Source: Candidatus Pantoea floridensis (GTDB lineage: Bacteria > Pseudomonadota > Gammaproteobacteria > Enterobacterales > Enterobacteriaceae). Taken from it: DNA of 64,000 nt. This document shows, one piece after another, positions 1 to 64,000 of the stretch (the first letter of the stretch is position 1; the number at the start of each line of letters is the position of its first letter). The translations under genes and the position numbers were made by a program. The notes beneath the pieces were generated by a model that had not been told where the DNA came from, did not search any database, and saw only the letters and a list, made by a program, of their open reading frames with translations. Location of the stretch: NCBI RefSeq assembly GCF_900215435.1, contig NZ_OCMY01000002.1:1-64000 (forward strand), written 5' to 3'.

Positions 1-326
1 ATGGTTAACGCCAATACTTTCTGGCGTCCAATGCGATCGCCGAGCGGGCCAAAGACCATGCCGCCAATGGGACGCACTAAAAATGCCGCGGCGAAAGTAC
101 CGAATGAGGCAATGAGCTGAGCGGTTGCGCTGGCATCGGCGAAGAAGACCTGGCCGATAATGACGGCGAGATAGCTGTAAACGCCGAAATCAAACCACTC
201 CATGGCGTTACCGAGTGCAGCGGCACCCACGGCGCGCTTCAGCAATTTGTTGTCGATGACGGTGATATCATCAACCGTTAACCCGCTGGAGGTCGCCGGC
301 TTATCTGAAATCGATCCTGTGCTCAT
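1..326 (-). CDS. proP: ProP-type MFS proton symporter, N-terminal part only
   Basis: Partial gene that runs off the left edge; only the first 108 codons are visible. The translation starts MSTGSISDK and contains [18 protein letters not shown] and [21 protein letters not shown], the first membrane segments and the loop 2-3 motif of the metabolite:H+ symporter (MHS) family. It resembles E. coli ProP, the osmosensory proline/glycine-betaine symporter, closely in this part. The start at 326 has an AGGGG Shine-Dalgarno sequence seven bases upstream. Without the C-terminal coiled coil typical of ProP it could be another MHS carrier, so the symbol is tentative. Confidence 0.75.
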
Positions 327-651
327 AATATCCCCTGAGAAAAAGTGGCGCGATCTTATAGCTTTCGCAGCCGTTATTTCATTGAAGGAAAAGAAAGCTA
401 TAAGAGGCTAAAGAAGTGCAAACCCTAGTAAAGATTTTAACGAAGCGCAAGTTAGTGGCATTTTGCTTTGCGGAAAATGTATTTAATACTGTAATTCGCT
501 GAATAAATTATAAAGTGCAACATATTCGCTTGTGCAGAAATTTCGCGCTTCCGCGCCCGATTACCTTCTCCACGCTATCCCGGAGAAACTTATTTACCTG
601 CACCGCTGTCTGTAACACATCGATAAAGCGATTCCGCCGGGAAAATAAGAC
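327..651. other. Intergenic region between divergent proP-like gene and two-component operon
   Basis: About 325 bases without a credible gene. It is AT-rich near 410-530 and must carry the promoters for both divergent units, but I cannot assign -35/-10 boxes with confidence. No repeat of the family found elsewhere in the window is present here. Confidence 0.5.
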
Positions 652-1353
652 ATGACCTCCGTTTTGTTAATTGAGGACGATCATCGGCTGGCAGGGATGA
701 TTATGCCTTACCTTGCGCAGCACGAATTTAATGTGATGCACAGCGCCAGCGCGCCAGACGCTCAGCTGCGCCTGCGGCAGTGTGAATTCGACGTTGTGCT
801 GCTGGATCTGATGCTCGGTGATGCCGACGGTTTGGCGCTCTGCCGGCAGATTCGCAGCCAGTGTCATAATGAGCCCGCCATTATTATGGTGACAGGACGC
901 GGCGATCCGGCGGATCGCATTATCGGATTGGAAGTGGGGGCAGATGATTATCTGCCAAAGCCTTATGAACCGCGCGAACTTCTGGCTCGGATGCGGGCGG
1001 TGCTACGACGAATCAAGCCTGGGCGCTTGCTTAACGCAGAGCACGTTATTCGCTCCGGAGCGCTAGAGATCGATACCGCCGCGCGCAGCGTGCTGCTGCA
1101 TCAACAACCTTGTGCGCTCACCTCGTTGCAGTTCGATCTGCTGGTGGCGCTGGCGCGTCATGCCGGGCGGGTGCTTAATCGGGAACAAATCTGGCAATCG
1201 GTGCGCGGTGAAAGTTACGACAGCTTTGATCGCGCAATTGATGTGCATATCGGTCGCATTCGCCAGCTGATTGAAGATGATCCGCGCACGCCGAAACGTA
1301 TCATCACCGTGCGCGGTGTCGGCTATGTTTTCTCGGCAATGCCGCACGCATGA
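652..1353 (+). CDS. OmpR-family response regulator
   Basis: A 233-residue DNA-binding response regulator. The receiver domain (about 1-120) has the acidic pair E8/D9/D10, the phospho-acceptor Asp52 in LLDLML, the conserved Thr in MVTGRGD and the Lys in LPKPYEP. A winged-helix Trans_reg_C domain follows (about 135-230), ending RVGYVF-like (VRGVGYVF). The stop codon overlaps the start of the kinase gene by four bases (ATGA), so the pair is translationally coupled. With the downstream MipA-type gene it probably forms one envelope-stress or antimicrobial-response unit; the signal sensed is unknown. Confidence 0.93.
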   Translation: MTSVLLIEDDHRLAGMIMPYLAQHEFNVMHSASAPDAQLRLRQCEFDVVLLDLMLGDADGLALCRQIRSQCHNEPAIIMVTGRGDPADRIIGLEVGADDYLPKPYEPRELLARMRAVLRRIKPGRLLNAEHVIRSGALEIDTAARSVLLHQQPCALTSLQFDLLVALARHAGRVLNREQIWQSVRGESYDSFDRAIDVHIGRIRQLIEDDPRTPKRIITVRGVGYVFSAMPHA

Positions 1354-2618
1354 AGCGCCTCACGGATTTTCCGCTGCATCTGCAAATCTTTTTCGCCTTC
1401 AGCTGCGCTCTGTTGATAGTGGTGATCTGTACTATCGTGTTGTGGCTTTGGAACGATGATGACAATCGCCATCTCAACGCCTTCGCCACCTTTTCCGAGC
1501 TGGTGGAACAGAATCTACCGCCGGCGGACGCGCCACAGCCGGTGCAAGCGGCAGCCATCGATCGCTGGATGGCGCGCGCCCACACGCGTTTTACCCTGTT
1601 TGCCGCCAATGGCGAACGGCTCAGTCGTCCACTCGATCCACCCATTGCATTTCCTTCGCGCACGGTTTACGGCCAATTAGATGATGATTGGTACGGCATG
1701 CGTTTTGTCTGGCCGCTAAAAGATAAGCGCGTGTTGGTTACGCAGTTCAGTAGCGACCGCCAGAAACGGCCGTGGCTGTTTATTTTGCTGCTGCTGGGAT
1801 TAGCCAGCTGCGTAGCGCTGATCTCCTTCCCGGTGATACGGCGTTTAACGGCGCGACTGGAATCACTGCAGCAGAGCGTGGAATCACTCGGTCAGGGAAA
1901 TCTGACGGCGCGAGTAGCGGTTTCGGGTCGCGACGAGGTGGGACGGCTGGCGGCCAGTTTTAACCGCTCGGCCATGCAAATAGAGCAATTGATCCAGGCG
2001 CAAAAATCGATATTGGCGAACGCCTCACACGAACTGCGATCGCCATTGATGCGTATTCAGATGGCGGCCGCGCTGCTGGCGCCAGAGGATTCACCCACGC
2101 GCCGCGAACTGCAACGCAGCGTGGGCGAACTGGACGCGCTGGTGGAGGAGATCTTGACCCTCAGCCGTTTAGAGATGGCAACCCGCGCGATTAACGCGGA
2201 CTTTCATCCCGCCGATATCACGGCGATTGCCGCGGAAGAGTGTGCCGCCGCGCAAGTTGAACTTCAGGCGGAGCATGTGGTGGCCGAAGTCGATGCGCGT
2301 TTAATTCGCCGTCTTCTACGTAACCTCATCGAAAATGCGCAGCGCTATGCCGGCAGCGGAATTTGCGTGGTGCTTAAACATACAGAAGAGCGCTGTTTTT
2401 TACTTGAGGTGCTTGACCGCGGGCCCGGCATTCCGTGCGCTGAGCGCGAGAGTATTTTTCAGCCGTTTTATCGCCTTGCCCACAGCAGCAGCGGTTATGG
2501 CCTTGGCTTAGCGTTAGTGCGTTCGATCACCGAATATCACGCTGGCAGCATTAGCGTACACGATCGGGCAGGGGGCGGAGCCCATTTTTGCGTGTGTCTG
2601 CCGCTAGCTGTTACATAA
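1350..2618 (+). CDS. Sensor histidine kinase, HAMP/HisKA type
   Basis: A 422-residue inner-membrane sensor kinase paired with the preceding regulator. TM1 is about residues 12-33 (FFAFSCALLIVVICTIVLWL), a periplasmic domain of roughly 105 residues follows, and TM2 is about 142-162. After it come HAMP, the H-box NASHELRSP with the phospho-acceptor His227, the N-box NLIENAQRY, the G1 box DRGPGIP and the G2 box GLGLAL. All catalytic boxes look intact. The start overlaps the regulator stop (ATGA). The periplasmic part has no domain I recognise, so the ligand is unknown; architecture is CpxA/RstB-like. Confidence 0.93.
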   Translation: MKRLTDFPLHLQIFFAFSCALLIVVICTIVLWLWNDDDNRHLNAFATFSELVEQNLPPADAPQPVQAAAIDRWMARAHTRFTLFAANGERLSRPLDPPIAFPSRTVYGQLDDDWYGMRFVWPLKDKRVLVTQFSSDRQKRPWLFILLLLGLASCVALISFPVIRRLTARLESLQQSVESLGQGNLTARVAVSGRDEVGRLAASFNRSAMQIEQLIQAQKSILANASHELRSPLMRIQMAAALLAPEDSPTRRELQRSVGELDALVEEILTLSRLEMATRAINADFHPADITAIAAEECAAAQVELQAEHVVAEVDARLIRRLLRNLIENAQRYAGSGICVVLKHTEERCFLLEVLDRGPGIPCAERESIFQPFYRLAHSSSGYGLGLALVRSITEYHAGSISVHDRAGGGAHFCVCLPLAVT

Positions 2619-2700
2619 CTTTACCGAAGGTAAAAACGGGCGTTACAAGAGGCTGCTGCAATAGGTTTCCTCCTGATTAACTTCTGTAACGGTAAGGATA

Positions 2701-3486
2701 ATGTTGATGCGTTTCACCCTGGCTCAACCTTTCACGCTATTTTGCCTGCTAACGGTTGCCACCTCTGCGGCCTGCGCTGAATCCAGCCAAAATGAATTTT
2801 CGGGCTTTATCGGCGGCGGCGTCGGTGTGAAACCGAACTATTCTGGCGCCAAAGAGCATAAAACCGACTTCGTGCCGGCGCTGAAGCTGAAATATGGCCC
2901 CTTCTTTGTCGGTGGCGTGGACGATCTGATTGCTCTCGGATGGAACGTTGCCAACACCGATCGATGGACGTTCTCGCTGGGGGTAGGGACGAATATTTCA
3001 CCGCGTCAGGAGTCTGATGATGCGCACCTAAAAGGGCTGGAGGATATTGATATTACGCCACGCGCTTTCACCTCGGCGGTGTATGAGAATGAATATTTTA
3101 AAGGCGGCGTGATCTTAACCCAGGATGTAGGCGGCAATCAGCAGGGATTCAAACTCGCGTCCTATGCGCATTTGCAGTGGCGACCAACGGCGAGCCTGCG
3201 TTTTTACACCGGCCCGAGCCTGAGCTGGGCGGATAGCGATTACATGCAGACCCAATATGGCGTGACGGCGGTGCAAGCGGCACGCAGCGGACTGAATCGT
3301 TACCATGCCGGTTCAGGTCTGGAGAAGGTGGGCTGGGAAATGGGCATGGAGTATGCGTTAACGCCTGCCTGGCTGATCGGTGCCCGCGTTACGGCGCAGC
3401 ATCTGGAAAGTCAGGCAGCCGACAGCCCGATCGTCGAGAAATCAGGCCAGGTCAGCGGTGCACTATTTGCGGCGTGGCGATTTTAA
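2701..3486 (+). CDS. MipA/OmpV-family outer-membrane protein
   Basis: A 261-residue protein with a signal peptide (hydrophobic FTLFCLLTVATSAACA, cleavage near residue 25) followed by alternating beta-strand sequence ending in the outer-membrane signature aromatic residue (AAWRF). Motifs such as FIGGGVGVKPNYSGAKEHK, PALKLKYGPFFVGG and LTQDVGGNQQGF are typical of the MipA/OmpV family (MltA-interacting / porin-like proteins). It lies 82 bases after the kinase gene. MipA homologues are frequently linked to two-component systems and induced by antimicrobials; regulation by the upstream pair is inferred. A second in-frame ATG at 2707 is an alternative start. Confidence 0.88.
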   Translation: MLMRFTLAQPFTLFCLLTVATSAACAESSQNEFSGFIGGGVGVKPNYSGAKEHKTDFVPALKLKYGPFFVGGVDDLIALGWNVANTDRWTFSLGVGTNISPRQESDDAHLKGLEDIDITPRAFTSAVYENEYFKGGVILTQDVGGNQQGFKLASYAHLQWRPTASLRFYTGPSLSWADSDYMQTQYGVTAVQAARSGLNRYHAGSGLEKVGWEMGMEYALTPAWLIGARVTAQHLESQAADSPIVEKSGQVSGALFAAWRF

Positions 3487-3494
3487 TCGCCAAC

Positions 3495-3675
3495 ACCGTA
3501 AGGCCGCCATTCATGGCGTAATGCTCGTCAGTTAAGCGTGAATCGGTCACCATGAATGGCGACCCTACGCGGATATCGCCGGGTTTTCGTAGGGTGCGCA
3601 TTCATGCGCACCTGCATAAACAGGCATTTTTTTGCTTAAGTGAGCGGCATTACGCCATTCATGGCGACCAGGTAA
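3495..3675. repeat. Composite palindromic intergenic repeat (family A)
   Basis: Mosaic of two palindromic cores that recur through the window: GGTCRCCATGAATGGCGACC and GGTGCGCATTCATGCGCACC, joined by conserved linkers such as CGCCGGGTTTTCG and TAAGCGTGAATC. It sits between the MipA gene and the convergent PanE-like gene. It resembles REP/BIME-type elements in size and placement. Function could be transcript 3'-end protection or termination; that is inference. Confidence 0.8.
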
Positions 3676-3685
3676 CCCCAGATCT

Positions 3686-4576
3686 TCAGCCTGGGCCTTC
3701 GCTTCCTGCCGCCAGCAGGGGCACGATCACATCGCTTATCGGGGTGGCGATGCCATAGGTTCGGCCATAGCGCTGCACCACGCCGTTGCGGATATCCCAC
3801 TCCAGCGGGCGATTGGCCTGGCGGTCGGCGAGAATGGACGTGCCCAGATCAGCAGGTGCTTGGTGGAAACGGTCAACAATTTCCTGCGGCACACTGTCGC
3901 TCAGCGCTGCCCCGGCAGCGCGCGCCACCGTTAAACACTCCTGTAAATAGGCCAATGCCAGCGCGGTAACATCCTCACGCTGGAACATCCCGGCGCGACG
4001 ATTCGAAAGCACCATCAGGCCAGCAACGGCGTTTTGCAGCAGTTTGCGCCAGGCGATGGTGAGAAAATCGGCCGAGAGATCGACGCTACAGCGCGTGTCA
4101 CGCAGCGCCGCAACGACCCGTTCAGCCTGTGGCGTTTCAGGCAGCGTCAGGCGCGGTTTTTCTCGTAGCCACACCGAAGCGTCCGGTTCTCGCTGGGCAG
4201 GGAACCACACCACCGAAGGCAGTACCGCTGCGCCGTTGACATAGGGTGCAAGTTGCGTTTTCTGCTCTACGCCGTTCTGCAGGGCGCACACCACGGTATT
4301 TTCATCACACAGCGCCGCCAGCCATGCGACGATGTCTGCCACCTGCGTGGTTTTTACGGCCACAAACACCAGATCAAACGGCTGCGCAATGTCAGCCGGA
4401 TGGGTGAGCACCGGGCCAGGGACAATAATTTTGCCACTGTCGTGACGCAGTTCGAGCTGCGGATGCGCGGTGCGGCCACAGAGGGTCGGCGTGCGGCCAA
4501 CTTCATGCAGAGCGGCGGCGATGGTGGTGCCAATTGCACCCGGTCCAATGAGGGCAATGCTGGGATTCTCAGACAT
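3686..4576 (-). CDS. 2-dehydropantoate 2-reductase family (PanE/ApbA-like) oxidoreductase
   Basis: A 296-residue NADP-dependent ketoacid reductase homologue. The N-terminal Rossmann motif IGPGAIGTT (residues 8-16) and the C-terminal domain with the catalytic Lys/Asn helix (AWRKLLQNAVAGLM) are present. I chose the start at 4576 because it directly precedes the Rossmann motif and has AGGAG upstream; a longer reading frame to 4690 adds 38 unsupported residues. It is the last gene of a catabolic minus-strand series, separated from the SDR gene by about 180 bases. Genuine pantoate synthesis is not implied by this context; the real substrate is probably another 2-keto acid. Confidence 0.85.
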   Translation of the reverse strand: MSENPSIALIGPGAIGTTIAAALHEVGRTPTLCGRTAHPQLELRHDSGKIIVPGPVLTHPADIAQPFDLVFVAVKTTQVADIVAWLAALCDENTVVCALQNGVEQKTQLAPYVNGAAVLPSVVWFPAQREPDASVWLREKPRLTLPETPQAERVVAALRDTRCSVDLSADFLTIAWRKLLQNAVAGLMVLSNRRAGMFQREDVTALALAYLQECLTVARAAGAALSDSVPQEIVDRFHQAPADLGTSILADRQANRPLEWDIRNGVVQRYGRTYGIATPISDVIVPLLAAGSEGPG

Positions 4577-4754
4577 CTTTTCCAGGCTCCTGATTATCAA
4601 ATGACAGAGGGTCGCTTCAGCACCGAAGAATAGCGGGTTATGGCGCGCTAATGTTATTTTTTGCGCGGTTGCTGCCACCTGTTTTAACACATCAATGCGG
4701 AGGATTTAGTCAGGTGCGCAGTGATGCGCAACAGGCAGACAGCAAACGGAATGA

Positions 4755-5534
4755 TTAATCGTGATAAACCTGGCTGCGGCCGCCATCCACCAGAATATCG
4801 GTTGCGTTGATAAAGCGCGCCTCATCTGAAGCGAGAAACAGCGCGGTGTAAGCGACTTCATCTGGTTCACCGATGCGCTTGCAGGGCAGTAATGCCGCCT
4901 GGCGTTCACGTTCTGCCTGAGGATCAGGGCAGCTTGCCAGCCAGGCTTCTGCGGCAGGCGTCATGATCAAACCCGGCGACACGCTGTTAACACGTATGCC
5001 CCGGCTGGCGTATTCCACCCCCAGCGACCGCGTCATGCCAATCAATCCGTGCTTTGCCACCGGATAGGGGAAAGCGCCTGGAATGATTTTATGTCCGTGT
5101 ACCGAGGCGACGTTGACAATGTTGCCATAATGCCGCGCCAGCATCCCCGGCAACACGCTGCGGATCAGGTTGTAAGGCCCTTTCAGATTGACCTCCATGC
5201 AGCGCTGCCAGTCGTCGTCTTCCAGCCCCAGCGGATCGCGAAATACATTCACGCCTGCGCAGTTGATCAGAATATCGATAGGCCCGAGCGCGTCCTGTGC
5301 CTGCACCACCGCACGTTGTACCTGCTGCGGTTGCGTCACGTCCGCCACGCAGGCCATGCACTGTTGTCCAAATGCTTCCTGCAGCTGGGCGGCCAGCGCT
5401 GCGGTGGTCTCAGTGTTGAGATCAAACAGAGCTATGCGGGCACCTTCACGCGCAAACAGCCTGGCAATCGCGCTGCCAATCCCGCTGCCCGCGCCGGTGA
5501 TAATCGCGGTTTTGTTGGTTAAACGTTGTGACAT
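4755..5534 (-). CDS. Short-chain dehydrogenase/reductase (SDR)
   Basis: A 259-residue classical SDR. It has the cofactor motif TGAGSGIG (about residues 14-21), NCAGV for the NAG site, the catalytic Ser in NVASVHG and the YPVAK (YxxxK) pair, and the C-terminal DGGRSQVY. The acidic residue after beta-2 (LFDLN) suggests NAD preference. It lies 10 bases downstream of the M24-like gene and is almost certainly co-transcribed with it. Such SDRs oxidise secondary alcohols of sugar acids or polyols, which fits the polyol-type permease of this operon. The substrate is not identifiable from sequence. Confidence 0.9.
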   Translation of the reverse strand: MSQRLTNKTAIITGAGSGIGSAIARLFAREGARIALFDLNTETTAALAAQLQEAFGQQCMACVADVTQPQQVQRAVVQAQDALGPIDILINCAGVNVFRDPLGLEDDDWQRCMEVNLKGPYNLIRSVLPGMLARHYGNIVNVASVHGHKIIPGAFPYPVAKHGLIGMTRSLGVEYASRGIRVNSVSPGLIMTPAAEAWLASCPDPQAERERQAALLPCKRIGEPDEVAYTALFLASDEARFINATDILVDGGRSQVYHD

Positions 5535-5544
5535 GGGCGCTTCC

Positions 5545-6624
5545 TTATGAAGATGCCGGTAACACTAGCCAGTCGGCGAAGTGCAGTAGGCTGGCGCCAC
5601 GTCGCACGCTAATCAGCGGCCAGTTTGCGGTACGCGTCAGTGCCTCGCAGCCCTCGGAGGTCAATAAAAAGGTGTCTTCACTTTTTACGCCGCTGAGCGT
5701 GGGATTCCACGCGAGCGCTGTATTGAGCCGTACTTCGCCTTGCGACTCGGACGTTACGATCTCGTCGCGACAGCCATAACCGGCCGGGCCGCCCTGATGA
5801 TGATCGCGCCAGGCATCGCCCTGACCCTGCTGCTGATAAGCATTTTGAATGGCGTTGAACACCGCAGACCAACTGCGGCCAGGCTGGGTTGCACAGAGAA
5901 TATCGGCATGGATCTGGCTCAAGGTTTGAAGGCGCTGGCGCAGCGCGGGCGCTGGTTCACCGATATGCACCAGGCGCGTCAGGCTAACGTGCAGGCCATG
6001 GCGCTCAGCGCCCAGCGTAATCAGCAGCTGATGCCGCACTATTTTCGCAGTGGGCACCGGATGTTTAAATGCGGCGATACGCTCATCGGCCGCCACTAAG
6101 GTGCACATCGGGCGAATGCCGCGCGCCAGGCAAGCCGCAACGATCTGCGCTTCCACCTGCCATTCCGTTACGCCGGCACGCAGTTGGCGCGCCACATCCT
6201 CGACAATCTGCGCGGCTTCGCGTCCGAGCGTGCGAAATCTTTGCTGTTCGCTGCTGTTCAGCCCCTGACGCAGCACGATCATCTGCTGCTGAATATCGAT
6301 TGTCTCGGCAAGCGGCGTATCGCTGCCAAGTTTACCGGGCGGCAGCACGCTATTTAGCGACTGAAACCAGGGATAGCTTTGCGTTTCGCAGGCAAACGGC
6401 AGCGGCTCTTCGGCGAGAATGCGCGGCATCTCATTTTCGGGTGCGAGCAGCAGCACCTTATGCGGGGTTACCAGCAGGCTGGCGACGCCGGTTTCGGCGC
6501 GTTCAACAACGTAATAGCTGGCACCTTCCGTCAGCCAGGCGATGTTATCGCGCCGGGTGAGCAGCACCGCATCCAGCTGCCAATCGGCCAGCGCCCGCTG
6601 CAGCCGCGTCAACTTTTCACTCAT
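5545..6624 (-). CDS. M24/creatinase-fold protein with degenerate metal site
   Basis: A 359-residue protein with the two-domain creatinase/aminopeptidase P plan: an N-terminal domain (MSEKLTRLQRALADWQLDAVLLTRRDNIAWLTE, split here for description, residues 1-33) and a C-terminal pita-bread domain. The His of the active-site stretch survives (DHHQGGPAGYG), but the segment that normally supplies the two metal Asp residues reads LLITLGAERHGLHVSLTRLV and lacks them. Creatinase itself is a metal-free member of this fold, so a C-N hydrolase or non-catalytic role is possible. The gene overlaps the GMC gene end by eight bases, so both are one operon. Confidence 0.82.
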   Translation of the reverse strand: MSEKLTRLQRALADWQLDAVLLTRRDNIAWLTEGASYYVVERAETGVASLLVTPHKVLLLAPENEMPRILAEEPLPFACETQSYPWFQSLNSVLPPGKLGSDTPLAETIDIQQQMIVLRQGLNSSEQQRFRTLGREAAQIVEDVARQLRAGVTEWQVEAQIVAACLARGIRPMCTLVAADERIAAFKHPVPTAKIVRHQLLITLGAERHGLHVSLTRLVHIGEPAPALRQRLQTLSQIHADILCATQPGRSWSAVFNAIQNAYQQQGQGDAWRDHHQGGPAGYGCRDEIVTSESQGEVRLNTALAWNPTLSGVKSEDTFLLTSEGCEALTRTANWPLISVRRGASLLHFADWLVLPASS

Positions 6625-8260
6625 CGGCTGTTTCCTTCTGTACGAAATCCTGTGTTTGCATCAGCAATTCTGCGGCGCGGTGCGCGACAGCCATCACGAT
6701 GGCATTGGTATTGCCGCTAACGATGTTAGGCATCATTGAGGCATCCACCACGCGCAGGCGATTGACCCCGCGCACCCGCAGATCGTCGCTTAGCACCGCT
6801 AGCGGATCGTTCGCGTGCCCCATGCGGCAGGTGCCCACCGGGTGATAGCCGGTTTTCACCATGCGTTTACAGTGCTCGACGATAGTTACATCGGAGGTGA
6901 TTTCTGCACCGGGGAAAATTTCCTGCTGCACCATCTCGCTGATGGGCGTTGCGGCAATCACCTGCCGCGCGAAGCGGAAGCCGGCAATGGTGCGAGCCAA
7001 ATCATCCGGGTGACCAAATATTTGCGTATCAATGATCGGCAAGCTGCTGGCGCTACCGTCGCGCAGCGTGACTTCGCCGGTGGCTTTGGGGCGCAGCAGC
7101 AGCGAATTAACGGTGACGCCGTGGCCAGGGTCGGCGCCCATCACATCGCGATCGAGATATACCGTGGGCACGCAGAACATCTGGATGGTGGGCGTGGCGC
7201 TAAAATCGAGCGGATCAAAGAAGGCACAGGTTTCGACGCCGGTGGTGGTGACCGGGCCGGTTTTAAACAGCATGTACTGCAAACCCGCTTTGATCATTGG
7301 CCAGCCGCGATCCTGACCGTAATAGCCAAACGCACCTTTGGTGCTGGCGACCACCGGCACTTCATAGTGATCCTGCAAGTTCTTACCAACGCCTGGCAGA
7401 TGATGACGTAGCGTGATGCCGTGCTTTTTCAGCTGATCCTGTGGGCCAATCCCGGAGAGCATCAGGAGTTTCGGCGTTTGGTAGGCGCCAGCGGCGAGTA
7501 TGACCTCTTTGCAGGCGCTGGCACGCTGCGGATGCCCCTCCAGCGTGTAGCGGACGCCAGTGGCATTCGCGCCCTCAAACAGGATCTCCTCCACCTGCGC
7601 GCCGGTGGCAATCGTTAAGCGTGTGTCCTGGCGCAGCGGGTTGATAAACGCATCTACCACGCTGCAACGCTGACGCGTTTGTCCATTGATGGTGTGCTGC
7701 ATGAACCCGACGCCAAACGGATTGCCGGTGTTGAAATCCGGCGTGTAAGGGATGCCCAGGCCCTGCATGGTTTTGACGTACGCGCGACTGAGCGGGCTGA
7801 AGTGACCCAGATGTGACACTTTCATTGGGCCGCCAACGCCATGATCGGGAGCGCCAAGATGATCGTTATCTTCGATAGCGGTGAAGTGGGGCAGCAGCGC
7901 CTCCCACGACCAGTCAATCCCCTGATTGCCCAGCGCGTGATTCCAGTCGGCATAATCCTGACGATGGCCGCGCATATACACCATGGCATTCACCGTCGAT
8001 CCTCCGCCCAGCACCTTCGCCTGCGGCACAATCACACCGCGTCCGTTCAGCTGGGCTTGCGGCTCGGTTTGATGCATCGTCAGGAACTTGTCGCTGGCGA
8101 GGAACTTCATGTAACCCGCCGGCATTTTTAATACCGGATGATATTCATCGCGCCCGGCTTCCAGCAGCAGCACGCGCGCGTTGCCCTCCCTGACCAATCT
8201 GGCGGCGACGATACAGCCAGCGCTGCCGCCGCCCACCACAATGTAATCAAACTCTTTCAT
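6617..8260 (-). CDS. GMC-family FAD oxidoreductase (choline dehydrogenase-like)
   Basis: A 547-residue flavoprotein with the N-terminal FAD motif YIVVGGGSAGCIVAARL, the GMC signature GGGSTVNAMVYMRG, and the C-terminal catalytic His region YHPVGTCRMG followed by RVVDASMMPNIVSGNTNA. These place it with BetA-like alcohol dehydrogenases that oxidise primary alcohols, often membrane-associated. The start at 8260 immediately precedes the FAD motif; an upstream ATG at 8293 would overlap the permease gene and add 11 residues. Ten bases separate it from the MFS gene and it overlaps the M24-like gene by eight bases. The substrate is presumably what the permease imports. Confidence 0.92.
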   Translation of the reverse strand: MKEFDYIVVGGGSAGCIVAARLVREGNARVLLLEAGRDEYHPVLKMPAGYMKFLASDKFLTMHQTEPQAQLNGRGVIVPQAKVLGGGSTVNAMVYMRGHRQDYADWNHALGNQGIDWSWEALLPHFTAIEDNDHLGAPDHGVGGPMKVSHLGHFSPLSRAYVKTMQGLGIPYTPDFNTGNPFGVGFMQHTINGQTRQRCSVVDAFINPLRQDTRLTIATGAQVEEILFEGANATGVRYTLEGHPQRASACKEVILAAGAYQTPKLLMLSGIGPQDQLKKHGITLRHHLPGVGKNLQDHYEVPVVASTKGAFGYYGQDRGWPMIKAGLQYMLFKTGPVTTTGVETCAFFDPLDFSATPTIQMFCVPTVYLDRDVMGADPGHGVTVNSLLLRPKATGEVTLRDGSASSLPIIDTQIFGHPDDLARTIAGFRFARQVIAATPISEMVQQEIFPGAEITSDVTIVEHCKRMVKTGYHPVGTCRMGHANDPLAVLSDDLRVRGVNRLRVVDASMMPNIVSGNTNAIVMAVAHRAAELLMQTQDFVQKETADE

Positions 8261-8270
8261 GTTTTTCTCT

Positions 8271-9590
8271 TTACTCTGAAGCGACAGAATCAAAACGACG
8301 CAGGCGCTGCGCCTCGGGATTGTGCTGCTCGCCGGGATCGAGCGGGCTAAGCAGGAAGCACCACGAAAGCATCGCGCTCACCAGGTACAGCGCGGCATAT
8401 CCCCAAACCACGCCCGAGGTGCCGAAGAGTGCGTTGAAGGCGCCATAGAGTGCCGGGCCAAAGAAGGTCGAAAGCCCGGCGGCGAAGCAGTAGATCGCCA
8501 TCGCATTGCCTTTATCTTTTGGCTGACACAGTGAAGAAAACAGTGCTGCGGCAGGGACATAGCCACACAAGGTGATGCCATATAAACAGGCGCAAATCAC
8601 GCTGAGCACAAAGCTGCCATGGCTCCATTGCGGCACGAAGTACATGAGTAGCATTGAAATACCGGAGCCGAGTCCGCCAAATACCGTCAATACCTTGCGC
8701 CAGCCGATGCGATCGCTGATTTTGCCGACGATCGGGTTAAAACTCATGCCAACCAGGCCCATGATCGTGATCAGGCTGAGGTATTCGGTTTGTGTAAAAC
8801 CGATCTGCTCGGTGAAAAAGCCCGGCAGGAAAATAAAGAAACCAAAGTAGGGCGTGGTGTTAATGATGCGGACCACGGCGGCGGCGGCAATGCGTGGTTC
8901 ACGCCACAGAATATCAATGCCGCCCATTAGCGTTCGGGCGGTGCCCTGCTGACGATGCTTTTCATCCAGCAGCGATTGATATCCGCTGCGCTCTTTCAGC
9001 GCGACGAGCATTACCAACATACCCAGCGCCACCAGCCCCAGCGACAGCCAGAAGGTGGCATATTCGCCAACCCATCTGATCGAGAAGATTGCCACCAGCG
9101 AACCCAGCGTCGGCAAGCCGCCGGTAAACGCCAGCCAGAACCAACCGGTTGCTGAGCCGCGCATCTCCGCGGGGGCGGCGGCCTGAATCCACACCAGAAA
9201 AGCATAGGCAAACATCGGATAAGCCACGCCGCGCAGGCCGTAAGTTAGCGCCAGCAGCAGTACGCTGTGTGAAGGGAGCGCAATGGCCAGAAACAGGACT
9301 TCGAATACAATCCAAATCAAACCGCCCGCCAGCATCACTTTGCGCGGACCAATTAACGTGGAGAGTGAACCGGCCAGCCATGAACCCAGGGTAACGGTCA
9401 CGCCGTAGAACGCGATCACCGCCGCCGCGATGTTGAGCGAAAAGCCATTTTCATGCAGGTAAGGAGCCAGATAGTTCGATTCGACGCCGTCGCCAATCAT
9501 AAACAGCAGCACAGCGACGTAGCCCCATGCCAGCGCGGGTGGAATGCCGAGGCGGAGCAGCCACGGATGGTTTGCAGGTGATGTTGTCAT
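8271..9590 (-). CDS. MFS transporter, polyol permease (RbtT/DalT/CsbX-like) family
   Basis: A 439-residue major-facilitator protein with about 12 hydrophobic segments. The opening LGIPPALAWGYVAVLLFMIGDGVESNYLAPYL resembles ribitol/D-arabinitol permeases (LWGYVAIAVFM-type). The loop 8-9 motif GKISDRIGWRKV is present. It is the first gene of the minus-strand operon and is divergent from the ROK regulator, which likely controls it through the palindrome at 9705-9715. Its spacing to the GMC gene is 10 bases. I infer that it imports the compound degraded by the operon; polyol transport is a family-level guess. Confidence 0.88.
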   Translation of the reverse strand: MTTSPANHPWLLRLGIPPALAWGYVAVLLFMIGDGVESNYLAPYLHENGFSLNIAAAVIAFYGVTVTLGSWLAGSLSTLIGPRKVMLAGGLIWIVFEVLFLAIALPSHSVLLLALTYGLRGVAYPMFAYAFLVWIQAAAPAEMRGSATGWFWLAFTGGLPTLGSLVAIFSIRWVGEYATFWLSLGLVALGMLVMLVALKERSGYQSLLDEKHRQQGTARTLMGGIDILWREPRIAAAAVVRIINTTPYFGFFIFLPGFFTEQIGFTQTEYLSLITIMGLVGMSFNPIVGKISDRIGWRKVLTVFGGLGSGISMLLMYFVPQWSHGSFVLSVICACLYGITLCGYVPAAALFSSLCQPKDKGNAMAIYCFAAGLSTFFGPALYGAFNALFGTSGVVWGYAALYLVSAMLSWCFLLSPLDPGEQHNPEAQRLRRFDSVASE

Positions 9591-9693
9591 TTTAATTTTT
9601 CCCTTGAGAGGTCATGATGATTTTTTGTTATTGGGATGAGCACGAACTCTAGAGCAATGGGTGCAAGCAGGATGGTGAGACCATCACAAAAGA

Positions 9694-9717
9694 TAGTAAA
9701 CGCTGTTTAGTAAACGC
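9694..9717. promoter_or_regulatory. Candidate ROK-repressor operator
   Basis: The 153-base gap between the divergent MFS operon and the ROK gene holds GTTTAGTAAAC (9705-9715), an inverted repeat of five bases around a central G. The string TAGTAAACGC also occurs twice, at 9694-9703 and 9708-9717, 14 bases apart. Position between divergent promoters and symmetry fit an operator for the adjacent regulator. Binding is inferred only. Confidence 0.5.
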
Positions 9718-9743
9718 GTCTGCTGTGGATGCAGGGAGAGAAA

Positions 9744-10916
9744 ATGAAGCCGGTTGGACTGAACAATTTTCACGTACGCAAACACAATAAGGCCGTGTTT
9801 ATTGACCTGATGTGGCGCCATAAACAGCTCAGCAAATCGCAGCTGGCCCAGCTCAGTGGATTGACGATCCCCGCTGCCAGTAAAATTTTGCAGGCGCTGC
9901 TGGATGAGGGAAAACTTCAGCATTCCCATGCTGTGATGAGCACCCGTGGCAACAGCAACGGCAGTTTTCAACTGCCTTCCGAAGGGCCGTGGACGCTGTG
10001 TTTGTGCGTGAAGCCAACCAGTATTGAACGGCAGCTGGCTGATGCGCAGCTCGTGCCGCAAGGCGACTATCAGCAAACCACGATCAACGCTGAGACGCCG
10101 GAAGCACTACTCAATGAGATTGAAGCGGTATGGCGGCAAACCTGTAAACAGTGGCCGAAGCGGCGCATTAATCTGGCGTTGGCGGTACATGGCCAGGTCG
10201 ATCCGGTGACTGGCGTATCACAGCATATGCCGCAGGCCGCGTGGAAGACGCCGCTGCAGATGAAATTTCTGCTGGAGGAGAAGCTTGGCGTTGAAGTCCG
10301 CGTCGATAACGACTGCGTGATGCTGGCGCTGGCTGAAAAGTGGCTCAATCGCAACGCGTTGAGTGAGTTCTGCGTCATCAACGTCGATTACGGTATTGGA
10401 TCGTCCTTCGTGATTAACGGTGAAATCTTTCGCGGCAATCTTTATGGCAGTGGCCAGATCGGCCACACCATTATTGTGCCCAACGGCTTACGCTGCAGCT
10501 GCGGACGCCAGGGTTGTCTGGAAACGGTAGCGTCCCTTAGCGCGTTAAAACAGGCTGCTCATCAGCGAGCACCGCAGGCAGCGCAGCCCTCGAGCAAGCA
10601 GTTGCTGGCCGCGTGGCAAGCGGGCGAGCCGTGGATCGTGGCGTGGGCGCAGCGTGCAGCAGAGGCGATCGGCATGAGCTTGTATAATTTTCTCAATACG
10701 CTGAATATTAACCAGATTTGGTTATATGGACGCAGCTGTACTTTCGGTGAAAATTGGCTGCACAGCATCGTGCAGCAGATTGATTTCAATCCTTTCGATC
10801 CGCGCGATGCGCTGAAAAGCAAAGGCACAAATGTGCATTTTGGCCAGTTAGATCGCGCGCGTCAGGTGCTGGGTATCGGTTATTTGTATGTGGAAGCCGA
10901 TCCCAGCGCGGCCTGA
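9744..10916 (+). CDS. ROK-family transcriptional regulator (NagC/Mlc/XylR type)
   Basis: A 390-residue regulator with an N-terminal MarR-like winged helix (LSKSQLAQLSGLTIPAASKIL, helix-turn-helix near residues 30-50) and a ROK sugar-kinase-like domain. The Zn site is intact: His in GQIGHTI and Cys residues in CSCGRQGCLE. The kinase-type Asp is kept in VDNDCVMLALAE, but no N-terminal ATP phosphate loop is visible, as expected for a regulator. I chose the ATG at 9744 (GGAGAG six bases upstream) over the ATG at 9729. Divergent from the MFS-GMC-M24-SDR-PanE operon, it is the probable repressor, released by the imported sugar-like ligand. Confidence 0.92.
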   Translation: MKPVGLNNFHVRKHNKAVFIDLMWRHKQLSKSQLAQLSGLTIPAASKILQALLDEGKLQHSHAVMSTRGNSNGSFQLPSEGPWTLCLCVKPTSIERQLADAQLVPQGDYQQTTINAETPEALLNEIEAVWRQTCKQWPKRRINLALAVHGQVDPVTGVSQHMPQAAWKTPLQMKFLLEEKLGVEVRVDNDCVMLALAEKWLNRNALSEFCVINVDYGIGSSFVINGEIFRGNLYGSGQIGHTIIVPNGLRCSCGRQGCLETVASLSALKQAAHQRAPQAAQPSSKQLLAAWQAGEPWIVAWAQRAAEAIGMSLYNFLNTLNINQIWLYGRSCTFGENWLHSIVQQIDFNPFDPRDALKSKGTNVHFGQLDRARQVLGIGYLYVEADPSAA

Positions 10917-10944
10917 AGGCTGCAAAGCAAGGCCAGTTTATGCA

Positions 10945-10964
10945 GGTGCGCATGAATGCGCACC
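10945..10964. repeat. Family A palindrome, GGTGCGCAT-core
   Basis: GGTGCGCATGAATGCGCACC: nine-base arms, two-base centre, followed by CCTACGAAAAACCGGCGATATC, the same flank seen at the 3.5-kb and 20.9-kb copies. It lies between the convergent ROK and SDR genes. Confidence 0.8.
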
Positions 10965-11024
10965 CTACGAAAAACCGGCGATATCAACGATCGGCATTAG
11001 CCCAGCCATACCTACCTTGCGCTA

Positions 11025-11771
11025 TCACACCTGCGCCATACCGCCATCGACAAACAGTTCGGCGGCATTGATAAAGCTGGATGCATCAGACGCCAAAAAC
11101 GCCACCACTTTGCCGATCTCTTCCGCTTCCCCCAGGCGACCCAACGGCACCTGTGCCGCTAGCGCATCAAACAATCCCTGACGCTGATCTTCGCTCACCA
11201 AGCCACCTAAGCCTGGCGTGCGCACCGGTCCTGGGCTGACAACGTTAACGCGAATGCCGCGATCTTTCACGTCCAGCGCCCACGAGCGGGCAAAGTTGCG
11301 TACTGCCGCTTTACTGGCGCTGTAGACGCTGAAACCGGCAGTGCCCTGAACCGAAGTGGTGGAGGAGGTGAGGATCACCGAGGCGTGGTCGCTGAGCAGC
11401 GGCAGCGCCTTTTGCACCGTGAACAGTACGCCGCGAACGTTGGTGCCAAAAATGCGGTCAAAATGCTCTTCGGTGATGGCACCGAGCGGCAACATATCGC
11501 CGCCGCCCGCGTTGGCAAAAAGTATATCCAGCCGCCCCGCCTGTTGGGCGATTTCTGCATACACATTATCGAGGTCGCTCAGCAGTGAAGCATCAGCGCG
11601 AATGCCGGTGGCGCTGGCACCGATGCGGGCCACCGCCGCATCAAGCTCCGCCTGACGACGTCCGGTGATAAATACGCGGGCGCCTTGTGCCGCTAACTCT
11701 TGCGCTGATGCTAAACCGATACCCGTGGTGCCGCCGGTTACCAGTGCGATTTTACCGTTAAGCGTATTCAT
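11025..11771 (-). CDS. Short-chain dehydrogenase/reductase (SDR)
   Basis: A 248-residue classical SDR: cofactor motif TGGTTGIG (residues 12-19), GR at the end of beta-2 suggesting NADP preference (FITGRR), ANAGG, catalytic Ser in TSSTTS, YSASK, and the DGGMAQV terminus. GGAGAAG precedes the ATG. It is divergent from a LysR regulator with about 146 bases between them, the usual arrangement for a LysR-controlled oxidoreductase. Physiological substrate unknown; members of this group are often quinone- or aldehyde-stress induced. Confidence 0.9.
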
Positions 11772-11917
11772 GTGTACTTCTCCAAATGTAATGGGGTTGA
11801 GATGACTGCGTTGCAGTGCATGAGAAGCACTCTATTCCTGCTGAGTTTGGTGATAAATGGTGTAAAATCGAAAGGACTATTTCTGTAGGTGGATAATGCG
11901 GGCTTGAGGAAAACGGC

Positions 11918-12838
11918 GTGGATCAGTTAATGGCAATACGCGCGTTTGCACGCGTAGTAGAAGCAGGCAATTTTACCCGTGCGGCAGATTCACTGGATAT
12001 GCCCAACGCCACGCTCAGCAAGCTGGTGCAGGAGTTGGAAGCGCATCTTGGCATTCTCCTGCTGCAGCGCACCACGCGACGCGTTACGGTGACGCCCGAA
12101 GGGCGCGACTATTACGAAAAGGCGCTGCGCATCGTGCGTGATTTGGAAGATATCGACCACTCTTTCAACGCGGAAAGCGTTAAACCCAGCGGCTATTTGC
12201 GTATCGACATTGGCGGATCCACCGCGCGCGATGTATTAATTCCTTTGTTGCCGGATTTTATCGCACGCTATCCGGAAATCCGCCTTGATCTTGGCGTCTC
12301 AGACCGTGCAGTAGATTTAATCAGTGGCAATGTCGATTGCGTCATTCGTGGCGGTCCGCTGAGTGATTCTTCGCTGGTGGCGCGACATTTGGGCGATGCT
12401 GAGCTCATCACCTGCGCCGCGCCCGCGTATCTGAAAACGTATGGCGTGCCGGCTTATCCGCAGGAGCTACGCAACGGTCATCGGCTGGTCAGCTATTTAT
12501 CGCCACAAAGTGGCCGGGCGTTTCCGTTTCGCTTTGCGCGTGATGAGGACGTGTTGGAAATCAAGGCTGCACATCGCATTGGTGTGAATGAAAGCAATGC
12601 ACATCTGGCAACGGCGGTGGCGGGATTGGGGATTATTCAGACCTTCCGCTATGCGGCAGCAGCCGATCTGGAAGCGGGACGCTTAGTCGAGATACTTGCC
12701 GCATGGCAACCGGCAAGATACCCATTTCACGTGGTTTATCCGCAAAATCGGCATCTTACGCAGCGCCTACGGGTGTTTATCGAATGGTTACGCGACGTGT
12801 TTCCCGCACGGCTATTAGCAACAAAACGGTCGCCATAA
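11918..12838 (+). CDS. LysR-family transcriptional regulator
   Basis: A 306-residue LTTR with the N-terminal helix-turn-helix (AFARVVEAGNFTRAADSLDMPNATLSKLVQELE, residues about 9-41) and a substrate-binding domain with SGYLRIDIGGSTARDVLIP and the DCVIRGGPLSDSSLVAR segment typical of the CrgA/YafC-like subgroup. It starts with GTG, preceded by TGAGGA. Divergent to the SDR gene at 11025-11771, which it probably regulates. Its stop codon lies inside a hairpin of the family A repeat (12826-12848). Confidence 0.93.
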   Translation: MDQLMAIRAFARVVEAGNFTRAADSLDMPNATLSKLVQELEAHLGILLLQRTTRRVTVTPEGRDYYEKALRIVRDLEDIDHSFNAESVKPSGYLRIDIGGSTARDVLIPLLPDFIARYPEIRLDLGVSDRAVDLISGNVDCVIRGGPLSDSSLVARHLGDAELITCAAPAYLKTYGVPAYPQELRNGHRLVSYLSPQSGRAFPFRFARDEDVLEIKAAHRIGVNESNAHLATAVAGLGIIQTFRYAAAADLEAGRLVEILAAWQPARYPFHVVYPQNRHLTQRLRVFIEWLRDVFPARLLATKRSP

Positions 12839-12848
12839 AGGCGACCGT
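12826..12848. repeat. Family A hairpin overlapping the lysR stop codon
   Basis: ACGGTCGCC (12826-12834), loop ATAAA, GGCGACCGT (12840-12848): a perfect nine-base stem that contains the TAA stop of the LysR gene. The core is the same GGTCGCCAT sequence as the other repeats. No T-tract follows, so it is not a canonical terminator, but it lies between two convergent genes. Confidence 0.7.
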
Positions 12849-12884
12849 CATTGATGTCGTAGGGCGAATCAAACGCTGCAGACG

Positions 12885-13781
12885 TTATAGCGTACCGGTA
12901 CCACCATCCGAGCACCACACTTGTCCGGAGGTGAAGCTGTTATTCACCTGCGCAAAGGTCACATACAGCGGGGCGATCTCAGCCGGTTGTCCAGGGCGAC
13001 CCAGCGGGGCCGATTCACCAAACTTCTCAACTTTCTCTTGCGGCTGGCCGCCGCAAACCTGCAGCGCAGTCCAGTATGGACCCGGGGCGACCGCGTTGAC
13101 GCGGATTTTATCTTTGCCCAGCTGTTGCGCCAGCGCTTTAGTAAAGGCAACGATTGAGGCTTTGGTCTGGGCATAATCCAGCAAAATCGCGCTCGGTTGG
13201 TAAGCCTGAACCGAGGAGGTATTGATGATGGAAGATCCTGCAGGCAAATATTCCAGCGCCGCTTTGGTGATCCAGAACATCGCGTAGACGTTAGTTTTGA
13301 ACGTCGCATCAAAATCTTCGGTGGAAAGGGTACGGATTGACTCATTAAACTGTTGGCGACCCGCGTTGTTAACCAGAATATCCAGCCCGCCAAGCTGTTC
13401 AGCAGCCTGTTTTACCAGCTCCTGACAAAATTTTTCAGAACGAATGTCACCCGGAATCGCCACCGCTTTACGGCCTTCTGCTTCAATCAGTTGCACAACT
13501 TCAGCGGCATCGGATTCCTCTTCGGGCAGATAGTTGATCGCCACATCAGCCCCTTCTCGGGCATAAGCGATAGCGACGGCACGGCCAATACCGGAATCAC
13601 CGCCGGTGATCAGCGCCTTACGTCCGGTAAGTTTACCGCTGCCGCGATAACTGGTTTCACCATGATCTGGACGGGGATCCATTTTGCTTGCTAAACCAGG
13701 CATCGGTTGCTGCTGTTTTTTAAATGGCGGAACCGGATACTCTTCAGTAATTAAGGTCTTATTAGTGGTTTGCACAGTCAT
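12885..13781 (-). CDS. YghA-type SDR family oxidoreductase
   Basis: A 298-residue SDR with the N-terminal extension typical of the YghA/YhdF group (EEYPVPPFKKQQQPMPGLASKMDP region, proline/lysine rich) before the cofactor motif TGGDSGIG. It also has NNAGRQQ, catalytic Ser in NTSSVQAYQPS, YAQTK and CSDGGTGTL. E. coli YghA (about 294 residues) has the same plan and reduces aldehydes/2-keto compounds with NADPH. The start at 13781 is preferred since GGAGA lies six bases upstream; the ATG four codons earlier overlaps that site. Stand-alone gene, probably stress induced. Confidence 0.9.
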   Translation of the reverse strand: MTVQTTNKTLITEEYPVPPFKKQQQPMPGLASKMDPRPDHGETSYRGSGKLTGRKALITGGDSGIGRAVAIAYAREGADVAINYLPEEESDAAEVVQLIEAEGRKAVAIPGDIRSEKFCQELVKQAAEQLGGLDILVNNAGRQQFNESIRTLSTEDFDATFKTNVYAMFWITKAALEYLPAGSSIINTSSVQAYQPSAILLDYAQTKASIVAFTKALAQQLGKDKIRVNAVAPGPYWTALQVCGGQPQEKVEKFGESAPLGRPGQPAEIAPLYVTFAQVNNSFTSGQVWCSDGGTGTL

Positions 13782-14031
13782 ATATATCTCCATGTCGCAT
13801 GATGTGAATAAATTAAGCCTGGCATAAATGTGATATTTGTCACGTTAAAAAATGAACAATCAAATTTATTAAGACGAATCGGCATTAGGGCGCGCTGCAA
13901 ATTGTTAGCAGTTAAGTCAGGTTATTAACAATATTTGTCGGGGGAAGTTTAATGCTTGAGGGGGGACGACAACGGGCGTCCATGCCCGGGCGAGGTTCCA
14001 GCAAGCTGCATACTACTTGCAGCTGTAATAG

Positions 14032-14184
14032 CTACTTCTTACCGCCTTTCTTACCAGCTTCGGAGGCTTTTGCAGGGTCGTCTTTGAAACTACCGCCGCT
14101 TTTCTCTCCGCCTTTTTTACCGGCATCAGACGCTTTCTTTTTATCGTCAGCGAAATTACCGGAACCGCCTCTATGCTCAGCCAT
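14032..14184 (-). CDS. yciG: YciG-like KGG-repeat stress protein
   Basis: A 50-residue hydrophilic protein that starts MAEHRGGSGNFADDKKKASD and carries the repeated Ala-Gly-Lys-Lys-Gly-Gly motif (KASDAGKKGG, then KASEAGKKGG). The first dozen residues match E. coli YciG, an RpoS-regulated protein linked to acid/heat tolerance and swarming. GAGAGGA precedes the ATG at 14184; a longer reading frame upstream (to 14253) is not needed. The family is thought to be intrinsically disordered and desiccation/stress related. Confidence 0.9.
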   Translation of the reverse strand: MAEHRGGSGNFADDKKKASDAGKKGGEKSGGSFKDDPAKASEAGKKGGKK

Positions 14185-14301
14185 AAAACATCCTCTCATG
14201 AGTTGTTGTTGCATGGCGGAAATAACTTCTTCGACGCCATGCCCGTGCTGCAAATTTAAGATTAGCGATGTTCCGATTAATCACAAGCGCAGCGACAGCG
14301 A

Positions 14302-15456
14302 TTATTTAGTCTCCGTGGGACTGATGACCTTAAAATAGGTGCCGCTATAAGGGATGGGCAGAAAATCATGAAATATCTGCTGCAGCGTTTTCTCCGGATC
14401 AACGTCAGTAAATAACTGGGGATAGAGGGTTTTTGCCATAAACTCCGTGGCGGCAATGTGCCAGGGACTTAGATAGAAGTTCATCCAGATCGCTGCGGCG
14501 TGTCCATTGCGCAGCGCATGCAACTCGCGTAAACCGTTTTGCTGCGCGGTGAGCTGTTTAAAACTGGTGAGCACCGCGGCTGGCGCTACTTCAGGGCCGA
14601 GCTTGAGCAAACCCTGCGATGCGTTATCGCCGAAGCCCGTGGCGAAGTAGAAATCAGGCTGAGCGGCAATCACGCTTTCTTCACTAAGACGTCCGAAAAC
14701 CCCATGCTGGGTTTTGCTGGCAATGTTAGCGCCGCCCGCCGCATTCAGTAATTCGCCCAGGCTGCCGTTAATGGCGGTTACGCAGCATTCGTTGCGTCGG
14801 CCGAGATGCAGTTGCAATAGTACCGAGGGTTTTGCGCCCTGATAGCGGGCTAAGCGCTGGCGGATAACCTGCATATGTGCGTCGTAGAAGCGGTTAAATG
14901 CCTGCGCTCGCGCTTGTTGATTCAGTACTTCACCGAAGATCTCCACGCTGCGGCGCGTATTTTTCAGCAGATGCACGCGCAGATCGATTTTCACCACCGG
15001 AATATGCGCTGCTTTTAGCATGCTCACCAAACGCAGATCGGCATCATCGTAGCGCGCCAGGCTTGGCAATATCACCACGTCGGGCTGCAGCGCCAGAATT
15101 TGCTCGGGATTCATTGCATTCGGGCCGCCAGAACCCAGCGACGGGATCTTCAACATCTGTGGAAACTGGCGCGCAAAACTGTTCCAGGTCTGGCTGTCGT
15201 ATTTCTTCAGATCCTGCGGCCACGCCACGATATGCTGAAAAGGATCGCCCGGCTCCAGCAGCGCCAGCGTATACAGCATGCGGCTTTCGCCTAACACAAT
15301 GCGTTGTGGATGATCGGGAATTTCAACGCGATTACCGTCAATGTCGGTGATGCTTTTCGCCCATGCAGCGCTGCTAAGCGCTAGCATCAACAGGATCGCG
15401 CCGAGGAGGGAAGGCGCACGCAATGCGCCTGATAGACGTACGGAATCAGAATTCAA
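14302..15456 (-). CDS. Periplasmic binding protein of iron/siderophore (TroA/BtuF-like) type
   Basis: A 384-residue class III substrate-binding protein with an N-terminal signal segment (LLGAILLMLALSSAAWA) and the fold-typical DIDGNRVEIPDHPQRIV, QPDVVILPSLA and VLLQLHLGRR segments. It overlaps the end of the TonB receptor gene by 11 bases and starts with TTG (GAGG six bases upstream, inside the receptor's last codons), so it is translationally coupled to it. No permease or ATPase gene follows, so the importer partner must be elsewhere. Likely role: periplasmic capture of the ferric-siderophore brought in by the receptor. Confidence 0.85.
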   Translation of the reverse strand: MNSDSVRLSGALRAPSLLGAILLMLALSSAAWAKSITDIDGNRVEIPDHPQRIVLGESRMLYTLALLEPGDPFQHIVAWPQDLKKYDSQTWNSFARQFPQMLKIPSLGSGGPNAMNPEQILALQPDVVILPSLARYDDADLRLVSMLKAAHIPVVKIDLRVHLLKNTRRSVEIFGEVLNQQARAQAFNRFYDAHMQVIRQRLARYQGAKPSVLLQLHLGRRNECCVTAINGSLGELLNAAGGANIASKTQHGVFGRLSEESVIAAQPDFYFATGFGDNASQGLLKLGPEVAPAAVLTSFKQLTAQQNGLRELHALRNGHAAAIWMNFYLSPWHIAATEFMAKTLYPQLFTDVDPEKTLQQIFHDFLPIPYSGTYFKVISPTETK

Positions 15457-17575
15457 CGCTGGCCTCGAGCATCAGGTTGCGGGTTTCGCCTTCACGCACG
15501 CGTAAGTTACCGCCGCTGGAGGTGTAATAGTGCTTGTTAAACAGATTATTCAGATTCAGTTTCAACTGCGTTTTTTCGCCAAATAGTGAGTTATTCCAGG
15601 CGATAAAGCTATCCGCGACGACGTAATCCGGCATGGTGAAACTATTTTCCGGATCGCCTGCGCGGCTGCCAACGTAACGCGCGCCGCCGCCAACGCGGAA
15701 GTCGCCCGGAATGCCGGAGATGGCCAAGTTATGGCTCAGATAGAGCGCGCCAGAATGGCGGGGTGCATTCTGCAGCCGATTGCCGTTGTTGGCTGCGTTT
15801 ACGCCGTCATCAACGATTTCTGCTTTGTCGTAACTGTAATTGGCGCTGAGATCCCAGCCCGGTAATACTTCGCCATTTAACTCAAATTCCGCCCCGCTGG
15901 AGCGGGCTTTATTAATGGCGCGTGTGGTGCCATTTATGGAGAGCGACATGTCTCGCTCGTTGATGCGATACAGCGCCACGCTGGCAAAAAGCTTCGGTGA
16001 AATCTGCCATTTGCTGCCCACTTCCCAGGTTGTGCCCTGTTCCGGTTTGCCCACATTGCCATCATCATCCACATCGGTGGAGGGCGTAAAGGATTTGCTG
16101 ACGCTGGAGTATAGCGAAACGTCTGGGGTTATTTTGTATATCAAACCGACCTGCGGCAGGAATTTATTGCCTTCGCTATCCAGGGTTTGCACCACCGGAT
16201 CGAAGCCTTTCGAGGCGCGTTGTTCATAATGCTGGTAGCGTCCGCCAAGCACCGCAATCCAGTTCTCCGTCAGGCTGATACTGTCTTTGGCATACAGCGA
16301 GCGGCTATGCGTGCGGTTCAGGTTATTGGCGTTGGCGCTGTTTTCCGTCGTGCTATTGGTGATGGGTGATAAAATATCGTACTGCGGGTCGTTCAGGTTA
16401 AATGCGCTGTTGGCTTTGCCCTGGAACTGATGTGCGCGGTAGGTTTGGATCATCTCGTAATCGGTGCCCAGCACGATATCGTGCGTCATGCCGAACGCTT
16501 GTTGTGACCCGATCAGATCCCACGATACGTATTTGGTTTTATGGTTAAAGCCGCGGTTAGCATCGGCGCGACGCGTCACCACGCCGGTGGTGGGATTGAT
16601 TGCGGTAACGCGCACTTCGTTGTTGTCGTACTGGCGCTGGTTCCAACCGAGCGTAACGCGGGTACTCCACTCATCATTAAATTGCCAGTCGTAATGGGCG
16701 TTGAGCGTTTTGTTGTGGCCCCACGCGTGGTTGGCTTTATCATCAAGACGATCCTTGTAACCGATATCAACAGGTTTGCCGTTAATAAACGCCGTGCCAC
16801 GGTCGTATGGGATGTCATATTGATAATCCTCATAGCTGATGAGGAAACTGGCTTGTTCGCCAAACCATTGAAGTGAGGGCGCAATGAGCGTGTGCTTGTC
16901 ACTGCCAAAATTACGCCAGTAATCCTGATTTTGTTTTTCCGCAATCAGACGGAAGGCGAAGCCGTTGCCAAGCGGTCCGGTGACATCAACGGTGCCTGCG
17001 CCGCCGCCTTCACTGGAGGTCTTACCGCTCACTTTGGTGTGCCACTCATATTGCGGCTTTTTGCTGATAACATTGATGACGCCGCCCGGATTCTGAATGC
17101 CATACAGCAGCGAGGCTGAGCCTTTCAATACTTCTACGCGCTCGGTCGTGGCATCAAAATTCAGGCCCTGGCTGCTGCGAACGCCGTCGCGGTAGATCGA
17201 GCCATCTGAATTACTGCCAAAACCACGCCGAACAAAACCATCTTCGGTACCCGCCAGCGTGTTGCCTTCGGTCACGCCGCTGACGAAGCGCATCGCATCG
17301 GCAAGGCTGGATGCTTGATAATCTTCAAGCTGTTGCTGCGTCACCACGCTCACCGACTGCGCCTGGTTTATGCGAGGCGTTGGCGTTTTACTCCCTACCG
17401 AGCTGCTAGTGGCGTTATAGCCTTGCGCCGCGGTTTCATCGGCCGATACCGTCAGCGTAGTGTTTTCCTCGGCCGCAAAACTGCTGGCCGAACCCCAAAG
17501 GGTGGCACCATAAATCGCCGCAAGGATCGCGGGATGGCGTTTTGATTTAAAAGCGCATGGCAGATTATTATTCAT
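15446..17575 (-). CDS. TonB-dependent ferric-siderophore receptor
   Basis: A 709-residue outer-membrane receptor with a signal peptide (ending about SSFAA), a TonB-box-like TLTVSADE, a plug domain (INQAQSVSVVTQQQLEDYQ to GSASLLYGIQNPGGVINVISKKP) and a 22-strand barrel ending LNLNNLFNKHYYTSS ... EASVEF with terminal Phe. It belongs to the FhuA/FoxA/FcuA hydroxamate-type TIGR01783 group. A Fur-like site lies about 100 bases upstream (17678-17696). The operon continues with the periplasmic binding protein. The precise siderophore cannot be named from sequence. Confidence 0.92.
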   Translation of the reverse strand: MNNNLPCAFKSKRHPAILAAIYGATLWGSASSFAAEENTTLTVSADETAAQGYNATSSSVGSKTPTPRINQAQSVSVVTQQQLEDYQASSLADAMRFVSGVTEGNTLAGTEDGFVRRGFGSNSDGSIYRDGVRSSQGLNFDATTERVEVLKGSASLLYGIQNPGGVINVISKKPQYEWHTKVSGKTSSEGGGAGTVDVTGPLGNGFAFRLIAEKQNQDYWRNFGSDKHTLIAPSLQWFGEQASFLISYEDYQYDIPYDRGTAFINGKPVDIGYKDRLDDKANHAWGHNKTLNAHYDWQFNDEWSTRVTLGWNQRQYDNNEVRVTAINPTTGVVTRRADANRGFNHKTKYVSWDLIGSQQAFGMTHDIVLGTDYEMIQTYRAHQFQGKANSAFNLNDPQYDILSPITNSTTENSANANNLNRTHSRSLYAKDSISLTENWIAVLGGRYQHYEQRASKGFDPVVQTLDSEGNKFLPQVGLIYKITPDVSLYSSVSKSFTPSTDVDDDGNVGKPEQGTTWEVGSKWQISPKLFASVALYRINERDMSLSINGTTRAINKARSSGAEFELNGEVLPGWDLSANYSYDKAEIVDDGVNAANNGNRLQNAPRHSGALYLSHNLAISGIPGDFRVGGGARYVGSRAGDPENSFTMPDYVVADSFIAWNNSLFGEKTQLKLNLNNLFNKHYYTSSGGNLRVREGETRNLMLEASVEF

Positions 17576-17677
17576 GTAATTAAACCTGGTGTTATTACGG
17601 GATTAATATTCATCCGTGAATCGAAGTGAGTGGTTAATTTTGCGTAATGTCGTGCGGCGTTAAATAGCCAATGTAAT

Positions 17678-17696
17678 GCAATTGAGAATCATTCAA
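17678..17696 (-). promoter_or_regulatory. Probable Fur box upstream of TonB receptor
   Basis: GCAATTGAGAATCATTCAA matches the 19-base Fur consensus GATAATGATAATCATTATC at about 12 positions, with the core GAGAATCATT best conserved. It lies about 105 bases upstream of the receptor start in a 370-base intergenic region that is otherwise AT-rich and carries no gene I can support. Iron repression of the receptor operon is the inference. Confidence 0.5.
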
Positions 17697-17944
17697 ACAT
17701 GAAAAAATGTAGTAGTAAACGGAAATAAAAGTGCGGATACTACAGCAGGTCGAGGCCGGGTTTCCTGACTGTTAATAGCACCATTTTCATAATAAAGGTG
17801 TTATTTTACAGAGTGTTGTTTTTTTAAAATCAGGCGTTGTTGCTGAGGTTGTGGCAGACCGATAAGGTCAAAATGGCCAGTTTAAAACCACTCATTTACT
17901 ACAGGCGTGCAACAAATGAATCGCAGGATGGTGAGTTTAAACAG

Positions 17945-18835
17945 ATGAGTACGAATAAAATTAAAAACCGTGTGGATGTATTAGGGGAACGTTATCGCCT
18001 GCGGTCGCCAACCTTATCATTAAGTCTGCAAACCGTGGCGCAATATATCCACGATAATCGTGAGGCAATAGTAGATGCTACAGCGATGGAAATTGCCGAT
18101 GCGACGCAGACTTCTGATGCAACAGTGGTGCGTGCCGTTCAGGCGCTGGGCTTTGCCGGATTGCGCGATCTCAAAACCACCCTCAAAGCCTGGTTTGGTC
18201 CAGCAATGAACTCCGAAGAGAAGATGAGCGCGACCGTGAGCGAATTGTCGTGTGATATCAATTCAGGCATCGATTTTGTGTTGGGTGGCCATAAGCGTGC
18301 GTGTGATGCACTTTCCGAACCGCACAATCGCCAGGCGGTGGCACAAGCGGTGACGCTGCTGATTGAAGCACGTCAGGTGGCGCTCTTTGGTATTAATGCA
18401 TCGGGGATTCTGGCGGATTACAGCGCACGCTTATTCACCCGCATTGGCATTCCTGCCGTCACCCTCAACCGATCCGGAATTGCATTAGCAGAACAGTTAA
18501 TTACGCTGCAACGCGGCGATGTGCTGATCATGATGGCGCAGAAATCGGCGCACCGGGAAGGCATCACCGCGCTTAAAGAGGCAAAGCGGCTCGGCATGCC
18601 GGTCATTTTGCTCACCAACGCTATTGATTCGGCGTTTGCCAAAGAGGCGGATGTGATGATTAACGTGCCGCGCGGCGGTGAGAATGGCCGCATGCCGCTG
18701 CACGGCACGGTGTTGGTATGTCTGGAAATGCTGATTCTTTCGGTGGCTTCAGCGACCTCAGCGCGCACGGTCAAAACCATGAAACGCATTCAGGATCTCA
18801 ATCGATCGCTGAAGCCCGGTGGAAAAAAGGTGTGA
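17945..18835 (+). CDS. MurR/RpiR-family transcriptional regulator
   Basis: A 296-residue regulator: N-terminal HTH_6 domain (SLQTVAQYIHDNREAIVDATAMEIADATQTSDATVVRAVQALGFAGLRDLK, residues about 25-75) and a C-terminal SIS sugar-isomerase domain (VALFGINASGILADYSARLFTRIG). The start at 17945 is chosen because it begins the conserved part and GGTGAG precedes it; a TTG-initiated frame from 17837 is not supported. RpiR regulators sense phosphosugars. The stop directly abuts the convergent EamA gene. Its target is not evident; the nearest divergent unit is the TonB receptor operon. Confidence 0.9.
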   Translation: MSTNKIKNRVDVLGERYRLRSPTLSLSLQTVAQYIHDNREAIVDATAMEIADATQTSDATVVRAVQALGFAGLRDLKTTLKAWFGPAMNSEEKMSATVSELSCDINSGIDFVLGGHKRACDALSEPHNRQAVAQAVTLLIEARQVALFGINASGILADYSARLFTRIGIPAVTLNRSGIALAEQLITLQRGDVLIMMAQKSAHREGITALKEAKRLGMPVILLTNAIDSAFAKEADVMINVPRGGENGRMPLHGTVLVCLEMLILSVASATSARTVKTMKRIQDLNRSLKPGGKKV

Positions 18836-19753
18836 TTACTTATTTACCACGCTGTTAACCGCAGGGCGCTTGCTGAATCCGTTGCTCGTCACCAACCACA
18901 CCGCGCAGATAATCAGCAACGAGCCGCCGATAAAGCCCTGATTAATCTGCTCGCCCAGCACCAGCCAACCCCACAATATGCCAAAAGGCGGAATCATGAA
19001 GGTGACCGTCAGCGTGCGCAGAGGGCCGATATCGGCTAACAGACGGAAATAGATAATGTAAGCAAGGGCGGTGCAGAGGAAACCGATAGCCAGCACGCAG
19101 GCCCATACCTCTGGGAGCTGCCAGCTCGCGGCAGGTGTCTGCGGGGCGCTAAAGGCAAAGAAAGGCAGCAAGAAAAGCGATGCGCCCAGCTGGCTGCCAA
19201 ATGCCACTTTGGTGGCATCAAGCCCGCCGCGAGCGCCAATCCAGCGTTTGGTCAGAAAACCAGCAAACCCATAGCACGCGGTTGCCACCAGACAGGCCAC
19301 TATCCCCAGCACGAGTGCACTCGTGAGATGAGATTCCCCGGTAGTACTGATAAGGATAATGCCGGCAAACCCAGCAATCATGCCGAGAATTTTGCTCAGG
19401 GTGAATTTTTCGTCAAAGAAGGCGGCGCCGATCACCACGCCCATTAACGGCGTGGTGGCGTTGAGTATTGCTGAGTAACCGGCAGGTAAGACGCGCGCCG
19501 CCATGCAATACATCAGAAAAGGAATGGCAGAGTTGATAACGCCCAGCAGCATCGCCCATCCCAATTTTCCTTCAAAGCGTTTTGGAATACGCATGATGGC
19601 CATGATGATTAACAACCCCAACATGCCGCAAAATACCCGCAAAAAGGCCGTGTTTACCGCGCCGAGTGCCGGTACGGCAATGCGCATAAAAAGGAAACTG
19701 GCACCCCAAATTGCCGCCAGCAGCAGCAGTCGCAACAAATCCGATGTTCGCAT
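18836..19753 (-). CDS. EamA/DMT-family metabolite exporter
   Basis: A 305-residue inner-membrane protein of about ten hydrophobic helices in two EamA repeats (LLLLAAIWGASFLFMRIAVPALG opening; second repeat near VLGIVACLVATACYGFAGF), ending with a short basic tail. The start at 19753 (MRTSDLL) places the N-terminus at TM1; a longer frame to 19822 adds 23 polar residues. DMT exporters typically export amino acids, nucleosides or drugs; the substrate here is unknown. It is convergent with the RpiR gene with no intervening base, so transcripts must overlap. Confidence 0.88.
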   Translation of the reverse strand: MRTSDLLRLLLLAAIWGASFLFMRIAVPALGAVNTAFLRVFCGMLGLLIIMAIMRIPKRFEGKLGWAMLLGVINSAIPFLMYCMAARVLPAGYSAILNATTPLMGVVIGAAFFDEKFTLSKILGMIAGFAGIILISTTGESHLTSALVLGIVACLVATACYGFAGFLTKRWIGARGGLDATKVAFGSQLGASLFLLPFFAFSAPQTPAASWQLPEVWACVLAIGFLCTALAYIIYFRLLADIGPLRTLTVTFMIPPFGILWGWLVLGEQINQGFIGGSLLIICAVWLVTSNGFSKRPAVNSVVNK

Positions 19754-19970
19754 AGGTTTCACAATTGTTATGAAATAGTCGCGCACAGAGTAGCAAATAA
19801 CCTGTGATGAAGCGGTACCCATTATGTTGACCCGCTGACAATTAGGTAAAAAAAGCGCGGATCATTTTGGGATTACCCATCGCGGCGTTCGTCAGGTAGT
19901 ATTTAGAAATCGATCATTTCCTAATTTCGTTTAAATTGGAAATGAATGCTTCCTAAACTTGGAGAAGAAA

Positions 19971-20885
19971 ATGTCAGCATCCATCATGAAACCAGCGCCA
20001 GGTTGGGCGCAGCCCTTTGCGCAACTCGACGGATTTTCCCATCATTACGCCACCGTTGACGGCGTGCGGCTGCACTATGTGAGTGGCGGTAATGTCGAGG
20101 GTGATACGTTATTGCTGTTGGCAGGTTTCCCACAAAGCTGGTTCGCCTGGCGTCACGTGATGGCGCTACTGGGCGATCGCTACTTTATTGTCGCTCCCGA
20201 TCTCCCCGGGCAGGGTGATTCCGATAAGCCAATCAACGGCTACGATACCACTTCGCTGGCGGAGAAAGTCCAGGGCTTAATGCAGCAGCTGAATCATGAG
20301 CGTTATTATCTTGCCGCGCATGATGTGGGTGCCTGGGTTGCCTGGCCCTACGCCTCGCTATTTGGCGCGCAGGTGATCAAAATGGCGCTGCTGGATGCCG
20401 GCATTCCAGGTGTGACCTTGCCAGAGGCGCTACCTGCCACACCGGACAAAGCATGGAAAACCTGGCACTTCGCTTTTCATCTGCTGCCCGATCTCCCTGA
20501 AGCCCTTATCGAAGGACGAGAAGAGATTTATCTTGAATGGTTCCTCAAGCGCAAAGCGGCCAGTCCAATGGTGTTTGGTGAGGAAGATATGGCGGAATAT
20601 ACGCGGCTGTTACAACAAACTGGGGCAATTCGGGCAGGTATGGCGGCGTATCGTGAAGTGACAGTATCGGCGACGCAAAATCGCCATCTGCTGCGGGATA
20701 AGGGCAAATTAGCACTGCCGTTGCTGGCGGTCAGTGCCGATCAGGGATCGATTCCCGATATGGCGTTGCCGTTAGGTGAATTCGCGGCAAACGTTTCGGG
20801 AATCAAGATTGAGCACTGCGGTCACTTCATCCCGGATGAGCAACCGCAGGCGCTGGCGGAGGCGTTGCGGGATTTCTTTAGCTGA
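19971..20885 (+). CDS. Alpha/beta-hydrolase, epoxide hydrolase/dehalogenase-like
   Basis: A 304-residue alpha/beta-hydrolase with the oxyanion region LLLLAGFPQSWFAW (Ala in place of the usual His of HGxP), the nucleophile elbow AAHDVGAWVAW with Asp118 as nucleophile, and catalytic His in EHCGHFIPDEQP. An Asp nucleophile is characteristic of epoxide hydrolases and haloalkane dehalogenases rather than esterases. The ATG at 19971 has GGAGA directly upstream; the TTG at 19959 lies before that site. Mono-cistronic, divergent from the EamA gene, followed by repeat elements. Probable role: detoxification of epoxides. Confidence 0.87.
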   Translation: MSASIMKPAPGWAQPFAQLDGFSHHYATVDGVRLHYVSGGNVEGDTLLLLAGFPQSWFAWRHVMALLGDRYFIVAPDLPGQGDSDKPINGYDTTSLAEKVQGLMQQLNHERYYLAAHDVGAWVAWPYASLFGAQVIKMALLDAGIPGVTLPEALPATPDKAWKTWHFAFHLLPDLPEALIEGREEIYLEWFLKRKAASPMVFGEEDMAEYTRLLQQTGAIRAGMAAYREVTVSATQNRHLLRDKGKLALPLLAVSADQGSIPDMALPLGEFAANVSGIKIEHCGHFIPDEQPQALAEALRDFFS

Positions 20886-20898
20886 TGTGAATCGTCCT

Positions 20899-21012
20899 GG
20901 TGCGCATCAATGCGCACCCTACGAAAACCTGGCTATATTCACGTAGGGCCACCATTCATGGTGACCGATTCACGCTTAACTGACCAGCATTACGCCATTG
21001 ATGGCGACCTAA
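20899..21012. repeat. Composite palindromic intergenic repeat (family A)
   Basis: Contains GGTGCGCATCAATGCGCACC (20899-20918), ACGAAAACC linker, GGCCACCATTCATGGTGACC near 20946-20966 and CGCCATTGATGGCGACC near 20995-21011, with TTCACGCTTAACTGACCAGCATTA between them. This is the 3.5-kb element in inverted orientation. It fills the gap between the hydrolase gene and the convergent fepA. Confidence 0.8.
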
Positions 21013-21022
21013 ACCCGCTGAA

Positions 21023-23206
21023 TCAAAACGACAGGGTCACGCCTGCATAATACGCCCGGCCCGGTTCGTTGTAGGTCGAAGCTCCTGAGTTCTCACGGTA
21101 AATGCGCTTATCAAACAGGTTATTGATACCGGCATTTGCCCGCAGGTTTTTCGTGACGTCGTAATTGAGATTGAGACCCACCACCGAATAAGGGCTGATC
21201 TCTTTCGACGTCATATTGCTGACATCAATCACTGTCTCAGCATTTTGTCGCGGTTTCTGACGCCCATACTGCGTCCAGTTAATATTGGCGCTGAGATCGT
21301 CCGTCGCCTGCCACTCCAGCTGCGAGTTAATGGTGAACTCAGGGATCACCGATAGCGGATTGCCGGTTTTCTTACTTTCCGAACGGAACATATAAGTCGC
21401 GTTCGAGCGCCATTCTAACGTGTCGGCAATTAAAGGAATGGTCAGATTACCTTCCAGTCCTTCCACAATCGCTTTGCCACCATTCTCCCAGCGCAGCACG
21501 TTATAGGTCGGGTTAGAACTGGAGTAGATCGGCTCGGTGCCGGAGATAATCTTGTTCTTGTAGTCGTTGCGGAACCAGGTGATGCCCGCTACATAGCCTT
21601 CATGACTGAACTCGAGGCCAATCTCTTTATTGACGCTGGTTTCCGCATCAAGGTCTTTATTGCCCATCAGATAACATTGGCTAAGCCCAATTGGGCAGCC
21701 GTTGCCACGGGTAGAGAGCAAGTATCCGGGGGTAGATTGATAAAGATTTGGCGCTTTAAACACGCGCGCAATACCGGCTTTCAACGTGAAGTAATCACCC
21801 AGTCCTTGCGAGACGTTCAGGCTCGGACTCCAGTTGGCACCAAACTGATCGTGATAATCAAAGCGCAGCCCTGGGATCACCTCGGTGGTATCGGTTGCGG
21901 CAATGTTGTCCTCGAAATAGAGCGAACTAATGGTGGCGCTGTTTTTACTGCTGCGCTGCGACGGATCGCCTGAACTGCCCGGCAGGTTCACGCCCGGTGC
22001 GCTGGCCGATAACATCGAAGCCGGATCGTTGAGCTCATCGCGGTTCCACTCTGCGCCTAAGGTCACGGTTTGATCCACCAACAGCTGCACCGGGAAGTTG
22101 ATTTCACCGCCGGCGCGATAGCTTTCCAAACGACTGGTGGCGTAAGTGTTGCTATTGATCATCCCTTCAGTACGGCCAGCGGTGCCTTCCTGCAGACGCG
22201 TGTTATTGGTCTTCTCGTAGTTAAAATTGAGTTTTGAGGTTCCCCAATCCCAGATTCCGTTATGCGCTATGCCGTAACTCTGACGATACATGCGGTTGGT
22301 TTCATCACCGTAAAGGGATTCAACCAGGCCATCGGTGCTGGCGTTACTATTACTGTTTTGCGTATCGCCGGCGTAAATATTGCCCTGACGGCTGTAGCCG
22401 TAAGTGAAATCGATGATTTGCAGCGGCGTCATTTTCCAGGAGAGCACGGTATTGATGTCTTTATTGCGCACACCTTCACGTCCCGCCGCGTAAGAACCAT
22501 TTTCAGCGGTATTGATATCAAACGCGTCGGCGTCGGTGCGGTTGATATTGCCGTACAGCCGCATCGTCAACGCTTCACCCGCCAGCGGGCCGCTAAGATT
22601 GAAGTTGGCGCGGCGCGTGTCGCCTTCTTTGCTATTTTCAGGCTGGTTGGTGTACAGCGACAGTGAGCCATGCCAGTCGTTGGTGGGGCGCTTGGTGATG
22701 ATATTCACCACGCCGCCCGCCGCGCCCGAACCGTAGCGCGCAGCGGCAGGGCCGCGGATAACTTCAATACGCTCCACCATATCTGCGGGCACCCAGTTGG
22801 TGTCACCGCGTGAATCACGCTCACCGCGCCAGCTATAACGCACAGAATTGCGTGAAGAGACGGGCACGCCATCGATGAGAATCAAGGTGTTTTCCGGGCC
22901 CATGCCGCGAATATCGATTTGGCGGTTATTACCGCGGCTGCCGCTGGCACCGTTACCGGTGAGATTCACACCTGGCATTTTGCGAATGATGTCGGATAGA
23001 TCGTTAACCGGGGGATTTTTCTTGATGTCTTCTGCCGTGATGGTGGAGACGCCTGGCTGTTGTTTAAGCTCCTGTTCAGCAGTGACAATCATCGATTCGT
23101 CGTCTGCAAGCTTTTCCGTGGATTCTGCTGCAATTGCAGGCGACGTTAGCACTCCCGCTAAAAAAAGCGCCACCGGACGCTTTTTGCCACGCATGGTTAC
23201 ATTCAC
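21023..23206 (-). CDS. fepA: Ferric enterobactin receptor (FepA/PfeA-type)
   Basis: A 727-residue TonB-dependent receptor: signal peptide (VALFLAGVLTSPAIAAE), TonB box ESMIVTAEQ, plug with IDIRGMGPENTLILIDGVPVSSRNSVRYSWRGERDSRGDT (residues about 97-136) and IEVIRGPAAARYGSGAAGGVVNIITK, and a barrel ending GRAYYAGVTLSF. The long SWRGERDSRGDTNWVP plug stretch is characteristic of the FepA/IroN/PfeA catecholate group. It has a strong Fur box 46 bases upstream. No fes, ent or fepBCD genes are adjacent, so it may serve xenosiderophore or a remotely encoded system. Confidence 0.92.
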   Translation of the reverse strand: MNVTMRGKKRPVALFLAGVLTSPAIAAESTEKLADDESMIVTAEQELKQQPGVSTITAEDIKKNPPVNDLSDIIRKMPGVNLTGNGASGSRGNNRQIDIRGMGPENTLILIDGVPVSSRNSVRYSWRGERDSRGDTNWVPADMVERIEVIRGPAAARYGSGAAGGVVNIITKRPTNDWHGSLSLYTNQPENSKEGDTRRANFNLSGPLAGEALTMRLYGNINRTDADAFDINTAENGSYAAGREGVRNKDINTVLSWKMTPLQIIDFTYGYSRQGNIYAGDTQNSNSNASTDGLVESLYGDETNRMYRQSYGIAHNGIWDWGTSKLNFNYEKTNNTRLQEGTAGRTEGMINSNTYATSRLESYRAGGEINFPVQLLVDQTVTLGAEWNRDELNDPASMLSASAPGVNLPGSSGDPSQRSSKNSATISSLYFEDNIAATDTTEVIPGLRFDYHDQFGANWSPSLNVSQGLGDYFTLKAGIARVFKAPNLYQSTPGYLLSTRGNGCPIGLSQCYLMGNKDLDAETSVNKEIGLEFSHEGYVAGITWFRNDYKNKIISGTEPIYSSSNPTYNVLRWENGGKAIVEGLEGNLTIPLIADTLEWRSNATYMFRSESKKTGNPLSVIPEFTINSQLEWQATDDLSANINWTQYGRQKPRQNAETVIDVSNMTSKEISPYSVVGLNLNYDVTKNLRANAGINNLFDKRIYRENSGASTYNEPGRAYYAGVTLSF

Positions 23207-23252
23207 TTAGATCTTCTCCCTGTTTCATTAACAATTGTAAGCAAATGCGCAT

Positions 23253-23271
23253 GATAATGATAATGGTTCGC
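23253..23271 (-). promoter_or_regulatory. Fur box upstream of fepA
   Basis: GATAATGATAATGGTTCGC (written on the + strand) matches the Fur consensus at about 15 of 19 positions, with two intact GATAAT hexamers. It is 47 bases upstream of the fepA start, where it would cover the promoter. Iron-dependent repression is the standard interpretation. Confidence 0.8.
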
Positions 23272-23695
23272 ATTGTAATCCAGCATGACAAACATTTACA
23301 TAAGACTGACAACGCGGTGAGTGGCGGGCAGGCGAGCTATCCGTTAGATAAATCCGTTATGTCTAAGACGAAAATGGTCAAACGATGCGGCATTAGCAGG
23401 CCTTTGATTCGGTGGCAGAATCTGAATTTCGCATGTTAAGCCGCGTCGTTAAGGGCACGGAAATAGTCTTGTAAAAACGCGCACCCTGCTATTGCCACAA
23501 TTCGGCAATAGATATGTTTTTTTCGCATTTGTGATCGTTGCATATCTTCAATGAGAATGTCCTTGGGACGTAATGAGGATGAAAATTCGAACCACTGTGC
23601 GCCTTGACGCAAGGTGAATCAGAAGAAAAAACCATCGCTACCTCAACGCCTTTTCCCTGTGGGGAAACATTTTATAAATCAGGAGAAAGGTTCCA
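23272..23695. other. Intergenic region between divergent fepA and ABC importer operon
   Basis: About 420 bases with no gene I can support. The small reading frame on the + strand at 23134-23439 overlaps the fepA start and Fur box and is rejected. The part near 23640-23695 is the leader of the ABC operon, with AGGAGAAAGG just before its GTG start. An inverted ATTGCC ACAATTC GGCAAT hairpin lies near 23492-23509. Confidence 0.4.
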
Positions 23696-24592
23696 GTGAA
23701 ACTCGCAAAAGGCATGACTCTTTTTGCGCTCGCTCTGAGTGCACATACCGCGTTCGCCGCCGATCAATCCGTCCCAACCGATAGCTCAATCCATGTGCAG
23801 GCCGATCCTGCGCTGAAAAGCCTGCTACCGGCGGATGTGGTTAAGCGCGGCTATATTGTGGCAGGAACCAACCCCAATACCCCGCCAACCACCTTCTATA
23901 AAGAAGACAACAAAACGCTGGCCGGGCGTGAAATTGATATCATGAATGCCGTGGGCGAGCGTCTGGGAATCCAGGTTCAGTGGCGCGACACCGGCGGTTT
24001 CGACAACATTATCCCAGGTTTGAAAACCGGTCGTTATGATGTGGCTCTTTCCAACATCAACGCCACGCCGGCGCGCGCCAAAATTATCGACTTTGTCGGT
24101 TATTACGATGCCAGCCGCCTGGGCATTATCTCGCGTAAAGATGCCAACGTTGCGCCGTTCAAAGACCTTTCCGATGTTTGCGGTAAAGAAGTCGGTGCGG
24201 GTTCCGGCACCACCCAGGTCACGCGCCTTGAAGACGCCAGCAAAGCCTGCGAAGCCGCGGGTAAAAAACCCATTAAAGTTTCGGTGTTCCCGGATCGTCC
24301 TGCGGGCGTACAAGCGGTGGTGAGTGGTCGTGTACCGATGTTCCTCGGTCCGTACGAAGGTCTGCTGTGGCAGGTTAAAGTCATTAAACCCTTGACCATG
24401 AGCGGTGAAATCACCGTCCACGATGCGCCAGTTTCTGTCGCCTTCCAGAAAGATTCTCCGCTGGAGCCTGCCATACAGGCGGCACTGAACTCGCTGATCA
24501 AAGATGGCAGCTACAACAAGATCCTCGATACCTGGGGCATTGGATTTGGTGCGGTTAAACAAGCCAAACGTAATCAGGAAATCTTTCAATGA
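23696..24592 (+). CDS. Amino-acid-type ABC transporter substrate-binding protein
   Basis: A 298-residue family 3 periplasmic binding protein, signal peptide MKLAKGMTLFALALSAHTAFA, then RGYIVAGTNPNTPPTTFY, LAGREIDIMNAVGERLGIQ, FDNIIPGLKTGRYDV and an ending with LDTWGIG, all typical of polar amino acid binding proteins. It starts with GTG, with a strong AGGAGAAAGG upstream. First gene of a three-gene importer operon; its stop overlaps the permease start (ATGA). The preceding gap holds no repeat. The ligand is unknown; the neighbouring molybdoenzyme suggests an S- or N-oxide such as methionine sulfoxide (inference). Confidence 0.92.
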   Translation: MKLAKGMTLFALALSAHTAFAADQSVPTDSSIHVQADPALKSLLPADVVKRGYIVAGTNPNTPPTTFYKEDNKTLAGREIDIMNAVGERLGIQVQWRDTGGFDNIIPGLKTGRYDVALSNINATPARAKIIDFVGYYDASRLGIISRKDANVAPFKDLSDVCGKEVGAGSGTTQVTRLEDASKACEAAGKKPIKVSVFPDRPAGVQAVVSGRVPMFLGPYEGLLWQVKVIKPLTMSGEITVHDAPVSVAFQKDSPLEPAIQAALNSLIKDGSYNKILDTWGIGFGAVKQAKRNQEIFQ

Positions 24593-25512
24593 GTGATATT
24601 CACCACCACACCGACGATCTGAAAATCGTCGGCAAACGTTACTACGGACGCTGGCTGAGTGCGCTGGTGGTGCTGTTGTGCGTGGTGGCGATGGCGCACT
24701 CGATGATCAACAATCCACGCTTCGAGTGGAGCGTGATTGCGGAGAACTTTACCGGCGAATCGATCCTGCAAGGCGTCCTGATGACGCTGCAGCTCACCGC
24801 GATTTCCGTGGTGCTGGGTTTTGCCTTTGGTACGGTGCTGGCGCTGATGCGCCTCTCCTCTAATCCGGTGCTGGTGGGCGTGAGCTGGTTTTATACCTGG
24901 TTCTTCCGCGGCGTGCCGATGCTGGTGCAGCTGTTCCTGTGGTACAACATCGCCGCGCTCTATCCCACCATCGCACTATCCATTCCCGGCCTTGGTGAAA
25001 TCTGGAGTACCCAATCGAACGCGCTGGTAAGTCCGTTTAGCGCTGCGGTGATCGCGCTGGTGATGCACCAATCCGCTTATGCCGCAGAGATTGTTCGTGC
25101 TGGTATTCAGAGTGTCGGCAACGGCCAGCTGGAAGCCGCGCGTGCGCTGGGTTATCGCCCGTCGCAAATTTTCCGTCACACGATTCTGCCGCAGGCGATG
25201 CGCGCCATCATGCCGCCTGCCGGTAACGAAATTATTGGCCAGCTGAAAACCACCGCGGTGGTCTCGGTGATCTCACTGCAGGACGTGCTATTTTCGGCGC
25301 AGATCATCTATCAGCGTACGTATGAAGTGATCCCGCTACTGCTGGTGGCAACGCTGTGGTATTTGCTGATGACCTCGGTGTTGTCAGTGGGGCAGTTCTA
25401 TGTAGAGCGCTATTTTGGACGTGGCGTCACGCGTCGGGAAAAACGCAGTCTGTTGAAATCGCTGCCGGGTTTCTCGGCGGCGAAAGCAGAAAGGAGCGTC
25501 AGCAATGGGTGA
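24589..25512 (+). CDS. Amino-acid ABC transporter permease
   Basis: A 307-residue HisM/GlnP-type permease. After an N-terminal helix (SALVVLLCVVAMAHSMI) come LQGVLMTLQLTAISVVLGFAFG and the EAA loop EAARALGYRPSQIFRHTILPQAMRAIMPP, which contacts the ATPase. Only one permease gene exists, so it probably works as a homodimer. It overlaps the binding-protein gene by four bases and the ATPase gene by eight. Confidence 0.92.
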   Translation: MSDIHHHTDDLKIVGKRYYGRWLSALVVLLCVVAMAHSMINNPRFEWSVIAENFTGESILQGVLMTLQLTAISVVLGFAFGTVLALMRLSSNPVLVGVSWFYTWFFRGVPMLVQLFLWYNIAALYPTIALSIPGLGEIWSTQSNALVSPFSAAVIALVMHQSAYAAEIVRAGIQSVGNGQLEAARALGYRPSQIFRHTILPQAMRAIMPPAGNEIIGQLKTTAVVSVISLQDVLFSAQIIYQRTYEVIPLLLVATLWYLLMTSVLSVGQFYVERYFGRGVTRREKRSLLKSLPGFSAAKAERSVSNG

Positions 25513-26266
25513 AGCGATCGCCTTACGGAAAGTCACTAAGCGCTTCTCTGGCGTCACCATTCTTGATGCCGTGAACCTGGATATTCCTGCCGGTTCGGTA
25601 ACGGTGATCCTCGGGCCTTCCGGGTCGGGGAAATCTACGCTATTGCGCTGCATCAACCATCTGGAAAAACTCGATGGTGGCACCATTCGCATTGGTGGCG
25701 AGATCATTGGCTATAAGCAGAAAGGCCAGGCGCTGCACGAGTTAAGTAGCGGTGAGGTCGCGCGTCAGCGTGCCGAAATCGGCATGGTGTTCCAGCAGTT
25801 CAACCTGTTTCCGCACCGCACCGTGTTGCAAAACATCATTGATGCGCCGATGCGAGTGAAAAAGCAGAGCCGTCAGAAGGCAACCAACAAAGCGCTGGCG
25901 CTGTTGAAGCAGGTGGGGCTGTCTGGACGCGAAGATGAGTGGCCGCAGAATCTTTCTGGTGGGCAGCAGCAACGCGTAGCGATTGCGCGTGCACTGGCGA
26001 TGGATCCTGGCGTTATGCTGTTTGATGAGCCCACTTCGGCACTCGATCCGGAACTGGTTGGCGAAGTCTTGCAGGTGATTAAACAGCTGGCACACTCGGG
26101 CATCACCATGGTGGTCGTCACGCATGAAATAGGCTTTGCCCGCGAGGTCGCCGACAACATTGTCTTTATGGAAAGCGGCAACATTGTGGCGGCGGGCCCA
26201 ACCCAGCAAGTGCTCGATGACCCGGAAAACGGGCGCGTAAGAAACTTTATTGCAACGGTGCTTTAG
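25505..26266 (+). CDS. Amino-acid ABC transporter ATP-binding protein (GlnQ/HisP-like)
   Basis: A 253-residue ATPase with Walker A GPSGSGKST, Q-loop FQQFNLFPH, signature LSGGQQQR, Walker B VMLFDEPTSALD and switch His in VVTHE. A six-residue insertion (IIGYKQKGQALHELSS region, near residues 62-78) before the Q-loop is longer than in GlnQ. Its last codons form the left arm of a rho-independent terminator, so the importer operon ends here and does not read efficiently into the molybdoenzyme gene. Confidence 0.93.
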   Translation: MGEAIALRKVTKRFSGVTILDAVNLDIPAGSVTVILGPSGSGKSTLLRCINHLEKLDGGTIRIGGEIIGYKQKGQALHELSSGEVARQRAEIGMVFQQFNLFPHRTVLQNIIDAPMRVKKQSRQKATNKALALLKQVGLSGREDEWPQNLSGGQQQRVAIARALAMDPGVMLFDEPTSALDPELVGEVLQVIKQLAHSGITMVVVTHEIGFAREVADNIVFMESGNIVAAGPTQQVLDDPENGRVRNFIATVL

Positions 26267-26284
26267 GCACCGTTTTTCTTTTTT
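26254..26284 (+). terminator. Rho-independent terminator embedded in the ATPase gene end
   Basis: AACGGTGC (26254-26261), loop TTTAG, GCACCGTT (26267-26274), then TTTCTTTTTT. Perfect eight-base stem with a T-tract. The stop codon of the ATPase gene lies in the loop. Confidence 0.9.
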
Positions 26285-26323
26285 AATGCCAGGACGAGAT
26301 TTAATGCCGCTCAGCCACGCCCA

Positions 26324-26391
26324 GGTGCGCATTAATGCGCACCCTACAACATCCGCACCGGTTTGTGGTAGGGGCGCCATTTATGGCGACC
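26324..26391. repeat. Family A palindromes between ABC operon and molybdoenzyme gene
   Basis: GGTGCGCATTAATGCGCACC at 26324-26343 and GGCGCCATTTATGGCGACC at 26373-26391. Same two cores as the other family A copies, with CCTAC joints. Lies downstream of the terminator and upstream of the BisC-family gene. Confidence 0.8.
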
Positions 26392-26427
26392 AGTATGCGT
26401 TGAGCTGAAGAGCATTAAGGAAAAAAA

Positions 26428-28713
26428 ATGACGCAAAAACCGGTAATGCACAGCGCCCACTGGGGCGCTTTTCATGCCCAGCAGCAGGGCGACCAGCTCA
26501 CAATTGAACCTTTCAAGGACGATCCCGATCCCAGCCCGCTACTGCAAAATTTCCGTACGGCCTTAAACCACCCGGCGCGCGTTTCCCGGCCAATGATACG
26601 GCGCGGCTGGCTGGAGAACGGCCCGGGCCCGGACGATCGGCGCGGTAACGACGACTATGTGGCGGTGAGCTGGGACGAAGCTTATGCATTAGTGGCGCGT
26701 GAACTGCAACGCGTCGGCGACAATTACGGTCCTGAAGGCATCTTCGGCGGCTCGTACGGCTGGTCGAGCGCCGGGCGTTTTCACCATGCGCAAAGCCAGG
26801 TGCACCGCTTCCTGAACACCACGCTTGGCGGTTACGTGCGTTCGGTGAACAGCTACAGCTCCGGTTCCGCGTCAGTATTGTTGCCGCATATCGTCGGCGA
26901 CATGAATGAAATTGCGCGTCGCGGCGTCAGTTGGGAAGAGATTGCTCAGCATAGCGAAATCGTGCTGGCGTTTGGCGGCCTGGCGCTGAAGAACTCGCAG
27001 GTTGCCAGCGGCGGCTTAAGCGAACATACCGAACGTGGTTTTATGCAACAGGCGGCGCGGCGCGGCACGCGTTTCATTTCGATAAGCCCGCTTAAAAGCG
27101 ATCTACCGGATGAGGCGAAGGGCGAATGGCTGGCGCTGCGACCGGGCACCGACGCCGCCTTTATCCTCGGCGTGTTATCGGTATTGATCGCCGAACAGCT
27201 GACGGATGAAGCTTTCCTCGCTCGTTATACCGTGGGTTGGCCAGAAATGGCGGCCTATATTCGCGGTGAAGAAGATGGCACGCCGCGTGACGCCGCATGG
27301 GCAGCAGAGATTTGCGGTGTCAGCGCCGCATTCATAGGTGATTTTGCGCGCCAGCTTTACGGCAAACGCGTGTTGGTGACGGTGGCGCACGCGTTACAGC
27401 GCGCCGAACATGGCGAACAGCCGGTGTGGCTGGGATTAGTATTAGCGGCAGCACTCGGTCAGCCGGGCCTGCCAGGCGGCGGTTATACCTATGCGCTTGG
27501 CGCGCTAGGACATTATGGTAAGCATCATAATCTGGTGAGTTTTCCCGCGCTGCCGCAGGGTAAAAATGGCATCGATCGCCTGATTCCGGTGGCGCGTATC
27601 GCTGATATGCTGCTCAATCCCGGCAAAAAGTTTGATTACAACGGCCGTCGCTTAACCTATCCGCATATTCGTCTGGCGTATTGGGCGGGCGGCAATCCGT
27701 TCCATCATCATCAGGATTTGGCACGGCTGCGTCAGGCCTTTTGCCAGCTGGATACGCTAATCGTGCATGAAATTGCCTGGACTGCTAGCGCACGTCATGC
27801 AGACATCGTGCTGCCGGCCACCATGACGCTTGAGCGCGAAGATATTGGCGGCGCGCCTACCGATCGTCATCTGTTTGCGATGCAGCCGGTGGCAGAACCC
27901 TTTGGCGAAGCGAAAGACGATTATGCGATTTTCACCGAACTGGCACGCCGTTTAGGCCGTGAAGACGACTTTACCGAAGGACGTGATACGCGCGGCTGGC
28001 TTAAGCATCATTATGCCCAGCTGCAGCAAAAACTGGCGGCGCATCAGGTCGAGATTCCTGGCTTTGATCAGTTCTGGCAGCAAGGCGTGCTGGAATTACC
28101 GCAGCTGAAAGACGGTGGCCGCATGATCAATGCGTTCCGCGCCGATCCTGATGCCGCGCCGCTGCCCACCCCGAGCGGTAAAATTGAGATCTTCTCAGCC
28201 ACTATCGCCAGCTTTAACTATGAAAACTGCCCTGGTCATCCGGTGTGGCGCGAACCGCAGCAACAACCGAATCCCGATCATCCGTTCTGGCTTATCGCCA
28301 ATCAGCCGGCGACGCGTTTGCACAGCCAGTTGGATTTTGGGGATTACAGCTTGAGTAGTAAGCGCGATGGACGTGAGGTGTGCAGCTTGCATCCGGCGGA
28401 TGCGGCGTCATTAGGTATTCGCGATGGCGAGATTATTGAGCTCTACAACGAGCGAGGTCACGTGCTGGCGAGCGCGCGCCTGACCGAAACCATCCTGCGC
28501 GGCGTAGTACAATTGCCTACCGGCGCCTGGTACGATCCGGTTGATCCCACCGCGCTGCGTCCGCTGTGCCGCCATGGTAATCCCAATGTGCTCACGCTGG
28601 ATATCGGCACTTCGTCTCTGACACAAGGCTGCAGCGGACAAATCACCGTGGTGCAGGTGCGGAAATACCGTGGCGAATTGACGCCGGTGCAGGCGTTTAT
28701 TCCGCCGCGGTAA
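26428..28713 (+). CDS. BisC/TorZ-family molybdopterin (bis-MGD) S/N-oxide reductase
   Basis: A 761-residue cytoplasmic molybdoenzyme of the DMSO-reductase family. It has no Tat signal and no N-terminal Fe-S Cys motif. EGIFGGSYGWSSAGRFHHAQ corresponds to the FAGSYGWRS segment of E. coli BisC, and YSSGSASVLLPHIVG supplies the Ser ligand to Mo. WAGGNPFHHHQD, HADIVLPATMTLERED and the C-terminal TPSGKIEIFS and HRLHSQL-like (TRLHSQLDFG) segments complete the family pattern. E. coli BisC reduces biotin sulfoxide and methionine-S-sulfoxide. AAGGA precedes the ATG. Adjacency to an amino-acid ABC importer suggests a small imported S-oxide. Confidence 0.9.
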   Translation: MTQKPVMHSAHWGAFHAQQQGDQLTIEPFKDDPDPSPLLQNFRTALNHPARVSRPMIRRGWLENGPGPDDRRGNDDYVAVSWDEAYALVARELQRVGDNYGPEGIFGGSYGWSSAGRFHHAQSQVHRFLNTTLGGYVRSVNSYSSGSASVLLPHIVGDMNEIARRGVSWEEIAQHSEIVLAFGGLALKNSQVASGGLSEHTERGFMQQAARRGTRFISISPLKSDLPDEAKGEWLALRPGTDAAFILGVLSVLIAEQLTDEAFLARYTVGWPEMAAYIRGEEDGTPRDAAWAAEICGVSAAFIGDFARQLYGKRVLVTVAHALQRAEHGEQPVWLGLVLAAALGQPGLPGGGYTYALGALGHYGKHHNLVSFPALPQGKNGIDRLIPVARIADMLLNPGKKFDYNGRRLTYPHIRLAYWAGGNPFHHHQDLARLRQAFCQLDTLIVHEIAWTASARHADIVLPATMTLEREDIGGAPTDRHLFAMQPVAEPFGEAKDDYAIFTELARRLGREDDFTEGRDTRGWLKHHYAQLQQKLAAHQVEIPGFDQFWQQGVLELPQLKDGGRMINAFRADPDAAPLPTPSGKIEIFSATIASFNYENCPGHPVWREPQQQPNPDHPFWLIANQPATRLHSQLDFGDYSLSSKRDGREVCSLHPADAASLGIRDGEIIELYNERGHVLASARLTETILRGVVQLPTGAWYDPVDPTALRPLCRHGNPNVLTLDIGTSSLTQGCSGQITVVQVRKYRGELTPVQAFIPPR

Positions 28714-28735
28714 AAAGGAAACTAATCTCAAAAAA

Positions 28736-28792
28736 CAAAGTGTGACTTTATCTCACTCAGTGATAAACTCTGTGTGACAAAGTTACACTTTG
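28736..28792 (+). promoter_or_regulatory. Promoter/operator of the MazEF-type module
   Basis: Left arm CAAAGTGTGACTTT (28736-28749) and right arm AAAGTTACACTTTG (28779-28792) are inverted repeats matching at 13 of 14 bases. Between them lies TTATCTCACTCAGTGATAAAC, likely the promoter core. The right arm runs into the GGAGG ribosome-binding site of the antitoxin. This is the expected layout for toxin-antitoxin autoregulation. Confidence 0.7.
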
Positions 28793-28800
28793 GAGGATAT

Positions 28801-29073
28801 ATGGCGTTAACCAAATTGCGTCAGCAAGGCGGAGCCGTCGTGCTGACAATTCCCAGTGATATTGCGGCTAGAGCAGGATGGCATGTGGGAATGGAGCTGG
28901 ATGTCACTGCAACGGATGAGTCGATCAATATTAAGCCTGTAAACCGAGTCGCGCGCGGCAGAAAAACCTTGGATCAACTGTTAGCTGGTATTGATCAGGA
29001 TGAGATTCGCCAGTTTAACGAAGCAGTAAGTGATGATTTGCAGGATAAACCACAAGGCAAGGAGGCTATTTGA
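28801..29073 (+). CDS. MazE/AbrB-type antitoxin
   Basis: A 90-residue protein beginning MALTKLRQQGGAVVLTIPSDI, a SpoVT/AbrB swapped-hairpin DNA-binding domain, followed by an acidic, flexible C-terminus (LAGIDQDEIRQFNEAVSDDLQDK) that would wrap the toxin. The ATG at 28801 has GGAGG seven bases upstream; an upstream frame from 28774 crosses the operator. It overlaps the toxin gene by one base (TGATG), as expected for coupled expression. Confidence 0.9.
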   Translation: MALTKLRQQGGAVVLTIPSDIAARAGWHVGMELDVTATDESINIKPVNRVARGRKTLDQLLAGIDQDEIRQFNEAVSDDLQDKPQGKEAI

Positions 29074-29438
29074 TGATATCGCGTAGAGTTCCGCAGTTGG
29101 GTGAAATCTGGCACGTCAACGGCGATCCCGTTGAAGGCAGGGAGTTTAAAGGGCCGCATTATTATCTGGTGATTTCCCGGCGGGAACTCGTCGCCGCGCT
29201 AGGGACAGCCGTTTGCGTTCCGGTAACCAGTGGCGGAGCCGCCTCACGCTCACAGGCAGTTACGGTCTATCTGGATGGCAATAGCACGGACAGCGGTAAT
29301 ATTACCGGTGTTGCATTGTGCTACCAGCTTCGCTCTCTGGATCTCATGGCGCGTAAAGCGAGTTTTGCCGCTAATGTTGAACCGCACATCATGGATGAAA
29401 TCTTGTCAATGGTGGTGGACTTGATTGATCCGCGATGA
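29073..29438 (+). CDS. MazF/PemK-type mRNA interferase toxin
   Basis: A 121-residue toxin starting MISRRVPQLGEIWHVNGDPVEGREFKGPHYYLVIS, the SH3-like PemK/MazF barrel (residues about 6-40). It continues with AVCVPVTSG, and conserved Arg/Ser positions of the active site are present in ISRRE and VPVTSGG. The C-terminus has LCYQLRSLDLMARKA, where MazF proteins carry the QxRxLD motif. AGGAGG precedes the ATG. It probably cleaves mRNA endoribonucleolytically and is neutralised by the preceding gene product. Confidence 0.9.
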   Translation: MISRRVPQLGEIWHVNGDPVEGREFKGPHYYLVISRRELVAALGTAVCVPVTSGGAASRSQAVTVYLDGNSTDSGNITGVALCYQLRSLDLMARKASFAANVEPHIMDEILSMVVDLIDPR

Positions 29439-29446
29439 AATATAAA

Positions 29447-29463
29447 CGCGCCTTTGCGGCGCG
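29447..29463. terminator. Hairpin between convergent toxin and giant gene
   Basis: CGCGCC (29447-29452), loop TTTGC, GGCGCG (29458-29463). On the minus strand it is followed by TTTATATTTC, so it could terminate the giant minus-strand gene; on the plus strand the T-tract is weak. Possibly bidirectional. Confidence 0.55.
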
Positions 29464-29489
29464 CTTATCAGCATTATTCCATTTTTTAA

Positions 29490-32400
29490 TTAAGCCGTGG
29501 TTTTACGGTTGTGCGTAATATCTTTCACTGTTTCCGCTGCGCGTTTTCCCGCAAGAAAGGCGTGATCGGAATTATAATATTCCCATTCGCTGTACCGCCC
29601 TGAGAGCTGTATTCCCTGCGTTGCTAGCCAGCTACGAATCAGCATAACGTTTGCCGTGCGCTGATGGTCGTACACTACATAGGCATAGGGCATATCCACA
29701 ACGCTAGCGGTGAGAATCTCATCATCGGCGTTAATAATGCCGACACGAATACAATCCGCAATGCAGCGTTCTATCAGTGCGTCGCCTGCGTAAGGTAATG
29801 GCTGGTCGTCACGATAGGTCATTTCGCAGGTCAGACCAAAACCGCCCGGCGGATTACAGTGCGGGCTGGCGTTACCCTGTAAAAAGATGCGATGGAATAG
29901 GGTATCGCCGGGATAATAAATCCAGTGTTTATCACTTAGCGCGCTGCGGCCAATACCGAGATTGACGCAGCGCACGGAAATATGACGCAGCTGCCTGGCG
30001 GCTTTCTGCACCGCTTCTGGTGCCAGACTCCCCATTAATCGTACCAGCTCCGGCAGAGGCAACGTACTGACCATCTGATCGTAATGGAACTGTCGGCCAT
30101 CGCTCAATAGCACGCGTCTCAGCTGTGGCTGAATTTCAGCAACCTGCGCCCCCAGCTCCAGCGTGCAGGTCAGATGGGGCACGAAACCTTCCATCAACGC
30201 CTGGAATCCACCGCGCAGCGGATAGCCAAAACGTGCGTTGGGGCCGACGGGTTTCTCTAGCGGTGCCAGCGCACCGGTAATAATTTGCTGCAAATCGGGC
30301 AGCGGCACGCGTCCGCCGAGCCAGGAGGTTTCCATATTGGCCAGCGGCGTTTTCCACAGCTTCTGGTTATAGGGCAAGGCAAAATGACGCGCGATCCCTT
30401 TGCCCCAGGTACGGAAGATAAAGCTTTCGAAATCTTCGCTCTCCTCTTTTGCCGCAAAGCTCTCCCCATCGGGGATGGCTCCATCCGCGCAACAGTCGCG
30501 CCGCGGCTCGGTCGTAACCGCTTGCAGTGTGGCTGGCGGCGCACCGTAGCGTGCCTCAATGGCACCCAGCACGCATTCGCTAATCACGTCGGCGGGTAAA
30601 CCATGTAATGCTGACTGGAACGGGTAGCGGGTATAAACATCATGGCTGTAAACCCAGGCCTCGCGGGTTTGCCAATGCTGATTCTCGCCGAGCAAAATGT
30701 CGTATAAACGCAACACATAGGGATCGTTGGAGAACATGATGTGCCCGGCATGATCGAAAGTGAAACCCTGATCTTCGATAGAGCGACACCACCCGCCCAC
30801 CGTGGCGTTTTTCTCCAGTACTACTGCACCTGCGCCATAGTGATAACCGGCACTCAGCCCAGTTGGCCCAGCGCCGAGAATCAGGCATTCAATGGCATGT
30901 GGCGCCAGCGGTTGCGAACGTTCGCTGTTGGCATCGGGCTGCGTAATCTCTCGCTTGGGCAGCGCGGCAATATGCGCCTGCATCTCTTCGGCGGTGCGGT
31001 CCCACGAGGTTTCCGCCACTAACGCCGCCATTTTTTTCGCCAGCAGATAACGTGTCTCAACGGGCAACGTCAACGCAACTTCACAAGCCTGAATGAAGGT
31101 TTGATGTGAATCGGCAATAGCCACGACATCAGCGTAATGACGCGCGACATCGGCAATCGCGGTGCTGACGATGGGCAACTGCGCCGCCATATACTCCAGC
31201 ACTTTGGTGGGACTGATGAAGCGAGTTGAGGGATTCAATGCGAACGGCATCAGGCAGATATCCCAACCGGCGAGGAAATGCGGTAATGCCGCGTAAGGCT
31301 GCTGACCGAACCAGTGCAGATTATTACGCTGCGGCAACGTAGCAGGGTCAATTTTTACGACCGGGCCGACCATCACAATTTGCCAGTCGCGATGCGCATC
31401 GGCTAACGCGGCGATAAGCGCTAAATCCAGACGTTCATCAATCACGCCATAATAGCCAAGACGCGGCTTGGGCATATTATCCTGTAATGGATGGCTGTTA
31501 CTGCGGTCCAGCGCCTGCTCGAAATGCGCCGCATCGACGCTGCTAGGACAGCAATACACGTGCGCGTGGCGATTTCTTTTCGCTTCGAACAGGCTGGTGC
31601 CGCCGGTAAACACCAGATCGGCACGGCTCAACAGGGCAGATTCACGCTGTCGTAACTGACGCGGTGCCTGATTAAAAGCCGAAAGTTCGTCCATGCAGTC
31701 GTAAATTATGGCGCTGGGTTTAAAGCAGGCCAACAGCGGCAGCGCCATCGGGGTGTAAAACCATACCAGTGGTGTTTCATCTTCATCGAGCAGATCGGCC
31801 AGCAGCGGCTGCAATACGGCGATTTGGCTATCATGAAAGCCAGGCGCCGCGACATTAGTGTGCGGTTCAATGACCGTGACATTCGGGGCCGGTTGATACT
31901 GTCGTAACGTCGCCTCAGCGGGGTGGAAAATCGGCTCTTCAATAAATACGATGCGGTGAAACTGAGCAAGACGTGACAACAAATGCTGGGGGCGCTGAAA
32001 CACAAAGCCCCAGCGAAGATGACTGAATACCACTAATACCGACTGTTTCATAAAGCATTCCTCCGACCGATTGGCCGCGGTGACGAAACCCTGAAAGCGG
32101 GCGACTAAACGCTGTGATTGCCGTAGTGAGGCGGCATAAACCGAATTAAGAACGCGCTGGTGATGCGGATCGACATCCCATAGCCCGCTGCGAGGCCAGT
32201 GTGTGGGATCTTCCCAAAGTGGACGGTCGATAATGGGATAGAGACAGATGCCGTGGATATCGCATCCCGCCAGCTGTGCCTGAGCTACGTCGGCACTAAC
32301 CTGTGATAACCATGCGGCACGTCCGCTACCCACATGGCTGGTTTCTGCCAGCAAAATCGGACGCTGATAGCGCTGTGAAAGCTGCTGCAAAATCTGATGC

Positions 32401-33203
32401 AGCGGGATACGTCGTGCGTCACCTAAATGCCAGTCCAGCAGGCCGCCGGAATAGGTGAGCCACTGATTACTGTGGTAATAGTTAGCGCCTACCACATCGA
32501 GATATTGCGGTTTGCCGCCCAACTCCGGTTCACGCAGACCGGCGATCATGTCCCACGCCTGATACTGCGATGCATTAATCTCGGCTGTTCGCCGATGACA
32601 GGCTTCGTTCTCCTCATCGGACACCACGTGAATCACCGGATCGCAGTGCAGAAAGCGGGCGCGAGGATCGGAAATAAGGATGGCGGCACAGCCCGCCAGC
32701 GTGGCGCGGATCAGTTGCCGCTTAATCGCGTCTGGATCGGCCTGTGTATCATGACCAAACAACCCGACGGAAATACCCCAGGACATAAATGAGATTTCAT
32801 TCATCGGCGAGTAAATAGGGGCGTCGTCGTAATACTCCGCCAGCCAGGCCGCCATGCGCTGACAATAGGCGGCAAAGCGCGGCACAAATTCGGGGGAAAA
32901 AAGGGTGAGATCGTCGGGCCAGCCGTAATGGCACAGCGTCCAGTTAACTTGCACGCCAAAAGAGCGCGCCGAATTCATTCTTTTTTTTAAGCTCGCCAGC
33001 GTAGCTTCGGGCGCCGTTTCGGCCAGCCGCCAGCCAATACTTTCACGTACCGACGTAATGCCGAACTGCTGCAAAGCGGCATAATCATTATGGTATTGAG
33101 ATAAATGATCATTAATCGCATTCATGGAAAGTTTTTCGCCGAAAGGATTGATATGATCTGCTCCCTCATAGCCGGCTTGCCAAAAGCTGGAAAATGGCGG
33201 CAT
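29490..33203 (-). CDS. Tripartite glycoside hydrolase - glycosyltransferase - UDP-galactopyranose-mutase-like protein
   Basis: A 1237-residue protein in one open frame with three enzymes. Residues 1 to about 384: a (beta/alpha)8 glycoside hydrolase of clan A type (GH1-like), with candidate acid/base Glu136 in SPMNEIS and nucleophile Glu287 in LLAETSHVGSG. Residues 385 to about 770: a group 1 (GT4-like) glycosyltransferase starting MKQSVLVVFSHLRWGFVFQRPQHLL and containing GYYGVIDERLD and SPTKVLEYMAAQLPIVST. Residues about 775-1237: an FAD protein with LILGAGPTGLSAGYHYG and AGHIMFSNDPYVLRL, and YPLRGGFQALMEGF as in UDP-galactopyranose mutase/protoporphyrinogen oxidase-like proteins. GGGGGAA precedes the ATG. 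A strong internal start at residue 385 could yield a separate GT-UGM protein. Role inferred: synthesis or remodelling of an exported glycan. Confidence 0.85.
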   Translation of the reverse strand: MPPFSSFWQAGYEGADHINPFGEKLSMNAINDHLSQYHNDYAALQQFGITSVRESIGWRLAETAPEATLASLKKRMNSARSFGVQVNWTLCHYGWPDDLTLFSPEFVPRFAAYCQRMAAWLAEYYDDAPIYSPMNEISFMSWGISVGLFGHDTQADPDAIKRQLIRATLAGCAAILISDPRARFLHCDPVIHVVSDEENEACHRRTAEINASQYQAWDMIAGLREPELGGKPQYLDVVGANYYHSNQWLTYSGGLLDWHLGDARRIPLHQILQQLSQRYQRPILLAETSHVGSGRAAWLSQVSADVAQAQLAGCDIHGICLYPIIDRPLWEDPTHWPRSGLWDVDPHHQRVLNSVYAASLRQSQRLVARFQGFVTAANRSEECFMKQSVLVVFSHLRWGFVFQRPQHLLSRLAQFHRIVFIEEPIFHPAEATLRQYQPAPNVTVIEPHTNVAAPGFHDSQIAVLQPLLADLLDEDETPLVWFYTPMALPLLACFKPSAIIYDCMDELSAFNQAPRQLRQRESALLSRADLVFTGGTSLFEAKRNRHAHVYCCPSSVDAAHFEQALDRSNSHPLQDNMPKPRLGYYGVIDERLDLALIAALADAHRDWQIVMVGPVVKIDPATLPQRNNLHWFGQQPYAALPHFLAGWDICLMPFALNPSTRFISPTKVLEYMAAQLPIVSTAIADVARHYADVVAIADSHQTFIQACEVALTLPVETRYLLAKKMAALVAETSWDRTAEEMQAHIAALPKREITQPDANSERSQPLAPHAIECLILGAGPTGLSAGYHYGAGAVVLEKNATVGGWCRSIEDQGFTFDHAGHIMFSNDPYVLRLYDILLGENQHWQTREAWVYSHDVYTRYPFQSALHGLPADVISECVLGAIEARYGAPPATLQAVTTEPRRDCCADGAIPDGESFAAKEESEDFESFIFRTWGKGIARHFALPYNQKLWKTPLANMETSWLGGRVPLPDLQQIITGALAPLEKPVGPNARFGYPLRGGFQALMEGFVPHLTCTLELGAQVAEIQPQLRRVLLSDGRQFHYDQMVSTLPLPELVRLMGSLAPEAVQKAARQLRHISVRCVNLGIGRSALSDKHWIYYPGDTLFHRIFLQGNASPHCNPPGGFGLTCEMTYRDDQPLPYAGDALIERCIADCIRVGIINADDEILTASVVDMPYAYVVYDHQRTANVMLIRSWLATQGIQLSGRYSEWEYYNSDHAFLAGKRAAETVKDITHNRKTTA
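32049..32064 (-). promoter_or_regulatory. Internal ribosome-binding site and in-frame ATG at the GH/GT junction
   Basis: On the minus strand GGAGGAATGCTTTATG places a near-ideal Shine-Dalgarno eight bases before an in-frame ATG that is residue 385 of the giant protein. That ATG opens the canonical glycosyltransferase N-terminus MKQSVLVVFSHLRWGF. It suggests that a glycosyltransferase-mutase protein of about 853 residues is also made, or that the two genes were once separate. Confidence 0.6.
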
Positions 33204-33322
33204 GGTGTTCCCCCGGAATAATATTCAGGAAATAGAGATAAATAATAATGAGTTAATTATTAACAATGTGATGAGTATTAATGCTTAACAGTAAGATATA
33301 AATGCCGATTTGAACGAACATA

Positions 33323-33374
33323 CATTCGGTAGCGGCGCAATTTATTGCACGATGAATCGCGCCGCTACCGAATG
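33323..33374. repeat. Family B long inverted repeat
   Basis: CATTCGGTAGCGGCGC (33323-33338) and GCGCCGCTACCGAATG (33359-33374) are perfect 16-base complements around a 20-base loop AATTTATTGCACGATGAATC. The motif GTAGCGGCGCAATTTATTGC recurs at 60828-60890. It lies upstream of the giant gene in an AT-rich 457-base gap (33204-33660) that holds little else. Confidence 0.85.
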
Positions 33375-33427
33375 TGCGCTAATTGTTTGGACCATTCTTT
33401 TATTAATGAAACGTTAGGGGTTTAATT

Positions 33428-33466
33428 ATGAAACTTATTTTAAATTATAACCACGGTTTAGCTTAA
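33428..33466 (+). other. Possible 12-residue leader peptide ORF
   Basis: An ORF encoding MKLILNYNHGLA, with TTAGGGG eight bases upstream of its ATG and AT-rich sequence around it. It lies in the long leader before the small acidic-protein gene. It may be a translated leader peptide or chance; there is no conserved feature I recognise. Confidence 0.25.
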
Positions 33467-33660
33467 CGCAAATTACTGAGCTAAAAATAAAATAAGCACA
33501 GCGCTAATTAAATTTATTTAAGTGAAGCGGTAGTCGAAATTAAGAATAGTGTTATTTAAATATTTCTTACGCTTAGCTCACATATTGAAGAGAACGCCTT
33601 CGGCCTATTTGGCGGCATTACTACACTTAACTCACCCAATTCGGGCTTATGGAGGTACTT

Positions 33661-33783
33661 ATGTCAGAGCGTCCAGATGATGATGTCATTCCTTTACCCG
33701 GTGATGATGAACCCTTACCCGATGAAGATGATGATTTACCTCGCGACACAGAATTTCCCGAAGATCAGCAGCCTAAAATCTGA
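33661..33783 (+). CDS. Orphan 40-residue highly acidic protein
   Basis: Too short for routine calling but well supported by TATGGAGGTACTT before the ATG and a perfect hairpin after the stop. It encodes MSERPDDDVIPLPGDDEPLP then DEDDDLPRDTEFPEDQQPKI: 14 Asp/Glu-rich positions with repeated D-x-PLP-type units (IPLPGDDE, PLPDEDDD). No signal peptide or membrane segment. Function unknown; the extreme acidity suggests a disordered, protein- or cation-binding peptide. It is divergent from the giant glycan gene and followed by another orphan gene. Confidence 0.65.
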   Translation: MSERPDDDVIPLPGDDEPLPDEDDDLPRDTEFPEDQQPKI

Positions 33784-33789
33784 AACAGT

Positions 33790-33812
33790 GTGAGCCGCCG
33801 CTGGCGGCTCAC
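33790..33812 (+). terminator. Hairpin after the acidic-protein gene
   Basis: GTGAGCCGCC, loop GCT, GGCGGCTCAC: a perfect ten-base stem six bases after the stop. The tail TATTTCGAT is only moderately T-rich, so it may be an attenuator or RNA-stabilising hairpin as well as a terminator. Confidence 0.7.
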
Positions 33813-33896
33813 TATTTCGATAGCACTCTGCGGCAATTACCTCATAATACCTCTCCAGGATTTCATTTTATTTTTAACAGGTAAGGGAGAGGTATT

Positions 33897-34121
33897 ATGG
33901 TCAACGACTATTTCACACAGCCAGCGCAAGGCGTCACGGTAGAACAGCATAAGCGCACCGTGGCAGTTGCGGCAGCGTTAGCCGTGGCTAAAGAGTCGGT
34001 GAGCGCGTCTACTGCGGCCAGTGGTTCAAAGGCATCATGGGATTTGCAAGCCGTAGCGAACGAAATCGCTAATCTTGCTGATGCCATTCAGGATGCGTTA
34101 GAGCCTGTTGAAACGCTCTAA
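33897..34121 (+). CDS. Orphan 74-residue small protein, alanine-rich helical
   Basis: Preceded by AAGGGAGAGG seven bases before the ATG. The sequence MVNDYFTQPAQGVTVEQHKR continues into an Ala/Val-rich amphipathic stretch (TVAVAAALAVAKESVSAST) and an acidic helix (VANEIANLADAIQDALEP). No signal peptide. I do not recognise a family. It overlaps the end of the convergent MmgE/PrpD gene by four bases. Together with the acidic peptide it may be a two-gene unit of unknown function. Confidence 0.65.
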   Translation: MVNDYFTQPAQGVTVEQHKRTVAVAAALAVAKESVSASTAASGSKASWDLQAVANEIANLADAIQDALEPVETL

Positions 34122-35431
34122 AGTAGTAGCTGTGTTAAGGCGGTTAGTTCCGCCGTGCTGCGCAAGTTGCTGCTCTCAAACAACCGCTGCTGGCGTTGCG
34201 GCGTTTCCTTCAGCAGCGCCGCACGCAGCTTCCCGGCGACATCAACCGTATCAGCTAGCGATTGCTGGCGTGTGCGGCGATGCTGCAACTGCGTGCCATC
34301 GCGCAACGTCAACGTCACCACATGAAAACGCAGCGCCGGATTAATCGCATCCGGCGGCGCGCTTTCATCCGGCGTACGCCGCACTTTGGACGCCAGTGGC
34401 ATCACGGCGTGATTCAGATCGCCTTCGGCGAAATCCTCCAAACGCAAATCGTTGTACATCAGCATCGCCGCAATCACATATTCCAGGCTGAACCGTGCTT
34501 CAATGCCGTTGGTTGGCACACGTACCGAGGCGGCAATATCGCCACCCGGCGGAAAAGCGACGCTGATATCGCAGATATTTTCTAGCAGTGAATCCAGTGA
34601 TTTTCCGCTTGCCAGCCACGCCTGGCGTAGGATGCGCGTGGCTTCGGCGGCACTGTGCGTACCGGCGCAGGTGGGAAAAGGCTTGAACTCCAGCCCCGGC
34701 GTCACGATGCGCCACGGTTGCGCCCAGTTTTCAATTAATTTTTCTGGCCGCGCCTGACCATTGCTGGTGGCGGTAATAAAGGCTTCGATTACGCCGCCTT
34801 GTCTGCCATCAAACCCAGCCAGCGTCAGCTGTGCGGCAGTCACTGCGCGTTCTGCGGCGAAACCTGCATGCAATGGTTTTACCGCCGATCCAAACTGCGC
34901 ACGTAAACCGCTGGCCTGCGTAGCCGCAATGCCAAGCAGCGTTGCGGTTGTCGACGTATCCAAATGCAGTAGCCGGGCGAGCGCGGCGGCGGCGGCAAGG
35001 GTGCCCAGCGTCGCAGTGTTGTGATGGCCCAATGCATAATGCTGTTGGCTTACGGCAACGCCTAGACGACCCGCAACTTCCACGCCTATCGCGTAGGCAT
35101 CAAGAAAATCGTTCAGTTCAGCAGGCTGTTGCTGTTGCCAGGCGAAGAGCGCGGGCAGAATTACCACGCTGGGATGCCCACGAAAATCGGCATGGAAATC
35201 ATCGTAATCCAGCGCATGGCTGGCATAACCGAGTAGCAGCGCGTGGGAGCGCGTGCCGCCGTCGCCGTAAACGCGGCGCAGCGCCGGTAAACCGCTATCA
35301 GGTACCTGACCTTGCAATACCGGCCAGCTGACGGCGAGAAAATCACGCACGCCGTTGCGCGCCGCATCGCGTGCAGCGTCATCCGGTTGGCTGTTAACAA
35401 TGCGCTCAGCCAGCGCGGCAGTCAGATTCAT
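34118..35431 (-). CDS. MmgE/PrpD-family protein (YxeQ-like)
   Basis: A 437-residue member of the 2-methylcitrate dehydratase / aconitate-decarboxylase-like fold. Family marks are YASHALDYDDFHADFRGHPSV, HHNTATLGTLAAAAALARLL, KPLHAGFAAERAV and FKPFPTCAGTHS. It is the last gene of a three-gene minus-strand operon whose start overlaps the preceding M20 gene stop by one base. The combination with an M20 deacylase, a GNAT acetyltransferase and the nearby LLM monooxygenase is that of Bacillus yxeK-L-P-Q, where the equivalent protein is YxeQ. Exact reaction unknown; lyase or isomerase is likely. Confidence 0.88.
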   Translation of the reverse strand: MNLTAALAERIVNSQPDDAARDAARNGVRDFLAVSWPVLQGQVPDSGLPALRRVYGDGGTRSHALLLGYASHALDYDDFHADFRGHPSVVILPALFAWQQQQPAELNDFLDAYAIGVEVAGRLGVAVSQQHYALGHHNTATLGTLAAAAALARLLHLDTSTTATLLGIAATQASGLRAQFGSAVKPLHAGFAAERAVTAAQLTLAGFDGRQGGVIEAFITATSNGQARPEKLIENWAQPWRIVTPGLEFKPFPTCAGTHSAAEATRILRQAWLASGKSLDSLLENICDISVAFPPGGDIAASVRVPTNGIEARFSLEYVIAAMLMYNDLRLEDFAEGDLNHAVMPLASKVRRTPDESAPPDAINPALRFHVVTLTLRDGTQLQHRRTRQQSLADTVDVAGKLRAALLKETPQRQQRLFESSNLRSTAELTALTQLLL

Positions 35432-36582
35432 CAGCTGGCACGCTCCAGGCTACGCAATGCCGCGACGGCAAGGTTAGCGAGATAGCGTGCAGTGGGCAGC
35501 AGCACATCATCATTAATACGAAACGCCGGGTGATGCAGGGCATAGGGCTCACCGGTGCCAATCATCATGAAGGCGCCGGGCAGCTGCTGCTGGTAAAAAG
35601 CAAAGTCTTCGCCGATCGGGCTGGCTTCCACCACGCGCGCCTCAAATCCGCTTGCGCTGGCCTGCTGCAGGGCGAAGTCGGCCCAATGTGCATCATTCAC
35701 CACCGATGGCGGACCCGCATGCCAGTTGAAGGTCACATCAGCAGCAAAGGCCGCGCCGATACCCAGCACAATTTCCCGGAAGCGCTGCTCCAGCCGTTCG
35801 CGTGTCTCCTGTGAGAAGGAGCGCACCGTGCCTTCCAGCCAGGCGCTATCAGGAATAACATTCCAGGTGCTGCCGCTGTGAATCTGCGTTATCGACACCA
35901 CTGCGTTATCACCCGATGGCGCATTGCGGCTGATAAGCGTTTGCGCCGCTGAAACGATTTGTGCTGCGATAACAATCGGATCGTTACCTTGATGGGGTTT
36001 AGCCGCGTGGCTACCGATGCCGGTAATGCTGATATCAAAACGGTCGACTGCTGCTGTCAACGGACCGGCTTTACTGCCGATCACGCCCGGTGGCAGTGAA
36101 GGATCGTTATGGATGCCGAAAATAGCCACCGCGTCGTTCAGCGCACCGGTGGCAATCACATCGGGCGCGCCCTGGCCGGTTTCTTCGGCGGCCTGGAATA
36201 AAATGCGCACGCGGCCCGGCAAGGTATCTTCCTGTTGTTTCAGTAAGATAGCCGCCCCAAGCGCCGCCGAGCTATGGAAATCGTGGCCACAGGCGTGCAT
36301 CACGCCGGGACGCTCAGAGCGAAATGTCACATCAGATTGCTCCTCAATCGGCAACGCATCGATATCGGAACGTAACACCATCAGCGGGCCTTGTTCGGGG
36401 CCAATTTCGGCCACTAAGCCGGTTTTGAGCGGCAGATCCAGTACGCGAATACGGTACTTTTCCAGCTGCTGCCGAATGCGTGCGGTGGTTTCAAACTCTT
36501 CATTAGAAAGTTCGGGAAAACGGTGCAGTTCATGGCGGAAAGCGATCAGCTGTTCGCCTAATGTGTCGAGTTGTTGGCTCAT
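35431..36582 (-). CDS. M20 metallo-amidohydrolase (SndB/YxeP-like N-acetyl deacylase)
   Basis: A 383-residue M20D amidohydrolase with metal-site motifs RSDIDALPIEEQ, MHACGHDFHSSAALG, FQAAEETGQGA and HHPAF. The sequence tracks Bacillus subtilis YxeP (RRDLHEHPELS / RHELHRFPELS, SRN..AVVSIT, TSWNVIPD / STWNVIPD, GGEDFALYQ / IGEDFAFYQ). YxeP (SndB) deacetylates N-acetylcysteine and related compounds. The ATG at 36582 has AAGGA upstream and overlaps the GNAT gene stop by four bases; a 13-codon longer start lies inside that gene. Confidence 0.92.
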   Translation of the reverse strand: MSQQLDTLGEQLIAFRHELHRFPELSNEEFETTARIRQQLEKYRIRVLDLPLKTGLVAEIGPEQGPLMVLRSDIDALPIEEQSDVTFRSERPGVMHACGHDFHSSAALGAAILLKQQEDTLPGRVRILFQAAEETGQGAPDVIATGALNDAVAIFGIHNDPSLPPGVIGSKAGPLTAAVDRFDISITGIGSHAAKPHQGNDPIVIAAQIVSAAQTLISRNAPSGDNAVVSITQIHSGSTWNVIPDSAWLEGTVRSFSQETRERLEQRFREIVLGIGAAFAADVTFNWHAGPPSVVNDAHWADFALQQASASGFEARVVEASPIGEDFAFYQQQLPGAFMMIGTGEPYALHHPAFRINDDVLLPTARYLANLAVAALRSLERAS

Positions 36583-37124
36583 GGTTTCATTCCTTGTTGA
36601 GCGGCCAGACGCGTTAACCACGCATCATGGGCGGCTTCATCCAGTACTTTTTTCATATATTGAGTAATGTGACCTTTGCCGAGATCGGTGGTGTGCATCA
36701 GCTGAAAACCGCGCTTTTGGTACATGTCGATCAGCCACGGATGGCTGGTTGCGGTGCCGAGCGAAACGGCAGGGGCGCGTAATTTGCCGCGCAGGATCTC
36801 TTGCTCGAGACGATCTTGTACCTGTCGCCCATATTGCAGGCCGGGATAATCGGGATGCGCGCCAAACCAGCCAATGTGCGGCAGGCCAAACGGGCCGGGA
36901 AGCGGGCCCCACGGATAGCGCACGGTGACCGACGAGACCATGACATCATCAGCATACAGCGCATAAACGCCGTGGCTTTGCAGGTGACGCAGCGTTTTAG
37001 CGCGATCGGCGGTGGCGGCATCAAACTTGATGCCCAGCGCCAGCGTCGGCGCATAAGCGGCATGCATCAGGGCCTGATAAGTTTCCACCTCGTCTTCTCT
37101 AACCTGACGAAATATAAGTGACAT
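36579..37124 (-). CDS. GNAT-family N-acetyltransferase
   Basis: A 181-residue acetyltransferase with FRQVREDEVETYQALMHAAY at the start and a core around HIGWFGAHPDYPGLQYGRQVQDRLEQEIL, where the acetyl-CoA-binding PDYPGLQYGRQ loop is visible, and SLGTATSHPWLIDMYQKRGF later. First gene of the operon, with GGGGAT upstream. In the Bacillus 2SC pathway the corresponding enzyme (SnaA/SnaB) acetylates the substituted cysteine before oxidation; the same role is inferred from neighbours rather than sequence alone. Confidence 0.88.
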   Translation of the reverse strand: MSLIFRQVREDEVETYQALMHAAYAPTLALGIKFDAATADRAKTLRHLQSHGVYALYADDVMVSSVTVRYPWGPLPGPFGLPHIGWFGAHPDYPGLQYGRQVQDRLEQEILRGKLRAPAVSLGTATSHPWLIDMYQKRGFQLMHTTDLGKGHITQYMKKVLDEAAHDAWLTRLAAQQGMKP

Positions 37125-37141
37125 AGATATCCCCGGATAAA

Positions 37142-37155
37142 CCGCCAGCTGGCGG
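37142..37155. promoter_or_regulatory. Perfect 14-bp palindrome in the GNAT operon leader
   Basis: CCGCCAGCTGGCGG lies 18 bases upstream of the GNAT start codon, next to its ribosome-binding site. With no loop it suits a dimeric-protein operator better than an RNA hairpin. No regulator gene is adjacent. Confidence 0.4.
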
Positions 37156-37184
37156 AGAAAAGCAAAGAATGCGCGTTTTTATTG

Positions 37185-37204
37185 GGTCGCCATAAATGGC
37201 GACC
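37185..37204. repeat. Family A palindrome
   Basis: GGTCGCCATAAATGGCGACC followed by TTACAGG: single-core copy of the family A element, placed between divergent operons rather than between convergent genes. Confidence 0.75.
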
Positions 37205-37372
37205 TTACAGGCGGCTATTTTGCAAACCAATGGAAAGCGATCAGATTACCAGCAAAGCCAAGCTGCGCTATATGTGAAAACTAACTAAGCTAATGCGAAT
37301 TTGTGAAAATGAAATCGCCCGTTTTGCATTGCTTAAATCGTTATTTACCGTAGTATGCAGAAAATACATAGC

Positions 37373-37428
37373 GCTATAACTATTCTTTATTAACCCTCTG
37401 AATTATCTTAATTTTAATTCGTTATAGC
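37373..37428. promoter_or_regulatory. Inverted repeat in the Fe-ADH/LLM operon promoter region
   Basis: GCTATAAC (37373-37380) and GTTATAGC (37421-37428) are perfect inverted repeats 40 bases apart in a strongly AT-rich stretch ending 25 bases before the start codon. It could be a regulator site; chance is possible at this length. Confidence 0.3.
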
Positions 37429-37452
37429 CTTATTCTTAATCAGGGTGAAGCC

Positions 37453-38523
37453 GTGTTAGCAATCAAATCTCCGCGTGCTTATGCACATGAATCCGGTTTG
37501 CGCGCGCGCACCGGAGAATTTATAAAACCTTACGCCTCACATATCCGTATTTTTACTTCTCCCCGCGCCTGGCAGGCGGTCAATCCCGCATTAACACAAA
37601 GTCTCGCAGCCGAAGGTATTCGCTGGGAAATAGAGTATCTGCCGGGTGAATGCACCGATGCCGCCATTGAAACGCTGAAGCATAATGTGGAAAGCCAGGG
37701 CGCTGAGCTGCTGTTGGCAGTCGGCGGCGGGCGTGTACTGGATGCGGCCAAGGCCGTTGGTAGCCAACTGCCCGACCTAAAATTGATCAATTTCGCTACC
37801 GTGGCCGCCACCTGCGCCGCGTGGTCGCCGGTAGCGATTATTTACAATGAGCAGGGCGGACATGTGCGCAGCCAGCCGCTGGGTAAAATGCCGGATCTGG
37901 TGCTGGTGGATAGCGAAGTGATTGCCCGTAGCGATGTGCGTTATCTGAAAGCGGGTATCGTTGATGCGCTGGCGAAGTACTACGAGTTCTACCCTTATCA
38001 GCGTAACAATCCCCACGATCTGGCACTGGATCTCAAAGTGATGACCGCGCGGCGCGCACTGGATCGCTACCGTGAGCTGGGTGCCGCAGCGGTGGCAGCA
38101 AATGCGCAGCAGCAGGTGACGCCTGAGCTGGTGCAAATCATCGACGCCAATATTGTTCTGGCGGGGCTGGCGAACAGCGTGCGTGACGTGTTGCCAACGC
38201 CGGGATTCGCTCACGCAATCCATAATCGCCTGACCCATCAACCGGACCTACACGCGTGGCTGCACGGGGAGAAAGTGGGCTTCAGCCTGCTGGTGCAATC
38301 GTTAATTGAGCATGACGGGGTGCCGGACAGCGAACTGCTGACGCTGCTGCGTCAATACGATATGCCTTTAACGCTTGCGCCATTAACCGGCGATCGCGCG
38401 GCCATCATCCGCACTATCGCTGAACAGATCAAATTCCCGGCGGCCAGCGCCGAACGCCTGCCGTTCCGCATCACTGCCGATGCGCTGGAGCAGGCGCTGC
38501 TGGCGACCGAGAACGCCTTTTAA
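37453..38523 (+). CDS. Iron-type alcohol dehydrogenase (GldA/HcxA-like)
   Basis: A 356-residue group III (Fe-ADH/glycerol-dehydrogenase fold) enzyme with the NAD loop AVGGGRVLDAAKAVG, and metal ligands in GIVDALAKYYEF (Asp), PGFAHAIHN (His) and HGEKVGF (His). It starts with GTG behind AGGGTGAAG. E. coli HcxA (YbdH) reduces 2-ketoacids and neighbours an aminotransferase there as well. It heads a three-gene plus-strand operon. Likely role: reduce or oxidise the keto-acid released by the monooxygenase (inference). Confidence 0.87.
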   Translation: MLAIKSPRAYAHESGLRARTGEFIKPYASHIRIFTSPRAWQAVNPALTQSLAAEGIRWEIEYLPGECTDAAIETLKHNVESQGAELLLAVGGGRVLDAAKAVGSQLPDLKLINFATVAATCAAWSPVAIIYNEQGGHVRSQPLGKMPDLVLVDSEVIARSDVRYLKAGIVDALAKYYEFYPYQRNNPHDLALDLKVMTARRALDRYRELGAAAVAANAQQQVTPELVQIIDANIVLAGLANSVRDVLPTPGFAHAIHNRLTHQPDLHAWLHGEKVGFSLLVQSLIEHDGVPDSELLTLLRQYDMPLTLAPLTGDRAAIIRTIAEQIKFPAASAERLPFRITADALEQALLATENAF

Positions 38524-38554
38524 ACGCCTCACTTTTATTTACCAGGACAAATTC

Positions 38555-39856
38555 ATGGCTACTTCACAACAACAACGCCACATCCGCTTAGGTCTTTTTG
38601 TTCAACCGGTCGGACAACACGTCAGCGGCTGGCGTTTGACGGAAAAGCTCGGCGATCCTACCGACATTGACTGGCTCATCACCCTCGCGAAAAAGGCCGA
38701 AGCCGGTAAATTCGATCTGTTCTTCGTCGGCGATGCGCTGGCAACCAGCATGTATCGTTTGCCTTCAACCATGGCGCGTCTGGAACCGCTGACCATGCTT
38801 TCGGCGCTGGCAGTAAATACCAAGCGCATTGGCCTGGCGGCAACGGCGTCCACCACCTTCAGCGATCCGTTCACCATGGCGCGCAGCTTCTCTTCGCTGG
38901 ACCATATCAGCCGCGGGCGCGCAGCCTGGAACGTGGTCACCTCGTTCTCTACCGATGTGGCGCGTAACTTTAGCCGCAGCGATATGCCGAACCATGCTGA
39001 GCGCTATGCGCGCGCACGTGAATTCCTTGAAGTGGCGGAAAAACTGTGGGCCGGCTGGGAAGAGGGTGCTGTGCAGCCCAATAAGGAGACGGGCAGCTAC
39101 TTTGTAGATGAGAAAATTCAGCCGATTAATCACCAGGGAGAACATTTCCAGGTGCAAGGCCCGCTGAATATCACCCGTTCACCGCAAGGTCGTCCGGTGA
39201 TCATTGAAGCGGGTTCGTCTGCGGATGGTCAGAAACTGGCTGCTGAAACGGCAGAAGTGATCTTCACCGCGTCGGCCAGTCTGGAAGAGGCACAAACCTT
39301 CTATCGCTCGCAGAAGGATCAGGTGATTGCAGCCGGTCGTAATCCCGACCACGTAGTGATCATGCCGGGTGTCATGCCGATTGTTGGCCGCACGCGAGAA
39401 GAAGCTAAAGCGCTGTGGAAAGAACTCAATACGCTGGTGGATATCGAAAATGGTCTGCGTCAGCTGTCGCTGCGTTTCAGCATGGATCTCAGCCAGTTCC
39501 CGCTGGATGGTCCGGTGCCGGAAGTGCCGCTGGGTGAAGGTAATCAGAGTCGCGTCAAATTGATGACGGACATGGCGAAGCGTGAAAATCTGACCCTGCG
39601 CGAGCTGGCTGCGGTGGCAGCAGGATCACGCGGACATCGTGTAATTGTCGGTACCGCAGAAGACATCGCCGATGATTTCGAGTTGTGGCTGAAAGAGGGC
39701 GGTGCCGATGGCTTCAATATCATGCCGGCCATTATGTCCGAGCAGCTCGACCTGTTCGTCGAATTGGTGATCCCGGAACTGCGCCGTCGCGGTCTGTTCC
39801 GCGAGGATTACGCGTTCGCCACGCTGCGCGAAAACCTCGGTTTGCCGGCGGTTTAA
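38555..39856 (+). CDS. LLM flavin-dependent monooxygenase (NtaA/SnaA/DszA family, YxeK-like)
   Basis: A 433-residue bacterial-luciferase-fold monooxygenase. Family features include LGLFVQPVGQHVSGWR, FDLFFVGDALA, MLSALAVNTKRIGLAATASTTFSDPF, SRGRAAWNVVTS and RPVIIEAGSSADGQKLAAETAE. It needs FMNH2 from a separate reductase, which is not in this operon. The start at 38555 has CAGGA upstream; a longer frame overlaps the ADH gene. B. subtilis YxeK and CmoJ of this family cleave the C-S bond of N-acetyl-S-substituted cysteines. With the GNAT, M20 and MmgE/PrpD genes nearby, that reaction is the leading hypothesis. Confidence 0.9.
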   Translation: MATSQQQRHIRLGLFVQPVGQHVSGWRLTEKLGDPTDIDWLITLAKKAEAGKFDLFFVGDALATSMYRLPSTMARLEPLTMLSALAVNTKRIGLAATASTTFSDPFTMARSFSSLDHISRGRAAWNVVTSFSTDVARNFSRSDMPNHAERYARAREFLEVAEKLWAGWEEGAVQPNKETGSYFVDEKIQPINHQGEHFQVQGPLNITRSPQGRPVIIEAGSSADGQKLAAETAEVIFTASASLEEAQTFYRSQKDQVIAAGRNPDHVVIMPGVMPIVGRTREEAKALWKELNTLVDIENGLRQLSLRFSMDLSQFPLDGPVPEVPLGEGNQSRVKLMTDMAKRENLTLRELAAVAAGSRGHRVIVGTAEDIADDFELWLKEGGADGFNIMPAIMSEQLDLFVELVIPELRRRGLFREDYAFATLRENLGLPAV

Positions 39857-39873
39857 CCCTTCAGGAGCAACAC

Positions 39874-41073
39874 ATGGTCACCTTATCGAAGCGTGTGCAG
39901 TCCGTGTCGCTCTCGGCTAATGCGGCGGCGCGGCAACTGACGCGCCAGCTGAAAGAGCAGGGCGTGGATATTCTCGATCTCACCACCGGTGAGCCCGATT
40001 TCGATACGCCGTCGCACATTCGTCAGGCGGCGGTGGCGGCGATGGAAGCGGGTGAAACCCGCTACACGCCCACCAACGGCACTGCACCGCTGCGCAAGGC
40101 GGTGCAGGCCAAATTACACAATGAAAATCGGCTCGATTATGAACTGGGACAGATTTGCATCGCCAACGGCGCCAAGCAGATCATCTTCAACGCTTTTGCC
40201 GCCACGCTGAATGAAGGCGATGAGGTGATTGTGCCGGTGCCCTATTGGCCGACCTTTCCAGATAGCGTGCGGTTCAACGGCGGCGAAGCGGTTCTCTTAA
40301 CCTGCCCGCTCGAGCAGCATTACAAACTGCAGCCGCAGCAGCTGGCACAGGCGATCACGACGAAAACTCGCTGGCTGGTACTTAACAATCCGGGCAATCC
40401 ATCAGGCATGGCCTACAGCGCCGAAGAATTGACCGCGTTGGCGACGGTACTGCGCGATCATCCCGATGTGTTGATCATGCTGGATGAGCTTTACGAGCAT
40501 ATTCTGTTCGATGGTCGTGAACATGTTAGTTTGATGCACGTGGCGCCCGATTTAGTTGATCGCATTCTGCTGGTAGGCGGTGCGTCCAAAACCTACGCCA
40601 TGACCGGCTGGCGCATTGGCTTCGGCGCGGGCCCTAAAGCGTTGATTGATGCCATGGTGGTCGTTCAGTCGCAAAACAGTTCTGGCGCGAGCGCCATCAG
40701 CCAGGCCGCTGCGGCGGCGGCATTCAATGGCGGGCTGGATTTCCTTACGCCGCAACGTGAAGCTTATCAGGATCGTCGTGATGCGATAATGGCGTTACTC
40801 AAACCGCTGGCAGAGATTGAAGTATTAAATCCGGACGGTGCGTTCTTTATCTTCTGTCGCTGCGCCGGTTTGCTCGGCAAAACACGTCCAGATGGTCAGA
40901 AGATTGAGAGCGAGCAGGATGTGCTGAATTATCTGCTGGAAAGCGGCGTGTCCGGCGTAGCGGGCAGCGCTTACGGTTTATCACCGTATTTCCGTTTGTC
41001 GATTGCCACCGATATTGACACGGTGCGTGAAGCGGGGCGGAGAATTGCGCACGCTTGCGCCGTTCTGAAATAG
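39874..41073 (+). CDS. Class I pyridoxal-phosphate aminotransferase (aspartate-type)
   Basis: A 399-residue fold-type I aminotransferase of the Thermus/Bacillus aspartate aminotransferase subgroup: LTTGEPDFDTPSHIRQAA, ANGAKQIIFNAFAATL, NNPGNPSGMAYS and the PLP-lysine region GGASKTYAMTGWRIGF. AGGAG precedes the ATG at 39874; the gap to the LLM gene is 17 bases. It would interconvert the keto acid products (for example oxaloacetate/aspartate) of the same pathway; specificity is not deducible. Confidence 0.92.
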   Translation: MVTLSKRVQSVSLSANAAARQLTRQLKEQGVDILDLTTGEPDFDTPSHIRQAAVAAMEAGETRYTPTNGTAPLRKAVQAKLHNENRLDYELGQICIANGAKQIIFNAFAATLNEGDEVIVPVPYWPTFPDSVRFNGGEAVLLTCPLEQHYKLQPQQLAQAITTKTRWLVLNNPGNPSGMAYSAEELTALATVLRDHPDVLIMLDELYEHILFDGREHVSLMHVAPDLVDRILLVGGASKTYAMTGWRIGFGAGPKALIDAMVVVQSQNSSGASAISQAAAAAAFNGGLDFLTPQREAYQDRRDAIMALLKPLAEIEVLNPDGAFFIFCRCAGLLGKTRPDGQKIESEQDVLNYLLESGVSGVAGSAYGLSPYFRLSIATDIDTVREAGRRIAHACAVLK

Positions 41074-41153
41074 GTCCATGTTCATCGCGCGGGTGTTAAA
41101 TAGCAGCGCTCTATTATAAGAGCGCAAAAAGTCGCACCGCTCCGGAGAAACAA

Positions 41154-41177
41154 TAGGTGGACAATGACGTCCACCTA
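41154..41177 (-). terminator. Hairpin downstream of the H-NS-family gene
   Basis: TAGGTGGAC (41154-41162), loop AATGAC, GTCCACCTA (41169-41177): a perfect nine-base stem just after the H-NS gene stop. On the minus strand it is followed by TTGTTTCT, a modest T-tract. Confidence 0.65.
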
Positions 41178-41183
41178 ATTAAT

Positions 41184-41585
41184 TCAGATTAGAAAATCAT
41201 CCAGCGAACCGCCCGCATCAAGGGCTGCTTTAATCGGCGATGGCGTGCGGCCCTGGCCGGTCCACAGCTTTTCCTTACCCTGTTCGTCGATAAATTTATA
41301 CTTCGCGGGACGCGGCGCACGTTTAGCTTTCGCTTTCGTTGCCTGCGGGGTTAATTGCGCAAGGTCATTAATATCGATGCCATCCTTTAGCAACATCTCT
41401 TTATACTGCGCCAGTTTCTGTTCTTTTTCGCGCTGTGCGGCATTCTCTGCGGCGACTTCTTCGCGGCGCTCTGCCACTACCACGGAAAGTTTTTCCAGTA
41501 CTTCATCTAATACGGCAATATCAATATCACGCGCCTGAGCACGTAGCGTACGAATATTGTTCAACGCAATAAGTGCATCGCTCAT
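41184..41585 (-). CDS. H-NS/StpA-family nucleoid-associated protein
   Basis: A 133-residue xenogeneic-silencing protein. The N-terminal coiled-coil oligomerisation region ([39 protein letters not shown]) is followed by a basic linker ([15 protein letters not shown]) and the DNA-binding motif [11 protein letters not shown], here LWTGQGRTP. Length matches H-NS (137) and StpA (134). AAGGA precedes the ATG. The adjoining AT-rich 590-base gap is the kind of DNA such proteins bind. The genome probably has a second, housekeeping H-NS; whether this is hns or a paralogue cannot be told here. Confidence 0.92.
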
Positions 41586-42176
41586 GAATAAATCCTTATT
41601 ATTGGTCTAAGAGGTATGAATCAGGTATTCTACGAGACTTTAAACCAAATTAAAATAATTTCATGCAGGCAGAATTGTCCGGAAAATAAGATAGCATCAG
41701 AAATGTCTTTATATTTTTCATTATTTAGCAAGGTTATTGTATTTATTATCGCCGAAATGTATCAGCCTAAGAATAATAGAGGGGCGTTTACTTCGCATTT
41801 TACGGCGCTCTACGAACAGCACGTTGCTTGTCAGCCAAGGCGGCTGTGTTTATTGCTACGCCACTAACCGTTCTGGTACGGCCATTCATTCCTGTGCTTC
41901 CCGCCGGTTGGGCATCCAGAAACTGTTCTTTTTCACGGAGTTGCTGATAACGCTAACGGAATGATTCCGGAAAGTAACCTACCTCAATTATTACTCGTTG
42001 ACGCATAAGGCTTTTATCTAAGTGTAAAAGTGTCAGTTAACCGGTAACAATTTCTTGCATTGCAAACCTTAATGCGTATATTTCTCATTTGCTTTCTTAA
42101 CGGCATCCTTACTGTTCTTCGTTCCGCAGACGCTGCGATGCCGAAAAAAATAACGATAAGTTGATTGAGGAATCGT
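41586..42176. other. AT-rich intergenic region between H-NS-family gene and fhuE
   Basis: About 590 bases, AT-rich, with no reading frame I can support. The frame at 41616-41867 has no ribosome-binding site and no family resemblance. Upstream of fhuE (42150-42176), ATAACGATAAGTTGATTG shows only weak Fur-box similarity (about 10 of 18). Confidence 0.4.
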
Positions 42177-44381
42177 ATGTCTTTCGAAGATTTGCGCGTC
42201 AGGAAACCCGGCAGTGTGCCTCAGCGTGCGCTGCGTCTCTCTTTACTGGCTATGTTGATTGCGTCGGGTATCGCGCAAGCAGCGGAATCCACCCCTCCCG
42301 AACAGACTCTGAACGTTGATGCCAGCGCCAGCGCGGATCAGCAAGAGCAGGCCGCCAAAGATTACAGCGTTCCCGTGACGCGTGCCGGTACCAAAATGGC
42401 GCTGACCGCGCGCGATATTCCGCAATCGGTTTCGATTGTTAGCAAGCAGCGGATGGAAGATCAGCAGCTGCAATCGCTGAATGATGTGTTGTCGAATACC
42501 ACCGGCATTCACGGCGTCTCGAGTGATATGGATCGCACCAACTACTATTCGCGCGGTTTTATGATCGACAACTACATGGTCGATGGCATCCCAACCGCCT
42601 TCGCTTCGCGCTGGAATCTGGGCGATGCGCAGAGCGATATGGCGCTGTATGAACGCGTTGAAGTGGTTCGCGGCGCCACAGGTTTGCTAACCGGACCGGG
42701 CAATCCCTCCGCTTCAATCAACATGGTGCGCAAGCACGCCGATAGCAAAGCGTTCACCGGCAGTGTTTCTGCCAGCTACGGCAGCTGGAATAAGCAGCGT
42801 TACGTTGCGGACCTCTCTGCGCCGCTGTCGCCAGAAGGTAACGTGCGTGGACGCCTGGTGACGGGCTATGAAGACAAAAACAGCTTTATCGAACGCTATG
42901 GCGCAGACAAGAAGTTCGTCTATGGCGTAGTCGATGCCGATCTGACCGATGCCACGAAATTGTCGGTAGGCTATGAGTTCAGCCAGGTGAATACCGATTC
43001 GCCAATGTGGGGTGGTTCACCCCGCTGGTATACCGACGGCTCGCAGGTGAAACTGCGCCGTGGTTATAACACCGCGCCGGATTGGGCTTATAACAATAAA
43101 GAAAACAATAAAGTCTTTATTAACCTGCAGCAAAACTTTGATAACGGCTGGAACATCACGCTTAACGGCACGCATAACCAGATGACTCTGGATAGTAAGC
43201 AACTGTATATCGATAGCTATATCAATAAAGACACCGGCGTTGCCGTCAATCAGTATCCTGCCTCTTATGCTTATGACGCCGTCGGCGGTACTGGCTACAA
43301 CACCGGTAAACGTAAAGTGGATGCGGTGGATGCCTTTGCCAGCGGCCCATATGAGATGTTTGGCCGTCAGCATGAGTTGATGCTGGGCATCAATTACAGC
43401 CGTCAGGATAATAAGTACTACAGTGCCTGGACCAACATTTCACCGGCGCAACTGGGTAATTTCTACGATTACAACGGTAACTTCCCGGAGTCTGACTGGA
43501 ATCCACGCGAACCCGCTTCGGATACCCAACTGGTGCGCCAGAAGTCTGCTTATCTGGCAACCCGCATTTCGCTGGCCGATCCGCTACATGTGATCCTGGG
43601 CGCGCGTTATACCAACTGGAATCGTCAGACGCTGACGGAAGAGATGGAGAAGAACAACATCACGCCATATGGCGGCGTGATTTGGGACTTCTACGATAAT
43701 TGGTCAGCGTATGCCAGCTACACTTCGGTGTTCCAGCCGCAGGATTACCAGGATTCTTCAGGCGGATTCCTGGCGCCAGTGATTGGTAAAAACTACGAAG
43801 CGGGGGTGAAGTCGGATTGGTTTAACAGTCGCCTGACCACCTCAATTTCGGTATTCCGCACCGAACTGGATAACGTCGGTGAAGCCACAGGACAAACCAA
43901 CCCTGAAACCGGTAATGCGATCTATGTAGGTAAAAGTGGCGTGGTGAGCCGTGGCGTTGAGTTCGAGGTGAACGGCGCGGTGACGGATAACTGGCAGATG
44001 ACCTTCGGCGGAACCAGCTATGTGGCGGAAGATCGTGAGGGCGAAAATTACAATTCGCAGCTGCCGCGCACGTCATTCAATCTCTTCACCAGCTATCGCT
44101 TGCCGATGCTAGAGGCGCTGACGGTCGGTGGTGGTGTGACCTGGCAATCGAAGACTTACAGCGATCTTGCCGGTCCGGAAGGCAACGGCACCTGGCGTGC
44201 TCGCCAAGGCAGCTATTCGCTGGTGGATCTGTTCGCGCGCTACGACGTGACCAAAAACGTTTCGCTGCAAGCGAACATCAACAACCTGTTCGACAAAGAG
44301 TACGACAACAACGTCGGCAACGGCGGGATTGTTTACGGTGAGCCGCGTAACGTCTCGGTATCCGCGACCTATCGTTTCTGA
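42177..44381 (+). CDS. fhuE: FhuE-type ferric-coprogen/rhodotorulic acid receptor
   Basis: A 734-residue TonB-dependent receptor very similar to E. coli FhuE: signal peptide (LSLLAMLIASGIAQAAE), plug sequences AGTKMALTARDIPQSVSIVSKQRMEDQQLQ-type (residues about 70-99), YYSRGFMIDNYMVDGIPT, RWNLGDAQSDMALYERVEVVRGATGL, then a barrel with APDWAYNNKE and VDLFARYDVTKN and the terminal SVSATYRF. The ATG at 42177 is preferred to TTG at 42165. FhuE imports fungal hydroxamate siderophores; internalisation uses FhuBCD encoded elsewhere. Confidence 0.95.
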   Translation: MSFEDLRVRKPGSVPQRALRLSLLAMLIASGIAQAAESTPPEQTLNVDASASADQQEQAAKDYSVPVTRAGTKMALTARDIPQSVSIVSKQRMEDQQLQSLNDVLSNTTGIHGVSSDMDRTNYYSRGFMIDNYMVDGIPTAFASRWNLGDAQSDMALYERVEVVRGATGLLTGPGNPSASINMVRKHADSKAFTGSVSASYGSWNKQRYVADLSAPLSPEGNVRGRLVTGYEDKNSFIERYGADKKFVYGVVDADLTDATKLSVGYEFSQVNTDSPMWGGSPRWYTDGSQVKLRRGYNTAPDWAYNNKENNKVFINLQQNFDNGWNITLNGTHNQMTLDSKQLYIDSYINKDTGVAVNQYPASYAYDAVGGTGYNTGKRKVDAVDAFASGPYEMFGRQHELMLGINYSRQDNKYYSAWTNISPAQLGNFYDYNGNFPESDWNPREPASDTQLVRQKSAYLATRISLADPLHVILGARYTNWNRQTLTEEMEKNNITPYGGVIWDFYDNWSAYASYTSVFQPQDYQDSSGGFLAPVIGKNYEAGVKSDWFNSRLTTSISVFRTELDNVGEATGQTNPETGNAIYVGKSGVVSRGVEFEVNGAVTDNWQMTFGGTSYVAEDREGENYNSQLPRTSFNLFTSYRLPMLEALTVGGGVTWQSKTYSDLAGPEGNGTWRARQGSYSLVDLFARYDVTKNVSLQANINNLFDKEYDNNVGNGGIVYGEPRNVSVSATYRF

Positions 44382-44425
44382 GGAAAATGCTGGGTGCGCA
44401 GGATTGTGCACCCAGCAATCCCGCA

Positions 44426-44540
44426 GGTCGCCATCAATGGCGACCCTACGTTAATAGTGCGGGGCTTTCGTAGGGTGCGCATTGATGCGCACCTGTATAA
44501 ATAGGTTAAGTGAGCGACATTCCGCCATTCATGGCGACCG
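44426..44540. repeat. Composite palindromic intergenic repeat (family A)
   Basis: GGTCGCCATCAATGGCGACC (44426-44445), linker with GGGGCTTTCG, GGTGCGCATTGATGCGCACC (44474-44493), then GTATAAATAGGTTAAGTGAGCGACATTCC and CGCCATTCATGGCGACC (44524-44540). Same order of modules as the 3.5-kb copy. Fills the gap between convergent fhuE and the M20 gene. Confidence 0.82.
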
Positions 44541-44543
44541 CTT

Positions 44544-45662
44544 CTATACCTTCATCCAATCCGCAATAATCTGCCCATATAACTGCTCGGCTTCCCCCAG
44601 CTTACTCAACGAACAATACTCATCGGTCTGGTGCGCCATCGTCGGTTCGCCCGGGCCTAATATAATACATGGCGGATTACCCAGCGCGGGCAGCAGCAGC
44701 GAGGCATCGGTAAAGTAGGGCACAACGCGCGCGGCTAACGGCTGCGTGAAAAGCGCCTGGCAGCGACGATAGACCGATTGGATCCACTGATTCTCTTCGG
44801 AACTCAATACGGCAGGCAGATCGACCAGGGTGGTGATCTGCACCTCTTCTCCGAGCATCGCCGCTAACCGCTGGCGAATTGTTGCGTGTTGCAAATTCGG
44901 CGCGCTGCGAATATCAACATCAAATGCCGTGCGATCCGGCACCGAGTTAATGTTTAAACCGCCCTGAATCCGTCCCACATTCAGCGTGGGCTGCTTCATC
45001 AACGGATGCGGTGCGCCGGGAGAAAAGCGGCGGATTTTGCCTAACGCATCAGCCGCGAGGTAAATAGCGTTGATTCCCAGTTCCGGCATCGCGCCATGGG
45101 CGGTTTTTCCGCGCGTCTCGCAGCGAAGCCACAGTGCACCTTTATGCCCAATCACCGGATAATTGGCTGTCGGTTCGCCGACGATTAGGGCCCCAATTTC
45201 CGGCAACGTGCCGGCATCAATTAGCGACTGTGCGCCTTCACAGCCCGTTTCTTCACCGCCGGTGATCAGCAGAACCACGCCGCGCCCGGTACGAATCGCC
45301 GTTTGCTGCTGGAGGCAGGCGAAAGCAAAAGCCGCTATCGCCGCTTTCATATCACTCGAACCGCGTCCATAAAGCCGATCGGCCACGATATCCGAGCCAA
45401 AAGGATCGTGTTGCCAGGGTTGATTGCCGAGCGGCACGGTATCCAGATGGCCGGTAAACGCCAGCGGTTTGCCGGGCGATGCGCCGTGAAGATGCGCAAT
45501 CAGATTGCTGCGGCCAGCACCAAAAGACGACAAGTTAACCGCAAAACCTCGCTCGCTCAGCCAATCGGCCAAAAACTGCATGCACGCCGCTTCATTACCG
45601 GGCGGATTGATCGTATCGAAACCGAGCAAATGTTGGGTAAGGGCGAGCGAAGCGGGAGGCAT
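44544..45662 (-). CDS. M20 peptidase / ArgE-like deacylase
   Basis: A 372-residue M20A amidohydrolase with TGHLDTVPLG, RGSSDMKAAIAAFAFA, ITGGEETGCEGAQ, VGEPTANYP and the C-terminal ILGPGEPTMAHQTDEY. These are the Zn ligands and catalytic Glu of ArgE/DapE enzymes that hydrolyse N-acyl amino acids. Its start overlaps the stop of the GATase-like gene by one base, with GGAGCG upstream. Last gene of a minus-strand operon with PTE-like and ABC genes, so it probably acts on an imported amide. Confidence 0.9.
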   Translation of the reverse strand: MPPASLALTQHLLGFDTINPPGNEAACMQFLADWLSERGFAVNLSSFGAGRSNLIAHLHGASPGKPLAFTGHLDTVPLGNQPWQHDPFGSDIVADRLYGRGSSDMKAAIAAFAFACLQQQTAIRTGRGVVLLITGGEETGCEGAQSLIDAGTLPEIGALIVGEPTANYPVIGHKGALWLRCETRGKTAHGAMPELGINAIYLAADALGKIRRFSPGAPHPLMKQPTLNVGRIQGGLNINSVPDRTAFDVDIRSAPNLQHATIRQRLAAMLGEEVQITTLVDLPAVLSSEENQWIQSVYRRCQALFTQPLAARVVPYFTDASLLLPALGNPPCIILGPGEPTMAHQTDEYCSLSKLGEAEQLYGQIIADWMKV

Positions 45663-46417
45663 CAGGCGCGCTCCGTTAGCCAGTCGAAGCAGTTAATCCA
45701 CAGCTGGCGATAGCCGGGCCATTGCGTAAACTCTTGCGGTAGCCAGTGTGCCGACATATCGCTGGTCCACACCAGCGATCGCCCTTTTTCATATTCCCGC
45801 ACCGCTAATAATGGATGCGCGGTGCCAGCAACGGTCGCCAGCAGCGTACCTTCAGGCTGCATCTCCACTTCGTTGTATCCCAGCATCCACGGCCATTCGC
45901 CGGAAATATTGTTGAATACCGCATGCGGCTGCGTCATCTCCAGCGTCGATCCTTCGGGCGTTTCAACACGATCATCCCAGGCGAGACAGCGCACCGGCAG
46001 GACTTTTTCCACCAGCGTATGGCGGAAGCGCGCACCGCCATTGATACCCTGAAAACTGAAGTAACCACCAATCATCATCAGGCTGCCGCCCGCCGCCACG
46101 TAATCGTGGATCAGCGATAAGCGGTTGGCGGTGCGACGGCTTTTTAGCCAGGTATCGGGATGCAGCAGCAGCGTATTGGCACCAATATCCGAAAGAATAA
46201 TCACATCCCACTGCTGCAATCCTTCCAGCGTGAGTGGGAAATCGGTGGCCGCAGCGTGTGCCGGCATGTGCGTGACGGCGTAATCGCTCTCCTTTAACGC
46301 CGCGATAAAATCGCTGGCGCCGGTATGCCAGGTGGCGGTGGAGAATTGGTCAAAGCCTTTAATGTGGTTCGAGGTGCTGGTCCAGGATTCGCCCACCAGC
46401 AAGACTTGTTTCTGCAT
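45662..46417 (-). CDS. Glutamine-amidotransferase-like (ThuA/GATase fold) protein lacking the usual Cys
   Basis: A 251-residue protein with a class I GATase-like fold: MQKQVLLVGESWTSTSN, a strand-loop WDVIILSDIGANTLLLHPDTW, and the elbow LMMIGGYFSFQG where a true glutaminase would have Cys (here Tyr). The C-terminal ends with VWTSDMSAHWLP. It is usually annotated glutamine amidotransferase; the missing nucleophile suggests a ThuA-like hydrolase/isomerase role. I chose 46417 (AAGGGA upstream); 46435 is an alternative overlapping the previous gene. Within the ABC/PTE operon. Confidence 0.8.
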   Translation of the reverse strand: MQKQVLLVGESWTSTSNHIKGFDQFSTATWHTGASDFIAALKESDYAVTHMPAHAAATDFPLTLEGLQQWDVIILSDIGANTLLLHPDTWLKSRRTANRLSLIHDYVAAGGSLMMIGGYFSFQGINGGARFRHTLVEKVLPVRCLAWDDRVETPEGSTLEMTQPHAVFNNISGEWPWMLGYNEVEMQPEGTLLATVAGTAHPLLAVREYEKGRSLVWTSDMSAHWLPQEFTQWPGYRQLWINCFDWLTERA

Positions 46418-46431
46418 GATAATTTTCCCTT

Positions 46432-47511
46432 TCACCCGCCAAATACGCGCTGCGGGTTAGCAATCAATAAGGTTTCGAGTTGTTCGCCGCTGACGCCGTG
46501 ACGTTTCAGGCGCGGGACAAAATGTTTGAGGATGTAGCCATAACCGTGGCCGCCAAAGCGCGTTAGCATGGTTTTCAGGAACACATCCTGCGACAGCAAA
46601 ATTTGCTGGAGGTAGCCGTCATCGATCAATTCGCAGATGGCGCGCGCGTTCTCTTCATCGGAAGGTGATTGCGCCGATTCATCGGCGTAGTAATAGCTCA
46701 TGCCGATCATGTCGTATTCAAGGAACACCCCGCGATCGGCCAGTTCACGCTGATAGCGTTTATCGGCAAAGCTAGGATTCATATGGCACAGCACGGTGTG
46801 ACGCAGATCGGCGCCTTCCTGCTGCAAGATATCCAGCACCTTATGGCCTAAACGTTCCCAACCCGGCAGATGCACCTGAATCGGCACGCCGGTTGCCGCA
46901 CTGGCGCGTCCCGCCGCGCGCAACGATTTCTCTTCATCGGCGGTAAAGTGGCTGGAGATACCGATTTCACCGATCAGTCCGGCAATCACCTCCGGTTTTT
47001 CCGCTGCGCCACCGAGATCAAAGATCAATTTTTCGCTAAGCTGCTCCACGCTGATACTTTTCACCCATGCGGGATGCGAGGGCTCGAGGTAAAGTCCAGT
47101 GCCCATCACTATGTTGAGACCGGTCAAGCGGGCGATACGCTGTAAGCCCTTCGGGTCGCGGCCAATGCCGATATTGGTTGGATCAATAATGGTTTCACCC
47201 CCCAACGCGCGGTACTTCATCAACTCTTCAATCGCCAGGTCGACGTCAAACAGTTGGCAGTTATCGCGGCTCATCAGCGGGTTCATGGCCAGTTCGCCGA
47301 GGTTCTCGATCTTGACTGGCATCTCGGCAATATGACGATCGCTGCAACAGCAGGGCGGCACCCATTTGCCGGAAGCGTCCAGCAGAATGTGTTCGTGCAT
47401 CAAGGTCACGCCCATCTCAGCCAGCGGTAGCGGTCCTAAAACCGTCATCACGTAGCCACTTGTAACGCCAAGCGGTAACGGATCGGCATGACGGAAAATC
47501 GATCCTTTCAT
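46432..47511 (-). CDS. Phosphotriesterase-family metallohydrolase (PTE/PLL-like)
   Basis: A 359-residue TIM-barrel amidohydrolase. The first metal motif HEH is at residues 39-41 (LMHEHILLD), the bridging ligand looks like Glu in IGEIGISS (PTEs with carbamylated Lys differ), then His in QVHLPGWE and CHMNPSF and Asp in LLSQDVFLK. Members hydrolyse lactones, phosphotriesters or sugar lactones. AAGGAT precedes the start and it lies three bases after the permease gene. An unusual Cys triplet VPPCCCSDRH at residues 51-60 is present. Substrate unknown. Confidence 0.9.
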   Translation of the reverse strand: MKGSIFRHADPLPLGVTSGYVMTVLGPLPLAEMGVTLMHEHILLDASGKWVPPCCCSDRHIAEMPVKIENLGELAMNPLMSRDNCQLFDVDLAIEELMKYRALGGETIIDPTNIGIGRDPKGLQRIARLTGLNIVMGTGLYLEPSHPAWVKSISVEQLSEKLIFDLGGAAEKPEVIAGLIGEIGISSHFTADEEKSLRAAGRASAATGVPIQVHLPGWERLGHKVLDILQQEGADLRHTVLCHMNPSFADKRYQRELADRGVFLEYDMIGMSYYYADESAQSPSDEENARAICELIDDGYLQQILLSQDVFLKTMLTRFGGHGYGYILKHFVPRLKRHGVSGEQLETLLIANPQRVFGG

Positions 47512-47514
47512 GGG

Positions 47515-48525
47515 CTATCCTTTTGCCGGCGCGCGGGCGGGGTTGAGAATGCGGGTATTCAGCCAGATAGCGAGCAGAATGATGGTGCCGGTGGCGATTT
47601 GCGTATAGAACGGCGAGATGTGCGACAGAATCAGTCCGTTCTGGATGATGGCAATCGACAGCGCGCCCAGCAGCGTGCCGATAACGGTGCCAAAGCCGCC
47701 AAACAGGCTGGTGCTGCCCAGCACTACGGCAGCAATCACCTGCAGTTCAAAGCCTTCACCCTGATTGGATGAGCCGCTGCCGAGACGCGCGGTAATGATC
47801 ATCCCCGCCAGCGCCGCTGCCATGCCGCTAATGATATAGACCTTCATGGTCACCGCTTTGGTGTTGATACCGCTGCGACGTGCACCTTCCGCATTGGCGC
47901 CAATCGCCGTAACGTAGCGGCCAAAACGCATATGGTTCAGCACAATATGCCCGGCAAACAGGACTACGATGCCAATCAGCGCGGGCATCGGAACGCCAAG
48001 CACCCAGGCGCGCCCCATAAAGGTAAACAAGCTGTCGGCCGGCACCGGAATGGAATAACCTTGCGTGACCAGCAATGCCACTCCGCGCACTACCGCCAGC
48101 GTGGCCAGGGTGACGATAAACGCCGGAATTCCCTCAAAGGCGATAAAGAAGCCATTGATGGCGCCAACTAATCCGCCCAGCAGCAATCCACCGATCAGCA
48201 CCACTGGCCAGGATAAGCCCCAGTTGTTAAGCGCGATAGCGGAAAGCGCGCCAACCAGCGCCAGCGTCGAACCCACCGACAAATCAATGCCGCCGGTAGT
48301 GATCACCAACGTCATTGCGGTTGCAACGATCAGCAGCGGAGCACTTTGCCGAATGATATTCAGCCAGTTAGTGCTGGTGAGAAAGTTGCTGGTGATCAGC
48401 GAAAACACCACGCAGCAAAAGATGAAAAACAGCGCAATGCTCACCACGCCCGAATGGTTATGCAGCAGGCGACGCGGTAGCGAATGCTGAATCATGCGCG
48501 AACTGCTTAAATTCATGATGCTCAT
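47515..48525 (-). CDS. Ribose-type (CUT2) ABC transporter permease
   Basis: A 336-residue RbsC-like inner-membrane permease with about ten helices. It carries LVITTGGIDLSVGSTLALVGAL and GAINGFFIAFEGIPAFIVTLATLAVVRG, both family hallmarks, and AVVLGSTSLFGGFGTVIGTLLGAL near the end. GAGG precedes the start and nine bases separate it from the ATPase gene. It pairs with the single-domain ATPase 48535-49317; its binding protein is probably encoded at 51251 on the other arm. Confidence 0.92.
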   Translation of the reverse strand: MSIMNLSSSRMIQHSLPRRLLHNHSGVVSIALFFIFCCVVFSLITSNFLTSTNWLNIIRQSAPLLIVATAMTLVITTGGIDLSVGSTLALVGALSAIALNNWGLSWPVVLIGGLLLGGLVGAINGFFIAFEGIPAFIVTLATLAVVRGVALLVTQGYSIPVPADSLFTFMGRAWVLGVPMPALIGIVVLFAGHIVLNHMRFGRYVTAIGANAEGARRSGINTKAVTMKVYIISGMAAALAGMIITARLGSGSSNQGEGFELQVIAAVVLGSTSLFGGFGTVIGTLLGALSIAIIQNGLILSHISPFYTQIATGTIILLAIWLNTRILNPARAPAKG

Positions 48526-48534
48526 CCCATTACC

Positions 48535-49317
48535 TCAGTGTGCAGCCGCCGAATGAGCGGTAAATTTCTCACCCACGATCAAATTAACGATATCGCTCAG
48601 GCTGGTATCCGCTACGCGGCGATCCGCTACGTTGGTGCCTTCGTACATCACCATAATGCGGTCGCACACCAAGAACAGATCCTGCAAACGATGGGTGATG
48701 AGGATGACGCTAACCCCGCGCGCAGAGACGCGCCGTATCAGCTCCAGCACCGCTTCCACTTCCGCTACGGCTAACGCAGCGGTCGGCTCATCCATGATCA
48801 GCACTTTCGGATCGAAGGCGGCGGCGCGGGCAATAGCAATCGCCTGCCGTTGGCCGCCGGATAAATTGCGCACCAGCAAACGCGTATCGGGAATCGAAAT
48901 ACCCAAACCTTTCAGCATATCGCGTGCTTCGGCATGCATTTTGGCCTGATCGAGAAAAGGGATGCCGAGCACCGATTTCATTGGCTCGCGGCCCATAAAC
49001 AGATTACCGGCGACATCCACCGTGTCGCACAGCGATAAATCCTGGTAGACCATCTCAATGTGACAACGGCGCGAATCCGCCGGATTGGTGAAGTGCTGCT
49101 GCTCACCGTCGATGCGAATGGCACCGCTGGTGGGCACCACCGCACCGGAGAGCACTTTGGTCAGGGTTGATTTGCCCGCACCGTTATCGCCCACCAATCC
49201 CAGCACTTCCCCTGGCGCCAGCTGCAAATTCACGCCGCGCAGGGATCGTATCGAACCGTAAGTTTTGGTGATGTTAATCATTTCTACCCGTGCCGGGGTA
49301 GCGTGTGGCTGCTGCAT
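48535..49317 (-). CDS. Single-domain CUT2 ABC transporter ATP-binding protein
   Basis: A 260-residue ATPase: Walker A GDNGAGKST, Q-loop VYQDLSLC, signature LSGGQRQ, Walker B VLIMDEPTAAL and switch His in LITHRLQ. It is half the length of RbsA (two fused domains), like FrcA-type single NBDs, so it would act as a homodimer. GGGAG precedes the ATG. The two GTAAACCGGTTTAC palindromes lie 78 and 249 bases upstream, making this the first gene of a LacI-controlled operon. Confidence 0.92.
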   Translation of the reverse strand: MQQPHATPARVEMINITKTYGSIRSLRGVNLQLAPGEVLGLVGDNGAGKSTLTKVLSGAVVPTSGAIRIDGEQQHFTNPADSRRCHIEMVYQDLSLCDTVDVAGNLFMGREPMKSVLGIPFLDQAKMHAEARDMLKGLGISIPDTRLLVRNLSGGQRQAIAIARAAAFDPKVLIMDEPTAALAVAEVEAVLELIRRVSARGVSVILITHRLQDLFLVCDRIMVMYEGTNVADRRVADTSLSDIVNLIVGEKFTAHSAAAH

Positions 49318-49394
49318 CTGATCACTCCCATTGCGGTTACCGGGACAATTGTTAGTCAGCGGGAAAGGTCGGATCTGGCGCGGTTTACATGCTA

Positions 49395-49408
49395 GTAAAC
49401 CGGTTTAC
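49395..49408. promoter_or_regulatory. LacI-family operator, proximal copy
   Basis: GTAAACCGGTTTAC, a perfect 14-base palindrome with the central CG typical of LacI/GalR operators, 78 bases upstream of the ATPase gene. A half site CGGTTTAC lies just before it at 49381-49388. Confidence 0.75.
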
Positions 49409-49565
49409 CTGCCGGATACAACATAACCTGATACGTGCTGGCTCTGGATACAACGATATTTGTTTGCCGGGAGGAATATTGCAGTTTCTGTGCCAGGTTA
49501 TAATTTAGCCAGTATTGTGAAGGCAAAAATATCGTTAATTCAATAGGCTAAATGTGCGTAGCGAG

Positions 49566-49579
49566 GTAAACCGGTTTAC
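49566..49579. promoter_or_regulatory. LacI-family operator, distal copy
   Basis: Second identical GTAAACCGGTTTAC, 171 bases from the first (centre to centre) and 72 bases after the stop of the LacI gene. Identical paired palindromes at this spacing suit repression by looping of a tetrameric or dimeric regulator. The rest of the 333-base gap (49318-49650) is AT-rich with no gene. Confidence 0.75.
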
Positions 49580-49650
49580 TAAAAGGCAATACGCTGGTGA
49601 TTTTTGATCATCTTTTGCGCCAAAGTTGTGCAATTTTGCGCCATTTTGGT

Positions 49651-50667
49651 TCAGGGGCAGCAGAGCTGGATCGAATCGCGTCCAACCCATTCGACCGGCA
49701 AGCGAGTTTCCAATGGAATATTGGCTTCGTTGTTGAGCAGGCGCAGCATGATATCTACTGCGGTATAACCCAGTTCCCGGGCGGGTTGGCGAATGGTGGA
49801 GATGCGCGGCTGCGTCAGGTCGGTGTAGTTGGCGTCATCAAAGCCAACCAGTGAAAGTGCAGCGGGGGCCTGAAGGCCGCTGGCACGTAAGCCATCCAGC
49901 AAGCCCAGCACCAGATAATCACTGGCGGCAAACACGGCGGAGGGGCGTTGAGACTGGCTGAACAGCTGCTGCAAAGCCTGCTGACCAAACTCACGTTCGT
50001 AGTTACCGTACATGACCCATTCGTCGGGTACCGACAAACCGGCCTGCTTCATCGCGGTGCAGAAGCCGAGATAACGTTCGCGCACGCTCATCAGCTGTTC
50101 CGGACCGCCAATAAAGGCGATATGACGATGTCCCGCAGCGATCAGCTGTTCAGTCGCGATACGCCCGCCTTGCACGTTGTCAGCAAATACTTTTGGTACG
50201 CTGCTGCCGGGAATATCTTCATCGAGTAATACTATATGCTGATGACGCTGCATCTCTTTACGCAGCAAGCCGTTATCTGGACGGTTGGTGGTAAACAGCA
50301 GGCCATCGACCTGGCGTGTGTCCAGCCAGCGAATGAACTGCGCCTCTTTGTCGGGATTGTTGCGGGTGATGCAGAGTACCAAACTGTAACCGCGCGCTGA
50401 TGCCGCCTCTTCTGCCGCGTCGGCCAGTTCAGCGAAGAAGGAGTTGGTGATATCGGGCAGCACTAAACCCAGGGTTTCGCTGCCGCCTTTGCTCAGGCGT
50501 CGCGCCAGGCTGTTGCCGCGATAATCGAGCTGGTGAATGGCAGCTTCAATGCGGTCAATCGTCTCCTGCGGCAACACAATGCTGTGATTCAGATAGCGAG
50601 AGACCGTGGCCTTGGAGAGCCCTGCTAATTTCGCCACGTCAGATAACAACACGCGTTTTGTACTCAT
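49651..50667 (-). CDS. LacI-family transcriptional regulator
   Basis: A 338-residue repressor: HTH LSDVAKLAGLSKATVSRYLNHS (residues about 8-29), hinge LARRLSKGGSETLGLVLPDI, and a periplasmic-binding-protein-like sensor domain with FIGGPEQLMSVRERYLGF and SLVGFDDANYTDLTQPRISTIRQP. ATG at 50667 is preferred although GAGG is close to it; ATG at 50679 is an alternative. Upstream of the ABC-PTE-M20 operon in the same direction and next to two LacI-type palindromes. The ligand is probably the sugar-like transport substrate or its phosphorylated form. Confidence 0.93.
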   Translation of the reverse strand: MSTKRVLLSDVAKLAGLSKATVSRYLNHSIVLPQETIDRIEAAIHQLDYRGNSLARRLSKGGSETLGLVLPDITNSFFAELADAAEEAASARGYSLVLCITRNNPDKEAQFIRWLDTRQVDGLLFTTNRPDNGLLRKEMQRHQHIVLLDEDIPGSSVPKVFADNVQGGRIATEQLIAAGHRHIAFIGGPEQLMSVRERYLGFCTAMKQAGLSVPDEWVMYGNYEREFGQQALQQLFSQSQRPSAVFAASDYLVLGLLDGLRASGLQAPAALSLVGFDDANYTDLTQPRISTIRQPARELGYTAVDIMLRLLNNEANIPLETRLPVEWVGRDSIQLCCP

Positions 50668-50690
50668 GTTCCTCGCCATAGTGATTTATC

Positions 50691-50870
50691 GGTCGCCATG
50701 AATGGCGGCTCTACAAAACGTGCCGATCAATCGTAAGGTCGCCATTTCTCGGTCGCCATGAATGGCGACCCTACAAAACGTGCCGATTAATCGTAGGGTC
50801 GCCATTTCTCGGTCGCCATGAATGGCGACCCTACAAAACGTGCCGATCAATCGTAGGGTCGCCATTTATG
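50691..50870. repeat. Three-copy 60-bp tandem array of family A palindromes
   Basis: Exact period of 60 bases, three units (50691-50750, 50751-50810, 50811-50870), each with GGTCGCCATGAATGGCGACC-type core, CTACAAAACGTGCCGAT and TCGTAGGGTCGCCATTT. Units differ at only a few positions. It lies between the divergent LacI gene and the binding-protein gene, leaving their promoters between 50870 and 51250. Confidence 0.92.
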
Positions 50871-50993
50871 GCGACCTCACAATAACGCGCGGAGTCGCAA
50901 GAGGATGCGTTTTTATCCACACCAATATCTGTAACACACTTAAGCGCGGCTGATACAGCGCTTTCCTTTGCCCACTGGCGCATAAATAAACAC

Positions 50994-51022
50994 TTGACAA
51001 AAAAAGTCACTCAGCGAATTGT
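50994..51022 (+). promoter_or_regulatory. Possible sigma-70 promoter of the binding-protein gene
   Basis: TTGACA (50994-50999) is a perfect -35 box; 17 bases on lies AATTGT (51017-51022), a poor -10. The long leader to the start at 51251 also contains GTTTACCG near 51028, a half site of the LacI palindrome. Assignment is tentative. Confidence 0.35.
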
Positions 51023-51250
51023 ATGCACAGTTTACCGCAGTACCGGGAATCCATTCCCAAACTGACTTTCGTTATTTCATCAGGTATTCCTAGCGGATGG
51101 GTTGCCGAAAAAACGTAAGCAGGGCGTTTTAAAAACACTGCACCTGCGCAGTGTGAACAGCATATCCATCGATATTTGCCCGCCAAAAATAATCTCAGTG
51201 TCTTAACGCTGGGAAACGCTGATTATTATTTATTCCCGACGAGGAACACC

Positions 51251-52201
51251 ATGATGTTATCTTTCACCGGAAAACTGCGTTCATTGGTTTTGGCTACAGG
51301 CTTAATTTCTGCGGGTTCCCTTTTTTCCCTGGCGCAAGCCGCACCAACTTATGCCTTAGTGCAAATTAATCAGCAGGCATTATTCTTTAATCTGATGAAT
51401 CAGGGCGCGCAAGAAGCCGCTAAAGCCAGTGGTAAAGATCTGGTTATTTTCAATGCCACCGATAATCCGGTTGCGCAGAACGATGCAATTGAAAACTATA
51501 TTCAGCAAGGTGTGAAAGGCATTCTGGTTGATGCTATTGACGTCAACGGAATTATGCCGGCGATTAAAGAAGCCGCTGCCGCGAACATTCCCGTAATTGC
51601 CATCGATGCGGTATTACCAGCGGGTCCACAAGCGTCACAGGTTGGCGTGGATAATCTGGAAGGCGGAAAAATACTCGGTAAATATTTTGTCGATTACGTG
51701 GCGAAAGAGATGGGTGGCAAGGCACGCCTGGGCATTGTCGGTGCCCTTAATTCGGCGATCCAGAACCAGCGTCAGAAAGGCTTTGAAGAGACCATCAAGA
51801 GCAATAGCAACATCACCGTTGCCGATGTGGTGGATGGTCAGAATATCCAGGACAACGCCATGACGGCAGCGGAAAACCTTATCACCGGCAATCCTGATTT
51901 AACGGCAATTTATGCCACCGGAGAACCGGCACTGCTGGGCGCGATTGCCGCCGTGGAAAACCAGGGACGGCAGAAAGCGATCAAAGTATTCGGATGGGAT
52001 CTGACGGCCAAAGCCATCAGCGGTATTGATGGCGGTTACGTTACTGCTGTGCTGCAGCAGGATCCGAAAAAGATGGGCGAAGAGGCGCTGAAAGCCCTCA
52101 ACACGCTGTCGGCAGGGAAAACGGTGAGTAAAACCATTCTGGTTCCAGCCACCGTGGTGACCAAAGCGAACGTCGATACTTATCGTCCGCTGTTCAAGTA
52201 A
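51251..52201 (+). CDS. CUT2 sugar ABC transporter substrate-binding protein (RbsB-like)
   Basis: A 316-residue periplasmic protein with signal peptide (LRSLVLATGLISAGSLFSLAQAAP) and the peripla_BP_4 pattern: QALFFNLMNQGAQEAAKASGKDLVIFNATDNPVAQNDAIENYIQQG (residues about 41-86), GVDNLEGGKILGKYF, IYATGEPALLGAIAAVENQG. The ATG at 51251 is followed by a second ATG; CGAGGAAC lies upstream. It abuts the convergent kinase gene with only four bases between stops. It probably feeds the permease/ATPase on the other side of the LacI gene. Confidence 0.92.
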   Translation: MMLSFTGKLRSLVLATGLISAGSLFSLAQAAPTYALVQINQQALFFNLMNQGAQEAAKASGKDLVIFNATDNPVAQNDAIENYIQQGVKGILVDAIDVNGIMPAIKEAAAANIPVIAIDAVLPAGPQASQVGVDNLEGGKILGKYFVDYVAKEMGGKARLGIVGALNSAIQNQRQKGFEETIKSNSNITVADVVDGQNIQDNAMTAAENLITGNPDLTAIYATGEPALLGAIAAVENQGRQKAIKVFGWDLTAKAISGIDGGYVTAVLQQDPKKMGEEALKALNTLSAGKTVSKTILVPATVVTKANVDTYRPLFK

Positions 52202-52205
52202 CCGG

Positions 52206-53075
52206 TTACTCGCTGCGCGTAGCCAGCAGCGCGGCGAGTTCCTGTTGCGAAGGGAAAGCCGTCACGGTGCCGGTACGGCTCACGGTGATGGCGGCTGCCT
52301 GGCTGGCATGTTGTAAAGCAAGCCGATCGGGTTCCACGCCGCGCAGGAGCGCAGACGCCAGCAGCACGGCGAGGAAGGTATCGCCCGCACCGGTGCTGTC
52401 CACCGCCTGCGTCGGTGAGGCGGGGCAAAAGCTGCGTTGCGTGGCGGTGAAAAGCAGCGCACCGGCAGCGCCCTGAGTAACGATGAGGGTGCTGACGCCA
52501 GCCGGTTGCAATAAATCGGCTTCCAGCTGGTTCACAACGGCAATATCGACCAGCGGCCAAAGTTGCGCGAAGTCAGGATTGACCGGTGAGGGATTAAACA
52601 CGGTTTTCATCCCTCTGGTTTTTGCCCAGCTGAACAGCGCGCGGGTTTTCTCTATGGAGAAATTGCCTTGCTGCAGCAAAATATCACCCGGAGCGGCATC
52701 GGCTAAATAGGGCAGAATCATCTCCACCGTTAAGGCATCGGCCGCTGCGGTGGTGGTAATAATGGCATTGTCACCATCGCTGCTGTTTAAAATAATTGAG
52801 GCGTCACTGTGAGGGGATGAATATTCAGTGGGAAAAAGTGTCACCGGTTCATGAGCGATATTCTCACGAATCCAGCGTCCATTGCTGTCGTCGCCTATTG
52901 CGGCAATTAAACGTGTATCGATACCGCAGCGTGAAATAACAATCGCCTGATTAGCGCCTTTGCCGCCAATATCCTGCGATGTTTTTACGCCATGGATAGA
53001 CGCGCCCTTTTGAGGCAAATCGTTAATGGACCAGGTTTCATCAACAACAATATTACCTGCAACATAAATTCGCAT
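52206..53075 (-). CDS. PfkB/ribokinase-family carbohydrate kinase
   Basis: A 289-residue kinase. The N-terminal IYVAGNIVVDETWSINDLPQKGASIHG, the GGKGANQA sugar-binding motif, NPSPVNPDF and the catalytic VDSTGAGDTFLAVLLA (base Asp in GAGD) are intact. It would phosphorylate the imported sugar or nucleoside-like product. The start at 53075 lies only 28 bases from the divergent BtpA-family start at 53104, so regulatory elements of the two must overlap. Confidence 0.9.
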   Translation of the reverse strand: MRIYVAGNIVVDETWSINDLPQKGASIHGVKTSQDIGGKGANQAIVISRCGIDTRLIAAIGDDSNGRWIRENIAHEPVTLFPTEYSSPHSDASIILNSSDGDNAIITTTAAADALTVEMILPYLADAAPGDILLQQGNFSIEKTRALFSWAKTRGMKTVFNPSPVNPDFAQLWPLVDIAVVNQLEADLLQPAGVSTLIVTQGAAGALLFTATQRSFCPASPTQAVDSTGAGDTFLAVLLASALLRGVEPDRLALQHASQAAAITVSRTGTVTAFPSQQELAALLATRSE

Positions 53076-53103
53076 AATGGTTCTCATTAATAAGGTGAAG
53101 AAG

Positions 53104-53949
53104 ATGGCTTCTATATCAGCAGGAAAAAGTAGCGCAATACAAGATATTTTTTCCAGAAAGAAAGCAGTGATAGGTGTTATTCATTGCGAGGCTTTTCCGG
53201 GGGCGCCTAAATATCAAGGTAAGCCGCTCCCCGCTATTATTGAGCGTGCGCTGCGTGATGCCGAAAATTATATATCGGGTGGTGTACATGGTTTGATCGT
53301 AGAAAATCACGGTGATATTCCTTTTGCCAAACCAGAGGATATTGGTCCGGAAACCGCTGCCTTTATGGCGGTCATTACGGAAAAAATTCGCGAACGTTTT
53401 GGCGTGCCACTCGGTATTAATGTGCTGGCCAACGCCGCCATTCCTGCTTTTGCTACCGCTCTGGCGGGCGGCGCTGATTTTGTCCGTGTGAATCAGTGGG
53501 CTAATGCCTATATCGCCAATGAAGGATTTATTGAAGGCGCGGCGGCAAAAGCGCTGCGTTACCGCAGTCAGCTGCGGGCCGAACATATCCGCGTGTTTGC
53601 CGATAGCCATGTCAAACACGGCAGCCATGCGATTGTTGCCGACCGCTCCATTCAGGAGCTCACGCGGGACGTGGATTTCTTTGACGCGGATGCGGTGATC
53701 GCCACCGGGCAACGCACCGGCGACAGCGCCACGCTGGATGAAATCGACGAAATCCGTGCGGCTACCGAGCTGCCGCTGCTGGTTGGTTCCGGCGTAACAC
53801 CCGTCAACATCTGCCAGATCCTTGAACGCACGCAGGGCGTAATCGTCGCCAGCACGCTGAAAGTGGATGGCGTGTGGTGGAATGAGGTTGAGCTTGCACG
53901 CGTCAAACACTTCATGTCCGTGGCGCAAGCGGCGCTGGAGGAGGCGTGA
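53104..53949 (+). CDS. BtpA/SgcQ-family TIM-barrel protein
   Basis: A 281-residue protein with the family start KKAVIGVIHCEAFPGAPKYQG, GGVHGLIVENHGDIPF, LGINVLANAAIPAFATALAGGADFVRVNQWANAYI and the C-terminal GVIVASTLKVDGVWWNEVE. BtpA was named for photosystem I assembly, but bacterial members such as SgcQ sit in sugar operons and are thought to act as nucleotide/sugar metabolic enzymes. AAGGTGAAG precedes the ATG at 53104; an upstream ATG at 53077 overlaps the kinase start. The stop overlaps the TenA-like gene by one base. Confidence 0.88.
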   Translation: MASISAGKSSAIQDIFSRKKAVIGVIHCEAFPGAPKYQGKPLPAIIERALRDAENYISGGVHGLIVENHGDIPFAKPEDIGPETAAFMAVITEKIRERFGVPLGINVLANAAIPAFATALAGGADFVRVNQWANAYIANEGFIEGAAAKALRYRSQLRAEHIRVFADSHVKHGSHAIVADRSIQELTRDVDFFDADAVIATGQRTGDSATLDEIDEIRAATELPLLVGSGVTPVNICQILERTQGVIVASTLKVDGVWWNEVELARVKHFMSVAQAALEEA

Positions 53950-54608
53950 TGAAAGGCTTCTCTGATGAGCTTTTGCAGCAGCATCAAACACTATGGCTGG
54001 CGATGCAACAGCATCAGTTTGTGCAGGATATCGAGCGCAATCAGCTGCCTGATGCCGTGTTTAATCGCTATCTGGTGTTTGAAGGCAACTTTGTCGCCAC
54101 TGCCATCAATATCTTTGCGCTGGCAGTGAGTAAAGCGCCGGATATTCGCCAGCAGCGCTGGTTGATTGGCGTGTTAAATGCGCTGGTGGATACGCAAATT
54201 GCCTGGTTTGAAGCGGTGCTGGCGCGGCGCAACATCAATACGGCGGATTATCCGGATGATTTGCCCGGCGTGACGGCGTTTCGCGATGGCATGTTAAACG
54301 TCGCAAAGCAGGGCAGTTTTGCCGAGATCATCACGCTGATGTTTGGTGCCGAGTGGATGTATTACCACTGGTGCGCACGCGTCAGTGCCCAACCGCTGCT
54401 GGATGACGACATCCGTCGCTGGGTCGATATGCATGCTGAAGAGGAGTTTCATCAGCAGGCGCTGTGGCTGAAAGCCGAGCTGGATCGCTGTGCACAGGAT
54501 CTTAGTGAGGCAGAAAAAAACCGCTTATCCATTCTCTACGGCCAGGTGCTGCAGTGGGAAATCGATTTCCACAGCGCCGCCTATCTCAGCGCTGGGGAGA
54601 GAAGATGA
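53949..54608 (+). CDS. TenA/THI-4-family protein, apparent TenA_E subtype
   Basis: A 219-residue all-helical TenA/PqqC-fold protein: FVQDIERNQLPDAVFNRYLVFEGNFVATAINIFALAVSKAPD near the start and EEEFHQQALWLKAELDR near the end. The place where thiaminase II enzymes have their catalytic Cys (xPCxWxYY) reads GAEWMYYHW, that is Glu. Cys-less TenA_E proteins hydrolyse formamidopyrimidine amides rather than thiamine itself. It is translationally coupled to both neighbours (TGATG before, ATGA after). Thiamin-pyrimidine or another amide/amine hydrolysis is the inferred chemistry. Confidence 0.8.
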   Translation: MKGFSDELLQQHQTLWLAMQQHQFVQDIERNQLPDAVFNRYLVFEGNFVATAINIFALAVSKAPDIRQQRWLIGVLNALVDTQIAWFEAVLARRNINTADYPDDLPGVTAFRDGMLNVAKQGSFAEIITLMFGAEWMYYHWCARVSAQPLLDDDIRRWVDMHAEEEFHQQALWLKAELDRCAQDLSEAEKNRLSILYGQVLQWEIDFHSAAYLSAGERR

Positions 54609-55372
54609 CGACGTGTTTTATTGAGGCGCGCAATATCTGCAAACGCTTCGGTGCCTTAACGGCACTTAACCAGGTCAATCTCACCATTCATCGCGGCGAA
54701 GTGCTGGCGCTGCTCGGCGATAACGGCGCAGGGAAATCCACCTTTACCAAAGTGCTGTCGGGTGCTTATAGCGCCAGCGACGGCGAACTGTGGATTGACG
54801 GCCAGTCGGTGAAATTCACCTCGCCGCGCCAGGCTGCAGAACACGGCATCGCCACCATTTATCAGGAGCTGGCGCTGGCGGAGAACCTTAGCATTGCCGA
54901 GAACGTTTTCCTTGGCCGTGAGCTCAAGCGCCGCGTGCTGGGCATTCCTTTTCTACGCCGACGCGAGATGCGTGAGCAGGTCGATCAGCTGTTAAAGGAT
55001 CTTGACGCGCATATCTCCGATGCCGAAGCGTCGGTCGGCAGTCTCTCCGGCGGACAGCGCCAGGCGGTGGCGATCTGCCGCGCGCTCAACCTCAACGCGC
55101 AGCTGGTGATTATGGATGAGCCAACTGCCGCGTTGGCCGTTGCAGAAACGCAAAAAGTATTACAGCTGACGCGGCGACTCGCGGCGCGCGGCTGCGCCGT
55201 GGTGCTGATCAGCCACAACATCAGTGATGTGTTCGCGGTGGCCGATCGCATGGTGGTGTTCCGCCGTGGACGAAAAATTGCCGAGCGGCGTCACGCCGAA
55301 ACCTCACCCGATGAAATCGTTTCACTCATTACCGGCGCGCATCCCGATGCACGCGTGTTTGAGAATCAGTAA
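54605..55372 (+). CDS. Single-domain CUT2 ABC transporter ATP-binding protein
   Basis: A 255-residue ATPase paralogous to that at 48535: Walker A GDNGAGKST, YQELALAENLSIAENVFLGREL, signature LSGGQRQ, Walker B LVIMDEPTAAL, switch His in LISHN. Start at 54605 overlaps the TenA-like stop by four bases. It is followed by a binding protein and two permeases, so this arm encodes a complete importer. Confidence 0.93.
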   Translation: MTTCFIEARNICKRFGALTALNQVNLTIHRGEVLALLGDNGAGKSTFTKVLSGAYSASDGELWIDGQSVKFTSPRQAAEHGIATIYQELALAENLSIAENVFLGRELKRRVLGIPFLRRREMREQVDQLLKDLDAHISDAEASVGSLSGGQRQAVAICRALNLNAQLVIMDEPTAALAVAETQKVLQLTRRLAARGCAVVLISHNISDVFAVADRMVVFRRGRKIAERRHAETSPDEIVSLITGAHPDARVFENQ

Positions 55373-55401
55373 TTGCTCTGCCATTAACCAGGGGAAATAA
55401 A

Positions 55402-56373
55402 ATGCGTCGAATTGCTACTGCAGTCTGTTCTCTCTCATTACTGTTTTCAGGTTATTCCCTCGCCGCAGAAAAAGTGGCCTTTGTGCCACAGATTATCGGC
55501 ATTCCCTATTTCCAGGCGATGGAAGCGGGCGGTAAACGCGCGGCCAGCGATCTGGGCGTCGAGTTTGTCTATAGCGGTCCGGTAGACACCAATCCAATGG
55601 ATCAACTGCAGATCGTGCAGAACCTGATTGCGCAGAAGGTTAACGCGATCGGCATCAGCGTGCTGGATGCATCCAGCATTGCGCCGGTACTGGCGCAGGC
55701 GAAAGCGAATAATGTGCATTTGTTTACCAGCGACAGCGATGCCCCTGACAGCGGCCGTCCGGTATATGTCGCGCAGGCTACCGATCAGGGATTGGGCGAA
55801 ACCATCATTGACGAGATGGTCAAACGCGTTGGCGAACGCGGCAAAATCGGCATCGTTTCCGGTGAAGCCACCGCATCTAATCTCAATAGCTGGATCGGCT
55901 TCATGCAGCAGCGGGTGAAAAGCAAATATCCCCACATTACTTTGCTTAAACCGCAATATGCCGGTGGCTCCGCCAGCCGCGCGGCACAGATCGCCACCGA
56001 TTTAATGTCCGCCAATCCGGATCTTAAAGGCTTGATCGCCATGGCGTCGACCACTTGCCCTGGCGTCGCGCAGGCCATTGAAACCGCCGGTAAGAATGGC
56101 AAGGTGATCGGCAGCGGTTTTTGCAGCCCGAACACCGCGCGCGCCTATCTGAAAAGCGGTGCTTTTGGTTACACGGTGCTGTGGGATCCCGAGAAGCTTG
56201 GCTATCTGACGGTGTGGGCCGGTAAGCAGCTGATTGATGGCAAAGCCTTGAGCGCCGAAAACCGCGTGCCAGGTTTCGCCGAGCCGGTGAAGTTTGATAG
56301 CAAAACCGGCGTACTGCTGCTCGGTGCGCCGGCAGTATTTACCAAAGAGAATGTCGACCAGTTCAAATTCTAA
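55402..56373 (+). CDS. CUT2 substrate-binding protein (RhaS/LsrB-like)
   Basis: A 323-residue periplasmic protein, signal peptide ATAVCSLSLLFSGYSLA, then KVAFVPQIIGIPYFQAMEAGGKRAASDLGVEF, the opening used by LsrB/RhaS-type proteins for AI-2 or rhamnose. It also has NLIAQKVNAIGISVLDASSIAPVL, IGIVSGEATASNLNSWIGFMQ, and TVLWDPEKLGYLTVWAGKQL. Two Cys residues (TTCPGVAQ, GFCSPNTA) may form a disulfide. AGGGGA precedes the ATG. It serves the downstream permease pair. Confidence 0.92.
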   Translation: MRRIATAVCSLSLLFSGYSLAAEKVAFVPQIIGIPYFQAMEAGGKRAASDLGVEFVYSGPVDTNPMDQLQIVQNLIAQKVNAIGISVLDASSIAPVLAQAKANNVHLFTSDSDAPDSGRPVYVAQATDQGLGETIIDEMVKRVGERGKIGIVSGEATASNLNSWIGFMQQRVKSKYPHITLLKPQYAGGSASRAAQIATDLMSANPDLKGLIAMASTTCPGVAQAIETAGKNGKVIGSGFCSPNTARAYLKSGAFGYTVLWDPEKLGYLTVWAGKQLIDGKALSAENRVPGFAEPVKFDSKTGVLLLGAPAVFTKENVDQFKF

Positions 56374-57326
56374 TGGGGATGCGCATGCACATGACTTCAC
56401 GGGAGATCGCTTTACTGGCGATCGCCTTCCTCGCCATTGCCGGTTTCTCCTGGTTTTCTCCCTGGTTCGCGACGGTGGATAACCTGCTCACCATTCTGCG
56501 CAATAGCAGTGAACTGCTGTTGATCGCGCTAGGGATGACGCTAGTGATCGCCATGGGCGGCGTGGATGTGTCCGTCGGCGTGGTGATGGGCGTAGCGGCC
56601 TGGGGGGTTGGCCAGCTGCTGCTGACGAATTCGCCATGGCTGGCGGCGCTGGCGGGCCCGTTGCTCGGATTACTGCTGGGCTTGATGACCGCGCTGGTGG
56701 TAGTGATTGGTCGTATTCCAGCGATTGTTGGCACCCTCGGCTTGTTCGGCGTGTTGCGCACCGGGCTGTTTGCGCTGCTCGGCGGACAGTGGCTTTCCGG
56801 TTTGCCAGGCACGTTAACCGGCGGGTTAATGCATTCCCTGTTGGGCGTGCCGGTGATGGCCTGGATCATTGGGCTGGTGTGGGCCAGCGTGTGGCTGGTA
56901 GTGCGTCACACGCCGTACGGTTTGTGGCTGCTGGCGGCGGGCAACTCGGAGGAGAAAGCGCGGCTGGCGGGCATTCCGGTCACTCAGGTACGCATCGCCA
57001 TCTTTATGATCAGCGGTTTGCTGTGCGGTATTGCCGCCACCTGCTATATCGCGACTTATCGCAACGTCGAGATGACGGTGGGCGGTAGCCTGGCGCTGGA
57101 AGCCATCGCCGCCGTGGTGCTAGGCGGCACGCGGATTACCGGGGGATCGTGCAGCTTGCTGGGGACGCTGCTTGGGGTGTTACTGCTGCGTATTCTGCAA
57201 AATGGCTTACTGCTGGTGGGCATTCCATCGCTGTGGCAAACGGTGGTGACCGGCGCGGTATTGCTCATCGTATTGAGTAGCGAAGCGGCCAGCAGTCGCG
57301 TATTTACCTTCAGGAGGCTTGCATGA
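56373..57326 (+). CDS. CUT2 ABC transporter permease 1
   Basis: A 317-residue RbsC/LsrC-like permease, with LVIAMGGVDVSVGVVMGVAAWG and VLGGTRITGGSCSLLGTLLGVLLLRILQNGLLL. Its first base is the last base of the binding-protein stop codon; its stop overlaps the next permease gene by four bases. Forms a heterodimer with the next permease by analogy to LsrCD. Confidence 0.92.
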   Translation: MGMRMHMTSREIALLAIAFLAIAGFSWFSPWFATVDNLLTILRNSSELLLIALGMTLVIAMGGVDVSVGVVMGVAAWGVGQLLLTNSPWLAALAGPLLGLLLGLMTALVVVIGRIPAIVGTLGLFGVLRTGLFALLGGQWLSGLPGTLTGGLMHSLLGVPVMAWIIGLVWASVWLVVRHTPYGLWLLAAGNSEEKARLAGIPVTQVRIAIFMISGLLCGIAATCYIATYRNVEMTVGGSLALEAIAAVVLGGTRITGGSCSLLGTLLGVLLLRILQNGLLLVGIPSLWQTVVTGAVLLIVLSSEAASSRVFTFRRLA

Positions 57327-58267
57327 CGTTATGGCGTAAATCTCCTGACTTAACGCTGCTGATCGCGCTATGGCTGCTGCTGGCCATCGGTATTGTATTG
57401 CTGTTGCCACAGATGCTGGCGTCCTGGTCAATCACCTCGATCCTGCAATTCGCTACCTTGCTGTCGCTGGTCGCGCTGGGACAATCGTTAGTGGTGATGA
57501 CCGGAGGCGGCGGCATCGATCTCTCAGTGGGCGGCAACGTTTCGCTTTCGGCGGTTCTCGGCATGCTGGCGCTCGATCAGGGCATCAATCCGGCATGGCT
57601 ACCGCTGATCTGTCTGCTCACCGGCACGCTGGCGGGCGCCATCAACGGTTGGCTGATTGCGCGGCTGCGGCTCTGGCCGCTCATCGTCACGCTGGGCAGC
57701 TTCTACCTGTTTTCTGGGTTGGCACTGGCGCTGACCGGCGGTGCCGCTATCGCCGGGGTTCCCACGGCACTAACCCAGTGGGGACGCGGCGCACAATTCT
57801 TCATTCCATTACCGTTTCTCACCTGCGTGATACCGGCTTTCCTCATCGCCTGGCTGATTCTGAGTAAAAGCGCGTGGGGGAAATGGATTTACGCCTGTGG
57901 CTTCAATGAACACGCCACGCGGCTGGTGGGCATTCCGGTTGATCGCCTGCGTTTGCTCGCCTATTGCCTGAGCGGCCTGCTGGCGGGTTGCGCGGGGTTC
58001 GTCTCGCTCACCTGGTTAGGTAGCGCGCGCCCGGAAATTGGCGTCAATCTTGAACTCGAATCCCTTACCGCAGCACTGCTCGGCGGCGTGGCCATTTTTG
58101 GCGGACGCGGCAGCGTGGTCGGCGTATTGGCCGCCGCGCTGATGCTGGTAACTATTAAAACCTGCATGTTGCAGCTGGGTTTAAATAGCGTCTGGCAGCT
58201 GGGCGTGGTGGGTATGTTGTTGATTATCGTCTTGATGGCACAACGACTTTTTATTTATCGGAGATAA
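57323..58267 (+). CDS. CUT2 ABC transporter permease 2
   Basis: A 314-residue RbsC/LsrD-like permease: LVVMTGGGGIDLSVGGNVSLSAVLGML, GAINGWLIARLRLWPLIVTLGSFYLFSGLALALTGG and LTAALLGGVAIFGGRGSVVGVLAAALM. AGGAGG precedes the ATG, which overlaps the previous gene's stop (ATGA). Three bases separate it from the M20 gene. Confidence 0.92.
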   Translation: MTLWRKSPDLTLLIALWLLLAIGIVLLLPQMLASWSITSILQFATLLSLVALGQSLVVMTGGGGIDLSVGGNVSLSAVLGMLALDQGINPAWLPLICLLTGTLAGAINGWLIARLRLWPLIVTLGSFYLFSGLALALTGGAAIAGVPTALTQWGRGAQFFIPLPFLTCVIPAFLIAWLILSKSAWGKWIYACGFNEHATRLVGIPVDRLRLLAYCLSGLLAGCAGFVSLTWLGSARPEIGVNLELESLTAALLGGVAIFGGRGSVVGVLAAALMLVTIKTCMLQLGLNSVWQLGVVGMLLIIVLMAQRLFIYRR

Positions 58268-58270
58268 CTC

Positions 58271-59593
58271 ATGAATCTGACTGAACTCATCAGCGCACAC
58301 GTCGACGCTAGCGCAGAACGCATCGCGCAGACGCTGTGCGATCTGCTGGCGTTTCCCTCCATCGTCAAAGTCGATCCGCGTGAAGCCGGTCCTGGCGAGC
58401 GCGATTGCCAGCTTTATCTGCAGCAGCGCCTTGCGTCACTAGGCATGGAGACCGATTTATGGGATCCCGATGGTCCTGCGCTCTACGCGAAATATCAGGG
58501 TCGTCCGGGCGCCAATAAAGGCCGCACCTTTGAGGGGCGTCCAAATCTTGGGGGAACCTTAAGTGGGGCGGGCGGCGGTAAATCGCTGATGCTCACCGGC
58601 CATATTGACGTTGTTCCGCCGGGCCCGCCGGAACATTGGCTGAGCGATCCCTTTGTACCGGAAATCAAAAACGCGGCCGTTTACGGTCGAGGCGCGGTCG
58701 ATATGAAAGGCGGCGTTGCCTGCATGTTGATGGCGGTAGAGCTGTTGCAGGACCTCAATATTCGCCTGGCGGGAGATGTGGTATTTACCACCGTGGTCGA
58801 TGAGGAGATTGGCGGCATGGGATCGCTGGCGATGGTCGACCGTGGATTTAAAGCGGATGCGGGCATTATGACCGAACCCACCGCCAATCGCATTTCACCC
58901 ATCTGCCACGGTATTTTGTGGGGACGGATTATTCTCGACGGCATCGGCGGGCATGCGGAGCTGACGCCAAACAGCTGGGACAGCAGCGGTCCGGTGGATG
59001 CGGTGATGCTGTGTCGGCAGATGCTGGATGGCCTCGATGTGCTCAATCGTCGCTGGCAGACGCAGCCGAGCAAAAATCATCCGCTGATGGAACTGCCCAA
59101 CCAGATTATCGTGACGCAGCTGAAAGTGGGTGAACATCCCGCCTCAATTGCCGGTCGCGCAGAGATTGTGATTGATGTGCAGTATCTGCCATCGGAGAAG
59201 GATGAGATGGGGCTGGGTGGCAACGTTAAAAAAGAGATTGAGGCACATGTCGCGAAGGTTTGCGCGCTGGATCCTTATCTGGCCAGGCATCCGGCCAGGG
59301 TCGAGTGGATTCTGGATGCCGATTGCGCAGAAATCGAAGCGGATCATCCGTTTGTCACCACCTTCCAGCAGGGTGTTACCGATGCCGCACTGAATCCGCA
59401 GCTGGCTGGATTTGGTGCGCATAGTGATATTGGCCTGCCGAGTACGCTAGGGCAAACGCCGACGGTGAACTTCGGTCCGGGCGATCCGGCGATGTCGCAC
59501 CAGCCCAACGAGCATGTGCCGATTGCAGATCTGGTGGCCTGCACCAAAGCGATTGCGCTGACGTTAGTGCGCTGGTGCGGTACCGCCTCGTAG
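58271..59593 (+). CDS. M20 peptidase, long ArgE/DapE-like form
   Basis: A 440-residue M20 metallohydrolase, longer than ArgE (about 380). It has the metal motifs LTGHIDVVPPGPPEHW, GRGAVDMKGGVACML and TTVVDEEIGGMGSLAMV, MTEPTANRISPICHG, and VNFGPGDPAMSHQPNEHV. GGAGATAACTC precedes the ATG. It closes the plus-strand arm and is the counterpart of the M20 gene that closes the minus-strand arm, so amide hydrolysis is likely the last step on both sides. Substrate unknown. Confidence 0.92.
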   Translation: MNLTELISAHVDASAERIAQTLCDLLAFPSIVKVDPREAGPGERDCQLYLQQRLASLGMETDLWDPDGPALYAKYQGRPGANKGRTFEGRPNLGGTLSGAGGGKSLMLTGHIDVVPPGPPEHWLSDPFVPEIKNAAVYGRGAVDMKGGVACMLMAVELLQDLNIRLAGDVVFTTVVDEEIGGMGSLAMVDRGFKADAGIMTEPTANRISPICHGILWGRIILDGIGGHAELTPNSWDSSGPVDAVMLCRQMLDGLDVLNRRWQTQPSKNHPLMELPNQIIVTQLKVGEHPASIAGRAEIVIDVQYLPSEKDEMGLGGNVKKEIEAHVAKVCALDPYLARHPARVEWILDADCAEIEADHPFVTTFQQGVTDAALNPQLAGFGAHSDIGLPSTLGQTPTVNFGPGDPAMSHQPNEHVPIADLVACTKAIALTLVRWCGTAS

Positions 59594-59648
59594 ATGCCCA
59601 GGCGCGGATAAATGCGCTCCCCACGTTGCTATAGCCGGGTTTTCGTAG

Positions 59649-59716
59649 GGTGCGCATTCATGCGCACCTGCAAAAACAGGCATTTTGAGCGGCATTACGC
59701 CATGTATGGCGACCAG
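59649..59716. repeat. Family A palindromic intergenic repeat
   Basis: GGTGCGCATTCATGCGCACC (59649-59668), preceded by GCCGGGTTTTCGTAG and followed by TGCAAAAACAGGCATTTTGAGCGGCATTACGCCATGTATGGCGACC-like sequence. Near-copy of the 3.5-kb element, between convergent M20 and cysteine-synthase-family genes. Confidence 0.82.
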
Positions 59717-59740
59717 GGGTTGTAAGGTCGTATTGGGACG

Positions 59741-60790
59741 TCATGCGATTTTTCTCGATGTCTGCACCGCGCTTGCCAGCTTCAGTGATTCGGCGGGGAC
59801 CTGATGCGCGAACAGCTGCGTGGTTAAATAACTGCTGCCGCCATCGGCCAGTAACACCACAATACGCTTGCCGTGATTTTCCGGTCGTGCCGCCACCTGC
59901 TGCGCCGCCCACAACACCGCACCGGATGAATCACCCACCAGCACGCCTTCACTCAGCGCCAGCTGGCGAGCGGCGGCATAGGCTTGCCAGGTTTCCACCG
60001 CGATCACCTCATCGTATACGCGATGATCGAGATTGGCGGGGATGCGTTCTGGCGTCTGATTGCTAAACGCATGCACACCGGTGATCTCCAGCGGCTCCGG
60101 GCGCAGTTCGCTCGGCTGCGATCCGATGCCCGGTTCCACCGCGATCACCTGCAATCCCGGATGCTGCTGTTTGAGATAGCGCCCGGTACCTGACAGTGTG
60201 CCGCCGGTGCCTACCGCGGCGATAAAGATATCCAACTCGCCGCCGCTGTCGCGCCAGATTTCCGGTCCGGTGGTGCGCTCATGTACCGCCGGATTGGCGG
60301 GATTATCCAGCTGCAGCAGGAAATGCACCTCCGGCTCCGCAGCCGTGACTTGCTCGGCCAGCCACTTAGTGGCGGCAACGAAATCGCCGTTGCTGGCGTC
60401 ATAAAACGCTTTAAAACCGTCGATAGTGCTGAACGGCACCACTTCAGCGCCGTAGGCCTGAATAATCTGGCTACGCTCAATGCTGACAAAATCATTGATA
60501 TAAACGCGGAATTTGTAGCCCTTAGCCGCCGCAATCGCCGCTAAACCAATGCCGGTATTGCCGCTGGTGGTTTCAACCAGCCTATCGCCGGGCTTAATAG
60601 TGCCGTTGCGTTCGGCGGCTTCAATCATGCTGAGGGCGATGCGATCTTTCACGCTGTGATTAGGGTTAAACAGCTCGAGCTTGGCGATTAAATCAGCCTG
60701 AATCTCCTGCTGCTGCGCATAACGTGACAGACGCAATAGCGGCGTGTTGCCGATCAGTTCGGTGATAGAAGCAGAAATTTTTGCAGCCAT
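59741..60790 (-). CDS. Cysteine synthase family PLP enzyme (CysK/CysM-like)
   Basis: A 349-residue fold-type II PLP enzyme: ITELIGNTPLLRLSRY, PLP-lysine K48 in NHSVKDR, ETTSGNTGIGLAAIAAAKGY, and VGTGGTLSGTGRYLK for the phosphate loop. It is about 30 residues longer than CysK, with a C-terminal tail past the usual DGGSSYL (LFAHQVPAESLKLASAVQTS). The ATG at 60790 has GAGG upstream. Downstream in direction of a sulfonate-type ABC operon, it could fix sulfide/sulfite from imported organosulfur into cysteine or act as a lyase. Confidence 0.9.
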   Translation of the reverse strand: MAAKISASITELIGNTPLLRLSRYAQQQEIQADLIAKLELFNPNHSVKDRIALSMIEAAERNGTIKPGDRLVETTSGNTGIGLAAIAAAKGYKFRVYINDFVSIERSQIIQAYGAEVVPFSTIDGFKAFYDASNGDFVAATKWLAEQVTAAEPEVHFLLQLDNPANPAVHERTTGPEIWRDSGGELDIFIAAVGTGGTLSGTGRYLKQQHPGLQVIAVEPGIGSQPSELRPEPLEITGVHAFSNQTPERIPANLDHRVYDEVIAVETWQAYAAARQLALSEGVLVGDSSGAVLWAAQQVAARPENHGKRIVVLLADGGSSYLTTQLFAHQVPAESLKLASAVQTSRKIA

Positions 60791-60827
60791 AATTGACCTC
60801 GGCAATGGATGATGTGAACCGAATATC

Positions 60828-60890
60828 TGCGCGATAAATCGCGCCGCTACGAATGCATGCACATACCGTAGCGGCGCAATTTATTGCGCA
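60828..60890. repeat. Family B inverted repeat
   Basis: TGCGCGATAAATCGCGCCGCTACG (60828-60851) and CGTAGCGGCGCAATTTATTGCGCA (60867-60890) form a 24-base inverted repeat with two mismatches and a 15-base loop. Same GTAGCGGCGCAATTTATTGC unit as at 33323-33374. Confidence 0.85.
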
Positions 60891-60900
60891 ATGTGTGTTG

Positions 60901-61908
60901 TTACCATTTCACCGCGCTGCGCTGCCACGACAGCAGACGGTCGCGAACCAGGAATAGCAGGGAGATCAGCGAGGAGAACAGCAGCGCCATCACAATCAGC
61001 GCGGCATACATGTTGGCGTAGGCCGCCCAGCCTTGCGCCCACTGCAGATACCAGCCGAGCCCGGATTTCACCCCCATCATTTCCGCTGCCACCAGCACCG
61101 AAAACGACGCGCCCAGCCCCATAAATAGCCCAACAAACAGGTGCGGCAGCGCCGCAGGCACCGCCACACGCAGTACCAGAAACAGCGAATTGGCACCCAG
61201 CGTGCGCGCCACATCGTAATAACGCGTATCAACGCTGGAGACGCCGGACCAGGTCAGCACCGTCACCGGGAACCAGGTGGCGAGCGCAATCAGGAATACC
61301 GCCGCCGAGAAGCTCGACGGGAAGAAGTAGAGGGACAGCGGCAGCAGCGCGGTGGAGGGCACCGGGCCGAGAAAACGCAGAATCGGGTGCACCCAGTATC
61401 CCAACCCGCGTGACCAGCCAATCGCTACGCCGGTAATAAAACCGACCACGCTGCCGTAGATAAAGCCGAAGGCCAGCAGGCGCAGTGAATTCAACACGCT
61501 ATCCAGCAAACGCGGCCAGTCGGTGGCGTAAGCTTCTACCAGCGCGCGCGGTGGGGCAAAAAACGGCGCCGGCAACAGCGCTAGCTTGCCAGTGACGATT
61601 TCCCACAGGCCAATCAGCAGCGCCAGCACAATCAGCCACGGACCGCTGCGCTTGAGCGGCGCGAGTAGCGTCAGTCGTGGGAACAGGCTTGATGCAACCG
61701 CCAGCCCGCTGAGAATAAGCGCAATGGCGGCAAACAGCTCATGCGTTTCATTAACAAAACGCGGGGCGGCAAAACCTTGCGGCTTATCCGGCACCGCGAC
61801 CATGAGCGCGACCAGCGCCCACCACAGCAGCAGCGCGACCCACACCGTAGGTTGAATACGACGCGGTCTATCACGGTTGCGGGCAATCGTCAGAGTATCA
61901 CTGGCCAT
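60901..61908 (-). CDS. Nitrate/sulfonate/taurine-type ABC transporter permease (SsuC/TauC-like)
   Basis: A 335-residue BPD permease with two N-terminal hydrophobic segments before the core (ALVALMVAVPDK region, then LFAAIALILSGLAVASS), unusual relative to SsuC (about 260). The EAA loop is ARTLGANSLFLVLRVAVPAALPHLFVGLFMG. AAGGAG precedes the start; 10 bases after the binding-protein gene. Works with the ATPase encoded divergently at 63186. Confidence 0.9.
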   Translation of the reverse strand: MASDTLTIARNRDRPRRIQPTVWVALLLWWALVALMVAVPDKPQGFAAPRFVNETHELFAAIALILSGLAVASSLFPRLTLLAPLKRSGPWLIVLALLIGLWEIVTGKLALLPAPFFAPPRALVEAYATDWPRLLDSVLNSLRLLAFGFIYGSVVGFITGVAIGWSRGLGYWVHPILRFLGPVPSTALLPLSLYFFPSSFSAAVFLIALATWFPVTVLTWSGVSSVDTRYYDVARTLGANSLFLVLRVAVPAALPHLFVGLFMGLGASFSVLVAAEMMGVKSGLGWYLQWAQGWAAYANMYAALIVMALLFSSLISLLFLVRDRLLSWQRSAVKW

Positions 61909-61918
61909 CCTCGACTCC

Positions 61919-62992
61919 TTAGCTCGACATGTTGCTCATATGCGCCATGTTGCTGGCGTGCTGATGGGCTGATTCAGCTGGCAGCAGCTCAGGCACGTAG
62001 TGCTCAGCAAAACGCTGTGCATCGGTATCTGGACGGATCACGTTGATTTTCTTTAGCTCGTCGACATAGACCGCCACTTCTTTGCGCAGCTGCACGCCAG
62101 TTGAATGATGGCTATGCGTATGCTCTTTCAGCATCGCGGCAATGTCCTCAACCGCTACCGAGCCCGGCACAAACGGCTGGAAGATTTTCGCCGTCTCCTC
62201 CGGATGTTCGGCGGTCCACTGCTGTGCATCGACAATCGCTTGCGTAATGGCGCGCGCGGTGGCCGGATCGTCACGCACCAGCGAGCCGCGCAGGCCCAGC
62301 ACGCAGCAGGTGAGTTTGGCGTATTCGCCTTTCAGGTTGTTATCAACTTCCACTAAATTGTGCTGCTTTTTCAGCAGCCAGCCCTGCGGATCGTCGGTGG
62401 CCAGCGCCTGCACTTCGCCTTTGCGCAGCGCTTCGCCAAACAGGTCAGGCGGATACTGCAACCAGTTCACCTGCTTATCGGGATCGATACCCTGTTTCGC
62501 CAGCTGAATGGCAAAGAAGTTGCGAATTGGGCTAGCCTGATCGCTGACCGCCACCGATTTACCCACCAAATCTTTCACATCACGGATGCCGCTGTTTTGC
62601 GGTGCAAGTAAACGCATGCAGCCGCCGTGCGTGCCCACCGTGAGGTCTACATCAAAGCCCTGCTCCAGGGGTTTAAGCCAGCGCAGCGCCATACCAATGC
62701 CGCCATCGGCCTGGCCGGTAGCAATTGCCTGTAACAGCGCATCGGTAGGACCGCTAAAGTTCACCGGCTCAACATTGAGGCCGTACTTTTTAAAGAAACC
62801 TTGCTTCAGCGCCACCGAAATCGGTGATTGGCACACCGCCGTTTGTCCCCATGCCAGCTTAATGGTTTTAAGTGGTTTATCGTCGGCAAATACCGTGTTA
62901 CTCAGCAACGGATTCACCGCCACACCAGCACTCAGGAAACCCAACCCGCGTAATAACGCGCGTCTGCTCAGAGAGAATTGTTGAAATGCCAT
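61919..62992 (-). CDS. Sulfonate/nitrate-type ABC substrate-binding protein with His/Met-rich tail
   Basis: A 357-residue SsuA/TauA/NMT1-like protein. The N-terminus LSRRALLRGLGFLSAGVAVNPLLS has a twin-arginine-like export motif. The core has KLAWGQTAVCQSPISVALKQGFFKKYGLNVEPVNFSG (residues about 44-80) and LLQAIATGQADGGIGM. Two metal-type clusters stand out: HTHSHHST near residue 295 and a C-terminal HQHASNMAHMSNMSS. AAGGA precedes the ATG at 62992. Ligand unknown; metal binding or metal-dependent ligand capture is possible. Confidence 0.88.
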   Translation of the reverse strand: MAFQQFSLSRRALLRGLGFLSAGVAVNPLLSNTVFADDKPLKTIKLAWGQTAVCQSPISVALKQGFFKKYGLNVEPVNFSGPTDALLQAIATGQADGGIGMALRWLKPLEQGFDVDLTVGTHGGCMRLLAPQNSGIRDVKDLVGKSVAVSDQASPIRNFFAIQLAKQGIDPDKQVNWLQYPPDLFGEALRKGEVQALATDDPQGWLLKKQHNLVEVDNNLKGEYAKLTCCVLGLRGSLVRDDPATARAITQAIVDAQQWTAEHPEETAKIFQPFVPGSVAVEDIAAMLKEHTHSHHSTGVQLRKEVAVYVDELKKINVIRPDTDAQRFAEHYVPELLPAESAHQHASNMAHMSNMSS

Positions 62993-63185
62993 CTTGTCTT
63001 CCTTGTAGATAAAGTTCACCGCACTATGGCAAAGGCGATAACCGCGACAAAATAACAATCCCGCATGTCGTCATGCAGTTTTTCATTATGAGAATTTGCG
63101 TATTCGTTTGCCGAAATGGCTATTTCGGTGGGTTGAAAGAGAGGCCTATGCTTTATTTATTTGCACAGGAAGCAGGAGCGACAAT

Positions 63186-63962
63186 ATGACCGATACCACG
63201 GCAGGCGTTAATATTACGATTGAGAAGGTAAATCACCACTTTACGTTAGAAGGTGAAGATTTACCGGTGCTGGAGAATATTAATTTGCAGGTGCAGGCGG
63301 GCGAATTTGTCGCGCTGCTGGGTCCTTCCGGCTGTGGTAAATCGACGCTGCTACGCCTGCTAGCCGGACTGGAACCGCCGGCCAGCGGTGTACTGGCGGA
63401 GGAGGGCAAGGCGATCACCGCGCCCGATCCGTCGCGCGTGGTGGTGTTTCAGGATCCGACGCTCTATCCGTGGCGCACGGTATATGACAATGTCGGTCTC
63501 GGGTTGCAAATTCGCGGTGAAAGCCGCCCGGTGCGCGAACAACGCATCAACGCTATGTTAGATCGCGTAGGACTGAAGCAGTTCGCCCGCGCCTGGCCGC
63601 ATCAACTCTCTGGCGGCATGGCGCAGCGTGCGGCGCTGGCGCGTGCGCTGGTTAACATCCCGCGTTTGCTAATTCTCGATGAACCGCTGGGTAAGCTCGA
63701 TTCGCTGACGCGCTTGCGCATGCAGCAGGAGATTGTAGACCTGTGGCAGGAGCAGCAGTTCACAACGCTGATGGTAACGCACGATGTGGAAGAGGCGCTG
63801 GTGATGGCCAATCGCGTCGTGGTGTTCAGCCCGCGTCCAGCAAAAGTGGTGGATGTGATTGAGGTTGATCTGCCGTGGCCGCGCCGGCGTGACGATCCGC
63901 AACTGGTGGCGCTGCGCAGCCGGATTCTGGATTTATTGGGAGCGGATCGCGTGGCAGCGTGA
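63186..63962 (+). CDS. Nitrate/sulfonate/taurine-type ABC ATP-binding protein (SsuB/TauB-like)
   Basis: A 258-residue ATPase: Walker A GPSGCGKST, FQDPTLYPWRTVYDNVGLGL, signature LSGGMAQR, Walker B LLILDEPLGKLD and switch His in MVTHDVEEALVMA, typical of SsuB/TauB. The ATG at 63186 has AGGAG upstream; the longer frame to 63096 has none. It is transcribed away from its own permease and binding protein, so the operon is split and shares a 193-base divergent promoter region (62993-63185). Confidence 0.93.
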   Translation: MTDTTAGVNITIEKVNHHFTLEGEDLPVLENINLQVQAGEFVALLGPSGCGKSTLLRLLAGLEPPASGVLAEEGKAITAPDPSRVVVFQDPTLYPWRTVYDNVGLGLQIRGESRPVREQRINAMLDRVGLKQFARAWPHQLSGGMAQRAALARALVNIPRLLILDEPLGKLDSLTRLRMQQEIVDLWQEQQFTTLMVTHDVEEALVMANRVVVFSPRPAKVVDVIEVDLPWPRRRDDPQLVALRSRILDLLGADRVAA

Positions 63963-63966
63963 CATG

Positions 63967-63986
63967 GGTCGCCATAAATGGCGCCC
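63967..63986. repeat. Family A palindrome at the right edge
   Basis: GGTCGCCATAAATGGCGCCC followed by CTACAAC, immediately after the ATPase stop codon. One mismatch in the palindrome; more modules may follow beyond the window. Confidence 0.75.
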
Positions 63987-64000
63987 CTACAACAGCCAGC

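Follow-up and report, generated by a model that had tools for sequence, protein, structure and literature searches.

What is imported and dismantled by a block of transport, regulatory and enzyme genes carried by a megaplasmid of Candidatus Pantoea floridensis (NZ_OCMY01000002.1, 44544–59593), and do these genes form a single system? Within the window, the 64,000-nucleotide stretch that was analyzed, Pfam searches confirmed all 15 genes at the places given in a preliminary description (one LacI regulator, two ATPases, three permeases, two binding proteins, and seven further enzymes), with best-family E-values from 5.7e-19 (TenA) to 1.3e-108 (GATase1_like); some gene starts were taken from an annotated twin, the Pantoea sp. 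BRR-3P plasmid (99.1% identical). Overlapping or abutting gene ends were likewise found as described, at 45662 (M20a/GATase-like), 53946–53949 (BtpA/TenA), 54605–54608 (TenA/ATPase-2), and 57323–57326 (permeases), and the ends of the GATase-like and PTE genes lie close together. Both importers have the CUT2 make-up (Peripla_BP_4, BPD_transp_2, and ABC ATPase), with single-domain rather than tandem ATPases.

44544..45662, minus strand: M20a, ArgE/DapE-like amidohydrolase (Peptidase_M20, 2e-29)
45662..46417, minus strand: GATase1-like protein PF07090, no nucleophile Cys (Pfam, 1.3e-108; PDB 2gk3, 197 bits)
46432..47511, minus strand: PTE-related amidohydrolase, predicted PTER type (Pfam, 3.2e-67; PDB 3k2g, 408 bits)
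47515..48516, minus strand: CUT2 permease, importer 1 (BPD_transp_2, 2e-38)
48535..49281, minus strand: single-domain CUT2 ATPase, importer 1 (ABC_tran, 8.7e-34)
49395..49408, no strand: predicted LacI operator copy 1, GTAAACCGGTTTAC (exact match)
49566..49579, no strand: predicted LacI operator copy 2, GTAAACCGGTTTAC (exact match)
49651..50679, minus strand: LacI-family regulator (LacI HTH, 7.5e-14; Peripla_BP_1, 2.7e-38)
51251..52201, plus strand: SBP1, binding protein of importer 1 (Peripla_BP_4, 5.1e-53; PDB 5hsg, a Klebsiella-type relative, 552 bits)
52206..53075, minus strand: PfkB kinase, ribokinase-like (Pfam, 2.7e-37; PDB 3i3y, 459 bits)
53104..53949, plus strand: BtpA/SgcQ-family protein, predicted phosphate-binding TIM barrel (TIGR00259, 218.7 bits; model and fold matches)
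53946..54608, plus strand: TenA-like protein without the usual Cys (TENA_THI-4, 5.7e-19; alignment A3)
54605..55372, plus strand: single-domain CUT2 ATPase, importer 2, add-on module (ABC_tran, 5.3e-34)
55402..56373, plus strand: SBP2, RhaS/LsrB-like binding protein, importer 2 (Peripla_BP_4, 6.2e-60)
56385..57326, plus strand: permease, importer 2 (BPD_transp_2, 2.3e-34)
57323..58267, plus strand: second permease, importer 2 (BPD_transp_2, 9.7e-40)
58271..59593, plus strand: M20b, ArgE/DapE-family deacylase (TIGR01910, 227.8 bits, above the cut-off of 217.6)

The conserved core unit and its operator

The conserved unit comprises M20a, the GATase-like gene, PTE, permease, ATPase, LacI, SBP1, PfkB, BtpA, and TenA (44544–54608), and was found with rearranged gene order in Enterobacterales, Pseudomonas, Burkholderiaceae, rhizobia, and roseobacters. 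Its recurrence in other genera, which the preliminary description had proposed to look for, shows that the set is no chance neighborhood. With the GATase-like gene as bait, 80 loci were surveyed with 10 kb flanks, a reach beyond which M20b falls; these were the closest among at least 584 relatives, so that the conservation figures are biased upward. Each importer 1 gene was present in 78 or 79 of the 80 loci and PTE in 79, PfkB and BtpA jointly in 67, and at least one of M20a, TenA, or a HyuC-type M20 in 70, while all ten core genes, with the second importer not in view, were present in 25. SBP1, PfkB, BtpA, and TenA also accompany the left-hand genes in Pantoea At-9b, from which the second importer is absent. 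The arm boundary had therefore been drawn in the wrong place: these four genes are partners of the left-hand genes, and two independent arms as first drawn are ruled out by this genome and the 80-locus survey.

Among 60 Pantoea genomes, BtpA occurs in 22, in each case with the GATase-like gene on its contig; counting per genome ruled out that BtpA often occurs in Pantoea unaccompanied by a GATase-like gene, the hit lists being of clusters and not genomes. TenA (35 loci) and the HyuC-type M20 (19 loci) were mutually exclusive across the bait loci and each directly follows BtpA, which suggests equivalent hydrolytic roles. PfkB and BtpA are absent from eight Pseudomonas loci and L033 and are thus dispensable at the locus, and eight BtpA loci have no M20a, TenA, or HyuC gene in view. 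No kinase or CUT2 genes were found around haloarchaeal GATase-like genes in the neighborhoods examined. Comparison of the loci at the sequence level shows that the core unit is passed on as one block.

Upstream of the first ATPase gene, GTAAACCGGTTTAC occurs twice as a perfect operator, and no third site within one mismatch exists in the 5.45 Mb genome. The operator is conserved in three lineages, being present within one mismatch in 56 of the 59 LacI-bearing loci and as a variant with two to three mismatches in the remaining three; at loci lacking LacI, it was found near a named gene in 0 of 21. This distribution shows a LacI protein with its own predicted operator pair. The operator search gave no site near SBP1, BtpA, or the second importer, and hence a single regulon for the whole locus is not established. 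The main text of a LacI-regulon survey (PMC4052901) gave no hit for phosphotriesterase, BtpA, M20, or ribokinase.

Residues and folds of the core enzymes

Conservation of at least 97% was observed for each of H72, D74, D104, E137, E138, E163, and H344 of M20a (56 aligned relatives) and for each of H39, H41, E182, H214, H243, and D309 of PTE (94 aligned relatives). The PTE residues match a PTER-type metal site (HxH, Glu, His, His, Asp; E182, H214, H243, and D309 assigned by analogy), and Glu occupies the position of PTER E169; as predicted from these residues, the metal site is that of a PTER-type amide hydrolase. Its closest solved relative is PDB 3k2g, which passages of a study of mouse PTER, an N-acetyltaurine amidase, give as the top fold match of that enzyme (PMC11374699). 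The mammalian N-acetyltaurine hydrolase and the PTE of this locus share a PTE branch and a metal-site pattern. The GATase-like protein lacks the nucleophile Cys that class I glutamine amidotransferases have at the elbow: the sequence there reads GGYFSFQG (GG[YF] motif), with Cys in 0 of 51 relatives, and on this prediction the protein cannot act as a glutaminase. Several rows in its tree are long branches.

The PfkB kinase scored 183.5 bits against the ribokinase model TIGR02152, below the cut-off of 299.65, and has Val in place of the Asn of GSINAD, which we take to be the ribokinase motif. Among kinases next to GATase-like genes elsewhere, four of five matched best as ribokinase, one of them above the cut-off, and the kinase beside the GATase-like gene at L166 is fructoselysine-kinase-like and would suit another sugar. 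BtpA exceeded the cut-off of TIGR00259 (BtpA/SgcQ; 218.7 versus 153.4) and fell below that of the photosystem I biogenesis BtpA model NF045918 (195.5 versus 400). The best fold matches of its model (pLDDT 81) were phosphate-binding barrels of phosphoribosyl chemistry, in a comparison where many HisF-like rows are tied and families outside the listed matches remain possible. Of 56 positions at the C-terminal strand ends, 37 are invariant, versus 11 of 56 at the N-terminal ends, and a phosphate-binding barrel is the predicted fold of BtpA.

TenA scored 61.6 against thiaminase II (TIGR04306), below the cut-off of 130. The usual Cys, presumably Cys135 of the thiaminase II active site, is absent from the corresponding block (FGAEWMYY; alignment A3); seven residues beyond it, Cys occurs in 16 of 18 rows and Ser in 2. 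The Asp that we take to bind pyrimidine is Glu in 18 of 18 rows. A chromosomal PF03070 match, considered as a second, thiamin-type TenA, is flanked by PQQ-type genes and thus PqqC-like by position, and no claim is made of a normal TenA elsewhere in the genome.

A proposed pathway and its alternatives

The best reading is that an amide or N-heterocycle with a putative ribose moiety is broken down. CUT2 import, hydrolysis of amide-type bonds, and sugar phosphorylation survive in it from the preliminary description; the division into arms does not. We give an even chance to the fuller proposal that 44544–54608 encodes one catabolic pathway for an amide-containing small molecule bearing a putative ribose, followed by an accessory module for import. 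The compound would be taken up whole by importer 1 (SBP1, ATPase, and permease), and its amide bonds would be cut by PTE, as a dinuclear metal amidohydrolase of the PTER type, together with an M20 or TenA-type hydrolase. The GATase-like protein would act on the ribosyl part and may release ribose; the PfkB product would be ribose 5-phosphate or a phosphoribosyl compound, and the target of BtpA would be a phosphorylated sugar intermediate. The second CUT2 system and M20b would serve import and deacylation of a related compound.

A tentative alternative is that the substrate is specifically a nucleoside, or an oxidized or ring-opened nucleoside (N-heterocycle riboside). GATase-like relatives adjoin cytidine deaminase-like, creatininase, and adenine deaminase-like genes at L138 and a HyuC-type M20 with an above-cut-off ribokinase at L139, but both sequences are long branches in the tree. 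In Rhodococcus rhodochrous BX2, a relative lies among LLM oxidoreductase, HAD phosphatase, PfkB, PRPP synthase, and flavin reductase genes, across from nicotinate phosphoribosyltransferase. However, these relatives are 38–44% identical and may differ in function, and the core has no nucleoside hydrolase. The Rhodococcus genes would fit a cycle: a heterocycle would be ribosylated from PRPP, lose its phosphate, and be opened oxidatively, after which the PF07090 protein would strip off the ribose for conversion back into PRPP. On this view, PF07090 proteins would be a new hydrolase class that releases the ribose of ribosyl amides or of N-ribosides whose ring has been opened; a ribokinase would be their constant partner, and BtpA/SgcQ would process phosphoribosyl compounds. 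Jointly, the cycle and this class are a speculative proposal that we regard as unlikely. Nothing relevant to nicotinate phosphoribosyltransferase, pyridine degradation, PfkB, and PRPP synthase together was found among the open-licence literature matches listed.

The second importer with M20b (54605–59593) is a separate add-on module, found in 7 of the 60 Pantoea genomes (as is the M20b orthologue). Both modules stand together in these genomes and in nine plasmid records, so that the arms of the preliminary description do co-occur elsewhere. It is unlikely, in our estimate, that the core pathway and this module are unrelated uptake operons brought side by side by chance. The module is missing from 15 of 22 core-bearing Pantoea and most bait loci, shares no operator with the core, and elsewhere forms a separate operon with a GATase-like paralogue of its own at the head (L130, L132, L133, and L142), standing alone in the first three. 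In Pantoea, however, it occurs exclusively behind the core (7/7), joined by a 4-base overlap of TenA and ATPase-2 and without a GATase-like gene of its own, and a CUT2 importer, GATase-like protein, and M20 are common to both systems. Because the module elsewhere has its own copy, in Pantoea it probably uses the GATase-like enzyme of the core. The second-module GATase-like sequences do not form one resolved clade (weak support, 83/52; 3 changes), and a single origin is therefore not claimed. Importer 2 resembles the Lsr AI-2 and rhamnose importers in being of CUT2 type with a binding protein and two permeases, but SBP2 scores below both model cut-offs (RhaS, 206.7 versus 342.25 bits; LsrB AI-2 receptor, 175.5 versus 384 bits). 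It also differs at four of the six positions that we take to be AI-2 ligand residues, and with the LsrB score this leaves AI-2 import unsupported.

Amadori or opine catabolism, in which the kinase would phosphorylate the sugar of a sugar-amino acid conjugate and M20 or PTE would release the amino acid, appears improbable as a replacement for the ribosyl amide reading. Amino acids are products of M20 and HyuC enzymes, and a GATase-like gene of Ti plasmid pTiA47a has HyuAB, an SIS protein, and a fructoselysine-kinase-like gene as neighbors; this GATase-like gene, however, sits on a very long branch and is perhaps a bystander, the kinases in the other four neighborhoods are ribokinase-like, and no SIS deglycase is annotated in the core neighborhoods inspected with annotation. 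Salvage of thiamin pyrimidine precursors, in which TenA and an M20 deformylase would act as they do on base-degraded thiamin, is very improbable: a TenA-like protein and M20 hydrolases are present and an NMT1/SsuA-like transport operon adjoins the locus (60901–63058), but that operon lies outside the conserved block, 42000–64000 contains no riboswitch, of the TPP type or any other (0 Rfam matches at gathering score), the TenA score and Glu substitution speak against it, and a CUT2 importer and ribokinase-like kinase fit poorly.

Comparison with known systems

The block provides a defined, regulated, and experimentally tractable context for PF07090, BtpA/SgcQ, and Cys-less TenA, families without settled function there, and "glutamine amidotransferase" would be the wrong label on many records. 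In pseudouridine catabolism by PsuK and PsuG, a PfkB kinase acts first and a second enzyme then works on the phosphoribosyl compound, a kinase-first logic like that of the core, which differs in having amide hydrolases added and no PsuG among its annotated genes. The ribose utilization system rbsDACBKR has a CUT2 importer, PfkB ribokinase-like kinase, and LacI-family regulator in common with the core; the latter has in addition the amidohydrolases, GATase-like protein, BtpA, and TenA, as well as a single-domain ATPase, and the locus proteins score far under the cut-offs of the NCBIfam rbs models.

As the preliminary description had held, no published pathway with the same gene set was found in the open-licence literature. 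A smaller relative is rikA-STM3548-STM3549-STM3550 of Salmonella, reported in 2026 (PMC13432705), in which PfkB, GATase1-like, and PTE genes stand together as in the Pantoea core, but with a DMT transporter where Pantoea has CUT2 genes. The passages of that report describe phosphorylation of ribose by RikA and leave the substrate of the locus open; M20, BtpA, TenA, and LacI are not named in them. In the tree, the Salmonella-type GATase-like proteins form a separate branch. The present comparison connects the Salmonella locus with a broader group of operons that possess a binding protein of their own, which should make the substrate findable by ligand screening.

Conserved unit and distribution

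All fifteen genes that the preliminary description had placed in a two-armed import-and-dismantle locus (44544..59593) were borne out by Pfam matches. The window covers the opening 64 kb of a contig of 741,572 bases in a 5.45 Mb genome; across the entire 15 kb it is 99.1% identical to its closest named relative, a plasmid of 729 kb from Pantoea sp. BRR-3P. As annotated, Pantoea sp. At-9b carries M20a, GATase-like, PTE, permease, ATPase, LacI, SBP1, PfkB, BtpA, and TenA, followed by unrelated genes; in P. dispersa, the second importer and M20b come after the same ten genes. The block was also found on plasmids from Roseivivax, Palleronia, Paracoccus, Pannonibacter, Allorhizobium, and Rhizobium leguminosarum, where BtpA is followed by either TenA or a Zn-hydrolase. 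On the evidence of the annotated relatives and 80 fetched loci, the natural unit spans 44544 to 54608. Adjoining the locus at 59741-63058, and also present in BRR-3P, are a cysteine-synthase-like PALP enzyme and NMT1/SsuA-like and SsuC-like transport genes, which are absent beside the locus in P. dispersa and At-9b.

The loci were collected by scanning a 23-sequence GATase-like alignment over named genomes, which yielded at least 584 relatives; the best 80 were kept (two, L079 and L080, truncated by contig ends), so that the GATase-like gene is present in 80/80 by selection. Among these best 80 of at least 584, SBP1, ATPase, and permease were found in 79, 78, and 79, PTE in 79, PfkB in 68, BtpA in 67 (all 67 with PfkB), LacI in 59, M20a in 48, TenA in 35, HyuC-type M20 in 19, and the second importer in 7. 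Nine loci without PfkB or BtpA (eight Pseudomonas and one Erwinia mallotivora, L033) kept the importer, PTE, GATase-like, and M20a genes. PF07090 occurred in 8/295 Enterobacterales genomes, and a BtpA relative in 8/295 (close in five). In the phylum scan PF07090 matched 50/398 genomes, full-length and strong in 16, the others being partial matches inside long frames. Within Pantoea, PF07090 was found in 23/60 genomes and BtpA in 22/60, every BtpA-bearing genome having a GATase-like gene about 7 kb away on the same contig; this nesting has a chance probability of ∼2e-15, kinship ignored. The sole genome with GATase-like but no BtpA (G684) holds a broken fragment, and the GATase-like gene of G097 and BtpA of G653 are each split in two.

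Two Klebsiella pneumoniae records hold the core or a piece of it. The conjugative IncL/M plasmid pEBSI041-2, with SHV-12 aboard, carries M20a, GATase-like, PTE, and permease (11995-16731), cut off at IS26. CP125156.1, labeled a plasmid and at 5.37 Mb apparently a mislabeled chromosome, carries the core (13037-21031) with an IS1 element inserted around the kinase and without a gene annotated as GATase-like. A 381-residue metagenomic protein (P0003) joins PTE and GATase1-like domains, by fusion or frameshift.

The second importer and probable LacI control

M20b (≥92% identity) was found in 7/60 Pantoea genomes, always behind BtpA on the same contig. In four loci (L130, L132, L133, and L142), a distinct GATase-like gene, 50-53% identical to that of the window, directly precedes ATPase-2, SBP2, and both permeases. 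M20b is the last operon gene in three, and the contig of the fourth stops short of its position. The L130, L132, and L133 genomes come from one family; L142 comes from the family of the window, and its genome holds the core as well (L192). The module's own GATase-like gene in these loci indicates that each importer usually has a GATase-like protein and an M20 as partners. The window's copy of the module is fused to TenA, its own GATase-like gene having been lost or never present, and we infer that it shares the core enzyme.

Two predicted LacI operators lie upstream of ATPase-1:
49395..49408, GTAAACCGGTTTAC, perfect palindrome
49566..49579, GTAAACCGGTTTAC, perfect palindrome

Loose matches are meaningless, since at ≤3 mismatches three were observed in the window versus 1.4 expected. 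Within one mismatch, these two copies are alone in the whole genome (reversed control, 0). Two such sites were present in all 35 fetched Enterobacterales loci and one in 21 of the 24 other LacI-bearing loci; the remaining three (L046, L050, and L055) have a variant with 2-3 mismatches. No site was found beside any named gene in the 21 fetched loci lacking LacI. Since the window shows no such site close to SBP1, BtpA, or the second importer, LacI probably controls the ATPase-to-M20a operon only. A palindrome resembling the operator core, AAGTAACCGGTTACTC, lies at 52196-52211, where the SBP1 and PfkB ends converge. A REP-like palindromic repeat, TCGCCATNNATGGCGA, has 15 window matches (≤2 mismatches) versus 0.55 expected, in intergenic clusters (e.g., four copies at 50693-50874; also 44428-44537).

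Substrate clues and relation to known systems

TenA and HyuC-type M20 (TIGR01879, above cut-off) alternate behind BtpA and never co-occur (0/80, best 80 of at least 584), a pattern suggesting that each of them cleaves an N-acyl or N-carbamoyl bond. Of five kinases adjoining other GATase-like genes, four matched best as ribokinase (one above cut-off) and the fifth is fructoselysine-kinase-like. Distant GATase-like genes lie beside creatininase, cytidine deaminase-like, and adenine deaminase-like genes (L138) or with HyuC-type M20 and ribokinase (L139). On the conjugative K. pneumoniae plasmid pKLZT-2, another such gene is accompanied by LacI, an ABC importer, M24, and a nitrilase. A Rhodococcus rhodochrous BX2 plasmid (12948-26200) combines LLM oxidoreductase, HAD phosphatase, GATase-like, LacI, PfkB, PRPP synthase, flavin reductase, succinate-semialdehyde dehydrogenase, and a divergent nicotinate phosphoribosyltransferase; this set resembles a cluster for heterocycle degradation linked to ribosylation. 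Two haloarchaeal GATase-like neighborhoods showed none of these partners. Taken together, the alternation, neighboring kinases, and distant contexts suggest a compound in which ribose is joined to a nitrogenous, amide-rich moiety.

The locus is real and conserved and, as far as searched, undescribed: no description of the CUT2-BtpA-TenA version was found in the open-licence literature, where PMC13432705 was the only paper found on part of this gene set. Should the GATase-like protein prove to free ribose, the locus would be of greater interest than now. In Salmonella, the PfkB-family protein RikA (STM3547) is a ribose kinase with STM3548 (GATase-like), STM3549 (DMT transporter), and STM3550 (PTE) downstream, which may together form a pathway for using an unknown carbon source (PMC13432705). 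The type of the present locus, an operon for uptake and catabolism, is a familiar one.
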